From positions 1 through 46,970 of the forward strand of contig CANQWO010000014.1 in NCBI GenBank assembly GCA_947627565.1: a stretch of 46,970 nt of DNA. Direction: 5' to 3'. Under the pieces are notes generated by a model, which saw only the letters and a program-made list of their open reading frames with translations, was not told where the DNA came from and did not search any database. Position 1 is the stretch's first letter, and each line of letters opens with the position of its first letter. Made by a program: the position numbers and the translations under genes. This document shows, in pieces, positions 1-46,970 of this stretch. Origin of the DNA: an uncultured Clostridia bacterium (GTDB taxonomy: Bacteria; Bacillota; Clostridia; Christensenellales; Borkfalkiaceae).

Positions 1-131
1 CACCGCTCATGTCGCGCCGCCGCTCACAGCCCACCGGGCTGTTGAGCGAGAATTGCGGCGCTCCACCCACGGAAATTCTTTGCCCTTGATATGCTTCCCG
101 CAGGGAGCTCCTATAAAAAGAATTTCGTGAA
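1..131 (-). repeat. Inverted copy of the 13422-13553 repeat block
   Basis: Bases 1-131 are almost exactly the reverse complement of 13422-13553 (one or a few differences, for example in the GGGCTG(T/C)TGAG stretch). Bases 67-131 are a 65 bp palindromic element: the ends CCACGGAAATTCTT and AAGAATTTCGTGAA are near-perfect inverted repeats around a core palindrome GCTTCCCGCAGGGAGC. Bases 1-66 are the flanking block that also accompanies the copy at 13487-13553, so the repeat is longer than the palindrome and probably continues left of the window. It sits just upstream of the P-type ATPase gene and leaves only about 30 bases for that gene's own 5-prime region. Confidence 0.85.
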
Positions 132-163
132 TATTCGGGGGCGGCAAAACATATGGTATCCGT

Positions 164-2740
164 ATGGAACAATATCGGAAAAGCGCGCGGGAAGTGCTCG
201 CGGAGGTCGGCCGCGGAGAGCGCGGTCTGACGCGGGAAGAGGCGGAGGCGCGGCTTACGCGACGCGGCCGGAACGTGCTCGAAACGGGCAAAAAAAAGAG
301 CAAGATCGGGCTCTTTTTTTCGCAATTCAAAGATCTCATGACCGTCATCCTCATCGCCGCGGCGGCGCTTTCGGGCGTTTTGGCGTTTTTGACACGCGAC
401 ACGGCCGAGCTCGTGGATACGGGCATCCTGCTTTTCATCATCCTGCTCAACGCGGTCGTCGGATTTTTACAGGAATACCGCGCCGATTCCGCGCTCGAAA
501 AGCTCAAAAAACTTGCGCGCTGTGAGGCCAAGGTCGTCCGCGACGGCAAGATCGTCAAGATCGACGCCGAGGAGCTCGTTCCGGGGGACATCGTCGAGAT
601 CGAGGAGGGCGACCGCATCCCGGCCGATTGCAGGATCCTGTCTTCGGAGGACCTCCGCTGCGATGAATCGGCGCTCACGGGGGAATCGTTGCCCGTAAAA
701 AAATTCGATTGCATCGTCTCCAAGAATGCGCTCGCCGAGCGGCGGAACACGGTGTTTTCCTCCACATATTGTGTGCGCGGCAACGCACGCTGCGTCGTCG
801 TGGCGACGGGCATGGAGACGGAGATGGGGCGCATCGCGGCGCTCCTCAAGGGCGGCGAGGAGATCAAGTCGCCCCTCGACAGGATCATCACGCGGCTGGG
901 CAAGATCATTACGGTCAGCGTGCTCGTCATCGCCGCGATCCTGTTCGTCGGCGGACTGCTCTCGGGACGCGTCGGATTTTTACAGAACTTGATGTCGGCC
1001 GTCGCCGTCGCCGTTGCCGCCATTCCCGAGGGCATGGGTGCGGTCGTCACCGTCATTCTCGCGATGGGCGTGCAACGCATGGCGGGGCGGCGCGCCGTGA
1101 TGCGCAAGCTCTCCGCCGTCGAGGCGCTCGGCAGTTGCAGCGTCATCTGCACGGATAAGACGGGGACGCTGACCGAGAACAGGATGCACGTCGAAGAGGT
1201 GGGCACCGAGGCGCAGGAGGAATTGCTCCGCTGCATCCGCGCCTGCCACACCGTCAAGGGGACCGCGGGCAGTTACATCGGCGACTCCACGGAGATCGCG
1301 CTTTTGGAATATGCGGACAGCGCCTCATACCAATTTGCCCCCACCCATGTCGGGGGTACCCCCTTCACGTCGGAGCGAAAGATGATGAGTGTGCTCGTCA
1401 CATTCGACGGCATGACGCGCCTCTACGCCAAGGGCGGCGCCGATATTCTCCTCAAAAAATGCACCAAGATCTTAAAGCGCGACGGCCTGCATCCGCTCGG
1501 GGAGGCCGACAGGCGCGCCATCGAGGCCGCGTGTCTCGGCTATTCCGCGCGGGCGATGCGCGTTCTGGCCTTTGCTTACGGGGAGAGGGCGGAGGAGGAC
1601 CTCGTCTTTCTGGGGCTCGCCGCCATGCTCGATCCGCCCAAGAAGGGCGCCGCCGAAGCCGTGCGCGCGTGCCGGGAAGCGGGCGTCAAGACGGTCATGA
1701 TCACGGGCGATTCCGCCGAGACGGCCTTTGCCATCGCGGAGCGGCTGGGCATCGCCGCGGACCGTTCGGAGGTCGTCACGGGGGAGGAAATCGACGACAT
1801 GGGGTCAGAAAATTTCGCGAACAGCGTCTCGCGCTATGCCGTCTATGCCCGCGTTTCGCCCAAACACAAGTCGGAGATCGTCGAAGCGCTGCGGGCCCGC
1901 GGGGAGGTCGTCGCCATGACGGGAGACGGCATCAACGACGCGCCCGCGCTGCGCGCCGCCGATATCGGGGTGGCGATGGGCTCGGGGACGGACGTCACAA
2001 AAAACGCCGCCGATATTATCATTTCCGACGACGATTTCTCCACCATTGTCGGTGCGGTGGAGGAGGGGCGCAACGTCTTTTTCAACGTCAAAAAGACGAT
2101 CTCGTTCTTCCTTGCCACCAACCTTGCGGAGGTCTTGTGCGTGCTCATCGTCTCGCTGTTCCTCTGGCGATACGATTTTCTGACGTCGACGCAACTGCTC
2201 TGGATCAACCTCATCACCGATTCCCTGCCCGTTCTGGCGCTCGGGGTCGAGCGGACGGAGGGGGCCATGCGCCGCCCGCCGACGCGCGACAGCGAGATCT
2301 ATTCCGCGGAGGCGCTCTTCGAGATCGCGCTGTTCGGCGTCCTGCAGACGGCCATTCTCGTCACGACGTTTGTCTTCGCGGTGCGCGCATGGGGGAACGG
2401 TGTTGCAAGCACCATGGCGTTTGCGATGCTCTCCTTCCTCGAGCTCTTTTATGCGTTTGTCATCAAATCGGACGATACCATGTCCGAGATCAAGAGCTTA
2501 TTTTCCAATCGCGCGTTGCTCGTTACGGTCGCCTTCGGCATCCTCATGACGGTGCTCCTGATCGCGACGCCCGTGCGCGTGCTGTTCGATCTGACGGCAC
2601 TCGCGTGGAATCAATGGGCCGTCGTGTTCGGCCTCTCGCTCGTCGTCATTCCGCTCGGGATGCTCTATCGCACGGTGCGGCGGGGGTCGGTGCGGCGCGT
2701 GCGCGCAAAGCGTCCCGCGCCGGCGCTCAAAATGTCTTAA
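164..2740 (+). CDS. Calcium-type cation-translocating P-type ATPase
   Basis: The 858-residue protein has the full type II P-type ATPase layout: an N-terminal cation-ATPase domain, an actuator loop with TGES near residue 172, the phosphorylation motif DKTGTLT with aspartate 331, a nucleotide-binding domain with KGGAD, then DPPK, the hinge TGDGINDAP near 588, and a six-helix C-terminal membrane block. Likely calcium ligands are retained: IPEG in TM4, NLAEV in TM5 and NLITDS in TM6. It probably exports calcium, or possibly manganese, across the membrane using ATP. One oddity is TM4, which reads PEGMGAVV where the family usually has PEGLPAVV. A second is a stretch around residues 394-400 that coincides with a copy of the GACATGGGTGGGG motif at 1339-1351. 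No strong ribosome binding site is visible. The 3-prime end overlaps the convergent deacetylase gene by 14 bp. Confidence 0.93.
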
Positions 2741-3407
2741 AAATGTAATGATTTTCGCGGAAATAGGCGATAATCGCCGGGAGGGCCTCTGCCGTCGCGG
2801 TGTGCGGTGCGGAGTCGTGCAGAAGCAGCACGACTCTTTGCCTGTTTCCGGCGGTCGTTGCGGACGTCTCGAGCAGCGTCTGTGCGCTCGCGTGGGGGAT
2901 CTCCTCATCGCCACATACGGCGTTCCACCACACGATCTTGTAGCCCATGTCTTTCAAGACGGCCTCCTTGGATGGATGACGGCCGCCCCCGGGGAAGCGG
3001 TAAACGCGCGGCGTTGCGCCCGTCACCTTTCGGATGGCGGCGGCGCACGATTCCACATCCTTGCGAAATGCGGCGTCGCTGGCATAGATCTCCTCGTAGC
3101 GGTGCGTCATGGAGTGCACACCTAAGACATGCCCCTCCTCGGCGATGCGGCGGAGCGTCGTTTCGCGGCCGCTTATGCGTTCGCCGACGATGAAAAAGGT
3201 TGCGTGGACATGCTCTTTTTGAAGGGTGTCGAGGATGCGTCCCGTGACCACGGTGCTCGGCCCGTCGTCAAAAGTTAAGTATACTTCTTTTTCCTCCTCC
3301 GCAAACGTGAAAACGGGCGTCGCCATATTGCGCCCCGCGAGATGGGCCGCCAAAATGAGCATGACGGTGAGACAAAAGATTACGATCGGAAGCCAACGTT
3401 TTTGCAT
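2727..3407 (-). CDS. Membrane-anchored polysaccharide deacetylase (NodB domain)
   Basis: This 226-residue protein starts with an uncleaved signal anchor (roughly residues 5-20) and carries one NodB homology domain on the outer face. The metal and catalytic motifs are all visible: TFDDGPS (the DD pair), HSMTH (the two metal histidines), RFPGGG, and LLLHDS near the end. The family removes acetyl groups from cell-wall or spore-wall polymers such as peptidoglycan or chitin oligomers. Spore-formers carry several of these (PdaB/YlxY type), but which substrate applies here is unknown. I chose the ATG at 3407; an in-frame TTG at 3434 would add nine residues. Neither has a convincing Shine-Dalgarno site. 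The 3-prime end overlaps the convergent ATPase by 14 bp. Confidence 0.88.
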   Translation of the reverse strand: MQKRWLPIVIFCLTVMLILAAHLAGRNMATPVFTFAEEEKEVYLTFDDGPSTVVTGRILDTLQKEHVHATFFIVGERISGRETTLRRIAEEGHVLGVHSMTHRYEEIYASDAAFRKDVESCAAAIRKVTGATPRVYRFPGGGRHPSKEAVLKDMGYKIVWWNAVCGDEEIPHASAQTLLETSATTAGNRQRVVLLLHDSAPHTATAEALPAIIAYFRENHYIFKTF

Positions 3408-3439
3408 GGAGGGAGTTTGTGTAAATCTGCGCAAAAATA

Positions 3440-3468
3440 TTTACTTTTGTCGATCGTTGTGTTATAAT
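3440..3468 (+). promoter_or_regulatory. Sigma-70-type promoter of galM
   Basis: TTTACT (3440-3445) and a perfect TATAAT (3463-3468) are separated by 17 bp. The start codon of galM lies 24 bp downstream, with AAGGGAGG as ribosome binding site. Confidence 0.75.
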
Positions 3469-3491
3469 GGAAAAAACAAGGGAGGCAAAGT

Positions 3492-4523
3492 ATGATCACA
3501 ACCAGAGTTTTCGGCAGGACCAAGGAGGGAAAACGGGTCCTCGCCTTTACCATTGCCGACGGGCGCAGGAGCGTGACCGTCCTGAATCTCGGCGGGATCG
3601 TCCAGCGGCTCGTCGTTCCCGCGAAGGACGGCCGCCTCACCGACGTCGTGCTCGGCTATCGCACCGTCGCGGAATACGAGGCGAACGGCGGCTATCTCGG
3701 GGCGCTCATCGGCCGCTTCGGCAACCGCATCGGCGAGGGAAAACTCTCGGTTGACGGACGGCAATATCAGCTCTTCCAAAACGACCGCGGCAACCATCTC
3801 CACGGCGGGAAGGCGGGATTCAACAAGAAGATCTGGGCGCACGGCATCGCGGGCAATACGCTGGCCCTCTCCATCATCTCCCCCGACGGCGAGGAAAATT
3901 ATCCCGGAACGCTCAAAGTGACCGTCGTCTATACGTTCGTGAACGGCGTTCTGCGCATCCATTACCGCGCCGTCTCCGACAAGAAGACGGTCGTCAATCT
4001 GACCAATCATGCCTATTTCAATCTCGGCGGCGAGGGGAGCGGCACGGTGCTCGATCAGACGCTTGCGATCGACGCCGACGCGATCACCCCGACGAACGAT
4101 ACGATGATCCCCGAGGGCGCGTTCCGCTGCGTTGACGGCACGCCGTTCGACTTCCGCACCGCCAAGCCGATCGGCCGCGACATCGGCGTTGACGACGAGG
4201 ATCTTCGGAAGGGGAACGGGTATGACCACTGCTTCGTCTTAAACGGCGCGGGCTTCAAACAGTATGCGACGGCCTATTGCGAGAAGACGGGCATTCAGAT
4301 GAATTGCTACACCGACATGCCCGCCGTCCAGCTCTATACGGGCAACGGCCTCAACCAGCAGGGCAAATACGCGAAATACACCGCGCGCACCGGCTTCTGC
4401 CTCGAGACGCAGGCCATTCCGAACAACGTCAATGTCCCCGCCTATGCGGAGAAGGGGAGTTCCTATCTCGACGCGGGCGAAACATACGATTACTGCGCGG
4501 AATACGAATTTCTCGTCAAATAA
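3492..4523 (+). CDS. galM: Aldose 1-epimerase (galactose mutarotase)
   Basis: The 343-residue protein matches the GalM family over its whole length. Visible signatures are GRFGNRI and NHLHGG near residues 76-103, NLTNHAYFNLGG carrying the catalytic acid histidine near 174, and FCLETQAIPNN near the C-terminus carrying the catalytic base glutamate. It interconverts the alpha and beta anomers of galactose and related sugars, so that galactokinase receives alpha-galactose. It is transcribed alone, from the promoter at 3440-3468, and ends at a hairpin at 4544-4575. It is about 28 kb from galT-galK in this window, so the Leloir genes are split into at least two units. Confidence 0.95.
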   Translation: MITTRVFGRTKEGKRVLAFTIADGRRSVTVLNLGGIVQRLVVPAKDGRLTDVVLGYRTVAEYEANGGYLGALIGRFGNRIGEGKLSVDGRQYQLFQNDRGNHLHGGKAGFNKKIWAHGIAGNTLALSIISPDGEENYPGTLKVTVVYTFVNGVLRIHYRAVSDKKTVVNLTNHAYFNLGGEGSGTVLDQTLAIDADAITPTNDTMIPEGAFRCVDGTPFDFRTAKPIGRDIGVDDEDLRKGNGYDHCFVLNGAGFKQYATAYCEKTGIQMNCYTDMPAVQLYTGNGLNQQGKYAKYTARTGFCLETQAIPNNVNVPAYAEKGSSYLDAGETYDYCAEYEFLVK

Positions 4524-4543
4524 TCGTTCCGGAAGGAAAAACG

Positions 4544-4575
4544 TCCCTCACTCGCAGACATGGGTGGGGGATTTT
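4544..4575 (+). terminator. Probable rho-independent terminator after galM
   Basis: Arms TCCCTCAC and GTGGGGGA form an 8 bp stem with one G-U pair, followed by TTTT. The loop and right arm contain one copy of the GACATGGGTGGGG motif. The T tract is short, so termination may be partial. Confidence 0.5.
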
Positions 4576-4597
4576 ATGTCAAAAGAGAAGGAGAACC

Positions 4598-6337
4598 ATG
4601 AAAACATTCCGCTTTGTCGCTCGATTCATGCTGATCGCGGCCGCGCTGCTTGCGGCGGTTTTGGGGATCGCCGCATGCGGCTCGGATCCCTATGAGTTTG
4701 CGGAGGGCGAGCGGGAGACGGCGGAGCACTATGAATATACGTTTCAGCCGTATGTTCTGAAACGCGGGCCGCTGACCGTCGGCACGGAGCAGGATCTCTA
4801 TACCGCCGAGGGCGCGCGCGTGGCGCTTTTCAAGACCATAGAGGCGGACATGGGTGCCCTGAAAGCCGTCTTCCCGCGGGGGAAGTCCATCCGGCTTTTC
4901 GTCCTCTCCGACGCCCGCGCGTCGGCACTGCCGCTTGGCATTTATGCGGACGGCACGGTGTATGTGAAGGAGAGCGCCGTGGAGAGCGGGGAATACCGGC
5001 TGTTCCTCTCGGCCGCCTATCTCGGGACGGGCGAGCCGTGGAAGGCCTATGCGGCGCGGGCGGCCGCGTTCGGCGAGACGTCGGAGATCTCCGAGAGCGC
5101 GCTCGCGAGCTACTATGCGGGGCAACCGGAGGCCGCGTCCCTTTTCGCCGCCTACTTTTTCGAGGGATTTGCCGACGAGGAGACGCGCGCCTATGCCGTT
5201 GCGGGCGCGGAGGCGTTCGGCGCGTTTTTGCGGGAGCAACGCGGCGCCGCGGCCATCGGATATACCCGTCTTGACGCCGACAGGGCGGAATTTCTCGCGT
5301 CACTCGGCGTTACGGCGGCCTATCCGGGCGGAGATCATACCTTTTTGGACGGGGCCTCGTATACGACGGACGATGAATTTTCGCTCGTCGTGGAGACGAA
5401 GGACAGGCGGTGGTTTCTCGACCCCATCCCCGCAAAAACCGAGTTCGGCGCAGAATACGCGATGGATACGCCGGCGCGCGTTCTGGCGCGGCTGACGGAG
5501 GCCGACGCCGACCTCAAGGCCTTGATGGAGACGGTCGCAAAGCAGGCCCCCGTGGAATATAAGCGCATCAAGGCCCGTTTTGCCCGGCACATCGACTATG
5601 CGCTCTCCCCCGACGAGCCGCAGACCTATGTGGGGTCGCAGACGGTGCGCCTCAATGACCTCGGCGAGATCGTTTCGGCCACGGCGCGCCTGCTCATTTC
5701 CGACCCGGAGGGCACGACATGGTTGGAGACGGGCGTCGCGGAGTATTTCGCCCGCTTCCTCGTCCGCCGTGCGAGCGAGACGACCCGCCGCGCCTATCTC
5801 TGTTTTTCGGGCGACGGGAGCGGGCTGACGGGCGACGAGCTTGCCTTCGTGCAGGAGGTCAAGGCGCGCTATCTCGCGGCCGGGGGATCGCTGGATGACT
5901 TCATATCCTATGACCATGCCCGCATCCTCGAGGCGATCGCGTATGTCACCCTGCGCACGCCCGCCTATAAGGAGACGGTCGATCTTCCCATTGCGACGGC
6001 TTCGCTTGGCGGCGGGGAGTCCTCCGGAGAGGGCGCCGCGCTCACTTTGCCGGAGACCTATCTGTTCGCGAAGTATCTCATCGCGCGGTTCGGCATGGAC
6101 GACGTCTTAGAGGCGGTGCGCACGGAGCTCTCCGTACTCGGCGACTATTATACGCTGCAAGCCGCGTTCCTGCGGGAGATCGAGGCGGGGCGGACGTCGT
6201 GGACGCTCAAACTCCCCGCGGAAGACAAGAGCGCGTTCTATAACGACATGACGTTCATCATTTTTGTCGTGATCTCCGTCGCCGCGGCCGTCGCCGTCGT
6301 GCTGTTGTTGACGCCCAAGAAAAAGAAGAAAAAGTGA
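4598..6337 (+). CDS. Putative lipoprotein with a C-terminal membrane anchor
   Basis: I do not recognise a named family for this 579-residue protein. The ATG at 4598 follows a good AGAAGGAGAA ribosome binding site and opens a lipoprotein signal peptide, with the lipobox GIAAC placing the lipidated cysteine at residue 27. The body is soluble and mostly extracellular. Near the C-terminus there is a second hydrophobic stretch (about 17 residues of I, V and A) followed by a poly-lysine tail, so the protein appears tethered at both ends. Around residue 373-385 the sequence TWLETGVAEYFARF resembles the helix after the active site in gluzincin metallopeptidases (usual form WLxEGxAEY), but no HExxH motif precedes it; the equivalent place reads GEIVSATARL. 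It could therefore be a catalytically dead peptidase relative. It is isolated between terminators at 4544-4575 and 6391-6425. Confidence 0.75.
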   Translation: MKTFRFVARFMLIAAALLAAVLGIAACGSDPYEFAEGERETAEHYEYTFQPYVLKRGPLTVGTEQDLYTAEGARVALFKTIEADMGALKAVFPRGKSIRLFVLSDARASALPLGIYADGTVYVKESAVESGEYRLFLSAAYLGTGEPWKAYAARAAAFGETSEISESALASYYAGQPEAASLFAAYFFEGFADEETRAYAVAGAEAFGAFLREQRGAAAIGYTRLDADRAEFLASLGVTAAYPGGDHTFLDGASYTTDDEFSLVVETKDRRWFLDPIPAKTEFGAEYAMDTPARVLARLTEADADLKALMETVAKQAPVEYKRIKARFARHIDYALSPDEPQTYVGSQTVRLNDLGEIVSATARLLISDPEGTTWLETGVAEYFARFLVRRASETTRRAYLCFSGDGSGLTGDELAFVQEVKARYLAAGGSLDDFISYDHARILEAIAYVTLRTPAYKETVDLPIATASLGGGESSGEGAALTLPETYLFAKYLIARFGMDDVLEAVRTELSVLGDYYTLQAAFLREIEAGRTSWTLKLPAEDKSAFYNDMTFIIFVVISVAAAVAVVLLLTPKKKKKK

Positions 6338-6390
6338 AGCGCAACGCGCCCCGTCGTAACAATCTATCGCGCCGCAGACACGCGGTCATA

Positions 6391-6425
6391 AAAAAAGCGT
6401 GCAACGAATCCGTTGCACGCTTTTT
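6391..6425. terminator. Bidirectional terminator
   Basis: A perfect 15 bp stem (AAAAAGCGTGCAACG and CGTTGCACGCTTTTT) closes on the loop AATC. The A tract and T tract make it usable from both sides, which suits its place between the lipoprotein gene (plus) and the small membrane protein gene (minus). Confidence 0.93.
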
Positions 6426-6451
6426 GTCTCCCGCCTCAAACGGGCGATGGG

Positions 6452-6925
6452 TCAAAGTAAGATGCCGAGGATGGTCCAGAAGAGAACGATCCAAAGGAGG
6501 CAGCCCCAGGCGGCCGATCTTCCGCAATCGACGGCGATCTCATCCTTTTCGCCCTTGCTCCAGACGAAGTAGAGCACAAGCCCCGCCGGGAAGACGAGCA
6601 AGGAGAGCAACTGCCAGATGAACGTGGGGCTGGTCAGTTTCTCGGAGAACCACCGCCCGATCGACTTATAAAATCCGACGGAATGCTCGACGCTGACGGC
6701 AAAGCCGAGGGCGAGGAAGATGACGTCGACGGCCAAATACAGCCACGACAGCACGGTCGCGCCTCCGCCCGCAGCGTTGGTGCACAGATTCATGATCATC
6801 GAAATGAGCCCGACGCTCATGAAGAACGAGACATCCGCGACATCGGAATGACGGTTGATGTAACCGTAATACGCGAGCATGAATGCCGTCAGGAGCAACG
6901 TAATGATCCCGATTGCCAAATTCAT
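6452..6925 (-). CDS. Hypothetical multi-pass membrane protein
   Basis: This 157-residue protein has about four hydrophobic segments: residues 1-20, 34-50, 58-78, and a C-terminal pair around 108-124 and 140-157. The loop between the third and fourth segments is charged (KSIGRWFSEKL). I do not recognise the family, and no catalytic motif stands out. The start is supported by a GGGGGAAG ribosome binding site and by a fully consensus promoter at 6958-6986, which suggests strong expression. It is a single-gene unit ending at the terminator at 6391-6425. Confidence 0.75.
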   Translation of the reverse strand: MNLAIGIITLLLTAFMLAYYGYINRHSDVADVSFFMSVGLISMIMNLCTNAAGGGATVLSWLYLAVDVIFLALGFAVSVEHSVGFYKSIGRWFSEKLTSPTFIWQLLSLLVFPAGLVLYFVWSKGEKDEIAVDCGRSAAWGCLLWIVLFWTILGILL

Positions 6926-6957
6926 AAAACTTCCCCCATATTTTTGAAATTTTCTCT

Positions 6958-6986
6958 ATTATAATACGAATACCCGCGGTTGTCAA
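6958..6986 (-). promoter_or_regulatory. Perfect consensus sigma-70-type promoter
   Basis: On the minus strand TTGACA (6981-6986), a 17 bp spacer and TATAAT (6958-6963) match the consensus at all twelve positions. It drives the membrane protein gene 6452-6925, leaving a leader of about 26 bases with a ribosome binding site. The rest of 6926-7117 shows nothing else clear. Confidence 0.9.
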
Positions 6987-7117
6987 GACACACGGTGAAA
7001 TTTCCCGCGAAAAATTCTTGCGGAGGCGTTTTTCGCGGGACGGCGGGTCGGAACGTCCGCGGCGGGTCGGCACATAGGATGAATTGACCGCAATCCGGCC
7101 GTTCGGGGGTTTTACAA

Positions 7118-7888
7118 ATGCAATGGTTTTATGCCATGGAAGTCTGGCAACAGGCCCTTCTCGCTTCGCTGATGACCTATTTTGCGACCGTACTCGGCGC
7201 AAGTCTCGTATTTTTCACCAAGCGCCTCAACCAAACCGCGCTGACCGCGCTCACGGGCGGGGCGGCCGGCATCATGATCGCGGCAAGTTTCTTCTCCCTG
7301 CTCCTGCCCGCGCTCGAGTATCCGTCCGCGCTCCCGACCTATCTCACCGTGACGCTCGGCTTTCTGCTCGGCGGGGGATTCCTCATTGCCAGCGACTTTA
7401 TTTCGTCGCGCTGCGGCCTGCGGTTCGGCGAGATGGGCAGACGCAACGGCCTGATGTTTCTCGCCGTCACGCTCCACAACATCCCCGAGGGCATGGCGGT
7501 GGGCGTGGCCTTCGCCGCGGGCGCGGGGGACGTCGCGCTGCTTGCGGCGGCGGCGCTCTTTGCCGTCGGGATCGCCGTGCAGAACTTCCCGGAGGGCGCG
7601 TGCGTCGCGTTTCCGCTCCGGCAGGGCGGGATGTCGCCCGGGCGGGCCTTCCTCTTTTCGCAGGGCTCGGGCGCGGTGGAGATCCCCGCCTGCGTATTGG
7701 GGGCCGTCGCCGCGACGTTCATCCGCGGCCTCATGCCGTGGGCGCTCTCCTTTTCCGCGGGCGCCATGATCGCCGTCGTCTGCGCGGAGCTCATTCCCGA
7801 GAGCTATGCGGGCAACAAGACGGTGGCCTCCCTCGGCATTCTGCTCGGATTTTGTCTCATGATGGTGCTCGACCTCGCGCTCGGCTGA
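7118..7888 (+). CDS. ZIP-family metal transporter
   Basis: This 256-residue protein has about eight membrane segments and the two signature metal-site helices of ZIP transporters: TLHNIPEG around residue 119-126 and the matching QNFPEG about 30 residues later. The spacing and the short loop between helices 3 and 4 fit the prokaryotic ZupT-like branch, which brings zinc or other divalent cations into the cytoplasm without ATP. The ATG at 7118 has only a G-rich stretch upstream; a second ATG at 7136 is possible. No terminator separates it from the dehydrogenase gene, whose product is unrelated. Confidence 0.9.
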   Translation: MQWFYAMEVWQQALLASLMTYFATVLGASLVFFTKRLNQTALTALTGGAAGIMIAASFFSLLLPALEYPSALPTYLTVTLGFLLGGGFLIASDFISSRCGLRFGEMGRRNGLMFLAVTLHNIPEGMAVGVAFAAGAGDVALLAAAALFAVGIAVQNFPEGACVAFPLRQGGMSPGRAFLFSQGSGAVEIPACVLGAVAATFIRGLMPWALSFSAGAMIAVVCAELIPESYAGNKTVASLGILLGFCLMMVLDLALG

Positions 7889-8035
7889 TCGGAAATGCCG
7901 CGGCGCGCTTTGCATAAAGTTTCCAAAGACGTGCATACTTTCGGTATGAAAAATGAGCCGAAACAGACGACGAACGAAGAAAAAGTTCGGGAACGCAAAG
8001 AAGTTTCCGCGCCTATGAGAGAAGACGGGTATACC

Positions 8036-8836
8036 ATGTCCGCGAGGAAGACCGCGGTAATCGTCGGCGCCTCCTCGGGGATCGGACGGGAGACGGCCCT
8101 GAGATTGCTTGCAAAGGGGTATCGCGTATACAATATTTCCCGCACGCCGTTCAAGGGGGAGCGGGTGAAGACGCTTTCGGCCGACGCCGCCATGGAGGGC
8201 GAGCTCGGCGAGGCGGTGAAGAAGGCGGGCGAAGAGGCGGGCGCCATCGACCTCTTTGTCTACTCGGCGGGATTTTCCATGGCCGCGCCCATCGAGTACG
8301 CGAAGAGCGGGGACTACCGGTATCTCTTCGAGGTCAACTATTTCGGCGCCGTGGAGGCGCTGCGGGCCGCGACGCCCTTTTTGAAACGGCGCGGCGGCAG
8401 GGCCGTGCTCGTCGGGTCGCTGGGCGGCGACGTGCCCATTCCCTACGACAGCTTTTATTCCTCGTCCAAGGCGGCGATCGCGATGTTTGCGCGGGAGGCC
8501 GATTTGGAACTCCGTCCGCACGGCGTGCGGGTGAGCGCGCTGCTGCCCGGGGGGACAGCGACGGATTTTACCTACGCGCGGCGGGTCTACGGAGAGGAGG
8601 AGAGCCTCGCCTATGCCCCGTCGGTCAAAAAGGCGTCCGCGGCGCTTGCCAACATGGAGCAGGGCGGAATGAATCCCTCGCTGGTCGCCGAAGCCGTGCT
8701 CAAACTGGCGGAAAAGCGGAATCCTCCGCCCGTTTCGGCCGTGGGCGGGATCAACAATTTCGTCCGCTATGCCAATAAGCTCCTGCCCGAGCGCGTGACC
8801 GATTGGTTCGTGCGCAAGAAATTCAATCAACGATAG
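8036..8836 (+). CDS. Short-chain dehydrogenase/reductase (SDR)
   Basis: The 266-residue product is a classical SDR with a Rossmann fold. It shows the nucleotide motif GASSGIGRE near residues 12-20, YSAGFS in place of the usual NNAG, the catalytic serine in VGSLGG, and the catalytic pair YSSSK. Such enzymes oxidise or reduce a small alcohol or ketone with NAD(P); the substrate cannot be told from sequence. I start it at 8036, which leaves five residues before the first beta strand. In-frame ATGs at 8015, 7946 and 7895 would add up to 47 residues with no SDR similarity. The chosen start codon lies inside one copy of the TACCATGTCCG motif (8032-8042). Confidence 0.85.
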   Translation: MSARKTAVIVGASSGIGRETALRLLAKGYRVYNISRTPFKGERVKTLSADAAMEGELGEAVKKAGEEAGAIDLFVYSAGFSMAAPIEYAKSGDYRYLFEVNYFGAVEALRAATPFLKRRGGRAVLVGSLGGDVPIPYDSFYSSSKAAIAMFAREADLELRPHGVRVSALLPGGTATDFTYARRVYGEEESLAYAPSVKKASAALANMEQGGMNPSLVAEAVLKLAEKRNPPPVSAVGGINNFVRYANKLLPERVTDWFVRKKFNQR

Positions 8837-8899
8837 ATTTGTCCGTTTTGTTCCGAATCTTGACAGGATTTTTCATGCGGAGAAAGAGGCGCCGAACGC

Positions 8900-8929
8900 T
8901 TGACGGCGCGCCGCGCAATCGCGTATAAT
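8900..8929 (+). promoter_or_regulatory. Promoter of the purine cluster
   Basis: TTGACG (8900-8905) and a perfect TATAAT (8924-8929) are 18 bp apart. CCGAAC (8892-8897) lies directly upstream and resembles the core of the Firmicutes PurR box, but only one clear copy is visible, so regulation by PurR is speculative. Confidence 0.8.
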
Positions 8930-8935
8930 ATTGTC

Positions 8936-8998
8936 ATGAAAGGAATGACGTTCCCCGCTCTTTGGGGCAGGGGCCAAAAAGAAATACCGCTTTTCTGA
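8936..8998 (+). CDS. Candidate 20-codon leader peptide upstream of purE
   Basis: An ATG begins six bases after the -10 box and opens a 20-codon frame (starting MKGMTFPALW) that stops with TGA at 8996-8998. Those three bases are the first bases of the terminator stem 8996-9032. There is no ribosome binding site, so it would have to be translated as a leaderless message. The peptide has no run of one amino acid. This is a proposal from layout only and may be coincidental. Confidence 0.3.
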   Translation: MKGMTFPALWGRGQKEIPLF

Positions 8999-9036
8999 GG
9001 CAGTTTTTTTCGTGCAGAAAAAAACTGCCTCATTTT
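8996..9036 (+). terminator. Attenuator-like terminator in the purE leader
   Basis: Two perfect 15-base arms (TGAGGCAGTTTTTTT at 8996-9010 and AAAAAAACTGCCTCA at 9018-9032) enclose a 7-base loop and are followed by TTTT. It lies between the pur promoter and purE, so it must be read through or melted for the cluster to be expressed. I could not see a known purine, ZTP or PRPP riboswitch consensus upstream of it. Confidence 0.75.
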
Positions 9037-9067
9037 ACGTTTACATTCCGTTTACAGGAGGCGCAAA

Positions 9068-9562
9068 ATGAAAAAAGTTGCGATCGTCATGGGAAGCGAT
9101 TCCGACCTGCCCGTCGTGGAAAAGGCGTTCGGCGTTTTGGACGGGTTCGGCATTCCCTATCGCGTGCACGTCTTCTCCGCACACCGCACGCCCAAGGAGG
9201 CGGCGGACTTCGCGATGCATACGGCGAAGGAGGGATACGGCGTTGTCATCGCGGCGGCGGGCATGGCCGCCCATCTCGCGGGCGCGCTCGCGGCGAACAC
9301 GGTGCTGCCCGTCATCGGCATCCCCGTCAAAAGCGGCGGGCTCGGCGGGCTGGACGCGCTTCTGTCCACCGTCATGATGCCCTCCGGGATCCCCGTGGCG
9401 ACGGTCGCCATCGACGGCGCGAAGAATGCGGCCTTTCTGGCGGCCGAGATTTTGGCCGTCGAAGACGGTGCGCTCCGCGACAAACTTCTCGCGGCGCGCG
9501 CGGCGGGTGCGGAAGAGGTCCTGCAAAAGGACGGGCTTCTTTCGGAAAGATACGGGAAATAA
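9068..9562 (+). CDS. purE: N5-CAIR mutase / AIR carboxylase catalytic subunit
   Basis: The 164-residue protein carries the PurE signatures GSDSDLP at residues 9-15, SAHRTP at about 38-43 and the AGMAAHLAG loop around 63-71, followed by [17 protein letters not shown]. It makes CAIR, the carboxylated imidazole intermediate of purine synthesis. The usual loop sequence is AGxAAHLPG; here the proline is alanine. No purK (the ATP-dependent partner that supplies N5-CAIR) is in the window, so either purK is elsewhere or this enzyme works directly with CO2, as class II PurE enzymes do. The start has the ribosome binding site ACAGGAGG. It is the first structural gene of the pur cluster. Confidence 0.95.
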
Positions 9563-9668
9563 AAGCGATCCCCCGCGGACCGCTTGGCTTGCCGTCCTCC
9601 GCGGAAGGGGCGCATGCTTGCGGGACGGAATTTATCCAACGATCTTAAATTTTGGAAGGAGATACAAC

Positions 9669-10382
9669 ATGGAAAAGCGAGAACAACTCTATGAAGGTAA
9701 GGCCAAAAAAGTCTTTGCGACCGACGACGAGAATCTCGTGATCGTCTCGTATAAAGACGACGCGACGGCGTTCAACGGCCTCAAAAAGGGCACCATTGTG
9801 GGGAAAGGGGTCGTCAACAACCGCATGACCAACATGATGATGCAGCTTCTCGAAGAGCACGGCGTGCCCACGCACTTCGTAAAAGAACTCTCCGAACGCG
9901 AGACTTTGGTCAAAAAAGTCAAGATCGTGCCCCTCGAGGTCATTGTCCGGAACGTCTCCGCGGGCTCATTTTCCAAGCGGTACGGCGTCGAAGAGGGGAT
10001 CGTGTTCGACGAACCGACCGTGGAGTTCTCCTATAAGAACGACGAACTCGGCGATCCGCTCCTCAATACCTATCACGCACTCGCCCTGAAACTTGCGACC
10101 AAGGAGGAGATCGCGTGCATCGAGCGGTACGCGCTGACCGTCAACCGGGTTCTCAAAGAGTATTTCCTTACGTTGGGCGTCAAGCTCATCGACTTCAAGC
10201 TGGAGTTCGGCAAGACGGCCGACGGCGCGCTCGTTCTCGCCGATGAAATCAGCCCCGACACCTGCCGTTTTTGGGACGCCGTGACCAACGAAAAATTGGA
10301 CAAGGACCGCTTCCGTCGCGACATGGGTGGGGTGGAAGACGCCTACAGAGAAATTTTCAAGCGCGTGACCGCAAAGAAATAG
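9669..10382 (+). CDS. purC: SAICAR synthetase
   Basis: The 237-residue protein joins aspartate to CAIR using ATP to give SAICAR. The SAICAR synthetase fold is recognisable from YEGKAKKVF at the N-terminus, the [15 protein letters not shown] stretch, [12 protein letters not shown] in the middle and [12 protein letters not shown] near the C-terminus. The length is normal for bacterial PurC. The start at 9669 is fixed by an excellent GGAAGGAGAT ribosome binding site. The 106-base gap after purE contains only a small GC-rich hairpin. A GACATGGGTGGGG motif copy lies in the last 65 bases of the gene, where it encodes DMGG. Confidence 0.97.
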
Positions 10383-10390
10383 AGCGGGAA

Positions 10391-10468
10391 GGTTCACGAA
10401 TTTCTATCAATTCTTTGCCCTTGATATGCCTCCCGCAGGGAGTTCCTATAAAAAGAAATTCGTGAACC
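10391..10468. repeat. Palindromic repeat element with perfect 15 bp ends
   Basis: The ends GGTTCACGAATTTCT and AGAAATTCGTGAACC are perfect inverted repeats. The centre has CTCCCGCAGGGAG, the same core as in the other copies (67-131, 13232-13296, 13422-13486, 28137-28202). It fills most of the purC-purF spacer, so it would be transcribed as a long hairpin within the pur message. Confidence 0.9.
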
Positions 10469-10499
10469 CATTTCGTGATGCTGTAGTAAAGGAGTTTTT

Positions 10500-11948
10500 A
10501 TGTCTGAAGTTCATGAAGAGTGCGGCGTATTCGGCATCTTTGCCCCCGCGCGGCAAGACGTGGCCGCCACCGCCTACTATGCCCTGTTCGCCCTTCAGCA
10601 CAGAGGGCAGGAGTCGGCGGGCATTGTCGTCAACGATGACGGCGTGTTCAGAAGCTATAAGGATGTCGGGCTGGTCAACGACGTCTTTACGGCGGAAAAC
10701 CTTGCCCGTCTCGGGCAGGGCAACATGGCCATCGGGCATGTCCGCTATTCCACGACGGGCTCGGGCGGCCGAGAGAATGCCCAGCCCATCGTCGTCAACC
10801 ATTTGAAGGGCAACATGGCACTCGCGCACAACGGCAATCTCGTCAACGCGACCGAGCTCCGAAGCGAATTGGAAAACGAGGGCAGTATTTTTCATACCAC
10901 GTCAGACAGCGAGGTCATCTCCTATATTATCACCAAGGAGCGCGTCCGAAGCCGTTCCATCGAGGAGGCCGTGCTCGCCGCCATGGGCAGACTGCGGGGC
11001 GCCTATTCCTTCCTCGTGATGTCGCCCTCCAAACTCATCGCCGCCCGCGATCCGTTCGGCTTCCACCCGCTCTGCTTCGGCAGACGCGAGGACGGCGCGT
11101 ATGTCATCGCTTCCGAATCGTGCGCCTTAGACACGGTAGGGGCGAAACTCGAGCGGGAGTTCGAACCGGGGGAGATGCTCGTCTTTACGAAAGACGGCGT
11201 CGCCTCCAACCGCACGCACTGCGGCAGGGGCAAACATCTCTGCGTCTTCGAATACCTCTACATCGCCCGTCCCGATTCCGTCATCGAGGGGAAATCGGTG
11301 CACGAGGCCAGAAAACAGGCGGGAAGATTCCTCGCGGAGACCTATCGGATCGACGCGGACATCGTGGTCGGCGTGCCCGATTCGGGGCTCGACGCCGCCT
11401 ACGGCTATGCCGAGGCCTCGGGCATTCCCTATGGCATCGGCTTCATCAAAAATAAATACATCGGCCGGACGTTCATCGCACCCGGACAGGCCGCGCGCGA
11501 GGACAGGGTCCGCATCAAACTCAACGTCTTGAAGTCGGCCATCACGGGCAAGCGGGTGGTCCTCGTCGACGATTCCATCGTCCGCGGGACGACGTGCGCC
11601 CGCATCGTGCGGCTGCTTCGCGACGCGGGGGCGACGGAGGTGCACATGCTTTCGTCCGCGCCCGCCTTTCTCAACCCCTGTTACTACGGCACGGACATCG
11701 ATTCGCGCGAAAATCTCATCGCCTGCCATCATTCCGTATCGGAGATCGCTTCGATCATCGGCGCGGACAGCGTGGGCTATCTTCCGCTCGAGAAGGTGGC
11801 CTTCCTCACGGGCGGCGACGGAACGGGGTTCTGCACGGCCTGTTTCGACGGAAATTACCCCGCCGGGGAGCCCGCGGAGAGCGGGAAGAGCCGCTTCGAG
11901 CGCTGGGAGCGGCCCATTTCGGAGAATCCCAAATACAAAATTCGTTGA
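10500..11948 (+). CDS. purF: Amidophosphoribosyltransferase
   Basis: PurF transfers the amide of glutamine to PRPP, the first committed step of purine synthesis. The 482-residue product starts MSEVHEECGVFGIF: cysteine 8 is the expected N-terminal nucleophile after removal of a seven-residue propeptide, as in the Bacillus enzyme. The glutaminase part shows HRGQESAGI and GHVRYSTTG; the phosphoribosyltransferase part shows VVLVDDSIVRGTT near residues 352-364. Cysteines in KHLCVFEY, NPCYYG and GFCTACF match the four ligands of the oxygen-sensitive 4Fe-4S cluster of the Bacillus type, which fits an anaerobe. The start is set by an AAAGGAG site right after the repeat element. Confidence 0.97.
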   Translation: MSEVHEECGVFGIFAPARQDVAATAYYALFALQHRGQESAGIVVNDDGVFRSYKDVGLVNDVFTAENLARLGQGNMAIGHVRYSTTGSGGRENAQPIVVNHLKGNMALAHNGNLVNATELRSELENEGSIFHTTSDSEVISYIITKERVRSRSIEEAVLAAMGRLRGAYSFLVMSPSKLIAARDPFGFHPLCFGRREDGAYVIASESCALDTVGAKLEREFEPGEMLVFTKDGVASNRTHCGRGKHLCVFEYLYIARPDSVIEGKSVHEARKQAGRFLAETYRIDADIVVGVPDSGLDAAYGYAEASGIPYGIGFIKNKYIGRTFIAPGQAAREDRVRIKLNVLKSAITGKRVVLVDDSIVRGTTCARIVRLLRDAGATEVHMLSSAPAFLNPCYYGTDIDSRENLIACHHSVSEIASIIGADSVGYLPLEKVAFLTGGDGTGFCTACFDGNYPAGEPAESGKSRFERWERPISENPKYKIR

Positions 11949-11975
11949 TCGGTGAAGATCACGGGCGGAGAAACT

Positions 11976-13013
11976 ATGCAAAAAAGTTATTCGGAAAGTT
12001 ATAAAGAGGCGGGCGTCGACATCACTGCGGGGTACCGCGCCGTCGAGCTCATGAAAAAGCACATCGCGCGGACCATGCCCGCGGGCAAGGCCGACATCGG
12101 CGGCTTCGGCGGGCTCTTTCCGCTCGCGCTTGCGGGGATGAAGGAGCCCGTGCTCGTCTCGGGAACGGACGGCGTGGGCACCAAACTCCGCGTCGCGCAG
12201 CTCCTGAACAGGAACGACACCGTCGGCATCGACTGCGTCGCCATGTGCGTCAACGACGTCCTCTGCTGCGGCGCGCGGCCGCTCTTTTTCCTCGACTACA
12301 TCGCCTGCGGGAAGAATGTCCCCGAGAAGATCGCGGAGATCGTCGGCGGCGTCGCGGAGGGGTGCGTACAGGCCGGTTGTCAGCTCATCGGCGGCGAGAC
12401 GGCCGAACATCCCGGTACCATGTCCGAGGATGACTACGATATAGCGGGATTTACCGTCGGGATCGTGGACCGCGAGAAGATCATCGACAATCAAACGATG
12501 CGGGCGGGGGATCTCATGCTCGCGCTTCCCTCGACGGGCGTGCATTCCAACGGATTTTCGCTCGTCCGCAAGGTGTTCGATGTCGAGCACACCGATTTGG
12601 AGGCACCCATGTCCGAGCTCGGGGGCGCGCCTATGGGCGAAACGCTCTTGACGCCCACCCGCATCTATGTGAAGCCCATGCTCGAGCTCTTCAACAGCGT
12701 GGAGGTCTCGGGCGTTTCGCACATCACGGGCGGCGGGTTCTACGAAAATATTCCGCGTTCACTGCCCAAGGGATTGGGCGTCCGCATCGCGCGGCGCGAC
12801 GTCCGCGTGCTGCCCATCTTCGACCTCATTCGCGAACGGGGCGGCATTTCCGAGCACGACATGTTCAATACGTTCAATATGGGCGTCGGCATGACGGCCG
12901 TCGTGAGGGCGGACGACGCACCCGGTGCGCTCGCGATTTTGAAGCAAAACGGGCTCGACGCCTATATCCTCGGCGAGATCGTTGCGGGAGAGGGCGTGGA
13001 GATTAAGGGGTAG
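11976..13013 (+). CDS. purM: AIR synthetase (FGAM cyclo-ligase)
   Basis: The 345-residue protein closes the imidazole ring of FGAM to give AIR, using ATP. Typical PurM blocks are present: GVDITAGYRAVELMK at the N-terminus, SGTDGVGTKLRVA, GGETAEHPG, STGVHSNGFSLVRKV and HITGGGFYENIPR. The length is that of the Bacillus enzyme. I start it at the ATG at 11976, preceded by GGCGGAG; an upstream GTG at 11952 is less likely. A TACCATGTCCG motif copy lies at 12416-12426 in a variable loop and encodes GTMSE, and another ACCCATGTCCG copy at 12605-12615. The 3-prime side opens directly into a 750-base repeat region. Confidence 0.97.
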   Translation: MQKSYSESYKEAGVDITAGYRAVELMKKHIARTMPAGKADIGGFGGLFPLALAGMKEPVLVSGTDGVGTKLRVAQLLNRNDTVGIDCVAMCVNDVLCCGARPLFFLDYIACGKNVPEKIAEIVGGVAEGCVQAGCQLIGGETAEHPGTMSEDDYDIAGFTVGIVDREKIIDNQTMRAGDLMLALPSTGVHSNGFSLVRKVFDVEHTDLEAPMSELGGAPMGETLLTPTRIYVKPMLELFNSVEVSGVSHITGGGFYENIPRSLPKGLGVRIARRDVRVLPIFDLIRERGGISEHDMFNTFNMGVGMTAVVRADDAPGALAILKQNGLDAYILGEIVAGEGVEIKG

Positions 13014-13024
13014 TTCAGGAAAGG

Positions 13025-13057
13025 GTTCACGAAAAGGTTCACGAAGAAGTTCACGAA
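13025..13057 (+). repeat. Three 12 bp tandem repeats of GTTCACGAA
   Basis: GTTCACGAA recurs at 13025, 13037 and 13049 with a 12-base period. It equals the terminal sequence of the palindromic elements and may mark repeated insertion or slippage at an element end. Confidence 0.8.
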
Positions 13058-13106
13058 TTTCTATCATATAGAAGCCTTTTATAATAAGGGCATAGAAATT
13101 CCGTGA
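13050..13106. repeat. Diverged palindromic repeat element
   Basis: TTCACGAATTTCTAT and ATAGAAATTCCGTGA form the inverted ends (one indel apart). The inner part lacks the usual CCCGCAGGG core and reads AT-rich instead. It abuts the tandem 190 bp units. Confidence 0.75.
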
Positions 13107-13480
13107 GGATTTAAGAAAGTGCATCTCAGAGCGATTCGCCCACACCCATGTCTGCCATCAAAGACAACAAGCGCGAAGCGCAAATTGAGGGAAAAAACAA
13201 AAAGCGTGGTTTTTGTTTTTTCAGCGGATTTTTCACGAAATTCTTTTTATAGAAGCTCCCTGCGGGAGGCATATTGTGGGCAAAGAATTTCCGTGAGGAT
13301 TTAAGAAAGTGCATCTCAGAGCGATTCGCCCACACCCATGTCTGCCTTCAAAGACAAGAAGCGCGAAGCGCAAATTGAGGGAAAAAACAAAAAGCGTGGT
13401 TTTTGTTTTTTCAGCGGATTTTTCACGAAATACTTTATATAGAAGCTCCCTGCGGGAAGCATATCATGGGCAAAGAATTT
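13101..13480 (+). repeat. Tandem duplication of a 190 bp composite unit
   Basis: 13101-13290 and 13291-13480 are nearly identical (a handful of substitutions, such as CCATCAAAG versus CCTTCAAAG). Each unit holds about 125 bases ending in a perfect A/T stem (AAAAAACAAAAA and TTTTTGTTTTTT around GCGTGG, for example 13192-13221), then a 65 bp palindromic element (13232-13296 and 13422-13486). Each unit also has one ACCCATGTCTGCC motif. The array lies between purM and purN in the transcribed direction. The A/T stems look like weak intrinsic terminators, so the array may lower expression of the downstream pur genes. No transposase or long ORF is present. Confidence 0.93.
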
Positions 13481-13486
13481 CCGTGG

Positions 13487-13720
13487 GTGGAGCGCCGCAA
13501 TTCTCGCTCAGCAGCCCGGTGGGCTGTGAGCGGCGGCGCGACATGAGCGGTGGCCTCCGCGAAGGGGCCGCAGGCGGTCCCTGCCGCCAAGGCGCGACCT
13601 GCTTACAGACAACAAGCGCGAAGCGCAAATTGAGGGAAAAAACAAAAAGCGTGGTTATTGTTTTTTCAGGGAAATAGGAAATCTTTGACCTCATTTCCCA
13701 TACCCATGTCTGCGATCAAG
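13487..13720 (+). repeat. Partial third repeat unit with the GC-rich block shared with bases 1-66
   Basis: 13487-13553 is the inverted counterpart of bases 1-66. 13554-13600 is unique here. 13604-13671 repeats the second half of the 190 bp unit (ACAACAAGCGCGAAGCGC through the A/T stem). 13700-13715 repeats the ACCCATGTCTGC end. The block looks like a unit interrupted by other sequence. Confidence 0.8.
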
Positions 13721-13764
13721 GCGTAGGAACGCCGTTCAACGTTGTAAAAAAAGAGGAAATCATA

Positions 13765-14376
13765 ATGCCGAATATCAAGATCGCCGTGCTGTGCTCGGGC
13801 GGCGGGACGAACTTTCAGGCCATAGTAAACGCGAAGGAGGCGGGGCTCATCCCCGACGGGGACATCGCGCTCGTCGTGTGCGACCATGCGGGGGCATATG
13901 TCCTCGAGCGCGCCAAAAAGTATGCGATTCCCGCCGTTGTCTGCGATCGCAGGGAGACGCCCGACCGCGCGCTCCGGGAACAGGCGATCCTCCGCGCCCT
14001 CGAGGCGCACGGGATCGGGCTCGTCGTCTTGGCGGGCTTCATGACCATCCTCTCGGAGCAGTTCGTCGCGCGCTATGCGGGCCGCATCATCAACATTCAT
14101 CCTGCGCTGCTCCCGAGCTTCGGCGGGCGGGGCATGTACGGGCTCCGCGTCCACGAAGCCGTCTTGAAGGCCGGCGTCAAGGTGACGGGCGCGACCGTAC
14201 ACTACGTCACGGGCGAGTGCGACGGCGGCCCGATCATCGCGCAGAAGGCGGTGGAGGTCAAGGAGGGAGATACCCCCGAAGTGTTGCAAAAGCGCGTCAT
14301 GCGCGAGGCCGAGTGGGTCATCTTTCCCCAAGCCGTGGAAGAAATCTGCCGAACCCTGCGCGCCCAAACCCAATAA
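13765..14376 (+). CDS. purN: GAR formyltransferase (folate-dependent)
   Basis: The 203-residue protein moves a formyl group from 10-formyltetrahydrofolate to GAR. The N-terminal SGGGTNFQA loop binds the phosphoribosyl group. The catalytic triad is visible as asparagine 110 and histidine 112 in INIHPALLPSF and aspartate 153 in ECDGGPII. Length is typical. The start has an AGAGGAAA site. It follows the repeat array rather than purM directly, so its transcription depends on reading through several hairpins unless an unseen promoter lies in 13676-13764. The 10-formyl donor can be supplied by the fhs gene at the end of the same cluster. Confidence 0.96.
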   Translation: MPNIKIAVLCSGGGTNFQAIVNAKEAGLIPDGDIALVVCDHAGAYVLERAKKYAIPAVVCDRRETPDRALREQAILRALEAHGIGLVVLAGFMTILSEQFVARYAGRIINIHPALLPSFGGRGMYGLRVHEAVLKAGVKVTGATVHYVTGECDGGPIIAQKAVEVKEGDTPEVLQKRVMREAEWVIFPQAVEEICRTLRAQTQ

Positions 14377-14397
14377 CCATTTTTACAGGAGAAAACG

Positions 14398-15120
14398 ATG
14401 GCAATCAGAAAAAATTTAGGAAGACTTCTCAAGGGCAACGCCTATCCCGGCCGCGGCATCATCGTCGGGATGTCGTCGGACGGAAAAAAGGCGATGTTCG
14501 CCTATTTCATCATGGGCAGGAGCGAAAACAGCCGCAACCGCGTGTTCCGGGAGTACGGCGACGAGCTCAGGACCGAGCCCTTCGACGAGAGCAAGGTCTC
14601 CGATCCCTCCCTCATCATCTATTCTCCGGTGAAGGTCGTGGGAAGGGAGATCATCGTGACCAACGGCGACCAGACCGACAGCATCGAAGAGGCGATGAAG
14701 GCGGACATCTGCTTTCGGCGCGCCCTCATGAAGCGCACGTTCGAGCCCGACGCCCCGCTCTACACGCCCCGCATCAGCGCGGTCTTGCATCTCGGCAAGA
14801 AGGCGTCGGAATATTCTTACGAGCTCTCCATTCTGAAGTGCGCCGACGGGAAGGGCAAGCGGACAAGCCGTCAGTTCTTCCTCTATGAGGCGATGCGCGG
14901 CACCGCGCACTTCCTCCATACCTATCAAAGAGACGGCAATCCCCCCGCTTCTTTTGCGGGAGAACCGATTTGCGTAAAAATCGGCAATGACATCCGGGCG
15001 TTTGCCGATGAGATCTGGGACAATCTCAACGAGGACAACAAGATCTCGCTCTATTGCCGTGCCATTGATCTCAAGACGGGAGACACGGCAAGCGTGCTCT
15101 TAAACAAATATCGGAAGTGA
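14398..15120 (+). CDS. purO: IMP cyclohydrolase, PurO type
   Basis: The 240-residue protein resembles the stand-alone IMP cyclohydrolases first known from archaea, which close FAICAR to IMP. Characteristic stretches are YPGRGIIVGMS at residues 17-27, IMGRSENSRNRVF at about 38-50, the NGDQTDSI segment, and EPDAPLYTPRISAVL in the middle. Most bacteria instead use the N-terminal cyclohydrolase domain of bifunctional PurH. Here that domain is absent and this unrelated fold takes its place, with the formyltransferase half encoded by the next gene only seven bases on. The start follows TTTTTACAGGAG. The assignment rests on remembered family motifs. Confidence 0.85.
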   Translation: MAIRKNLGRLLKGNAYPGRGIIVGMSSDGKKAMFAYFIMGRSENSRNRVFREYGDELRTEPFDESKVSDPSLIIYSPVKVVGREIIVTNGDQTDSIEEAMKADICFRRALMKRTFEPDAPLYTPRISAVLHLGKKASEYSYELSILKCADGKGKRTSRQFFLYEAMRGTAHFLHTYQRDGNPPASFAGEPICVKIGNDIRAFADEIWDNLNEDNKISLYCRAIDLKTGDTASVLLNKYRK

Positions 15121-15127
15121 GGATGGT

Positions 15128-16312
15128 ATGAACGAATTTTCGCTGAAATACGGCTGCAATCCCAACCAAAAACCCGCCCGCATCTACATGGAAAACGGCG
15201 GCGATCTGCCCGTCGAAATTCTGAACGGGCGCCCCGGGTATATCAATTTTCTCGACGCGCTCAATTCGTGGCAATTGGTCAAAGAGATCAAGGAGAACAC
15301 GGGCATGGTGGCCGCGTCGAGCTTCAAACATGTCTCGCCGACCTCGGCGGCCGTCGGAAAAAAACTTCCGCGCGCGCTAAAAAAGTCGTGCTTTGTCGAC
15401 GACGTGGAGGGCCTCGACGACAGCCCGCTCGCCTGTGCCTATGCGCGCGCCCGCGGCACCGACCGCATGTCTTCGTTCGGCGATTTCATCGCGCTCTCCG
15501 ATGTCTGCGATGAGGTGACGGCAAAGATCATCGCCCGCGAGGTCTCCGACGGCATCATCGCGCCCGGGTATTCCCCGAGGGCGCTCGAGATCCTGAAGGG
15601 CAAGCGGAAGGGCGCCTATAATATCGTAAAAATTGACAAAGATTATGTGCCCGCGGAGATCGAGCGCAAGCAGGTCTTCGGGGTGACGTTCGAGCAGGGC
15701 CGCAACAATTTCAAGATCGACCGCGCCCTTCTTTCCAACATCGTCACCAAGAACCGCGCGCTTCCCGAGGACAAGGCAACGGACCTCGTCATCGCGCTCA
15801 TCACGCTCAAATATACGCAGAGCAATTCCGTCTGTTTCGCCGCGGATGGGCAGGCCATCGGCGTGGGGGCGGGGCAGCAGTCCCGCATCCACTGTACCCG
15901 CCTCGCCGCGCAAAAGGCCGATCTGTGGCACCTGCGCATGCACGAAAAAGTGCTCTCGTTGCAGTTTGCCGAGGGCGTGGGGCGGCCCGAAAAGAACAAC
16001 ATCATCGACCTCTATCTCTCCGACGAGGCCGAAGAAGTCTTGGGTGACGGCGTTTGGCGGCAATACTTTGCCGTGCGGCCAGCGCCGTTTTCGCGCGAAG
16101 AGAAGGCGGCGTATTTGAAGACGGTCTCCGGCGTTTCGCTTGCGAGCGACGCGTTTTTCCCGTTTGCGGACAACATCGAACGGGCGGCGCGGAGCGGCGT
16201 AAGCTATGTGGCCGAGCCGGGCGGCTCCGTGCGCGACGACCTCGTGATCGAGGCGGCCGACGCGCATGATATGGTGATGGCCTTCACGGGCATGCGGCTG
16301 TTCCATCATTAA
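15128..16312 (+). CDS. purH: AICAR formyltransferase (stand-alone PurH C-terminal domain)
   Basis: The 394-residue product covers only the AICAR transformylase half of PurH, which formylates AICAR with 10-formyltetrahydrofolate. The catalytic lysine-histidine pair is visible as K67-H68 in SSFKHVSPTSAAVG, and the C-terminal half has GVGAGQQSRIHCTRLA. The N-terminal IMP cyclohydrolase domain found in the usual 500-plus-residue PurH is missing; the upstream purO-like gene provides that step. The pairing of the two genes, seven bases apart, argues that they act in sequence. The ribosome binding site is weak (GTGAGGATGGT). Calling it purH is for orientation; the gene is a one-domain variant. Confidence 0.92.
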   Translation: MNEFSLKYGCNPNQKPARIYMENGGDLPVEILNGRPGYINFLDALNSWQLVKEIKENTGMVAASSFKHVSPTSAAVGKKLPRALKKSCFVDDVEGLDDSPLACAYARARGTDRMSSFGDFIALSDVCDEVTAKIIAREVSDGIIAPGYSPRALEILKGKRKGAYNIVKIDKDYVPAEIERKQVFGVTFEQGRNNFKIDRALLSNIVTKNRALPEDKATDLVIALITLKYTQSNSVCFAADGQAIGVGAGQQSRIHCTRLAAQKADLWHLRMHEKVLSLQFAEGVGRPEKNNIIDLYLSDEAEEVLGDGVWRQYFAVRPAPFSREEKAAYLKTVSGVSLASDAFFPFADNIERAARSGVSYVAEPGGSVRDDLVIEAADAHDMVMAFTGMRLFHH

Positions 16313-16345
16313 AGTCTCGCTTTCGTTGCGAATTGGGAGAACGAT

Positions 16346-17611
16346 ATGAATCTTTTAGTCATCGGTGGGGGCGGCCGCGAGCACGCCATCATCAAAGCCT
16401 TAAAAAAGAGCCCGAAGTGCGAAACGATCTGGTGCCTTCCCGGCAACGGCGGCATCGCGCGCGACGCGGAGTGCTATCCCGTCAAGGCGACCGACCTCGA
16501 CGGGATCGTGCAGTTCGCGAAATCTCATCCCGTGGATTTTGCCGTCGTCACGCCGGACGATCCCCTCGTCCTCGGCTGCGTGGACCTGCTCGAAGCGTGC
16601 GGCATCCCCTGTTTCGGGCCCGACAAACGGGCCGCGATCATCGAGGGGAGCAAGGTTTTTTCCAAAGAACTCATGATGAAATACGGCATTCCCACGGCCG
16701 CCGCGAGACAATTCGACGACCCCATGTCCGCGATCGAGTACTTAAAAACGTGTGACTATCCCACCGTCGTCAAGGCGGACGGCCTCGCCCTCGGCAAGGG
16801 AGCCGTCGTCGCAAACAGCTTCGAAGAGGCGGAGAAAGCGGTCCGCGAAATGATGGTCGAGCGCGTCTTCGGCGCAAGCGGCGCGCGCGTCCTCATCGAG
16901 GAATTTTTGACGGGACCCGAGGTCTCCGTGCTCACCTTTACCGATGGGAAGACGATCGTCCCCATGGTCTCCTCCATGGACCACAAGCGCGCTTTGGACG
17001 GGGACGAGGGCCCGAATACGGGCGGAATGGGGACGGTCGCGCCCAATCCGTATTATACGGAGCGCGTCGCGGCGCAATGTATGCGGGAAATTTTTCTGCC
17101 GACGGTCGCGGCGATGCGGCAGGAGGGGCGCACGTTCAAGGGCTGCCTCTACTTCGGCCTCATGCTCACGGAGCGCGGCCCCAAGGTCATCGAATACAAC
17201 TGTCGTTTCGGCGATCCCGAGACGCAAGTCGTGCTGCCGCTCCTCGAGAGCGATCTCCTCGAAATCATGCTTGCGGTGCATAGCGGAAGCCTGACCGCGG
17301 ACATGGTACGCTTCTCTTCTGCCTCGGCCTGCTGCGTCGTCTTGGCGTCGCGGGGGTATCCCAAGCGGTATGAGACGGGGTTCGAGATCGCGCTTCCCGA
17401 AGAGCCGCAGGGCGAAATCTACATTGCGGGGGCGAGAAAAGAGGGGGACGCGCTCTACACTGCGGGCGGCCGCGTGCTCGGCGCCGTCGCCACGGCGCCC
17501 ACGTTGCGGCAGGCGATCGACGGGGCCTATGCGCTCGCCGAAAGCATCCGCTTCGAAAACGCTTATCTGCGGCACGACATCGGCGCGCGGGCCCTCGGCG
17601 CAACCAAGTGA
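16346..17611 (+). CDS. purD: GAR synthetase (phosphoribosylamine-glycine ligase)
   Basis: The 421-residue ATP-grasp enzyme joins glycine to phosphoribosylamine, the second step of the pathway. The N-terminal GGGGREHAI loop, the ATP-grasp stretch KADGLALGKGAVV, GGMGTVAPNPYY, and the metal-binding ENCRFGDPETQ-like segment (here EYNCRFGDPETQ) are all present. Length is normal. The ribosome binding site is GGGAGAA. The gene lies 33 bases after the AICAR formyltransferase gene and 30 bases before purL. A CGGACATGGTA motif copy lies at 17298-17308 and encodes ADMV in a surface region. Confidence 0.97.
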   Translation: MNLLVIGGGGREHAIIKALKKSPKCETIWCLPGNGGIARDAECYPVKATDLDGIVQFAKSHPVDFAVVTPDDPLVLGCVDLLEACGIPCFGPDKRAAIIEGSKVFSKELMMKYGIPTAAARQFDDPMSAIEYLKTCDYPTVVKADGLALGKGAVVANSFEEAEKAVREMMVERVFGASGARVLIEEFLTGPEVSVLTFTDGKTIVPMVSSMDHKRALDGDEGPNTGGMGTVAPNPYYTERVAAQCMREIFLPTVAAMRQEGRTFKGCLYFGLMLTERGPKVIEYNCRFGDPETQVVLPLLESDLLEIMLAVHSGSLTADMVRFSSASACCVVLASRGYPKRYETGFEIALPEEPQGEIYIAGARKEGDALYTAGGRVLGAVATAPTLRQAIDGAYALAESIRFENAYLRHDIGARALGATK

Positions 17612-17641
17612 CCCGATCCTTACGAAAGAATGGAGGAAACC

Positions 17642-20600
17642 ATGATATTCAGAGTTTATGTGGAAAAGAAAGCGGGGTTTGACCATGAAGCGCGCGCGCT
17701 CCTCAAGGACTTCCGCGAACTTCTGGAACTCGAACATCTCGAGAATCTCCGCGTCCTCAACCGCTACGACGTCGAGGACATCGGGGAGGAGCTTTTCAAG
17801 ACTTGCGTGAAGACGGTGTTTTCCGAACCGCAGATGGATACGGCGGAGGAGAACGTCGATCTCTCGGGGGCGCGCGTCTTCGCCGTGGAATATCTTCCCG
17901 GCCAGTTCGATCAAAGGGCGGATTCGGCGGCGCAGTGCATCCAGCTCGTCTCCATGGGCGAGCGGCCGTTCATCCGCACCGCCAAGGTCTACGCGCTCTA
18001 CGGCCCCGTCACGGAGGACGACCTTGCCGCCGTCAAAAACTATGTCATCAATCCCGTCGAGAGCCGCGAGGCGAGCCTCGCCATACCCGAGACGCTGAAG
18101 CCGGTGCAGCCCGTTCCGCAGGAGGTGGAGACGGTGCACGGATTTTTGCAGTTGGACCGCGAAGCGCTCGGCGGTTTTATCGAAAAATACGGCCTCGCGA
18201 TGGACGAGGACGACGTCGCGTTCTGCCAAGATTACTTCCGGAGCGAACGGCGCGATCCCACGCTCACCGAACTCCGCATGATCGACACCTATTGGTCCGA
18301 CCACTGCCGCCATACGACCTTTTTGACCACGCTCGACAGCGTTTCTTTCCAAGAGGAACTGCTCGAGAAGACGTATGCGGAATATCTTGCCGCGCGGGAG
18401 GAATTGGGCCGCACCAAGCCCGTCAACCTCATGGACGTCGGCACCATTGCGTGCAAACTGCTCAAACGGCGCGGGCTCCTCGGCGGGCTCGACGAGAGCG
18501 ACGAGATCAACGCCTGCACCGTCAAAATCAAGGTGGACGTTGACGGGACGCTGCGGGACTATTTGCTGCTCTTCAAAAACGAGACGCACAACCATCCCAC
18601 CGAGATCGAGCCCTTCGGCGGCGCGGCTACCTGCATCGGCGGCGCCATCCGCGATCCGCTCTCGGGCAGGGGGTATGTCTACGCCGCCATGCGCGTGACG
18701 GGGGCGGGCGATCCGCTCGTGCCCGTCAAGGAGACCCTGCCCGGCAAACTTCCCCAGAGAAAGATTGTCACGACGGCCGCGGCGGGCTATTCCTCCTATG
18801 GCAACCAGATCGGGCTCGCGACGGGGCAGGTCGATGAGATCTATCACGAAGGGTACATCGCCAAGCACCTCGAGATCGGCGCGGTCATCGCCGCGGTCCC
18901 CGCGGAGAACGTGCGGCGGGAGGCGCCTCTCCCCGGCGACAAGGTGATCTTGCTCGGCGGAAGAACGGGGCGCGACGGCTGCGGCGGCGCGACGGGATCG
19001 TCGAAATCGCTCACCGTGCAGTCGCTTGCGGTGTGCGGCGCGGAGGTCCAGAAGGGCAACGCGCCCGAGGAGAGGAAGCTCCAGCGGCTCTTCCGCAACC
19101 GGGAGGCCATGCTGCTCGTGAAGCGGTGCAACGACTTCGGCGCGGGCGGCGTCTCCGTCGCCATCGGGGAACTCGCCGACGGGCTGGATATCGACCTCGA
19201 CCGCGTCCCCAAGAAGTACGACGGGCTCGACGGCACCGAGCTCGCCATCTCCGAATCGCAGGAGCGGATGGCCGTCGTCGTCGAGGCGGACAGAGCGGAA
19301 GATTTCATCCGTATTGCGGAAGAGGAGAACCTCGAGGCGACAATCGTGGCTACCGTGTCCGCGACGCCCCGTCTCAAAATGCATTTCGGCGGCAAGACGA
19401 TCGTCGATCTCTCGCGGGAATTTTTGGATTCCAACGGCGCGGAAAAACATGCCGCGGCGGCGCCCGCCAAGGCGGAGCCGTATGAAAGATCGCTGCCCGA
19501 ACATTTCGCGGAGGGCTACCGCGCGCTTGCGGGGGATCTCAACGTCTGCTCCAAGCGCGGCCTCTCCGAGCGATTCGATTCCACCATCGGCGCCGGGACC
19601 GTGCTCATGCCGTTCGGCGGGAAGTATCAGCTCACGCCCCCGCAGGCCATGGTGCACCTCGTTTCGGTGGAAAAGGGGCACACCGACGCCGTCTCCTATA
19701 TGGCATGGGGCGGCAATCCCCATATTGCCGAAAAGAGCCCCTATCACGGGGCCTACCTCGCCGTTGTGGAAAGCGTCGCCAAATTGATCGCGACGGGCGC
19801 TTCGTTTGAAGAAATCTACCTCTCGTTCCAGGAATATTTCCCGAAGCTGGGCAAGGATCCCGCCCGCTGGGGGCAGCCGCTTGCGGCGTTGCTCGGCGCG
19901 TTCAAGGCGCAGACGGAGCTCGGCGTCGCCGCCATCGGCGGCAAGGACTCCATGAGCGGGACGTTCGAACACATTGATGTGCCGCCCACGTTCATCTCCT
20001 TCGCGGTGACGACGGGGCGCGTCTCGGAGGTCGTCTCGCCCGAATTTAAGGAGACGGGGCATAAAGTCGTCTTGCTTTCGCCCGTCTATGACGCGAACGG
20101 ACTGCCCGTGACGGGATCGCTGATCGCCAACATGCATGCCGTCACCGCGCTCATGCGCGCGGGCAAGGTCGTTTCCGCCTATACGCCCGGCTACGGCGGC
20201 GTCGCCGAAGGCATTCTGAAAATGTGCCTCGGAAACAAAATCGGATTCCGATTCTCGGACATGGTATCCACGGATACTGTCTTCGGGTATCGTTACGGCG
20301 CGTTTATCCTCGAACTTTCGGAGGAGACGGAGATCGGCGAAGAGCTCGGCCGCACCACGGCGCAGGACTGCATCGTGCGCGGGCTCGATTACCTCTCTCT
20401 CTCCGAACTCGGCGGGATCTACGAGGGCAAGCTGGAGCCCGTCTATCCCTGCAACATTCCGTCGCCCGCGCGGCCCGTCTGGAATTTTACGGCCGAAGAG
20501 AAGCCGCCGCGCGTCTCCGCATTCAAAACTGCCGCGCCCAAGGTGCTCCTGCCTGTATTCCCGGGCACCAACTGCGAATACGATACGGCCAAGGCGTTTG

Positions 20601-21331
20601 AGGACGCGGGCGCCGTTGCGGACGTCTTCGTCATCCGGAACAACACGGCTTCGGAGGTCGCGCAGTCGGCGGAGGAATTTGCAAGGCGCATGCGGGAGGC
20701 GCAGATCGTCTTTATTCCGGGCGGGTTCTCGGGCGGAGACGAGCCCGACGGCTCCGGAAAGTTCATCACGGCGTTCTTCCGCAGCGAAAGGATGCGGGAG
20801 GAGACGGCCGCTCTGCTCGAAAAGCGCGACGGGCTCATGGGCGGGATCTGCAACGGATTCCAGGCCCTTGTGAAGCTCGGCCTCGTGCCCTACGGCAAGA
20901 TCGTCGAGACCGATGCAACTTGCCCGACGCTCACCTATAACGACATCGGCCGCCATCAGAGCAGGATCGTGCGCGTGCGCGTCGCGGCCGCCGATTCGCC
21001 GTGGCTCGCGGGCGTCAAGCCGGGCGATATCTTCTCCGTCCCCATTTCCCACGGCGAGGGCAAGTTCGTCTGCCCGGACGAACTGGTGCGGCAGCTCGCG
21101 GCAAACGGGCAGATCATGACGCAGTATGTGGACCTCGAGGGGAACGCGACGATGGACATCCGCTTCAATCCCAACGGCAGCGCCTATGCCATCGAGGGCA
21201 TTCTCTCGCCCGACGGCAGGGTCTTCGGCAAGATGGGGCATGCGGAGCGGACGGGCCGCGGGCTCTACCGGAACGTGCTCGGAGAGTATGACATGAAGCT
21301 GTTCGAGAGCGCGGTGAAGTATTTCAAATAG
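17642..21331 (+). CDS. purL: FGAM synthase, large fused form
   Basis: This 1229-residue protein converts FGAR plus glutamine to FGAM. It is the fused type: an N-terminal PurS-like region (residues 1-70), a linker, two PurM-like ATP domains (with KNETHNHPTEIEPFGGAATC for the first and the GGKDSMSG stretch for the second) and a C-terminal glutaminase domain starting near residue 968. In the glutaminase domain, the nucleophile cysteine is in GGICNGFQAL near 1070 and the catalytic histidine in HGEGKF. Separate purS and purQ genes are therefore not needed. I prefer the ATG at 17642 because the upstream ATG at 17630 overlaps its GGAGG site. A CGGACATGGTA copy lies at 20256-20266. Confidence 0.97.
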   Translation: MIFRVYVEKKAGFDHEARALLKDFRELLELEHLENLRVLNRYDVEDIGEELFKTCVKTVFSEPQMDTAEENVDLSGARVFAVEYLPGQFDQRADSAAQCIQLVSMGERPFIRTAKVYALYGPVTEDDLAAVKNYVINPVESREASLAIPETLKPVQPVPQEVETVHGFLQLDREALGGFIEKYGLAMDEDDVAFCQDYFRSERRDPTLTELRMIDTYWSDHCRHTTFLTTLDSVSFQEELLEKTYAEYLAAREELGRTKPVNLMDVGTIACKLLKRRGLLGGLDESDEINACTVKIKVDVDGTLRDYLLLFKNETHNHPTEIEPFGGAATCIGGAIRDPLSGRGYVYAAMRVTGAGDPLVPVKETLPGKLPQRKIVTTAAAGYSSYGNQIGLATGQVDEIYHEGYIAKHLEIGAVIAAVPAENVRREAPLPGDKVILLGGRTGRDGCGGATGSSKSLTVQSLAVCGAEVQKGNAPEERKLQRLFRNREAMLLVKRCNDFGAGGVSVAIGELADGLDIDLDRVPKKYDGLDGTELAISESQERMAVVVEADRAEDFIRIAEEENLEATIVATVSATPRLKMHFGGKTIVDLSREFLDSNGAEKHAAAAPAKAEPYERSLPEHFAEGYRALAGDLNVCSKRGLSERFDSTIGAGTVLMPFGGKYQLTPPQAMVHLVSVEKGHTDAVSYMAWGGNPHIAEKSPYHGAYLAVVESVAKLIATGASFEEIYLSFQEYFPKLGKDPARWGQPLAALLGAFKAQTELGVAAIGGKDSMSGTFEHIDVPPTFISFAVTTGRVSEVVSPEFKETGHKVVLLSPVYDANGLPVTGSLIANMHAVTALMRAGKVVSAYTPGYGGVAEGILKMCLGNKIGFRFSDMVSTDTVFGYRYGAFILELSEETEIGEELGRTTAQDCIVRGLDYLSLSELGGIYEGKLEPVYPCNIPSPARPVWNFTAEEKPPRVSAFKTAAPKVLLPVFPGTNCEYDTAKAFEDAGAVADVFVIRNNTASEVAQSAEEFARRMREAQIVFIPGGFSGGDEPDGSGKFITAFFRSERMREETAALLEKRDGLMGGICNGFQALVKLGLVPYGKIVETDATCPTLTYNDIGRHQSRIVRVRVAAADSPWLAGVKPGDIFSVPISHGEGKFVCPDELVRQLAANGQIMTQYVDLEGNATMDIRFNPNGSAYAIEGILSPDGRVFGKMGHAERTGRGLYRNVLGEYDMKLFESAVKYFK

Positions 21332-21481
21332 CTTTTTTACGGGATAAACGAAAAGGCTCGGAAAGTCAAGAAGACGGAAAATGAAGGGGGCATGTCCGCG
21401 ATTGACCCCTCACAAAGCCGATTAATCCACAAAACCGACCGTCAGACGGCGCACGAAATTTCGCATCATACAGGAGGCATC

Positions 21482-23146
21482 ATGAAAACAGACATCGAGA
21501 TCGCCCAAGCGGCGAAGAAGGCGCACATTCTCGAAATCGCAGAAAAACTTGGCCTCACCGAGGACGATATCGAGTATTACGGCAAATACAAGGCCAAGAT
21601 CGCGCCGTCCGCGCTCGAGGGAAAATCGGAGAAGGGCAAACTTATTCTCGTCACGGCCATCACGCCCACGCCCGCGGGCGAGGGAAAGACCACGACGACC
21701 ATCGGCCTTGCGGACGGCCTCGCCCGCCTCGGGAAGAAGGTCGTCGTCGCGCTCCGCGAACCGTCGCTCGGGCCCGTCTTCGGCATCAAGGGCGGCGCCG
21801 CGGGCGGGGGATACGCGCAGGTCGTCCCCATGGAGGATATCAACCTGCACTTTACGGGCGATTTTCATGCCATCGGGGCGGCCAACAATCTTCTCGCGGC
21901 CATGCTCGATAACCATATTTTCCAGGGCAATGCCTTGGAGATCGATCCCGAGCGCATCACATGGAAGCGCTGCGTGGATATGAACGACCGCCAGCTCCGT
22001 TATCTCGAAGACGGATTGGGCGGGCCCAAGTCGGGCGTGCCGAGAAAGGACGGATTCGATATCACCGTTGCGAGCGAAGTGATGGCCGTCCTGTGCCTTG
22101 CGACGTCGCTCACCGATCTCAAGACCCGCCTCGCCCGCATCATCGTGGGCTATAACCGCCGCGGGGAGCCCGTCACGGCGGGCGATCTCAGGGCCGAGGG
22201 CGCCATGGCGGCGCTTTTGAAGGACGCGATGAAGCCCAACCTCGTGCAGACGCTCGAGGGGACGCCCGCGCTCGTCCACGGCGGGCCCTTCGCCAACATC
22301 GCCCACGGCTGCAACTCCGTCGTCGCGACGAAGACCGCCCTGAAACTCGGCGATTACGTCGTCACCGAGGCCGGGTTCGGCGCGGATTTGGGCGCGGAAA
22401 AGTTCCTCGACATAAAGTGCCGCTTCGCGCATCTCAAGCCTGCCGCCGTCGTCGTGGTGGCGACCGTGCGCGCGCTGAAGATGCACGGCGGCCTTCCCAA
22501 GACGGAACTCGGCCGGGAGGACCTCGCGGCGCTCGAAAACGGGCTGCCCAATCTCCTTCGCCATGTCTCGAATATCAAGAATGTGTACGGATTGCCCGCC
22601 GTCGTCGCCGTCAACCGCTTCCCGACGGATACCGACGCCGAAATCGGGCTCGTGATCGAGCGATGCAGGGCGCTCGGCGTCAACGTGCGGCTCTCCACCG
22701 TTTGGGCGGAGGGCGGCAAGGGCGGCGAAGAGCTCGCGAAGGAGGTCGTGCGGCTCGCCGAAGAGAAGAACGATTTCCGCTATGCCTACGACGACGCGCT
22801 CTCCATCAAGGAGAAAATCCATGCCGTCGTGACGAAGATCTATGGCGGCCGCGGCGTCGTCTATACGCCCGAGGCGGAGGCCGAGATCGAGACGCTCGAA
22901 CGCCTCGGTTTCGGACATGCCCCCGTCTGCATGGCCAAGACGCAGTATTCGTTTTCCGATGACCAGACCAAACTCGGCGCGCCGACGGGCTTCGATGTGA
23001 CGGTGCGGCAGGTCAAGATCTCCGCGGGCGCAGGGTTTGTCGTCGCGCTGACGGGCAACATCATGACGATGCCGGGGCTCCCCAAAGTTCCCGCCGCGGA
23101 GAAGATCGACGTCGACGAAAACGGCAACATCACGGGGCTCTTCTGA
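21482..23146 (+). CDS. fhs: Formate-tetrahydrofolate ligase
   Basis: The 554-residue enzyme makes 10-formyltetrahydrofolate from formate, tetrahydrofolate and ATP. The P-loop reads [15 protein letters not shown] near residues 62-76, followed by [24 protein letters not shown] and the [13 protein letters not shown] stretch typical of the family. The start at 21482 has AGGAGG; upstream in-frame codons from 21392 are unlikely to be translated. The product supplies the formyl donor for PurN and the AICAR formyltransferase of the same cluster, which explains its position. The 150-base gap after purL holds no clear promoter or terminator. It overlaps mutY by one base. Confidence 0.97.
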
Positions 23147-24258
23147 TGGACGAGCGCGAAACGCTCCGCCTCGCCGCGCCGCCCCTGCTCGACTGGTTCC
23201 GTCTGCATCGGCGCGATCTCCCGTGGCGGAAAAACCGCACGCCCTATACCGTTCTCGTCTCCGAACTCATGTTGCAACAGACGCGCGTGGAGGCGGTGAA
23301 GGAGCGCTACGTCGCCTTTTTGGAGGCGTTTCCGACGGCCGAATCGCTCGCGGCGGCGCCGGAGGAGGACGTCATGAAGGCGTGGGAAGGGCTCGGCTAC
23401 TATTCCCGCGCCCGCAATCTGCACGCGGCGGCCAAAATCATCGCGCGTGAGGGCTTCCCGCAGACATGGGTGGGGGTGAGAGCGCTTCCGGGCGTCGGCG
23501 ACTACACGGCCGGCGCCGTCTCTTCCATCGCGTTGGGGCTCGGAACGCCCGCGGTGGACGGCAATGTGCTCAGAATTTTGACGAGATTGTTCGCCGATCC
23601 GCGCAATGTCGACGAAATGCCCGCAAAAAAGTATTTTTCCGCCCTGCTTGCCGACGTCTATCCCCCCGAGGCGGGGGAATTTACCGAGGCGCTCATGGAG
23701 CTCGGGGCGATCGTCTGCACGCCGAACGGACCTCCGACGTGCGGGGCATGTCCGTGGTCTACCCTCTGCAAAGCACATTTGAGCGGGCGGGAGACGGCGT
23801 TTCCCGTGCGGAGTGAGAAGCGGGCGCGGAGAGTGGTCTTTCTCGACGTCTACGTCTTGAAAGCGGGGGATCGCTATGCCCTCGAACGGCGCACGGAAGG
23901 CCTTTTGGCGGGGCTCTACGGATTCCCCGCGGAAGTCTCCTCCGCACCCCGATCCATTGCGCCCCGATCCTCTCCGTCCGAATCCACTGCGCCCCGATCC
24001 ACCGCGCCCGAGCCTTCGAAATCCGACCCCTCTGCGGCTTTTCCCGCCACGGCCGCGGGGAGCCTGCGGTTTTGCGGCACGGAGCTCGCCGTAAAAAAGG
24101 CCAAACACGTCTTCACGCATATCGAATGGCACATGACCGGCCATTTCATCGAGGTGTCCGAAGTCCCTGCGGGCTATCTCTGGGCGACGGCGGAGGAGAT
24201 CCGCCGAAAATACGCCATCCCCTCGGCATTCAGGGCATTTCGGACATGGCTCGCGTAA
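23146..24258 (+). CDS. mutY: Adenine DNA glycosylase
   Basis: The 370-residue protein removes adenine mispaired with 8-oxoguanine. The catalytic glutamate 40 is in SELMLQQTRV, the helix-hairpin-helix in LPGVGDYTAGAV, and the catalytic aspartate 138 in AVDGNVLRIL. Four cysteines (C-x7-C-x2-C-x5-C from about residue 191) bind a 4Fe-4S cluster. The C-terminal NUDIX-like domain that reads 8-oxoguanine begins near 225. Within it, residues 265-300 are a proline/serine/alanine-rich insert (repeats such as TAPRS and IAPRS) not usual in MutY. Translation is coupled to fhs through TGATG. The gene contains an 18-base match (23460-23477) to the galM terminator region. Confidence 0.95.
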   Translation: MDERETLRLAAPPLLDWFRLHRRDLPWRKNRTPYTVLVSELMLQQTRVEAVKERYVAFLEAFPTAESLAAAPEEDVMKAWEGLGYYSRARNLHAAAKIIAREGFPQTWVGVRALPGVGDYTAGAVSSIALGLGTPAVDGNVLRILTRLFADPRNVDEMPAKKYFSALLADVYPPEAGEFTEALMELGAIVCTPNGPPTCGACPWSTLCKAHLSGRETAFPVRSEKRARRVVFLDVYVLKAGDRYALERRTEGLLAGLYGFPAEVSSAPRSIAPRSSPSESTAPRSTAPEPSKSDPSAAFPATAAGSLRFCGTELAVKKAKHVFTHIEWHMTGHFIEVSEVPAGYLWATAEEIRRKYAIPSAFRAFRTWLA

Positions 24259-24276
24259 CTTTCCGCAAACTTTGCG

Positions 24277-24304
24277 TTCCGCGTTGACATCAACGCGGAA
24301 TTTT
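24277..24304 (+). terminator. mutY terminator fused to the tmk promoter
   Basis: Arms TTCCGCGTTG and CAACGCGGAA form a perfect 10 bp stem with loop ACAT, followed by TTTT. It ends the mutY message 18 bases after the stop codon. The same bases contain the -35 box of the next promoter. Confidence 0.75.
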
Positions 24305-24312
24305 GCTATAAT
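24284..24312 (+). promoter_or_regulatory. Consensus promoter of tmk embedded in a palindrome
   Basis: TTGACA (24284-24289), a 17 bp spacer and TATAAT (24307-24312) match the consensus fully. The -35 box straddles the centre of the 24 bp palindrome 24277-24300, so a dimeric repressor binding there would block it. The transcript leader is about 40 bases. Confidence 0.9.
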
Positions 24313-24359
24313 AGAGAAAAAATCGGCGGGACAGACGCGCCCGCGCACACGTTGAAAAG

Positions 24360-24989
24360 ATGAAGAGAGGAAAGTTTATCGTATTCGAAGGGACGGACGG
24401 CAGCGGGAAGTCCACCCAGCTCAGGTTGCTTGCGGGATACCTCGAACGCAGGGGCGTCCCCGTCTATTGCACGGCCGAGCCCACAAAGTCCCCGTTCGGC
24501 GCCCTTCTTCGCGACTGCATGTCGGGGAGGGTGGAGACGAACGAGCACACCATCGCGCTGCTGTTTGCGGCCGACCGCATCGACCATGTGAAGGATCCGG
24601 CAAACGGCATCCTTGCCAAGCTGAATGCGGGCTACACGGTGCTTGCGGACCGCTACTATCTCTCCTCCTTCGCCTATAACGGCGGGTTCGTGCCCCTCGA
24701 TTGGGTCATCGAGCTCAACCGCCCCGCGATGGAGATCGTGCGGCCCGACCTCACGCTCTATCTCGATCTCTCCGCCGAAGATTGCATGCGCCGCGTCGCG
24801 CGGAGGGGGGATACGGAGCGCTACGAGAGTATCGAGCGCCAGACGCTCATCCGTGCGCGGTACCTCGAACTCATCGCGCGCTTCCAAAAGGACGAGACCA
24901 TCGCCGTCGTGAAGAGCGAGGCGCGCAAGGAGGATACCCACGCCGCCGTTTTGAGGGCGGTAGAGCAGTGTTTCGGAGGGAGTTTATGA
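24360..24989 (+). CDS. tmk: Thymidylate kinase
   Basis: The 209-residue kinase phosphorylates dTMP to dTDP. The P-loop is GTDGSGKSTQ at residues 11-20, the DR(Y/H) motif appears as DRYYLSSFAYNG near residue 98, and the lid region is RRGDTERYE near 160. The start at 24360 lacks a strong ribosome binding site. It heads an operon: rimM begins inside its stop codon (ATGA overlap), and an ABC transporter and trmD follow. The link between tmk and rimM is not the usual Firmicutes arrangement. Confidence 0.95.
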   Translation: MKRGKFIVFEGTDGSGKSTQLRLLAGYLERRGVPVYCTAEPTKSPFGALLRDCMSGRVETNEHTIALLFAADRIDHVKDPANGILAKLNAGYTVLADRYYLSSFAYNGGFVPLDWVIELNRPAMEIVRPDLTLYLDLSAEDCMRRVARRGDTERYESIERQTLIRARYLELIARFQKDETIAVVKSEARKEDTHAAVLRAVEQCFGGSL

Positions 24990-25483
24990 GCGAACTCGTC
25001 GTCGGCACCGTTTTGAAGCCGCAGGGCATCCGCGGCGAGATCAAGATCAAGCCCTTTACCGATTCCGCGGAGGTCTTCGAGCACTTCAAACGTATCTTTT
25101 TGGACGGAACGGAATATAAAATTTTGTCGGTCAGGGCGGCCGACGGCTTCGTCTTTGCGGGGCTTCGGGGCGTTCCCGACCGCAACGCCGCCGAACTGCT
25201 TCGCGGCATGCGCGTCACCGTCCCCCGCGAAGAGGCGCCCGAACTTCCCGTCGGCAGCTACTATATCGCCGACATTTTGGGGAGCGCCGTCGTCACCGAA
25301 AAGGGGGAGACGCTCGGGACGCTGAAAGACGTCACAAATGCCGCTACCGACATCTATACCTTGGACATGGGTGGGCGCGATGTGCTCTTCCCCGTCGCCA
25401 AGGGCGTCGTTTTGCAGGTGGATCCGGAGCGGAAGATCATCACGGTAGACGGCAAACGTTTCTACGAAGTCGCCGTACTTTGA
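24986..25483 (+). CDS. rimM: 16S rRNA processing protein RimM
   Basis: The 165-residue protein has the two RimM domains: an N-terminal barrel opening with VGTVLKPQGIRGEIKI and a C-terminal PRC barrel with YYIADILGSAVVTEKGETLG and FPVAKGVVLQVD. It helps mature the 3-prime domain of the 30S subunit. It overlaps tmk by four bases with a CGGAGGG site inside the tmk end. In most Firmicutes trmD follows directly; here an ABC transporter and a small membrane gene lie between them. A GACATGGGTGGG motif copy at 25364-25375 encodes DMGG. Confidence 0.95.
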   Translation: MSELVVGTVLKPQGIRGEIKIKPFTDSAEVFEHFKRIFLDGTEYKILSVRAADGFVFAGLRGVPDRNAAELLRGMRVTVPREEAPELPVGSYYIADILGSAVVTEKGETLGTLKDVTNAATDIYTLDMGGRDVLFPVAKGVVLQVDPERKIITVDGKRFYEVAVL

Positions 25484-25512
25484 AAAAGAAGGAGAAAAAA
25501 GAAGGAGGTATC

Positions 25513-26211
25513 ATGGCAACCATTCTCGAATGCAACGGGCTCTATAAGAGCTACGGAAAAGTGCCGGCGCTCGTCGGCGTGAGTTTTTGCGTGGAAGAGG
25601 GGGGCGTCGTAGGACTTTTGGGCCCCAACGGCAGCGGGAAATCCACGCTCATCAAGTTGGCGATGGGCATGCTGCAACCGTCGTCGGGGCGCATTTTGAT
25701 CGACGGGAAGGCGCCCTGTCCCGCTACGAAGGCCGTCACGGCCTATCTTCCCGACAAGGACTTTCTGACGAGTTGGATGCGGGTGGAGCAGGCGGTCGCA
25801 TACAGCGCCGACTTCTTCGCCGATTTCAGCAGGCAGAAGGCGGAGGCCATGCTCGCGCGCCTCGGCATCGGCATGAAGCAGAAGATCCGCACGCTCTCCA
25901 AGGGGACGCGCGAAAAGCTCGCGCTCATCCTCACGATGGCGCGCGACGCCAAGCTCTACATTCTCGATGAGCCCATCGCGGGCGTCGATCCCGCCGCGCG
26001 CGACTTCATCCTCGATACGGTGATGAGCAACCGGCCCGCGGGCTCCACCGTCTTTTTGTGTACCCACCTCATTGCCGACGTCGAACCCATTCTCACGCAT
26101 GCGATCTTTTTGAACCGCGGCAGCATCGTGCTCGACGAAGAGGTCGCGCCGCTCAAAGCGCAGACGGGCAAGACGCTCGATGAACTTTTCAGGGAGGAAT
26201 TTCGATGGTAA
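25513..26211 (+). CDS. ABC transporter ATP-binding protein
   Basis: The 232-residue ATPase has Walker A GPNGSGKST at residues 37-45, a signature loop LSKGTREK in place of LSGGQ, and Walker B YILDEPIAGVDP near 149-160, followed by the switch histidine in THLIADVE. The weakened signature and short length are like the YtrB/EcsA-type ABC-2 exporters. An excellent AAGGAGGT site sets the ATG at 25513. It overlaps the permease gene by seven bases, so the two form one transporter. The cargo is unknown; related systems export peptides or protect against antibiotics. Confidence 0.92.
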   Translation: MATILECNGLYKSYGKVPALVGVSFCVEEGGVVGLLGPNGSGKSTLIKLAMGMLQPSSGRILIDGKAPCPATKAVTAYLPDKDFLTSWMRVEQAVAYSADFFADFSRQKAEAMLARLGIGMKQKIRTLSKGTREKLALILTMARDAKLYILDEPIAGVDPAARDFILDTVMSNRPAGSTVFLCTHLIADVEPILTHAIFLNRGSIVLDEEVAPLKAQTGKTLDELFREEFRW

Positions 26212-26999
26212 AACTCATGAAACATGAGCTCTATGCGCTCTTTCGCATCCTTGTCTTCATTGCGGCCGCCGTCGTGCTGTTTGCCGTTTTGAGCCGCGTA
26301 CTCATCAGCATTAATCTCTCGGGCGATCGGGCCACGGAGGTGCAGTCCGTTCTTTTGCTTCTCGTCATCATGTTCTACATCATTGCGATCTGCGCACTGA
26401 TCTTCGTGGCGTGGGGGCTCGGCATCTCCCGCTTCTATAAGACGCTGTTTACGGGCGAGGGGTATATGACGCTCTCGCTGCCTGTCTCGGCCGACCGTCT
26501 CATTTGGTCCAAACTGCTCTCCTCGCTCATCGCGATGGCGTTTGCGACGGCCGTCAGCGCGCTCTCCCTGTTGATCTTCTTCATCGGGTGGGACGCGGCC
26601 GTCATGCAGGCGATCGGGGCGTCCTTCGGCGAACTCTTTCAGGCGATCTACGATTCCTTCCGCGCGGAGCCGCTCCTCCTCACCGAGCAGCTTGCCATCG
26701 GCATTGCGAGCATTCCCATGATGCTTTTGCTGGTCTACGCGCTCATCTCCGTCGGGCAGCTCTTCACGTCGCGCCGCAGTGCGATGATCTTCCTCATCGC
26801 GCTCGCCGCCTATGCCCTCTATATGTTCTTCAGTGTGCTCGTCTCCGCGCCCTTCGCGAACTATCTGCATGAACAGGTTCCCGCGTATGCGGAGCACATT
26901 CTCAACTGCATCCGGCTCGTCTGCGTGCTCGCAATCGACGTCGGCTGCTTCTTCCTCGTGCGCTACATCCTGCGGAATAAGGTCAATCTCATTGCGTGA
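26205..26999 (+). CDS. ABC-2-type transporter permease
   Basis: This 264-residue protein begins MVKLMKHELYALFR, the typical amphipathic entry of clostridial ABC-2 permeases, and has about six membrane helices (near residues 14-34, 48-75, 105-130, 165-185, 192-212 and 230-250). A loop between helices 2 and 3 contains FTGEGYMTLSLPVS, a stretch common in this group. It pairs with the ATPase gene that it overlaps. No substrate can be named. Confidence 0.88.
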   Translation: MVKLMKHELYALFRILVFIAAAVVLFAVLSRVLISINLSGDRATEVQSVLLLLVIMFYIIAICALIFVAWGLGISRFYKTLFTGEGYMTLSLPVSADRLIWSKLLSSLIAMAFATAVSALSLLIFFIGWDAAVMQAIGASFGELFQAIYDSFRAEPLLLTEQLAIGIASIPMMLLLVYALISVGQLFTSRRSAMIFLIALAAYALYMFFSVLVSAPFANYLHEQVPAYAEHILNCIRLVCVLAIDVGCFFLVRYILRNKVNLIA

Positions 27000-27009
27000 C
27001 GGAGGGGAT

Positions 27010-27267
27010 ATGGGCCGGGCCTTCGGGAAGAGTTTGGGCTATCTGCTGAAACGGCTCTTTTGGGCCGCGCTTGCGATCCCGCTCGCGGCCTTTCTCGTGT
27101 GGGGCGTCCGGATGATCGACCGCAACGAATACGAGATGACGGGCCTGATCATGGCGATCGTCTTTTACGGCTTGGTCTGCGTTGCCTGCTTGGCCGTTTT
27201 GTATGCGCGCGGCGTCTCGTATGCCGTGCGGAACACCCTCTCCACGGCCGAAGTCTGCGGTTTTTGA
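27010..27267 (+). CDS. Small two-helix membrane protein
   Basis: The 85-residue protein has two hydrophobic helices (about residues 15-34 and 45-67) and a basic N-terminus (MGRAFGKSLGYLLKR). The ATG at 27010 is preceded by GGAGGGG only 10 bases after the permease stop codon, so it is probably translated with the ABC transporter and may be an accessory subunit. I do not recognise the family. Confidence 0.75.
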   Translation: MGRAFGKSLGYLLKRLFWAALAIPLAAFLVWGVRMIDRNEYEMTGLIMAIVFYGLVCVACLAVLYARGVSYAVRNTLSTAEVCGF

Positions 27268-27289
27268 TCGTCGTCAAGGAAAATAAGCC

Positions 27290-27955
27290 ATGAAAATTAC
27301 TGTGCTCACACTCTTTCCCGAAATGTTTACGGCGCTCGGCGCGAGCATTCTCGGCCGCGCCCAAAAGGCGGGCAAACTCGAACTCGAAGTGGTGGACATC
27401 CGCGATTATACCGAGGACAAGCACCAAAAATGCGACGACTATCCGTTCGGCGGCGGCGCGGGAATGGTCATGATGGCGCAGCCCATCGGAAGCGCTTTCG
27501 AAGCGGTAGACCCCGGACATGGTGCCCACCGAATTTATCTGTCGCCCAAGGGAAAGGTCTTAAAACAGGAGCGTATCTTCGGGCTTGCGGAGGAGGAACA
27601 TCTCGTGCTTCTCTGCGGACACTATGAGGGCGTCGACCAGCGCGCCATCGACCTCTTTGTCGACGAGGAACTGTCTATCGGCGACTATGTTCTGACGGGC
27701 GGGGAACTGCCCGCGATGGTCCTCATCGACTGCGTGGCGCGGTATATCGACGGCGTGCTCTCGCCCGAGTCGCTCGTCGACGAGAGCTTTTCGGACGGGC
27801 TCTTGGAATACCCGCAATACACGCGTCCCGTCGAATACCACGGGCTCACGGTGCCCGAAGTTTTGCGGAGCGGCAACCATGCGGAGATCGACAAATGGCG
27901 GCGCGAGCAGGCCCTTGCGCTCACCCGCAAACGCCGTCCCGACCTCCTAAAATGA
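27290..27955 (+). CDS. trmD: tRNA (guanine-37-N1)-methyltransferase
   Basis: The 221-residue SPOUT enzyme methylates G37 next to the anticodon, which prevents frameshifting. The knotted SAM site is visible as LLCGHYEGVDQR and SIGDYVLTGGELPA in the middle, and the N-terminus reads MKITVLTLFPEMF as usual. The C-terminal segment VPEVLRSGNHAEIDKWRRE is also typical. The ribosome binding site is AAGGAAA. The customary downstream gene rplS is missing here; instead a 548-base repeat region follows, then rbgA. Confidence 0.96.
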   Translation: MKITVLTLFPEMFTALGASILGRAQKAGKLELEVVDIRDYTEDKHQKCDDYPFGGGAGMVMMAQPIGSAFEAVDPGHGAHRIYLSPKGKVLKQERIFGLAEEEHLVLLCGHYEGVDQRAIDLFVDEELSIGDYVLTGGELPAMVLIDCVARYIDGVLSPESLVDESFSDGLLEYPQYTRPVEYHGLTVPEVLRSGNHAEIDKWRREQALALTRKRRPDLLK

Positions 27956-27973
27956 GAGAAATTGGTGGAAAAG

Positions 27974-28008
27974 TTCACGAAATTTTTCTTAACGAAAAAT
28001 TTCCGTGA
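27974..28008. repeat. Minimal palindromic element
   Basis: TTCACGAAATTTTTC and GAAAAATTTCCGTGA pair around TTAAC. It has the same ends as the longer elements but no CCCGCAGGG core. On transcription it gives a stable hairpin 19 bases after trmD, and could work as its terminator. Confidence 0.75.
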
Positions 28009-28064
28009 GCGGATTGCTTTTGCGTTTTCATTGCTCTTAGCCGCACACACCGATTCGTTTCATC

Positions 28065-28267
28065 GGACAATAAGCGCGAAGCGCAAATTGAGGGAAAAAC
28101 AAAAAGCGTGGTTTTTGTTTTTTCAGAAGATTTTAGTTCACGAAATTCTTCTTATAGAAGCTCCCTGCGGGAAGCATATCAAGGGCAAAGAATTTCCGTG
28201 AAGGGTTAAGAAAGTGCATCTCAAAACGATTCGCCCACACCCATGTCTGCCTTCAAAGACAACAAGC
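28065..28267 (+). repeat. Composite repeat unit, fourth copy
   Basis: It runs ACAATAAGCGCGAAGCGC, the A/T stem (28095-28122), a 66 bp palindromic element (28137-28202), then AAGAAAGTGCATCTCAAAAC and ACCCATGTCTGCC. The parts are those of the 190 bp unit of 13101-13480 but in rotated order, which shows that the natural unit begins at ACAA(C/T)AAGCG and carries the palindrome in its middle. Confidence 0.88.
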
Positions 28268-28337
28268 GTGCGGTGGCGTGGCAAATTGGGCCGCGCACGG
28301 CGGAAGTCAATTCCGCCTAACGCACATCATTTGGAAC

Positions 28338-28424
28338 GCCCCACCCCCTTGCCCCCTCCCGAGGGAGGGGCGGAAAGAGCGCCTCCTTGGGGAGGAGCTG
28401 TCACGACGTGACTGAGGTGGGGGC
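28338..28424. repeat. Second repeat family, C-rich palindromes
   Basis: CCCACCCCCTTGCCCCCTCC with GAGGGAGGGG, then CCTCCTTGGGGAGG, then the palindrome GTCACGACGTGAC and GAGGTGGGGG form several hairpins. A partial inverted copy lies at 45536-45573. The rest of 27956-28503 shows no gene. Confidence 0.75.
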
Positions 28425-28503
28425 ACTGCTTCACGGATGGGGAAACTACGACACGGAGTTAGCATTTCCCACCCCCTTTCGGCCCTTCGTGAATCTATAA
28501 CTT

Positions 28504-29358
28504 ATGAAAGTGATTCAATGGTATCCCGGGCACATGGCCAAAGCCGTGCGCATGATGGAAGAAAATCTCAGCGTCAGCGACGCCGTCGTATTCGTCCTGG
28601 ACGCACGCTGCCCCGCCGCGAGCTTCAACCCGCGGCTGCTTGCGCTTGTCAAAGAAAAGCCTGTTCTCTACGTCTTCAATAAGGCCGACCTCGCCGACGG
28701 CCGCCTCGACGTCGTTGCGCTGCTCAAAAAGAGCGGAAAGCGCGCCGTCAAGGTCGCCGCAAATTCCCCCGCGTCCGCCCGTCCGCTCCGCGAAGCGCTG
28801 GCGGACATCGTCCGGGAAAAGCGCGCGCGTCTCGAAGAGCGCGGGATGGCGCGGCCGCTTCGGTTTATGGTCGCGGGCATTCCCAATACGGGCAAGAGCA
28901 CCGTCATCAACCTGCTCGCGGGCGGGAAGAAGGCGCAGACGGGCGATAAGGCGGGCGTGACCCGCGCAAAACAGTGGGTGAAATGCGACGGCTACGATCT
29001 CCTCGACACCCCCGGCACGATGCCGCCCTCCTGCGACGACCAGACGCTCGCAAGACGGCTCGCCTATGTCGGCAGCCTCAACGACGACATCCTCGCCATC
29101 GACGAAATTGCGCTGTCGCTCTTAGAGGAGATGCAAAACGCCTACCCCATGTCTTTGATGGAGCGTTACGGAACGTGTGAAGGAACCCCGCTCGAGCTGC
29201 TCGGCGCGGTCTGCAAAAAGCGCGGATTCATGCTCCGCGGCGGGGAGTATGACTATGAGCGCGGCGAACGCGCCGTCATCGACGATCTCAGAAAGGGCAG
29301 GCTCGGGCGCGTCCTCTTCGACGGGGAAGAGGACCTCAGAAACGCGGGTCTCATATAG
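28504..29358 (+). CDS. rbgA: Ribosome biogenesis GTPase RbgA (YlqF)
   Basis: The 284-residue GTPase is circularly permuted: the G4 motif NKADL (about residue 59) comes before G1 GIPNTGKST (about residue 125) and G3 DTPGT (about 175). It starts MKVIQWYPGHMAKA, the usual RbgA N-terminus, and has the C-terminal ANTAR-like tail. The protein helps assemble the 50S subunit in Firmicutes. No Shine-Dalgarno sequence precedes the ATG, and repeat sequence runs almost to the start, so the original upstream region (perhaps with rplS) may have been replaced. rnhB follows two bases after its stop codon. Confidence 0.95.
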   Translation: MKVIQWYPGHMAKAVRMMEENLSVSDAVVFVLDARCPAASFNPRLLALVKEKPVLYVFNKADLADGRLDVVALLKKSGKRAVKVAANSPASARPLREALADIVREKRARLEERGMARPLRFMVAGIPNTGKSTVINLLAGGKKAQTGDKAGVTRAKQWVKCDGYDLLDTPGTMPPSCDDQTLARRLAYVGSLNDDILAIDEIALSLLEEMQNAYPMSLMERYGTCEGTPLELLGAVCKKRGFMLRGGEYDYERGERAVIDDLRKGRLGRVLFDGEEDLRNAGLI

Positions 29359-29360
29359 CG

Positions 29361-29981
29361 ATGGATATTCCGACTTACGAAAGAGAATACTTCGACCGTG
29401 GATTTACGGCCGTCGCAGGCGTCGACGAAGTGGGCAGGGGCCCTTTGGCGGGGCCCGTCGTCTGCGCCGCCGTCATTTTGCCGATCGACGAGGCCCGCCG
29501 CGTCGCCGGGGTGGACGATTCCAAAAAGCTCTCGGCGAAGAAGCGGGCAAAGCTCGCCGAGGAGATCAAGGAGATCGCCCGCGCCTATGCTATCGCGGAG
29601 GTGGACGAGGCGACGATCGACCGGATCAACATCTTGCAGGCGACCCGTCTCGGCATGCGCCGCGCCATCTGCGCGTTGGGGGTGACCGCGGACATGGTCC
29701 TCATCGACGGCAACATGAAGCTGGATATTTCCGTGCCGCAGCGGAGCATCGTGAAGGGGGACGCCCTCGTCTATTCCATCGGTGCGGCGAGCATCCTCGC
29801 CAAGGAATACCGCGACGCGCTCATGCGCAAGTATGCGGAGGAATATCCCGAATACGCGTTTGAAAAAAATGTCGGATACGGCACGGCGGAGCACATCGCC
29901 GCCATCAAGGAGTATGGCATATGCAAAATTCACCGGAGGACCTTCGTAAAAAACTTTTGGGACGGAAGGGAGAGGAGCTGA
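29361..29981 (+). CDS. rnhB: Ribonuclease HII
   Basis: The 206-residue enzyme cuts RNA in RNA-DNA hybrids and removes single ribonucleotides. Catalytic acidic residues are visible in GVDEVGRGPLAGPV (residues 19-32) and VDDSKKLSAKKR, with a further aspartate in LIDGN and in GDALVYSIGAASILAKE. Gene order with rbgA is the standard Firmicutes one. The start lies two bases after the rbgA stop codon, so translation is likely coupled. A CGGACATGGTC motif variant sits at 29689-29699. The 3-prime end overlaps yraN. Confidence 0.96.
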   Translation: MDIPTYEREYFDRGFTAVAGVDEVGRGPLAGPVVCAAVILPIDEARRVAGVDDSKKLSAKKRAKLAEEIKEIARAYAIAEVDEATIDRINILQATRLGMRRAICALGVTADMVLIDGNMKLDISVPQRSIVKGDALVYSIGAASILAKEYRDALMRKYAEEYPEYAFEKNVGYGTAEHIAAIKEYGICKIHRRTFVKNFWDGRERS

Positions 29982-30283
29982 CCGCGCAGTATCTGAAAAA
30001 ACGCGGATATCGGGTGCTCAAGCGCAATTATAAGACGCCTTACGGCGAGGCGGACATCGTGGCGTTGAGCCCGGACGGCTACACCTGTTTCGTGGAGGTC
30101 AAGACGCGGACGAGCGATGAATACGGACTGCCGGCGGAGGCGGTCACGCGGGAAAAGCGGCAGCGCTATCGCATGATGGCGAAACACTGGTGCGCCGCGC
30201 TCCGCGAGGAGGTGCCCATCCGATACGATATCGCTTCCGTCTTCGAGGGCGAGGTCGAATATTTCGAAAATGCATATATCTGA
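29921..30283 (+). CDS. UPF0102 family protein YraN
   Basis: The 120-residue protein belongs to the YraN family, a small restriction-endonuclease-like fold of unknown role. The nuclease-like core is visible as LGRKGEELTAQYLKKRGY, then GEADIVA and FVEVKTR (the D...ExK arrangement). The ATG at 29921 overlaps rnhB by 61 bases, which is long; a later alternative start would shorten the N-terminus. It follows rnhB as in many bacteria. Confidence 0.88.
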   Translation: MQNSPEDLRKKLLGRKGEELTAQYLKKRGYRVLKRNYKTPYGEADIVALSPDGYTCFVEVKTRTSDEYGLPAEAVTREKRQRYRMMAKHWCAALREEVPIRYDIASVFEGEVEYFENAYI

Positions 30284-30288
30284 ATTGG

Positions 30289-30316
30289 TCAAGGCCCTCT
30301 GCGAAGAGGGCCTTGG
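30289..30316. terminator. Hairpin between convergent yraN and the AraC-type gene
   Basis: AAGGCCCTCT and AGAGGGCCTT form a perfect 10 bp stem around GCGA. There is no T tract on the plus side, so the terminating role is likely but not certain. Confidence 0.55.
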
Positions 30317-30380
30317 TCGTTAAAATTCAATTTGTATGACCCGCGGAAAGCGGGAGCAGACGGTCCCCGCGGCAATTTGG

Positions 30381-31253
30381 TCACCGCCCCGCCGATTCGA
30401 GCAGTTCGCAGTCGTGCAGGGTGGGGTCGAACGGCGCGGCCATGGGGTAGACAAAATCGTCGCGCAGGCGGAAGCTCTCGGGCAGCGTGCGCGGGGAGTA
30501 GCCCGTGACGGCGTGGAACACGCGGTTGAAGTTGCGGACGGTCCCGAAGCCCGCGCGGTCGGCGATTTCCGTCATGGTATATTCCTTGGTCCGCATGAGT
30601 TCGATGGCGTGCTCGACGCGCGCATAATTGAGGAAGCCGGAGAACGTGAGTCCCGTCGCGCTGTGGAAGTAGCGGGAAAAATAGCCTGCGCTCATGCCCA
30701 TGAACGACGCGGCGTCGGAAAATGTGAAACATTCCGGCTTTTCCGCGACCTGTTCGATGAGCGACATGAACCGCTTGTCCGTCTCGTCCTGCGCCGGGCG
30801 CGGAGCCACCTCCTCGCCGCGGAAGATGTCGGCCATGAGCAGCATGATGTGGGCCGTTGCGTCCAAACCGCAGAAGGGGGCCTTGCGGAGCAGGATGTCG
30901 CGCACCGTCCGATAGACGGCGGGGATGTCGTAATTTCCGCGCAGACGGGGGTGCAACAGGCGCACTTCGCCCAGATAGGGCTTCAGGATCTCATAGTCGA
31001 AGATGATGACGATGAGTGTGGTATCCGCTTCGCATGCGGACATATAGTGCACGCGGCCGCCGTCGATATAGAGGGCTTCGCCGCGCGTAAGTCTGTGTGT
31101 TTGGCGCTCGCAGAAGACGTCGATGCTGCCCTTTTCGACATAGAGCAGTTCGCAGTCGGGGTGCCAGTGCAGGAGATTGTGGGAGTGCCGGTATTTTCCC
31201 ACCCATACTTTGACCGCTTCGGGGTATTTCCAAACTTCACGTTTTGCTATCAT
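30381..31253 (-). CDS. AraC-family transcription regulator
   Basis: The 290-residue regulator has an N-terminal cupin sensor (HSHNLLHWHPDCELLYVEKGS, then GEALYIDGGRVHYM) and a C-terminal AraC DNA-binding domain of two helix-turn-helix units (TFSDAASFMGMSAGYFSRYFH and MTEIADRAGFGTVRNFNRVFH). It is divergent from galT-galK across 220 bases, so it probably senses a sugar and controls those genes, but that is inferred from position. I start it at the ATG at 31253, with AGGA four bases ahead; the ATG at 31256 is adjacent. Its -10 box ends only seven bases upstream, so the message may have almost no leader. Confidence 0.9.
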   Translation of the reverse strand: MIAKREVWKYPEAVKVWVGKYRHSHNLLHWHPDCELLYVEKGSIDVFCERQTHRLTRGEALYIDGGRVHYMSACEADTTLIVIIFDYEILKPYLGEVRLLHPRLRGNYDIPAVYRTVRDILLRKAPFCGLDATAHIMLLMADIFRGEEVAPRPAQDETDKRFMSLIEQVAEKPECFTFSDAASFMGMSAGYFSRYFHSATGLTFSGFLNYARVEHAIELMRTKEYTMTEIADRAGFGTVRNFNRVFHAVTGYSPRTLPESFRLRDDFVYPMAAPFDPTLHDCELLESAGR

Positions 31254-31260
31254 CATTCCT

Positions 31261-31289
31261 ATTTTAAGCGATCGGACGGCTTCTGTCAA
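31261..31289 (-). promoter_or_regulatory. Promoter of the AraC-type regulator
   Basis: On the minus strand TTGACA (31284-31289) and TAAAAT (31261-31266) are 17 bp apart. Just upstream, ATGTC recurs at 31297-31301 and 31307-31311, one helical turn apart, a possible operator for an AraC-type protein. Confidence 0.8.
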
Positions 31290-31332
31290 TCGGATCATGT
31301 CAAAAAATGTCCGAAATCGGTGAAAATTCTGC

Positions 31333-31362
31333 TTGCGTGCCGCGGCCCCGTTCTGTTATAAT
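31333..31362 (+). promoter_or_regulatory. Promoter of galT-galK
   Basis: TTGCGT (31333-31338), an 18 bp spacer and a perfect TATAAT (31357-31362). The poor -35 box fits a promoter that needs an activator, such as the divergent AraC-type protein. Transcription should begin near 31369-31370. Confidence 0.7.
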
Positions 31363-31369
31363 AAAATGT

Positions 31370-31460
31370 GTAGAGACGGTGGGGCAAGTCGCCCCTTTAC
31401 GCCAAACATTCCCCCCCTGAAACCGAGCAAGGCGATCCTGTCTCTACGCTCGGTTTTTTT
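31370..31460 (+). promoter_or_regulatory. Structured leader with terminator upstream of galT
   Basis: The transcript should start at or next to GTAGAGACGG (31370-31379), which can pair with CTGTCTCTAC (31438-31447). Between them are a hairpin (GGGGC, loop AAGTC, GCCCC, 31381-31395) and a possible 4 bp helix CGCC/GGCG. A terminator is formed by AACCGAGC (31421-31428) and GCTCGGTT (31448-31455) plus seven Ts. The first helix uses bases in the terminator loop, so the two helices are not nested: they either compete or make a pseudoknot. This is the layout of an attenuator or riboswitch. I do not recognise the class. Confidence 0.65.
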
Positions 31461-31473
31461 CATAGGAGTTATA

Positions 31474-32901
31474 ATGGATTTTTCGACGGCGCTCGGCAAA
31501 CTCATGGATTATGCTTCCCGCTATCTTGCGCTCAAAAAGCGAAACGAGATCTATGCGCGCAACACTGTTCTCATGCTCCTCGGCAGGGAGAGCTGGGAGG
31601 AGTGCGCGGCGGTCTACGAGGGCGAGCCGCTCGCCGTCCTTCTCGACGCGCTCACGGCGGAGATCGACGAAGCGGAGCGGGAAAAGGTGCAGGACGCGGT
31701 GATGGGCGCGGTCATGCTGTCCCCCGCGGAGGTGGAGGACGCGTTCTCCGCACACTATGCGAAGTCGCCCGCGGATGCGACGGATTGGTTTTACCGCTAT
31801 TGCGTCGCTTCGAATTACGTCAAAAAAGCGCTGCTGGATCAAAATCCCCGCTTCACGGGCAGCAACGGGCTCGTCGTCACCATCAACCGCACCAAGCCGG
31901 AGTTCCGCGACCCCAAGAAGGCGATGAGCGGGAACAGCGTCAAGGGCGGCTATCCCAAGTGCTCCATCTGCCGGGAAAACGAGGGGTATTCCCCGCGCGG
32001 GAAGCGGACGCTGCGCACCGTCTCGTTTACGCTTGCGGACGGCAAGTGGTTTTGGCAGTTTTCGCCCTACGGCTACTTTTACCAGCACGGGATTGCCGTC
32101 AACGAACGGCACACGCCCATGCATGTGGACGGGGCGACCTTTGCGGCGCTCATGGATTTTCTCGACGCGTTTCCGCATTACTTCATCGGCTGCAATGCGG
32201 CCCTGCCGAGCATCGGCGGAAGCGTGTTGGCGCACGATCACTTTCAGGGCGGCGGCGAAATGCTGCCCATGTTCGCGGCGAAGGTCGCCGTTCCGCTCCG
32301 TCACGACCGTTTCCCCGGATTGGAGATGGGGATCCTCGACTGGTTCAATACCGTCGTCCGGATCGAGGGCGAGGATGCCGGCGCCGTCATGGCCGCCTCG
32401 GAACTCATCGCAAATTTCTGGAAGAGCTACCGCAACGAAGCGCTCGGCCTCATTCCCGAGGACGAGAACGGACGGCACCACGCGGTCAGCCCCACGGTGT
32501 ATATGAACGGCAGGAAATACTGCATGAATCTCATCTTCCGGAGCAACATCACGTCTTCGGAGTTTCCGGACGGCGTCTTCCATGTCCATCCCGAATTTCA
32601 TATCATCAAGAAGGAGTCCATCGGGCTCATCGAGGCGCAGGGGCTGTTCATCCTGCCCGGACGGCTCGTCGAACAGCTCGGCGCACTGAAGAAGGCGATC
32701 GCGGCTGGGTCGCTCCCGCCCGAACTCGAAGAGTTCCGCCTGCTCTATGACGAGATCGGGCAAATGGACGGCGATCCCGACGCGTGTATCCGCGAGGAGC
32801 TTGCGAGCATCTGCGAGCGCATGCTCCAAAACACCGCCGTGTTCAAGACGCATGCGGAGACGGCGGAATTTCTCAAAGGAGCAGGTTTTTATGTGGAGTA
32901 A
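31474..32901 (+). CDS. galT: UDP-glucose-hexose-1-phosphate uridylyltransferase, type 2
   Basis: The 475-residue protein belongs to the Firmicutes (type 2) GalT family, which exchanges UMP between UDP-glucose and galactose-1-phosphate. Visible blocks are KGGYPKCSICREN, the catalytic-loop region LPSIGGSVLAHDHFQGGG and the late segment GVFHVHPEFHIIKKE. The start at 31474 has AGGAG five bases upstream, just after the T tract of the leader terminator. It overlaps galK by 11 bases, giving a two-gene Leloir operon without galE. A CCATGTC motif lies at 32580-32586. Confidence 0.95.
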   Translation: MDFSTALGKLMDYASRYLALKKRNEIYARNTVLMLLGRESWEECAAVYEGEPLAVLLDALTAEIDEAEREKVQDAVMGAVMLSPAEVEDAFSAHYAKSPADATDWFYRYCVASNYVKKALLDQNPRFTGSNGLVVTINRTKPEFRDPKKAMSGNSVKGGYPKCSICRENEGYSPRGKRTLRTVSFTLADGKWFWQFSPYGYFYQHGIAVNERHTPMHVDGATFAALMDFLDAFPHYFIGCNAALPSIGGSVLAHDHFQGGGEMLPMFAAKVAVPLRHDRFPGLEMGILDWFNTVVRIEGEDAGAVMAASELIANFWKSYRNEALGLIPEDENGRHHAVSPTVYMNGRKYCMNLIFRSNITSSEFPDGVFHVHPEFHIIKKESIGLIEAQGLFILPGRLVEQLGALKKAIAAGSLPPELEEFRLLYDEIGQMDGDPDACIREELASICERMLQNTAVFKTHAETAEFLKGAGFYVE

Positions 32902-34012
32902 GAGCGACTTTCCGTTTGAAGTTTCGGCGGCGGGCAGGGTCAACCTCATCGGCGAGCACGTCGATTATTGCGGCGGGAAAGTCCTGCCCTGCGCGCTGTC
33001 CCTCAAAAATACCGTCTACGCGCGCCCCAACGGCGAGGACGTGATCCGCATCCGCTGGACCGATCTCCCCGACGAGGCGACGCTTCGGCTCGACGCGTTG
33101 GAGGAGGGCCGCCGGCATCCGTATGCCAAATACCACGCGGGCTGCGCGGCGCTTTGGCGCGCGGCGGGGCACACGGTCGTCGGGTGCGATCTGCTCATGG
33201 ACTGCACCGTGCCCTTCGGGAGCGGCCTCTCTTCCTCGGCCGCCATCGAGGTCTCCACCATCGCGGCGCTCGCAACGGTCGCGGGGGAGCCGTTCGATCC
33301 CGTCGAGGTCGCGCTCGTCGCCCAGAAGGCGGAACACGAATACGCGGGCGTCAACTGCGGCATCATGGACCAGTTCGTCTCGGCAAACGGGCGGGCGGGA
33401 TGCGCGCTGCTTTTGGACTGCGCCACGCTGCAAAAGGAGGATATTCCCGTGGCATTGGGGGACTGCGTCCTCGTGATCGCCGATTGCAAGAAGCCGCACA
33501 GTCTCGTGAAGAGCAAGTATAACGAGCGGCGGGCGGAGGTGGAGGAGGCGCTGCGCATCCTGCAAAAGCGGATCGACGCAGACTGCCTCGCCGACGTGCG
33601 CCCCTATCTGCTCGAGGAATACAAGAAACTGCTCCTGCCCGTCGTCTACCGCCGCGCCAAGCACGTCGTGGAGGAATGCGAGCGGGTGCGCCGTGCGGTG
33701 CAGTACCTGAGGAGCGGGAACGTCGTCGCCTTCGGCGAACTGCTCAATGCGTCCCATGCCTCGCTTCGGGACCTCTATGAGGTGACGGGCAAGGAGTTGG
33801 ACACGCTGGCCGACGCAGCGCAGAGCCATCCCGCCTGCCTCGGTTCGCGCATGACGGGCGCGGGCTTCGGCGGCTGCACCGTCTCCATCGTCAGACGGGA
33901 GGCGGAGGAGAACTTCAAGGCCTTCGTGGCGGAAAAATACGAGCGTGCGACGGGTTACCGCGCCGCATTCTACCGCGCCGAGATCGCCGACGGCATCGTC
34001 GTGAAACGGTGA
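32891..34012 (+). CDS. galK: Galactokinase
   Basis: The 373-residue GHMP kinase phosphorylates alpha-galactose. Its signatures are GRVNLIGEHVDYCGG near the N-terminus (sugar binding), the ATP loop VPFGSGLSSSAAIEV, GIMDQFVS with the catalytic aspartate region, and GAGFGGCTVSIV near the C-terminus. The start at 32891 overlaps the galT stop, with AAAGGAGC ahead of it. The downstream hairpin 34045-34071 ends the operon. Confidence 0.96.
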   Translation: MWSKSDFPFEVSAAGRVNLIGEHVDYCGGKVLPCALSLKNTVYARPNGEDVIRIRWTDLPDEATLRLDALEEGRRHPYAKYHAGCAALWRAAGHTVVGCDLLMDCTVPFGSGLSSSAAIEVSTIAALATVAGEPFDPVEVALVAQKAEHEYAGVNCGIMDQFVSANGRAGCALLLDCATLQKEDIPVALGDCVLVIADCKKPHSLVKSKYNERRAEVEEALRILQKRIDADCLADVRPYLLEEYKKLLLPVVYRRAKHVVEECERVRRAVQYLRSGNVVAFGELLNASHASLRDLYEVTGKELDTLADAAQSHPACLGSRMTGAGFGGCTVSIVRREAEENFKAFVAEKYERATGYRAAFYRAEIADGIVVKR

Positions 34013-34044
34013 TCGGAAGCACGGCGCAAAGGATCGAAATCGAA

Positions 34045-34075
34045 ACAACGCCCCCGTATCGGAGGCGTTGTCATT
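34045..34075. terminator. Terminator between galK and the convergent cation transporter
   Basis: ACAACGCC and GGCGTTGT form an 8 bp stem around a short CG-rich loop, followed by CATTTT. It lies between two convergent genes and can serve both. Confidence 0.75.
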
Positions 34076-34103
34076 TTATGAAGGAGAGATGCGGGCGGCG
34101 GCG

Positions 34104-35207
34104 CTATTCCCGCTCGATGCGGATGAGGGGTTCATAATCCCCGAGGCGCTTCACGGCGCATTCGAGCGCAAGGCGGAGTTCCTCGTCCGATCGCTTGCAG
34201 GCGTAGGGAACGCCCACGTCAAATTCCACCCGGTTTGTGCCGGGAATGAGGCGGAAATCGTGCAATTCTAACCCGTCGGCGATCGCGTGCGCCGCTTCCG
34301 AGACCAGAATTTTCAGAGTGGATTCCTCGCGGTTGGTGAGGTCCACGGGGTCGAGATGGATGGTGAGGAGCACGCCCGTCTCCTGTTTGACCCGTATCTC
34401 CATGCCGTCGATCACCGTGTGCGCGTCGAGCATGGTAAGCCTTGCGTCCATTTCGGCGTGGATGGTCGCGAAGGAGACGCCCTTGCCGTAGTTATAAATT
34501 TGCAGATCGTGCACGCCGAGGATGGAGGGCGAGGCGAGGAGCGTCGCCTTGATCTGTTCCGCGAGCGCGGGGTCGGGCGCCTGCCCCAATAATTTGGAGG
34601 CCGCCTCCTTCAGAATGCGGAAGCCCTGCCATGCGATGAACAGGGAGACTGCGACGCCCGCCCAACCGTCTGCGGCGGGGAGGTGCGGCGAGAGCGCGGC
34701 GCCCGCGATGACCGCGGCGGTCGCGAGGCTGTCGCAAAAGCTGTCCGTCGCCGCCGCCCGCAGCGTATCCGAGTCGAGTTTTTTGGCCGCGATCCGATAG
34801 CACGCGAACATGCCGAGTTTGACGGCAATGGAGATTCCGAGAACGAGGAACACGGACATGGTACCCACGGACGCGGTGTCACCGAGGATACTGACGACGG
34901 AGGCGCGGACGAGTTCGAGCGCCAGAAACAGGATGAAGATGCCCGTGATGAGCGCCGCAACGGATTCCGCGCGGCGATGGCCGAACGGGTGGCGGCGGTC
35001 GGCCGGCTTGGCGGCGATGGAGAGGGAGACGAGCGCAACGACGCCGCTGCCGCAGTCGCTGAGATTGTTGAACCCGTCGGCAGTCACCGAGACGAACCCG
35101 GTGAGGAGCCCGGCGGCGATCTTGCCCGCGGACAGGAGCAGGTTGCAGAGGATCCCGGCAATGCAGACGGCGGCCCCGCCGCGTGTTGTGCGATCGAGCG
35201 GTTTCAT
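34104..35207 (-). CDS. Cation diffusion facilitator (zinc/iron/manganese exporter)
   Basis: The 367-residue protein has about six membrane helices and a cytoplasmic C-terminal dimerisation domain from about residue 200. Metal-site residues are seen in helix 2 (TADGFNNLSDCGSG) and helix 5 (TDSFCDSLATAAV), the pattern of proton-driven divalent cation exporters. A histidine-rich loop is not present. Residues 290-367 carry a second, less conserved domain, longer than the minimal family. The ATG at 35207 has no ribosome binding site; a perfect promoter ends six bases upstream, so it is probably leaderless. Which metal it exports is unknown. Confidence 0.92.
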   Translation of the reverse strand: MKPLDRTTRGGAAVCIAGILCNLLLSAGKIAAGLLTGFVSVTADGFNNLSDCGSGVVALVSLSIAAKPADRRHPFGHRRAESVAALITGIFILFLALELVRASVVSILGDTASVGTMSVFLVLGISIAVKLGMFACYRIAAKKLDSDTLRAAATDSFCDSLATAAVIAGAALSPHLPAADGWAGVAVSLFIAWQGFRILKEAASKLLGQAPDPALAEQIKATLLASPSILGVHDLQIYNYGKGVSFATIHAEMDARLTMLDAHTVIDGMEIRVKQETGVLLTIHLDPVDLTNREESTLKILVSEAAHAIADGLELHDFRLIPGTNRVEFDVGVPYACKRSDEELRLALECAVKRLGDYEPLIRIERE

Positions 35208-35213
35208 ATCGCT

Positions 35214-35242
35214 ATTATATGAGAAGAACGGCCGGATGTCAA
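35214..35242 (-). promoter_or_regulatory. Perfect consensus promoter six bases before the exporter start codon
   Basis: On the minus strand TTGACA (35237-35242), a 17 bp spacer and TATAAT (35214-35219) match fully. Only AGCGAT separates the -10 box from the ATG at 35207, so transcription would begin at or next to the start codon. Confidence 0.9.
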
Positions 35243-35291
35243 CGCATTTGGCGCTTTTTGCGGCCGATTTTGCGGGCGATTTTCCCGCGCG

Positions 35292-35320
35292 GAATGTCTT
35301 TGCCGCAAGGTGCATACAAT
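35292..35320 (+). promoter_or_regulatory. Possible sigma-E-type sporulation promoter of yqfC
   Basis: CATACAAT (35313-35320) equals the Bacillus sigma-E -10 consensus CATACAnT. A partial -35 (GAATGTC, 35292-35298) lies 14 bp upstream, the right spacing. yqfC and yqfD are mother-cell genes in Bacillus, which supports the reading. The -10 box is only eight bases from the ATG at 35329. Confidence 0.5.
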
Positions 35321-35328
35321 AAGAAGAA

Positions 35329-35583
35329 ATGAGGTTGGGAGAGGAAATTTTCAAAGCGCTCGGCGGGGAGGACCCGCAGCGCATTTCCTATACCGTCACC
35401 GACGGCGGGGAGGGATATTTCCGCAACGTGAAGCGCATCCTCGCCTTTTCGGACGCGTGCGTCGCGCTGAAGGGGAAGCGGGGCGGCGTGCGGGTGGAGG
35501 GGACTTCGCTCTCGCTCGGGCACTACTGTGCGGGCGATCTCGTCGTCCGCGGCTGTATCTTGCAGGTACAGCACACCGATTAG
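35329..35583 (+). CDS. yqfC: Sporulation protein YqfC (YabP/YqfC family)
   Basis: The 84-residue protein fits the small YqfC family by size, by its alternating hydrophobic pattern (RILAFSDACVALKG, then VRVEGTSLSLGHYCAGDLVVRG) and by its place immediately before yqfD. Family members are needed for spore formation in Bacillus but have no known biochemical role. The start at 35329 has only a weak AAGAAG ahead of it. The divergent gene is a cation exporter. Similarity is modest in the first 30 residues. Confidence 0.8.
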   Translation: MRLGEEIFKALGGEDPQRISYTVTDGGEGYFRNVKRILAFSDACVALKGKRGGVRVEGTSLSLGHYCAGDLVVRGCILQVQHTD

Positions 35584-35592
35584 GAGGGGACC

Positions 35593-36462
35593 ATGCCCGG
35601 GAGCATCGCATTTACCGTTCGGAGTCTGAGCGCGCACCGCGCCGTCGAAAAACTGGCGCGGGCGGGCGTTGCCGTGCGCGCGTGCCGCCCCCTGCAAAAA
35701 AATGCGGTGGACCTCAAGATCCGCGCCAAAGATGCGAAAAAATCTTTTGCAATTTTACGCGGTTCATGTTATAATATAGAAAATATTCGTTACTGCGGTT
35801 CCGCACGGCTTCTGCGCGAGGCCGTCCGCGCCGCGGGACTGCTCCTCGGCGCGCTCTTCTTTCTCTTCGCCGTCCGGTTTGCGGAGGGACGGGTCCTCGC
35901 CGTGGAATTTACGGGGAGCGGCGCATACTATCAAAGAGAGATCGAAGCCATGCTGCGGGAAGAAGGGGTCGGCCCGTTTTCCCCCATGCCCGCGGATACC
36001 GCGCGGCTGACGGCCCGCGTGCTCTCGCTTCCACGCGTCGAATTTTGCGCGTTCAAAAAGCGGGGCGGCGTGCTCACCGTTGAGGTGCAGTGTACGGACG
36101 GCGTCGAGCCGATCGCGGGCATGCCCCTCACGTCGAACGTCTCCGGGGTCGTCGAAACGCTGGTAGTGATCCGCGGGACGCCGCTCGTCGAGGAGGGCGC
36201 GGCCGTGGAGAAAGGGGATCTTCTCGTCGGCGATTATCTTCTCGTCGGGGAGGAAAAACTGCCCGCGCTCGTCATCGCCAAGGCGGTCATCCGCCGCGAT
36301 ATTTCCGTGGAATACGAGCTCGGAGAGGCGCAGGCGATCGCGCAGGCGCTGCTCGATTTCGGGGAGCTCGCAGAGTTACATACCGGCAAAACAGAGAAAG
36401 GTTGGCGCGTGGAGGGCGTCGCGCGGACGACGGTCTCCCTCAACCTCGGGGAGGAGAATTGA
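35593..36462 (+). CDS. yqfD: Sporulation protein YqfD, short form
   Basis: The 289-residue protein has a cytoplasmic N-terminal region, one membrane helix near residue 80-96 (VRAAGLLLGALFFLFAVRF), and an outer C-terminal part with ...GVEPIAGMPLTSNVSGVVETLVVIRGT, matching the YqfD family. YqfD in Bacillus is about 400 residues, so roughly 100 are missing, mostly from the C-terminal half. The ribosome binding site is TTAGGAGGGG. It overlaps phoH by four bases. A role in sporulation is inferred from family and neighbours. Confidence 0.85.
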   Translation: MPGSIAFTVRSLSAHRAVEKLARAGVAVRACRPLQKNAVDLKIRAKDAKKSFAILRGSCYNIENIRYCGSARLLREAVRAAGLLLGALFFLFAVRFAEGRVLAVEFTGSGAYYQREIEAMLREEGVGPFSPMPADTARLTARVLSLPRVEFCAFKKRGGVLTVEVQCTDGVEPIAGMPLTSNVSGVVETLVVIRGTPLVEEGAAVEKGDLLVGDYLLVGEEKLPALVIAKAVIRRDISVEYELGEAQAIAQALLDFGELAELHTGKTEKGWRVEGVARTTVSLNLGEEN

Positions 36463-37427
36463 CATATACGGTAGAAACGGGGACGCTGGACAGGCTGACG
36501 CAGGTCGTCGGCGTCTTTGATGAAAATCTGAGCACCATCACGCGGGAGCTGGGCATCGTCTCCCGCATCGAGGGCACCGAGATCGTCTTCGAGGGCGACG
36601 CGGAAGGGGTGCGCATCGGCGCCGAGGTCGTCGAAAGTCTTCTCGCGACCATTGCGGCGGGGGAGAGCATCGATAAGACCCGCCTGTTCTATTGCATCGA
36701 GCTTGCGCGGGAGGGACATGCCCAAGACATCGAGGGCATCATGCACGACGTCGTCGCCATCACGGCGCGCGGGAAGCCCGTCAAATGCAAGACGGTGGGG
36801 CAAAAGACGTATGTCGACGCCGTCAAGCGCAACACGGTGACCTTCGGTGTCGGCCCCGCCGGGACGGGCAAGACCTATCTCGCCGTCTGTCTGGCGGTGG
36901 CGGCGTATAAGAGCAAGGAGGTCGAGAAGATCATCCTGACGCGCCCCGCCGTGGAGGCGGGGGAGAAGCTCGGCTTTCTTCCGGGCGATCTGCAGACCAA
37001 GGTCGATCCCTACCTGCGCCCGCTCTACGACGCGTTGCAGGAGATGTTCGGCCCGGAGGCCTATCAAAAACTGATGGAGAAGGGCGTCATCGAGGTCGCG
37101 CCGCTCGCCTATATGCGCGGCAGAACGCTCTCCGAGGCCTTTGTCATTCTCGACGAGGCGCAAAACGCCACCCGCGAGCAGATGAAGATGTTTTTGACCC
37201 GCCTCGGGGAGGGCAGCAAGATGGTCATTACGGGCGACCTCACGCAGACCGACCTGCCCGAGGGCAAGACGAGCGGCCTCAGACATGCCGTCCGCATCCT
37301 CGACGGCGTCGAGGATATCGCCGTCGTCAAGCTGTCGGAGAAGGACGTCGTGCGGCACCCGCTGGTATCGCGCATCGTGCGCGCCTACGAGCGGGATGAA
37401 AATAAACGAAAGAAAGGAGAAAAATGA
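36459..37427 (+). CDS. phoH: PhoH-family ATPase
   Basis: The 322-residue protein has the PhoH/YbeZ arrangement: an N-terminal KH-like part, then a P-loop ATPase with Walker A GPAGTGKTY near residue 131, TRPAVEAGEKLGFLPGD, and Walker B FVILDEAQNATREQMKMFLTR, followed by ITGDLTQTDLP. Partners of YbeY and Era, these proteins act in RNA metabolism and ribosome assembly. The start is a TTG at 36459: GGGAGGAG sits five bases upstream and the frame overlaps the yqfD stop by four bases. It overlaps pgpH at the other end. Confidence 0.95.
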   Translation: MTYTVETGTLDRLTQVVGVFDENLSTITRELGIVSRIEGTEIVFEGDAEGVRIGAEVVESLLATIAAGESIDKTRLFYCIELAREGHAQDIEGIMHDVVAITARGKPVKCKTVGQKTYVDAVKRNTVTFGVGPAGTGKTYLAVCLAVAAYKSKEVEKIILTRPAVEAGEKLGFLPGDLQTKVDPYLRPLYDALQEMFGPEAYQKLMEKGVIEVAPLAYMRGRTLSEAFVILDEAQNATREQMKMFLTRLGEGSKMVITGDLTQTDLPEGKTSGLRHAVRILDGVEDIAVVKLSEKDVVRHPLVSRIVRAYERDENKRKKGEK

Positions 37428-38914
37428 TGGGACTTTTGGGAACGGATACCAAGAAAAAGCTTGCCATGAGCGGGCTTGTCTTCGTGTTCTGCTATCTCGT
37501 CATGCTGTTCGTCGTATTTTTGATCATCGTCGTCGGCAACTTTTCGGGGTGGCAGACTTATATCGTCGAAAATTTTCCGGAAGTGCTTTCCCTCATCGTC
37601 AGCATCTTCTTCCTGTTCGGGATCGTCTATTGGTATTACCTGTTTGAGGACGCGGACGCGCTCGTAAACCGCAAAAATATCCTGCTCATCTTTACCATTC
37701 TGATCGTCTCCGTCATCATCTCCTATATCTTCGGCGAATTTGTGCATATCGACTCCCGCCCCGTCGCCGTATTTGCGTTTTTGGCGCTCTTTCTGACGAG
37801 CCGCCGCCATGCGCTCTTCCTCAACTTCATCTTCTCCTTCGTCATGTTCGTCATCGACCTCTTCACCAATACGGCGCCCATGACGAACATCAACAACGAG
37901 ATCTATGCGTCCTTTTTGTTGAGCTTCATCGGGGGCACGGTGGCCGTGTTCCTCGCGGGCAAGGTCAAGACGAGGGGCGGCCTGCTCCTGTCCGGCGTGT
38001 TCATCGCCGTCCCCACCGTGCTCATCGTCATGCTCTTCAATTTGCCGGAGATCACGACGGACTGGATCGAATATGTCTCCTCCGTCGGATTCCGCATTCT
38101 GAGCAGCATTCTTTCGGCCGTGTTGGCGCTGGCGCTCCTGCCGTTTTTCGAACACGCCTTCAACCGCCTCACCGTCTTCCGGCTCCGGGAGCTCACGAGT
38201 ACCGACGCCGCGCTCCTCGTCCGCCTCAAAAAGGAGGCGCCGGGGACGTTCAACCACTCCCTCATCGTGGCCCAGCTCGCCGAGACGTGCGCCGTGGCCG
38301 TCGGGGAGAACGCCGAACTTGCGCGTACCGCCGCCTACTATCACGACGTCGGCAAGCTCAAGCAGCCCGACTGTTTCACCGAAAATCAGACCGATTACAA
38401 CGTGCACGACGAAATCACGCCCGAGCTCTCGGCCGACATCATCCGTTCCCACACCAAGGACGGCTACGATCTGCTCATCAAGAGCCATCTGCCCAAGATC
38501 ATCGCGGACGTCGCGCTCGAGCATCACGGCACGCTGCCCATCAAATATTTTTACGACAAGGCCATCCGCTATTCGGGCGACGCCGATCTCAAGGATTTCT
38601 CCTATTTGGGGCCCATCCCCCAGACCAAGATCGCGGCGATCGTCATGATCTGCGACGGCGCCGAGGCGGCCGCCCGCGCGATGTCCGACCGCACGCCCGA
38701 GAAAGTGGAAAAAGTCTGCCGTTCCATCATCGAGGAGCGCATGGACCTCGGCCAGTTCGATGAGTGCGACATCACGATGAAGGAACTTACGGTCATCAAG
38801 AAGGCGCTCGTGGAGGCGCTGTCCGGCGTTCATCACCACCGCGTCAAGTATCCCGCCATCCAATTCGGGCGGGACAGGCAGGCCGTCAAGACGGAGGACG
38901 ACAGGAATGAGTAA
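37424..38914 (+). CDS. pgpH: HD-domain c-di-AMP phosphodiesterase, PgpH-like, lacking the outer HDED domain
   Basis: The 496-residue product has about seven to eight membrane helices in residues 14-245, then an HD hydrolase domain with AYYHDVGKLKQP (HD at 307-308), SHTKDGYDL and the HH pair in ALEHHGTLPIKY. In Listeria and Bacillus, PgpH cleaves cyclic di-AMP. Those proteins are over 700 residues because a large extracellular 7TMR-HDED sensor domain precedes the helices; here it is absent and helix 1 begins near residue 14. The enzyme core is therefore intact but the outer sensor is not. ATG codons at 37424 and 37427 are both possible; GGAG fits the second slightly better. Confidence 0.92.
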   Translation: MMGLLGTDTKKKLAMSGLVFVFCYLVMLFVVFLIIVVGNFSGWQTYIVENFPEVLSLIVSIFFLFGIVYWYYLFEDADALVNRKNILLIFTILIVSVIISYIFGEFVHIDSRPVAVFAFLALFLTSRRHALFLNFIFSFVMFVIDLFTNTAPMTNINNEIYASFLLSFIGGTVAVFLAGKVKTRGGLLLSGVFIAVPTVLIVMLFNLPEITTDWIEYVSSVGFRILSSILSAVLALALLPFFEHAFNRLTVFRLRELTSTDAALLVRLKKEAPGTFNHSLIVAQLAETCAVAVGENAELARTAAYYHDVGKLKQPDCFTENQTDYNVHDEITPELSADIIRSHTKDGYDLLIKSHLPKIIADVALEHHGTLPIKYFYDKAIRYSGDADLKDFSYLGPIPQTKIAAIVMICDGAEAAARAMSDRTPEKVEKVCRSIIEERMDLGQFDECDITMKELTVIKKALVEALSGVHHHRVKYPAIQFGRDRQAVKTEDDRNE

Positions 38915-39407
38915 GCTGTTTCTCGACTGCGAGACGCTCGCCGACGCGGAACGGAAAACGTTGGAAAATGTGCTTTCCGAGGGGTTTGTCGCGGACATGC
39001 CCCTCGTTCTTGAGCTCTTGTTTGTCTCCGAGGAGGAAATCAGGAGCCTCAACGCGCGCGCCCGCGGGGTCGATCGCGTCACCGACGTTTTGAGCTTTCC
39101 CGCCATGGAACTCGAGGCGGGGAAGCCCATCGTCTCCGAGGAGCACGGCGAGTGCATCGAACCCGTCGAGGCGGACGGCGAGGAGGGGGACGCCCTCTTC
39201 TTGGGGAGCGTGGTCATCTGCACCGCGCGCGCGAAGGAGCAGGCTGAGGAATACGGCCATTCCTACGCCCGCGAGGTGTGCTATCTCGCCGTGCACGGCA
39301 TGCTGCACTGCCTCGGCTACGACCACATGACGGAGGCCGAAAAGCGCGTAATGCGCGCGGAAGAGGAGCGGCTCATGCAAAAATTGGGCCTCGGGAGGGA
39401 AGCATGA
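38907..39407 (+). CDS. ybeY: rRNA maturation endoribonuclease YbeY
   Basis: The 166-residue protein carries the zinc motif HGMLHCLGYDH (H-x3-H-x5-H) near residues 130-140, which defines YbeY. It trims 16S rRNA and takes part in ribosome quality control. It overlaps pgpH by eight bases and era by four, so the genes are translationally coupled. Upstream of the motif, the family stretch TDVLSFPAMELEAG is present. Length is normal. Confidence 0.95.
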   Translation: MSKLFLDCETLADAERKTLENVLSEGFVADMPLVLELLFVSEEEIRSLNARARGVDRVTDVLSFPAMELEAGKPIVSEEHGECIEPVEADGEEGDALFLGSVVICTARAKEQAEEYGHSYAREVCYLAVHGMLHCLGYDHMTEAEKRVMRAEEERLMQKLGLGREA

Positions 39408-40291
39408 AGAGCGGTACGGTCGCCGTCATCGGCAAGGCCAATGCGGGCAAGAGCACGCTGATCAACGTCCTCGTCGGCGAAAAGGTCGCCATCGTCTCCC
39501 CCAAACCGCAGACGACGCGCGACCGCATCCTCGGCATTCTCACGCGGGACGATCATCAGATCGTCTTCGTCGATACGCCCGGCATCTACCGCCAGAGGAA
39601 TGCCCTCACCGCGCGCATGATGAAGACGACGGAGACGACCGCGAAGGACGTCGACGCCATTCTCTTCGTCCACGACGGCCATGCGGGACTCTCGGAGGAC
39701 GACCTCGCGCTCATTCTGCGCTACGAAGCCCTCGGGCTTCCGCTGCTCATCGCGTATACCAAGATCGACATCATGCCCAAGGAGAAGATCCCCGGCGACA
39801 TCAAAGCGCTGTTCGACGCGGGTGTGACGGCGGACGTCTACCCCGTGTCCGCGAGGAAGGGCGTCAATCTCAAAAAATTGGAACAAGCGATCGCGGAACT
39901 TCTTCCGGAGGGCGGCCCGCTCTACCCGGAGGACATCATCTCCGACCGCAGCGAAAAATTCATGATCGCGGAGCTCATGCGCGAGAAAATTCTGCTCAAA
40001 TACGAGAAGGAGATTCCGCACGGCGTGGCGGTGGTCGTCAACAAATTCGAGCGGCATGAAAACGGCGCCTATGAGATCGACCTCGATATCGTCTGCGAAA
40101 AGAAAAATCACAAGGCCATCCTCATCGGCAAGCAGGGCAGGGCGCTCAAGGAGACGGCCTCCTTCGCCCGCGCCGACATGGAGAAATTTTTGGGCGCGAA
40201 GGTCTTCCTCACCGTCTATGTCAAGGTGCGCGAGGACTGGCGCGACAAGGCCACGCTCATGAAGGAATTTGGCTACGGCGAAGAGGACTGA
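39404..40291 (+). CDS. era: GTPase Era
   Basis: The 295-residue GTPase binds the 3-prime end of 16S rRNA during 30S maturation. G motifs are G1 GKANAGKSTL, G2 within PKPQTTRDRI, G3 DTPGI, and G4 in YTKIDIM. A KH domain follows from about residue 200, with the GKQGRALKE loop in its centre. The start at 39404 uses GGGAGGG. In Bacillus the genes dgkA and cdd lie between ybeY and era; both are missing here. Confidence 0.96.
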   Translation: MKSGTVAVIGKANAGKSTLINVLVGEKVAIVSPKPQTTRDRILGILTRDDHQIVFVDTPGIYRQRNALTARMMKTTETTAKDVDAILFVHDGHAGLSEDDLALILRYEALGLPLLIAYTKIDIMPKEKIPGDIKALFDAGVTADVYPVSARKGVNLKKLEQAIAELLPEGGPLYPEDIISDRSEKFMIAELMREKILLKYEKEIPHGVAVVVNKFERHENGAYEIDLDIVCEKKNHKAILIGKQGRALKETASFARADMEKFLGAKVFLTVYVKVREDWRDKATLMKEFGYGEED

Positions 40292-40326
40292 GTATAAACC
40301 GCCCCGCCTCTCGGCATACTGTTTGC

Positions 40327-40428
40327 ATGAAAGAGGAAAAGGGGAAGAGCGCCAAGGAGATTGCGTGGAAACTCTTTGAGGAGACGGGCAATTTCAGCTA
40401 CTATATGTTATACAAACGGTTGAAGTGA
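40327..40428 (+). CDS. yqzL: YqzL-like small protein
   Basis: A 33-residue frame between era and recO reads MKEEKGKSAKEIAWKLFEET, then GNFSYYMLYKRLK. The WKLFEETGN...YMLYK pattern and the position match the tiny YqzL protein, which lies between era and recO in Bacillus. Its role is unknown. Its TGA overlaps the recO ATG by one base, so the genes are coupled. No clear ribosome binding site is visible. It is easy to miss because of its size. Confidence 0.8.
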   Translation: MKEEKGKSAKEIAWKLFEETGNFSYYMLYKRLK

Positions 40429-41138
40429 TGGAGTTCAAGGCGGACGCCCTGCTGCTTCGGGCGGCGGATTACGGCGAAAACGACAAAATGGTGACCCTGC
40501 TCACCGCTGCGCGCGGCAAGATCGGCGCGGCGATGAAGGGGGTGAGAAAGGCGGGCGCGAAGTTGAATTTCGCGTCGCAGCCTTTTTGTTTTGCCGAATA
40601 CGTCCTCGCCGAGCGCGACGGCCGCTACACCGTGACGCAGGCCTCGCTCCACGACGGGTTTTACGGGCTCCGCACCGATCTGACCAAGTATTACGCCGCC
40701 GCTTCGGTGCTCGCCGCCGCCGATCGGTTCTCCGCGGAAAACATGCCGTGCGGGGAATTGCTCGTCGCCGCGGTGGAGGCGTTGGAGGCGATCGAGACGG
40801 AAGACGGGCATACCATGTCCGCGTTGATCGCGTTCCTTTTGCGCGCCGTCGCCTTGGCTGGCTATCCCGTTTCGGCGGGGGACTGTCCCGTCTGCGGGAA
40901 AAAAATTGTCGGAAGATGTCGGTTCGACATGACGAGCGGGGCGTTCACCTGCGACGCGTGCGCGGTCGGGGCGCCTGCGAGCGAATCGACCTATCGTTTG
41001 CTTCGCGCCTTTGCGGCGGGTGCGGCGCCCGAGGAGGGCGACGGAGCGCTGCGGGCTCTTCGTCTTCTCAACGCCTACATCGCCTATCAGACCGATCTGC
41101 CGCTCGCACCCTTGGGCGATCTCATCGCGATCTTATAA
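40428..41138 (+). CDS. recO: DNA repair protein RecO
   Basis: The 236-residue protein loads RecA with RecF and RecR. It has an N-terminal OB fold (MEFKADALLLRAADYGENDKMV), a helical middle part, and a zinc site in which CPVCGKK and CDAC supply the four cysteines. The ATG at 40428 is part of TGATG with yqzL. A TACCATGTCCG motif lies at 40811-40821 and encodes HTMSA. It closes the yqfC to recO cluster; the usual glyQ/glyS genes do not follow. Confidence 0.94.
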   Translation: MEFKADALLLRAADYGENDKMVTLLTAARGKIGAAMKGVRKAGAKLNFASQPFCFAEYVLAERDGRYTVTQASLHDGFYGLRTDLTKYYAAASVLAAADRFSAENMPCGELLVAAVEALEAIETEDGHTMSALIAFLLRAVALAGYPVSAGDCPVCGKKIVGRCRFDMTSGAFTCDACAVGAPASESTYRLLRAFAAGAAPEEGDGALRALRLLNAYIAYQTDLPLAPLGDLIAIL

Positions 41139-41254
41139 TTATATATGGAAAGAAATTCGGCCGATGTCCCGCGGGGCGTTGGCCAATTTTACAAAATTTT
41201 GTCCAAACGTGCAAAAACACCGAAAAAGAAAAGATATTTTTTTACAAAAACATA

Positions 41255-41283
41255 TTGACACGAAAATTTTTTTGTTGTAGAAT
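41255..41283 (+). promoter_or_regulatory. Promoter of the large lipoprotein
   Basis: TTGACA (41255-41260), a 17 bp spacer and TAGAAT (41278-41283). The region 41139-41254 is markedly AT-rich, unlike the rest of the window, which would aid a strong promoter. A GGGGAGG site lies 11 bases before the ATG at 41344. Confidence 0.85.
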
Positions 41284-41343
41284 AGTACTGCCATTCTTGA
41301 AAGGTGGCGAAATCAATTTTATAAAGGGGAGGACAAACAAGAC

Positions 41344-44300
41344 ATGAGAAGACTCAAGGTCGCTCTTGTCGCGCTTTTTGCTGTGGTATTGTCACTGGCT
41401 CTCTTTGCCTGCGGCAAGAAAGCGAGCGATTGGATCGATACGATCGACGTCAGCGGCGGAACCGGCATCACCATCGATGATGCGGCGAAGGAAGACACAG
41501 CGCGTGCAGAGCTCGAGAAACTCACATTTACGGCTATCTACTTCAACGGTACGGAAGATCGCAAGATCGAGTCCAAAGATTTGACAGTAGATTGGTCGGG
41601 CGTCACGTTCGGAAAGACGGGTAGCTATACGGTGCACGTCTCCACGAACAAGGATAACAAGGATAAGGTCGCGGCGGATGTTCCCGTTACGATCACCCAC
41701 CACTTTGTAGCCGGCGACAAGGAGGGGACCCAGGTCTGCTCCGTTTGCTCCGCGGTTTCCATCACCGAGACGATCAACGATAGCTTCGAGATCGGACCTT
41801 GGCACGACGGCGTGACGGTCGGCACGGAAAACAAGTATGTCAAACTTGATACCCGTCTCGGCAATGCGACGTCTGTCGTCGGCCGTCTCGACAAGGGCAT
41901 GAAGATCACCCTCAGCGGGAAAGGCAAAGCTCTGAGCAAGGGCAACGACTACAACTATCCCATCCTCGGTGTCGCCAACATCGAAGACAACGGTTCGGTT
42001 ATCCTGAGAAACGATAACTACACCATCTACGACGCAATGGCCGGCGTGCTCAACGGTTGGTTCAAGAATGCCGACGCGACGGGCGGTGTCTCGCTTGCGA
42101 ATACCGATGCGATCGCGGGATGGGTCGGCGCCGATGCGGCGACGCTCTATCAAACGTATACCGAAGGCACGATTTCCCACTCGGTGGATTATTATGTTGA
42201 CGACGCGGAAAGCGACGGTATCGACATCTCCCTCTCCTGGGAATATGGCGAAGACAATGTCGTGATCTGGACGTGGTATTGGAACAACGGCACGACGTCC
42301 CGTACCCGTACCGCTTATGTCAAGCTCCCCGATCGTCAGTTCTACAACGCCATTCTCCACGGCGAACAGTTCAAGGCGAAGTTCACGAAGGTCGAAGTCG
42401 TTCAGACTTTGAAACTCAAGGAAGTCGGCGAGCCGAAAGTGACCGATGCCAAGAAAGTTCTCGAAAACAAGTATTTCGATAAGAACTGCTTCGATATCGA
42501 CGTCACCTACGAAGGCGGCAAGACGGGCAAGGCCGATGCCGGCATGATCACCGTCTATGGCAACCCCGATGAGGTCGCGGCGGATAAGCTCGATCCCGCC
42601 GGCCGCGAGAACCAGGAAGGCGGCCAGCCTTGGGAAGATCTCGCTTACAACCCCGTTTCCAGCAAGTACAAGACGTATAAGGTCCGCGTCGAACTCGGTA
42701 ACGATGCATTCGAAAAGGTTCTGTCCGCGACCGAAAACGCCAAGCTCGTAGGCGCCGTCGTCAAGAATGCGGTCGAGCACGGCAATACCAACGACGTCAC
42801 CGTCGACAGCGTGCTGTTCCCCGCTACGGCGCTCAACCCGATCGAATTTGTCCAGACGTCCGATAACAAGGCGGGCGTGAGCGTCTCCGGTACGGCCGCA
42901 ACGCTCTCGACCGCACAGGCCGCGAAGCTCACCCTCGGCACCGGCACTGCGAAGCACTACGTCGCATTCTCGCTCTATACGGATCCGGAGGGCGGCGCGA
43001 CCAAGTTTGCAGGCACGCCGACTGTCACCGGCACCAAGGGCGCCGTTGCGGTCGCGGCGGACGGCGCGCGTCTCGACGTCGTTCTCGCAGTCTCCGCAGA
43101 CGTGAAGTCCGCGACGATCTCCGGCGTCAACGGCGGCACCGACATCGTGGTGTCCTTCGGCAAAATCGGCGGCTATGCCGTCACGTCGACGCTCAGCGCC
43201 AACACGCTCAAGATCAACGAAACCAAGCAGATCACCATTGAGTATGATATCTCCGGCGTCACCGCGGTCAAGGATGCCGCGACGGCCGCTTCCCAGCTCA
43301 AGCTCTCCATCAACGGCGTCAACAAGACGTTGAAGGCCAACGGCAACACCCTCACCCCGGCCACGCAGACCGTAATGGGCTTTGCCGGCCTCACGGTCGA
43401 TGAAGTCACATATGCAACGGGCAAACTCACGGTGAAATACACCCTGCCCAAGATGAATCCCGCGAAGCCCGTCGGCTACACCTTCACGCTGTTCTCGGGC
43501 TCCGAGACCCTCGCAACCGACAGAGTGTTCTACACCCTTGGATTTGCGGAGAACGACAATGCGGTCGTCGATGGCTACTATGCAGTCGCAGACGGCAACT
43601 ATCTCTATCTCCTCAAGCCCTACACCGGTAGCGATATCAAGACGGCCGATCTCAACGGCGTCGTCACCATCGCCCTCAATGCCGGCGCAAAGACGGGCGT
43701 CGACTTCACGAAGGAAGACGATCCCGACTTCAAGAGCTACACCTACCTCAAGACGCACAACATCAGCTACGTCACCGGTGAAGACGGTACGGTTTCCATG
43801 ACGGATTCGAAACTCCTTGCGGAACTCGCAACGGGTAATTTGACCGTCTTCGGCGGCACGGCCAACAACAGCGAAGATACCGATTACGGCGCAGTCGTTG
43901 TGCTCAGGATCGATACGAGAAAAGTCGGCGTCAGAGAGCAGTCCTTTGCGTTCGAGCTCAATGGCAGCGGAAATTCCGGTTCCTATGTCCCCGTGACGTA
44001 TGATACCACGAAAGAAACCTACACGATGGGTCAGGCGAAGTCTTACACGTTGACCGGCGAAGCGACTCAGGTCAACGATGTCGATCCCGAAGACTGCACG
44101 GCGGAAGTCACGCACGGGTATGAGCTCGGCGGCACCGGCGATAATGCAGAGTTCTATGCAAACGTCAGCTTCACTAAGAACGAGCACAATTGGCTCAATT
44201 CTCAGAACCAGGCCGCCGCTTACGGCGAAGACGCGACCTGCTCGCGTTGCGGCGCAGAGAGATTCAAGGTCACCGTCAGCAACACCACGTATGAGTGGGT

Positions 44301-45411
44301 CGAGCTCGAGGGCCCTGTTGATGTCCCGAACACCTCGTATGAGTGGTGGGCAGGCGCGACCGGCGTTGTCCCCGGCATGAGCGGCGACTTCGCAGTCAAG
44401 TATACCTATACCCATGCGGACGGCACCGGCAATTATACCAACGCCCGCTTGATGTTGGTCGATTCCACGAAGGGTGCGGCGTATGCGGTCGCCGATGCGG
44501 ATGTCCTCATCGACCTTGCGAACCCGGACGACGCGAATGCTACCGTCACCTCCGACGGAAAAGCTGCGAATGTCACGAAGGAGCTCAAGATCGACGGTAA
44601 GGTTTCCACGGAATACCTCACGCACGGTAACGGCAACGGCGAGTTCAACGGCAATGTGACCGCCCTCATCAAGAGAGTCGGCAACGTGCTCACCGTCACC
44701 TCTTCCTGGACGTCCAAGACGGAAAAGAAATACGAGTGCAAAGTCGTCATTTCCAACGTCAAGTCCAACGATGTCACCGTACAGATCGGCGGTTGGGGCG
44801 CTGCTGTTACGAACCTCAAAGTTCAGACCGGTACCGTTACGACCTATGGTCCCAAGACCTATGCGCAGTCTGAGTTCCAGAAGTGGGGCGATCCTGTTCC
44901 CAGGTACTACACGGTGAAGGACAACGAGAAAGTCACGTTGGAAGTTGAGTGGAACAACGGGCTTGAACCCAGCAACTTCAGCGGCGCTGTTGTCAATCTC
45001 ATCGGCGTAGAAGGCAAGAATTACTTCCTTCGTCCCGATGCAGAGGGCGCAGATTCCACCGGTGACTTCCAGTGGAGACCCGCGGGCGTCACGTTCCCCG
45101 AAGGGAAGAACTGGGGCCTTACCGAAGGTAAGTGGGTTAATGATGACGCTGCGGTTGCGGCGCTCAACGCAACCAAGAAAGACGGCAAGCAGGTGATCGA
45201 AGTCTCGCTTCAGGGCGGAAAGCTCACGATTACGTTCTCGTTCTATGCGAAGGGTCAGACCAATGCGCTCGCTTCGTGGACCTGCTACATCGCAGACGCT
45301 CCCGCAGCTTCCTACAACATGGAACTTGCGATCGACCATGCGGGTACGGCGACCGAGACGGAGACCATCATGACCGCAAAGTCGATCACAGTCACCAACT
45401 CGATGCTGTAA
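41344..45411 (+). CDS. Very large surface lipoprotein with repeated lectin-like modules
   Basis: The 1355-residue protein starts with a lipoprotein signal peptide (lipobox LFAC, lipidated cysteine 23) and has no other membrane segment, so it is probably displayed on the cell surface. I do not recognise the full-length family. Two short H...CxxC zinc-ribbon-like motifs are seen: HHFVAGDKEGTQVCSVC (C132, C135) and HNW...ATCSRCGAE (C966, C969). Each precedes a roughly 200-residue beta-rich module with conserved W and Y residues (first DSFEIGPWHDG..., second TSYEWWAGATG...); a third module (KVTLEVEWNNG...) ends the protein. The middle (about 370-940) looks like a string of immunoglobulin-like domains. 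Codon use is less GC-biased than its neighbours. A carbohydrate-binding or adhesion role is a guess. Confidence 0.88.
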   Translation: MRRLKVALVALFAVVLSLALFACGKKASDWIDTIDVSGGTGITIDDAAKEDTARAELEKLTFTAIYFNGTEDRKIESKDLTVDWSGVTFGKTGSYTVHVSTNKDNKDKVAADVPVTITHHFVAGDKEGTQVCSVCSAVSITETINDSFEIGPWHDGVTVGTENKYVKLDTRLGNATSVVGRLDKGMKITLSGKGKALSKGNDYNYPILGVANIEDNGSVILRNDNYTIYDAMAGVLNGWFKNADATGGVSLANTDAIAGWVGADAATLYQTYTEGTISHSVDYYVDDAESDGIDISLSWEYGEDNVVIWTWYWNNGTTSRTRTAYVKLPDRQFYNAILHGEQFKAKFTKVEVVQTLKLKEVGEPKVTDAKKVLENKYFDKNCFDIDVTYEGGKTGKADAGMITVYGNPDEVAADKLDPAGRENQEGGQPWEDLAYNPVSSKYKTYKVRVELGNDAFEKVLSATENAKLVGAVVKNAVEHGNTNDVTVDSVLFPATALNPIEFVQTSDNKAGVSVSGTAATLSTAQAAKLTLGTGTAKHYVAFSLYTDPEGGATKFAGTPTVTGTKGAVAVAADGARLDVVLAVSADVKSATISGVNGGTDIVVSFGKIGGYAVTSTLSANTLKINETKQITIEYDISGVTAVKDAATAASQLKLSINGVNKTLKANGNTLTPATQTVMGFAGLTVDEVTYATGKLTVKYTLPKMNPAKPVGYTFTLFSGSETLATDRVFYTLGFAENDNAVVDGYYAVADGNYLYLLKPYTGSDIKTADLNGVVTIALNAGAKTGVDFTKEDDPDFKSYTYLKTHNISYVTGEDGTVSMTDSKLLAELATGNLTVFGGTANNSEDTDYGAVVVLRIDTRKVGVREQSFAFELNGSGNSGSYVPVTYDTTKETYTMGQAKSYTLTGEATQVNDVDPEDCTAEVTHGYELGGTGDNAEFYANVSFTKNEHNWLNSQNQAAAYGEDATCSRCGAERFKVTVSNTTYEWVELEGPVDVPNTSYEWWAGATGVVPGMSGDFAVKYTYTHADGTGNYTNARLMLVDSTKGAAYAVADADVLIDLANPDDANATVTSDGKAANVTKELKIDGKVSTEYLTHGNGNGEFNGNVTALIKRVGNVLTVTSSWTSKTEKKYECKVVISNVKSNDVTVQIGGWGAAVTNLKVQTGTVTTYGPKTYAQSEFQKWGDPVPRYYTVKDNEKVTLEVEWNNGLEPSNFSGAVVNLIGVEGKNYFLRPDAEGADSTGDFQWRPAGVTFPEGKNWGLTEGKWVNDDAAVAALNATKKDGKQVIEVSLQGGKLTITFSFYAKGQTNALASWTCYIADAPAASYNMELAIDHAGTATETETIMTAKSITVTNSML

Positions 45412-45486
45412 TCCCAATCAAACCGTATCATGGATCCAAACGCATGATGTTGTAATGCAACGAAACGTATCACATGATATGCACGA

Positions 45487-45516
45487 AAAAAAGAACTCCC
45501 TCGGGAGTTCTTTTTT
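45487..45516 (+). terminator. Strong terminator after the large lipoprotein gene
   Basis: AAAAAAGAACTCCC and GGGAGTTCTTTTTT form a perfect 14-base pair of arms ending in a run of six Ts. It lies 75 bases after the stop codon. Confidence 0.92.
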
Positions 45517-45535
45517 CACCTCTCCGTTCTCCGCG

Positions 45536-45573
45536 CCCCCTCCCTCCGGGAGGGGGGTAGGGGGGTGGGCCCT
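45536..45573 (-). repeat. Partial inverted copy of the C-rich repeat of 28338-28424
   Basis: GCCCCCTCCCTCCGGGAGGG followed by GGGTAGGGGGGTGGG is the reverse complement, with small differences, of the CCCACCCCCTTGCCCCCTCC and GAGGGAGGGG part of the copy near rbgA. Apart from the terminator, this repeat and the next promoter, 45412-45708 holds nothing clear. Confidence 0.7.
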
Positions 45574-45629
45574 CTTTCCGTTTCCCTGCGGAATCCGCAA
45601 AAAAAATCGTAAATCCGTATCAAAATCGG

Positions 45630-45658
45630 TTGACAAGCTACTGCGAATGTGGTAGACT
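45630..45658 (+). promoter_or_regulatory. Promoter of the rpmG-secE-nusG-rplK operon
   Basis: TTGACA (45630-45635), 17 bp, TAGACT (45653-45658). The leader contains a small hairpin (CACC/GGTG at 45668-45680) followed by TTTTTTT, which could be a weak attenuator. Confidence 0.8.
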
Positions 45659-45708
45659 CTTAGTAAGCACCTGAGGGGTGTAATTTTTTTGTATGGAGTT
45701 TTCACGCA

Positions 45709-45873
45709 ATGGCTGTCAAATCTACGCGGATGAAGGTCACGTTCGAGTGCACGGAGTGCAAAAACAGAAATTATGATAGCTTCAAGAACAAGCGCAACGA
45801 TCCCGATCGTCTCGAGCTCAAGAAGTATTGCCCCGTCTGCAAGAAACATACCGTTCACAAGGAATCCAAGTAA
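45709..45873 (+). CDS. rpmG: 50S ribosomal protein L33
   Basis: The 54-residue protein is a zinc-binding L33 with the cysteine pairs CTEC and CPVC, the C-plus form. It starts [20 protein letters not shown] and ends [10 protein letters not shown]. It heads the operon, followed by secE 20 bases on. Its ribosome binding site TGGAG is 11 bases from the ATG. Confidence 0.95.
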
Positions 45874-45893
45874 GCGTACCGGAGATAAGAATC

Positions 45894-46169
45894 ATGGCTA
45901 AAAAAGAAACCGAGGTCGAGAAGAAGGGCAAAGAAGCGCCCAAGAAGGACGCGAAGAAAGCGCCCAAAAAGCCCAACATCTTCGTGCGGATCGGAAGAAA
46001 ATTCAAAGAGACGTTTTCCGAGCTCAAGCGCGTCACATGGCCCACGGTCGGCAACGCGCTCAAATCCACGGGCGTTGTCATCGTCATCGTGCTCATCTTC
46101 CTTGTCCTCATCACACTCATCAATATCGGGTTTACGGAGCTTTTGGAGCTTCTCACCTCTTTGGGGTAA
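45894..46169 (+). CDS. secE: Preprotein translocase subunit SecE
   Basis: The 91-residue protein has a lysine-rich cytoplasmic N-terminus, the conserved amphipathic helix FKETFSELKRVTWPT and one membrane helix (VVIVIVLIFLVLITLINIGF). It stabilises SecY in the export channel. The start at 45894 has CGGAGA upstream. The order rpmG-secE-nusG is standard; the tRNA-Trp gene sometimes found between rpmG and secE is not here. Confidence 0.95.
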   Translation: MAKKETEVEKKGKEAPKKDAKKAPKKPNIFVRIGRKFKETFSELKRVTWPTVGNALKSTGVVIVIVLIFLVLITLINIGFTELLELLTSLG

Positions 46170-46175
46170 CCGTCT

Positions 46176-46751
46176 ATGGCAATCACGAGCGTCGATACCG
46201 AACCCAAGTGGTATATTCTGCACACCTACTCGGGCTATGAGCTACTTGTGAGAGAGAGTCTCTTCCGGCTCATTGAAAACAACAATTTAAGCGATCAGAT
46301 CTTCGACGTCAAAATTCCCACGGAGCAGACCATTGAGGAGAAGGCGAACGGCAAGAAGAAAGTCGTCGAGCGCAAGCTCCTGCCGTGCTATGTCTTCATC
46401 AAGATGATCTATTCCAACCAGCTTTGGTACCTCGTGACGAATACGCGCGGGGTGACGGGGTTTGTGGGTCCGCAGGGCCGTCCCATTCCCATGAAAGAGG
46501 AAGAGATCCGCAAGATGCGCCTTGAAGACTATGTGGTCGACGCCGATTTCCACACGGGCGACCGTGTGACCATCGACAACGGCCCGCTGGAGGGATTCAT
46601 CGGCGTCATCAAAGAGGTCAACGACGAGACGCAGCGCGCCAAGGTCACCATCACGATGTTCGGCCGCGAGCAGGACGTCGAGGTGGAGTATGTCCAAATG
46701 ACCAAGATCTCCGACGACGCCGTCGAGATCCCCAAGGAAGAGGACGAATAA
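46176..46751 (+). CDS. nusG: Transcription antitermination factor NusG
   Basis: The 191-residue factor has an NGN domain (KWYILHTYSGYELLVRESL, then KLLPCYVFIKM and TRGVTGFVG) and a C-terminal KOW domain (DRVTIDNGPLEGFIGVIKEVN). It binds RNA polymerase and modulates pausing. It follows secE by six bases. Length is typical. Confidence 0.97.
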   Translation: MAITSVDTEPKWYILHTYSGYELLVRESLFRLIENNNLSDQIFDVKIPTEQTIEEKANGKKKVVERKLLPCYVFIKMIYSNQLWYLVTNTRGVTGFVGPQGRPIPMKEEEIRKMRLEDYVVDADFHTGDRVTIDNGPLEGFIGVIKEVNDETQRAKVTITMFGREQDVEVEYVQMTKISDDAVEIPKEEDE

Positions 46752-46780
46752 TCTGAAGAAACCGCCTTCGGGCGTTTCGA

Positions 46781-46822
46781 GTGGGAGACGGCAAAATCCC
46801 AGACCGCCGTCAGCAATACCAC
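46781..46822 (+). promoter_or_regulatory. Probable L1-binding autoregulatory leader of rplK-rplA
   Basis: GTGG (46781-46784) can pair with CCAC (46819-46822), enclosing GACGGC and GCCGTC (46787-46792 and 46806-46811) and leaving an asymmetric internal loop with GA on one side and AGCAATA on the other. This GUGGGAG...AUACCAC arrangement resembles the ribosomal protein L1 target seen before rplK in Bacillus. A competing hairpin (TGGGA/TCCCA, 46782-46801) and a UUCG-tetraloop hairpin (46758-46778) lie next to it. Confidence 0.6.
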
Positions 46823-46839
46823 GCATATAGGAGTTTTTT

Positions 46840-46970
46840 ATGGCTAAGAAAGTAACCGCAGTCGTCAAGCTGCAGCTTCCTGCCGGAAAAGCGACCCCCG
46901 GTCCCCCCGTAGGTTCTACGCTCGGCCCGCACGGCGTCAACATTCCCGGCTTCACCAAAGAGTTCAACGC
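46840..46970 (+). CDS. rplK: 50S ribosomal protein L11 (partial, runs off the window)
   Basis: The first 43 codons ([20 protein letters not shown], then [19 protein letters not shown]) are clearly L11. The L11 protein forms the base of the GTPase-associated centre. It has an ATAGGAG site six bases upstream. The gene is cut by the window end. Confidence 0.97.

Follow-up and report, generated by a model that had tools for sequence, protein, structure and literature searches.

To our knowledge, few marks that occupy fixed places across a genome are known, namely Chi, KOPS, the Noc and SlmA sites, the uptake sequences (DUS and USS) and HIP1. Chi and KOPS are short and strand-biased. The Noc sites are described as about 70 in number and dispersed with the terminus region left out, and a layout similar to that of Noc is reported for the SlmA sites (PMC4331003). 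The uptake signals of the literature consulted come from Pasteurellaceae and Neisseriaceae, and for the USS of H. influenzae an apparently random genomic distribution has been described (PMC2346458).

The dispersal of GACATGG across the window (the whole stretch of 46,970 nucleotides analysed) and across the whole genome is real. In the window 29 copies were found, against a mean of 4.4 and a maximum of 9 in 100 dinucleotide shuffles. A previous sequence-only reading had counted 28, overlooking the copy at 1796 and giving 40185 for 40175; the strong excess it reported stands. The 11-base form CGGACATGGTA occurs seven times (0.02 in shuffles), exactly where that reading had placed it, while GACATGGGTG occurs ten times by our own count from the listing and its GGGG-extended form GACATGGGTGGGG four times, with ten copies of the latter genome-wide. 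The seven copies of CGGACATGGTA are not clearly above the window's share of the 127 in the genome (Poisson p 0.05). The same reading rightly described a tail without the motif, the last GACATGG lying not beyond 40819, as well as a scarcity of copies in repeats; three in the window (13147, 13337 and 28242) fall inside one repeat family. Its picture of a functional-looking dispersal over unrelated genes in both orientations was also borne out.

Our analysis revealed that GACATGG belongs, as its core, to a longer motif spanning about 30 bp, roughly ATCGCGGACATGG-n8-WTTT-n2-GTCW, whose matrix is asymmetric and not palindromic. The copies below are the matches of a matrix scan of the window, scored in bits, and intergenic assignments, here and in the counts that follow, derive from the gene calls of a custom script.

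1025..1055, + strand, 17.9 bits, within a P-type ATPase gene
2460..2490, - strand, 31.4 bits, CGGACATGGTA form
3776..3806, - strand, 17.7 bits
4551..4581, + strand, 23.2 bits, intergenic, terminator-like hairpin
4841..4871, + strand, 21.8 bits
8016..8046, - strand, 29.2 bits, intergenic by the custom gene calls
12055..12085, - strand, 19.4 bits, GGCATG form
12400..12430, - strand, 18.0 bits
12589..12619, - strand, 24.2 bits
13128..13158, - strand, 20.7 bits, within a repeat element
13318..13348, - strand, 18.6 bits, within a repeat element
13686..13716, - strand, 26.3 bits, intergenic
15296..15326, + strand, 18.9 bits
16704..16734, - strand, 26.2 bits, purD-like gene; GACATGG in 7/8 motif-bearing relatives and 0/10 others
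17294..17324, + strand, 28.2 bits, purD-like gene; GACATGG or GGCATGG in 7/8 motif-bearing relatives
19335..19365, - strand, 25.8 bits, purL-like gene; conserved in G025 only
20123..20153, + strand, 16.1 bits, purL-like gene; not conserved
20252..20282, + strand, 28.4 bits, purL-like gene; GACATGG in 6/8 motif-bearing relatives (GACACGG in 2) and 0/10 others
21372..21402, - strand, 26.3 bits, intergenic, GACATGCCCCC form
24237..24267, + strand, 17.7 bits, MutY-like gene
25358..25388, + strand, 22.2 bits
27510..27540, + strand, 18.5 bits
29129..29159, - strand, 21.0 bits, GTPase gene
29565..29595, + strand, 16.3 bits, RNase HII gene
29685..29715, + strand, 20.0 bits, RNase HII gene
34849..34879, + strand, 23.3 bits, cation efflux gene, antisense
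35573..35603, - strand, 24.1 bits, gene start
36112..36142, + strand, 23.0 bits
38988..39018, + strand, 16.6 bits, gene between HD-domain and Era-like genes, which we take from gene order to be YbeY; conserved in most motif-bearing relatives
39825..39855, - strand, 20.8 bits, GACACGG, Era-like gene; conserved in the rich relatives inspected
40795..40825, - strand, 32.7 bits (the window's best), recO; conserved in some rich relatives only

At 17294..17324, GACATGG is also present in genomes G095, G001 and G036, and the core of the 39825..39855 site also occurs in the poor genome G006.

Genome-wide, CGGACATGGTA was found 127 times in 1.80 Mb (66 on the + and 61 on the - strand), with 0 for its reversed control. 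In a sample of 447 kb, 176 copies of GACATGG were observed versus 75.6 in codon shuffles and 94.8 in synonymous shuffles, while for CGGACATGGTA the respective values were 31, 0.2 and 1.0. Matrix sites of at least 16 bits numbered 308 in 838 kb versus 29 under the codon-shuffle null, and scaling from the sample gives about 600 copies in the genome at this threshold. The 20 slices outside the matrix training contained 108 sites versus about 14.5 under the null (our own sums). The excess thus withstood the expectation and codon-bias checks that the sequence-only reading had itself proposed, run here as codon and synonymous shuffles. The codon-shuffle null replaced a reversed-sequence control. That control disrupts codon phase and therefore gave too strong a signal, and with it motif-poor relatives appeared enriched. 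A 70-wide matrix left to free expectation-maximisation slid into codon periodicity, as did per-genome matrix refinement in most genomes. Even spacing was not found in slices with at least 6 sites (CV 1.06 versus 0.87-1.13 at random). No hairpin shared by all copies was found either, as pairing was inconsistent and copies in genes showed little folding excess. Motif-poor species, searched for alternative motifs, returned no clear dialect, just long repeats and composition effects.

Concerning orientation, the sites in 447 kb are divided between the strands (95 + and 105 -) and, within genes, between the direction of the gene (74) and the opposite one (84). The motif is therefore independent of strand and of transcription direction, and it is excluded from divergent gene gaps (1 site in 9.2 kb, versus 11 in 6.5 kb of convergent gaps). 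Intergenic copies are in excess, with 42 of the 200 sites in 11.2 percent of the sequence; in tandem gaps, 11 of 29 lie 22-37 nt past a stop codon. Intergenic copies occupy terminator positions and fold (mean z of -1.14, terminator-like, versus -0.22 for copies in genes), and a single inverted core pair was found in 447 kb. Copies in genes prefer particular reading frames (70 of 74 and 67 of 80; GAC ATG or CC ATG TCC).

Within the genus, 103 genomes were surveyed: 17 proved motif-rich, 16 intermediate and 70 poor. A further 383 genomes elsewhere in the order contained 0 or 1 copies of a strict form. Where DNA could be aligned, strong sites recurred at the same place in 35 of 64 cases in six motif-bearing genomes versus 0 of 29 in five others; constraint at the DNA level acts at orthologous places. 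Relatives of similar composition show no motif excess. At the coding sites inspected, orthologs without the motif have no motif-sized gap (gaps of 0-6 nt), the indel-rich recO site excepted, and the flanks of most copies are unrelated. Site density per 10 kb of gene was 4.8 where the best homolog in sampled relatives reached at least 65 percent, 7.2 at 50-65 percent and 2.9 with no homolog. The richness of 17 of 103 related genomes and the lack in others offer a natural experiment, in which a gene-content comparison could point to the reader protein.

The distribution of sites over slices is non-random (chi2 167, df 40). In this genome (G000; C and L labels denote contigs and slices), sites are scarce on C4 (1 in 80 kb), C5 (3 in 60 kb), C6 (2 in 40 kb), C9 (2 in 40 kb) and C1:5-65k (6 in 60 kb). 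Pooled, these pieces hold 14 sites in 280 kb, where the null gives about 8, versus about 10.5 per 20 kb elsewhere, and six slices along C1 form a gradient of 2, 1, 3, 5, 7 and 9 sites. Poor-looking contigs partly guided the choice of slices in the second batch, and two of these contigs (C13 and C17) turned out normal. For CGGACATGGTA alone, unevenness over C1-C20 is weak (75 sites, p 0.03). In other motif-bearing genomes, orthologs of the site-poor genes, which the sample held for 4 of 6 genomes, carry 5 sites in 88.2 kb versus 78 in 186.5 kb. In G025 a single contig carries the orthologs of C4, C9 and C6 (C2:100-212k), and one 20-kb slice of G083 links genes of C4:45k to those of C1:5-45k. 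Most pieces are neighbours, C5 having no link to the others. Within the domain, G025:C2:165-177k has 3 sites in 12 kb. The site-free slice L139 of G087, for which the sample offers no ortholog in G000, is about 85-105 kb away from the ParB of that genome, with sites on either side.

Genes of the core set lie in the domain, ftsW/rodA, mraY, a DNA polymerase III alpha and an S1-domain fusion among them. The idea that site-poor DNA is accessory was largely rejected, as 87 and 85 percent of the coding length of L004 and L009, respectively, has homologs of at least 55 percent; L005 and L006 have no such homologs in sampled relatives, and L006 carries DNA polymerase III and nrdD. In both G000 and G025 the surroundings of ParB, normally an origin-side gene, are rich in sites, and genes on G000:C1 and G025:C2 run for the most part out of site-rich and into site-poor DNA. 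Site density in G000 rises with GC3 (rho 0.68), but the codon null rises too (rho 0.58) and the link fails in G025 and G087; GC3 is a doubtful cause of site density.

The near-absence from one large region and the frequent same-place conservation suggest a protein that reads the motif and thereby organises the cell's DNA or identifies it as its own. We tentatively favour, at a little under an even chance, a binding site of a putative chromosome-organising protein with a layout like that of Noc or SlmA. One sequence-specific DNA-binding protein would read the motif and mark most of the chromosome, leaving out one large domain; judging from gene direction on G000:C1 and G025:C2, this domain would be late-replicating and terminus-side. 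With this pattern the protein would link the advance of replication to compaction of the nucleoid, segregation or division, and segregation was among the options rightly listed by the sequence-only reading. The indifference to strand and transcription and the exclusion from divergent gaps support such a mark, while the placement past stop codons also fits an uptake signal. No reader protein was found. A search of 30 genomes for ParB gave matches in 29, of which 27, rich and poor alike, have one copy; G123 has a second and G005 a weak second, and therefore no Noc-type paralog explains the motif.

The main rival, which we hold to be unlikely, takes the motif for a signal of DNA uptake or exchange akin to USS or DUS, spread and kept by preferential import of marked DNA through a receptor other than a type IV pilus. 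The resemblance to uptake sequences had already been proposed, and it holds for abundance, balanced orientation, preferred frames and terminator placement. The intergenic excess, the higher density in genes with homologs in sampled relatives, the gap-free orthologs and the presence of ComEC in all 17 rich genomes (98 of 103 in the genus) also agree with it, and the spaced A/T block that follows the core gives the motif a loose resemblance to the extended H. influenzae USS (PMC1852404). It fails, however, on the near-absence of sites across a large domain of core genes and on the pilus genes, as an N_methyl type IV pilin and a clear T2SS/T4P ATPase were not found in 13 of the 17 rich genomes, G000 included; the single inverted core pair also speaks against it, although intergenic copies fold at terminator positions. 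Nine of these 13 are at least 91 percent complete, PF00437 matches in G002 and G066 are weak and partial (25-31 bits), and no association was found between pilus genes and motif richness.

A recombination, repair or base-modification mark of the Chi or HIP1 kind, maintained in excess by its own reading enzyme, appears less probable still. A dispersed enrichment varying among species, as in the available description of HIP1 (PMC4390886), and the denser sites at higher GC3 in G000 would suit it, but the GC3 trend is shared by the codon null and lost in two relatives, and the length and asymmetry are unlike Chi or HIP1. Against the Chi-like idea of the earlier reading, 88 of 200 sites lie on the G-rich strand, a proxy for the leading strand, and strand bias is absent. 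It is very improbable that a short mobile repeat left the copies as remnants: a few do lie in repeat elements, but flanks are mostly unrelated and, at the coding sites inspected, motif-less orthologs lack the expected gap outside recO. Codon or dipeptide bias as the source of the excess is the least credible of all. The preferred frames, and the part of the excess retained by synonymous shuffles (139.6 of 284 sites at 13 bits), speak for it; against it, codon shuffles remove most (74.6 of 284 at 13 bits, 22 of 200 at 16 bits), none of the nulls tried reproduced the counts, intergenic copies are enriched and compositionally similar relatives are without the motif.

Returning to the chromosome-organising mark, the motif could possibly represent a new class, a long asymmetric chromosome-domain mark with many hundreds of copies, seen so far in one genus and lacking as a whole in many sister species, with a putative reader that would set a marked main chromosome apart from an unmarked domain, probably on the terminus side. 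It shares with the Noc-binding sites of B. subtilis and the SlmA-binding sites of E. coli the dispersed sites and the omission of one large domain; however, the Noc sites are about 70 and palindromic and are read by a ParB paralog, whereas here sites are asymmetric, number hundreds and come with no ParB paralog. Pasteurellaceae USS and Neisseriaceae DUS are similar in their hundreds of copies on both strands, terminator placement, preferred frames and clade-specific variants, but the present motif differs in sequence, is regionally absent and thus uneven where the H. influenzae USS is apparently random, and most rich genomes are without type IV pilus genes. HIP1 of cyanobacteria is likewise a very frequent dispersed motif, gained and lost among species and unsettled in function, but it is an 8-bp palindrome tied to methyltransferases. 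Chi and KOPS are also oriented motifs scattered genome-wide, though with the strand bias that is missing here, and MITE/REP copies are insertions, unlike those described above. The motif thus combines the abundance of an uptake signal with the geography of nucleoid occlusion, in bacteria mostly without pilus genes, and fits none of these marks in full.

The GACATGG core occurs 29 times in the window, compared with 4.4 times in shuffles. The sequence-only reading had counted 28 copies, and its coordinates are right apart from a missed copy at 1796 and the copy at 40175, which it placed at 40185. Its seven copies of the longer form CGGACATGGTA were all recovered (7 vs 0.02 in shuffles), and the excess that it had noticed in the window holds for the whole genome (G000; assembly of 1.80 Mb in 63 contigs, 99.6 percent complete), where CGGACATGGTA is found 127 times (66 on the + and 61 on the - strand) and its reversed control 0 times. 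In a 447-kb sample of G000, comprising the window and 20 slices, words of the GACATGG family rank first among over-represented 8- to 12-mers under a fourth-order Markov model.

Alignment of the copies and a weight matrix seeded with 44 intergenic copies (about 20 bits) revealed the order ATCGCGGACATGG, a variable spacer of about 8 bases leaning to G/C, WTTT, two unconstrained positions and GTCW. With the G of GACATG as origin, the strong block spans -6 to +6, followed by a T-rich block at 15-18 and by GTC at 21-23, which places GTC two helical turns from GAC, and one protein may read both from one face of the helix. The variant cores GGCATG and GACATGC are also present among the copies.

A reversed-sequence control is unfair in coding DNA; codons were therefore also shuffled inside genes (5 shuffles). 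As to codon bias, raised in the sequence-only reading as a possible source of the excess, 200 sites (matrix matches of at least 16 bits) were observed in the 447-kb sample, while 22 were found after codon shuffling and 64 were left by synonymous shuffles. In 20 further G000 slices outside the matrix training, summed counts were 108 sites vs about 14.5 in the null. It is practically certain that the motif is a dispersed mark at the DNA level. Two long reading frames of the window are without a Pfam match:

41389-45411, reading frame of 1340 aa, without a site of at least 16 bits
4628-6337, reading frame of 569 aa

The 200 sites are divided between the strands (95/105) with random spacing; 74 lie with the gene direction, 84 against it and 42 between genes, the intergenic share being 21 percent vs 11.2 percent of the sequence. 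The reading frame of genic sites is almost fixed (70/74 and 67/80). There was 1 site in 9.2 kb between divergent genes, 11 in 6.5 kb between convergent genes and 29 in 28.4 kb between tandem genes, 11 of the latter 29 being positioned 22-37 nt past the stop codon. Terminator-like folding of intergenic copies reached a mean z of -1.14 (n=42), compared with -0.22 for genic copies (n=158) and -0.01 for the random set (n=126). In tandem gaps, 16 sites run along transcription and 13 against it, so that a pure RNA role is unlikely. Site density was 4.8 and 7.2 per 10 kb in genes that have homologs among the relatives sampled vs 3.2 and 2.9 in those without. An inverted core pair inside a strong terminator hairpin, an arrangement known from Neisseria, was seen once in the 447 kb (slice L018, 16583-16597).

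Some copies are carried by repeats. The window contains a 190-bp tandem repeat (13081-13460), to which interspersed copies at 13607-13669, around 28242 and in slice L007 around 4435 are related; the family has an inverted A/T-rich arm, and the motif is carried by the copies at 13147, 13337 and 28242 and at L007 4435. A second interspersed repeat around GACATGAGCGGTGGCCTCCGCG occurs at window 13540, at L007 8804 and 9117 and at L012 13424.

The two-part pattern CNCGGRCATGGN15TC was counted, forward and reverse, in 103 genomes of the genus: 17 (rich) had 76 to 227 matches, 16 had 20 to 46 and 70 had at most 19, with 0 to 3 per genome for the reversed control. A sample of 396 genomes from the order included 383 from outside the genus; 377 of these had no match to a stricter form and six had one each. 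The two-part pattern misses variants, as in G087, which has only 19 matches yet is rich by matrix (96 sites vs 7.2 in the null, 280 kb) and in which CAGACATGG (28) and CGGGCATGG (27) outnumber CGGACATGG (14). Matrix enrichment was also found in G030 (45 vs 14) and G114 (21 vs 6.2), and none in G012 (27 vs 23.5). With the G000 matrix and the codon-shuffle null, samples of G016 (23 vs 3.4) and G025 (37 vs 6.6) were enriched and that of G036 marginally so (11 vs 2.2), while there was little or no enrichment in G012 (3 vs 4.0), G019 (0 vs 1.0), G001 (2 vs 3.2), G017 (7 vs 3.8) and G005 (5 vs 1.2). The G012 slices L036-L040 frequently contain G-rich repeats of type GGGTAGGGGGGTGGG, as well as a repeat family containing AATGACGT. 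In a FastTree phylogeny of three proteins from 31 genomes (YbeY and Era being named from gene order and domains), in which G012 is badly placed, nine poor or intermediate species form one group (0.995), with the rich genomes outside it and not necessarily one clade. Relatives of a window protein lie in nine public "uncultured Clostridia bacterium" contigs (isolates Lapin and BRZ_CT), possibly of another genus, and only L067 among them looks motif-rich.

Individual copies are conserved at orthologous places, as a comparison of the purD-purL region in 8 motif-bearing and 10 other relatives indicates. GACATGG at 16723 is kept in 7/8 motif-bearing relatives, and at 20258 in 6/8, with GACACGG in the other two; both are absent from all 10 others. 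At 17300, GACATGG or GGCATGG is present in 7/8, but GACATGG is also found in G095, G001 and G036, and protein constraint thus has a share in conservation there. One of the two remaining sites is common to G025 only and the other is in no relative. Relatives without the motif show gaps of 0-6 nt at the purD-purL sites. The neighbouring region (31 genomes) follows the same pattern, and its recO site 40814 shows turnover. In several genomes (loci L087-L099) the PurL-like protein has diverged strongly, to 43-61 percent identity, which may reflect replacement by transfer. In blastn-alignable DNA (64 to 74 percent identity), 35/64 strong sites (at least 18 bits) had a site at the same place over six motif-bearing genomes (G025 8/13, G066 7/8, G087 16/30, G030 3/7, G016 1/2, G083 0/4), vs 0/29 in G012, G001, G017, G036 and G114 together; G005 offered no testable site.

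Site counts across 41 G000 slices (838 kb, 46 percent of the genome) were far from uniform (chi2 167, df 40), the second batch having been picked partly for poor-looking contigs, of which C13 and C17 proved normal. In contigs C4, C5, C6 and C9 together with C1:5-65k there are 14 sites in 280 kb, where the codon null gives about 8, and all other slices have about 10.5 per 20 kb, with a gradient along C1. Core genes are present in the poor slices: mraY, cmk, glgD, nrdD and those for an FtsW/RodA protein, a penicillin-binding protein, DNA polymerase III alpha, Hsp90 and an IspH-S1 fusion. Orthologs of the poor-slice genes in other motif-bearing genomes had 5 sites in 88.2 kb, the rest having 78 in 186.5 kb; no poor-slice gene was represented in the sample of G025 or G066. 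Contig C2 of G025 carries the C4, C9 and C6 orthologs in succession, its sites per 20 kb being about 7 (5-57k), 3.3 (70-82k) and then 1.7, 0, 5.0 and 0 (100-212k); C1 of G025 begins beside ParB and has sites in 7/7 stretches sampled over its first 437 kb. A single G083 slice unites C4 and C1 genes, and contig comparisons with G025 and G083 gave no link between C5 and the other poor pieces. On C1 of G000 (five of six slices) and C2 of G025, most genes are oriented away from the rich and towards the poor DNA; should gene direction follow replication, the poor domain would lie on the terminus side. A site-free G087 slice near the middle of its ParB contig (L139) does not fit a single domain, or represents a second patch. 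GC3 of the G000 poor domain (L004, L005, L006, L009, L001 and neighbours) is 0.71-0.79 vs 0.74-0.82 elsewhere, a lowering not seen in G025 or G087.

The motif could serve as a DNA uptake signal or in chromosome organisation. ComEC occurs in 98/103 genomes of the genus, including 17/17 rich ones. Clear matches (>90 bits) to the pilus/secretion ATPase PF00437, and N_methyl pilins (PF07963), were found in the same 4/17 rich genomes (G104, G025, G083, G123); some poor genomes, e.g., G012, G036, G035 and G124, have them too. Neither was found in G000, and G002 and G066 have weak PF00437 matches only (25-31 bits). Nine of the 13 rich genomes without pilus genes are at least 91 percent complete, absence being weaker evidence in G108, G121, G066 and G116 (66-88 percent). 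Genes for type IV pilins and the pilus ATPase are scattered unevenly across the genus, mostly co-occur and are unrelated to the motif. The regional absence of sites and the missing pili shift the weight from uptake, the less likely of the two, to chromosome organisation, for which the motif is a tentative candidate at somewhat below even chances. ParB is present once per genome in rich and poor genomes alike, except G123 and G005.

Literature titles and abstracts on uptake sequences in Clostridia, Firmicutes and Clostridiales, on chromosome motifs and on the host group, subscription papers and preprints being outside this scope, contained no such motif. Noc sites are about 70 palindromes missing from the terminus region (PMC4331003), uptake signals generally have at least 1,000 copies (PMC1852404), with dialects and pilin receptors described (PMC12616744), and HIP1 is palindromic and linked to methyltransferases (PMC4390886). 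The H. influenzae USS appears randomly placed across its genome, genome-maintenance genes being favoured (PMC2346458), and its extended form, in which spaced A/T blocks follow a core (PMC1852404), loosely resembles the motif in combining a core with a spaced A/T block. Identical in kind to none of these, the motif has features of Noc sites, uptake signals and HIP1 each.
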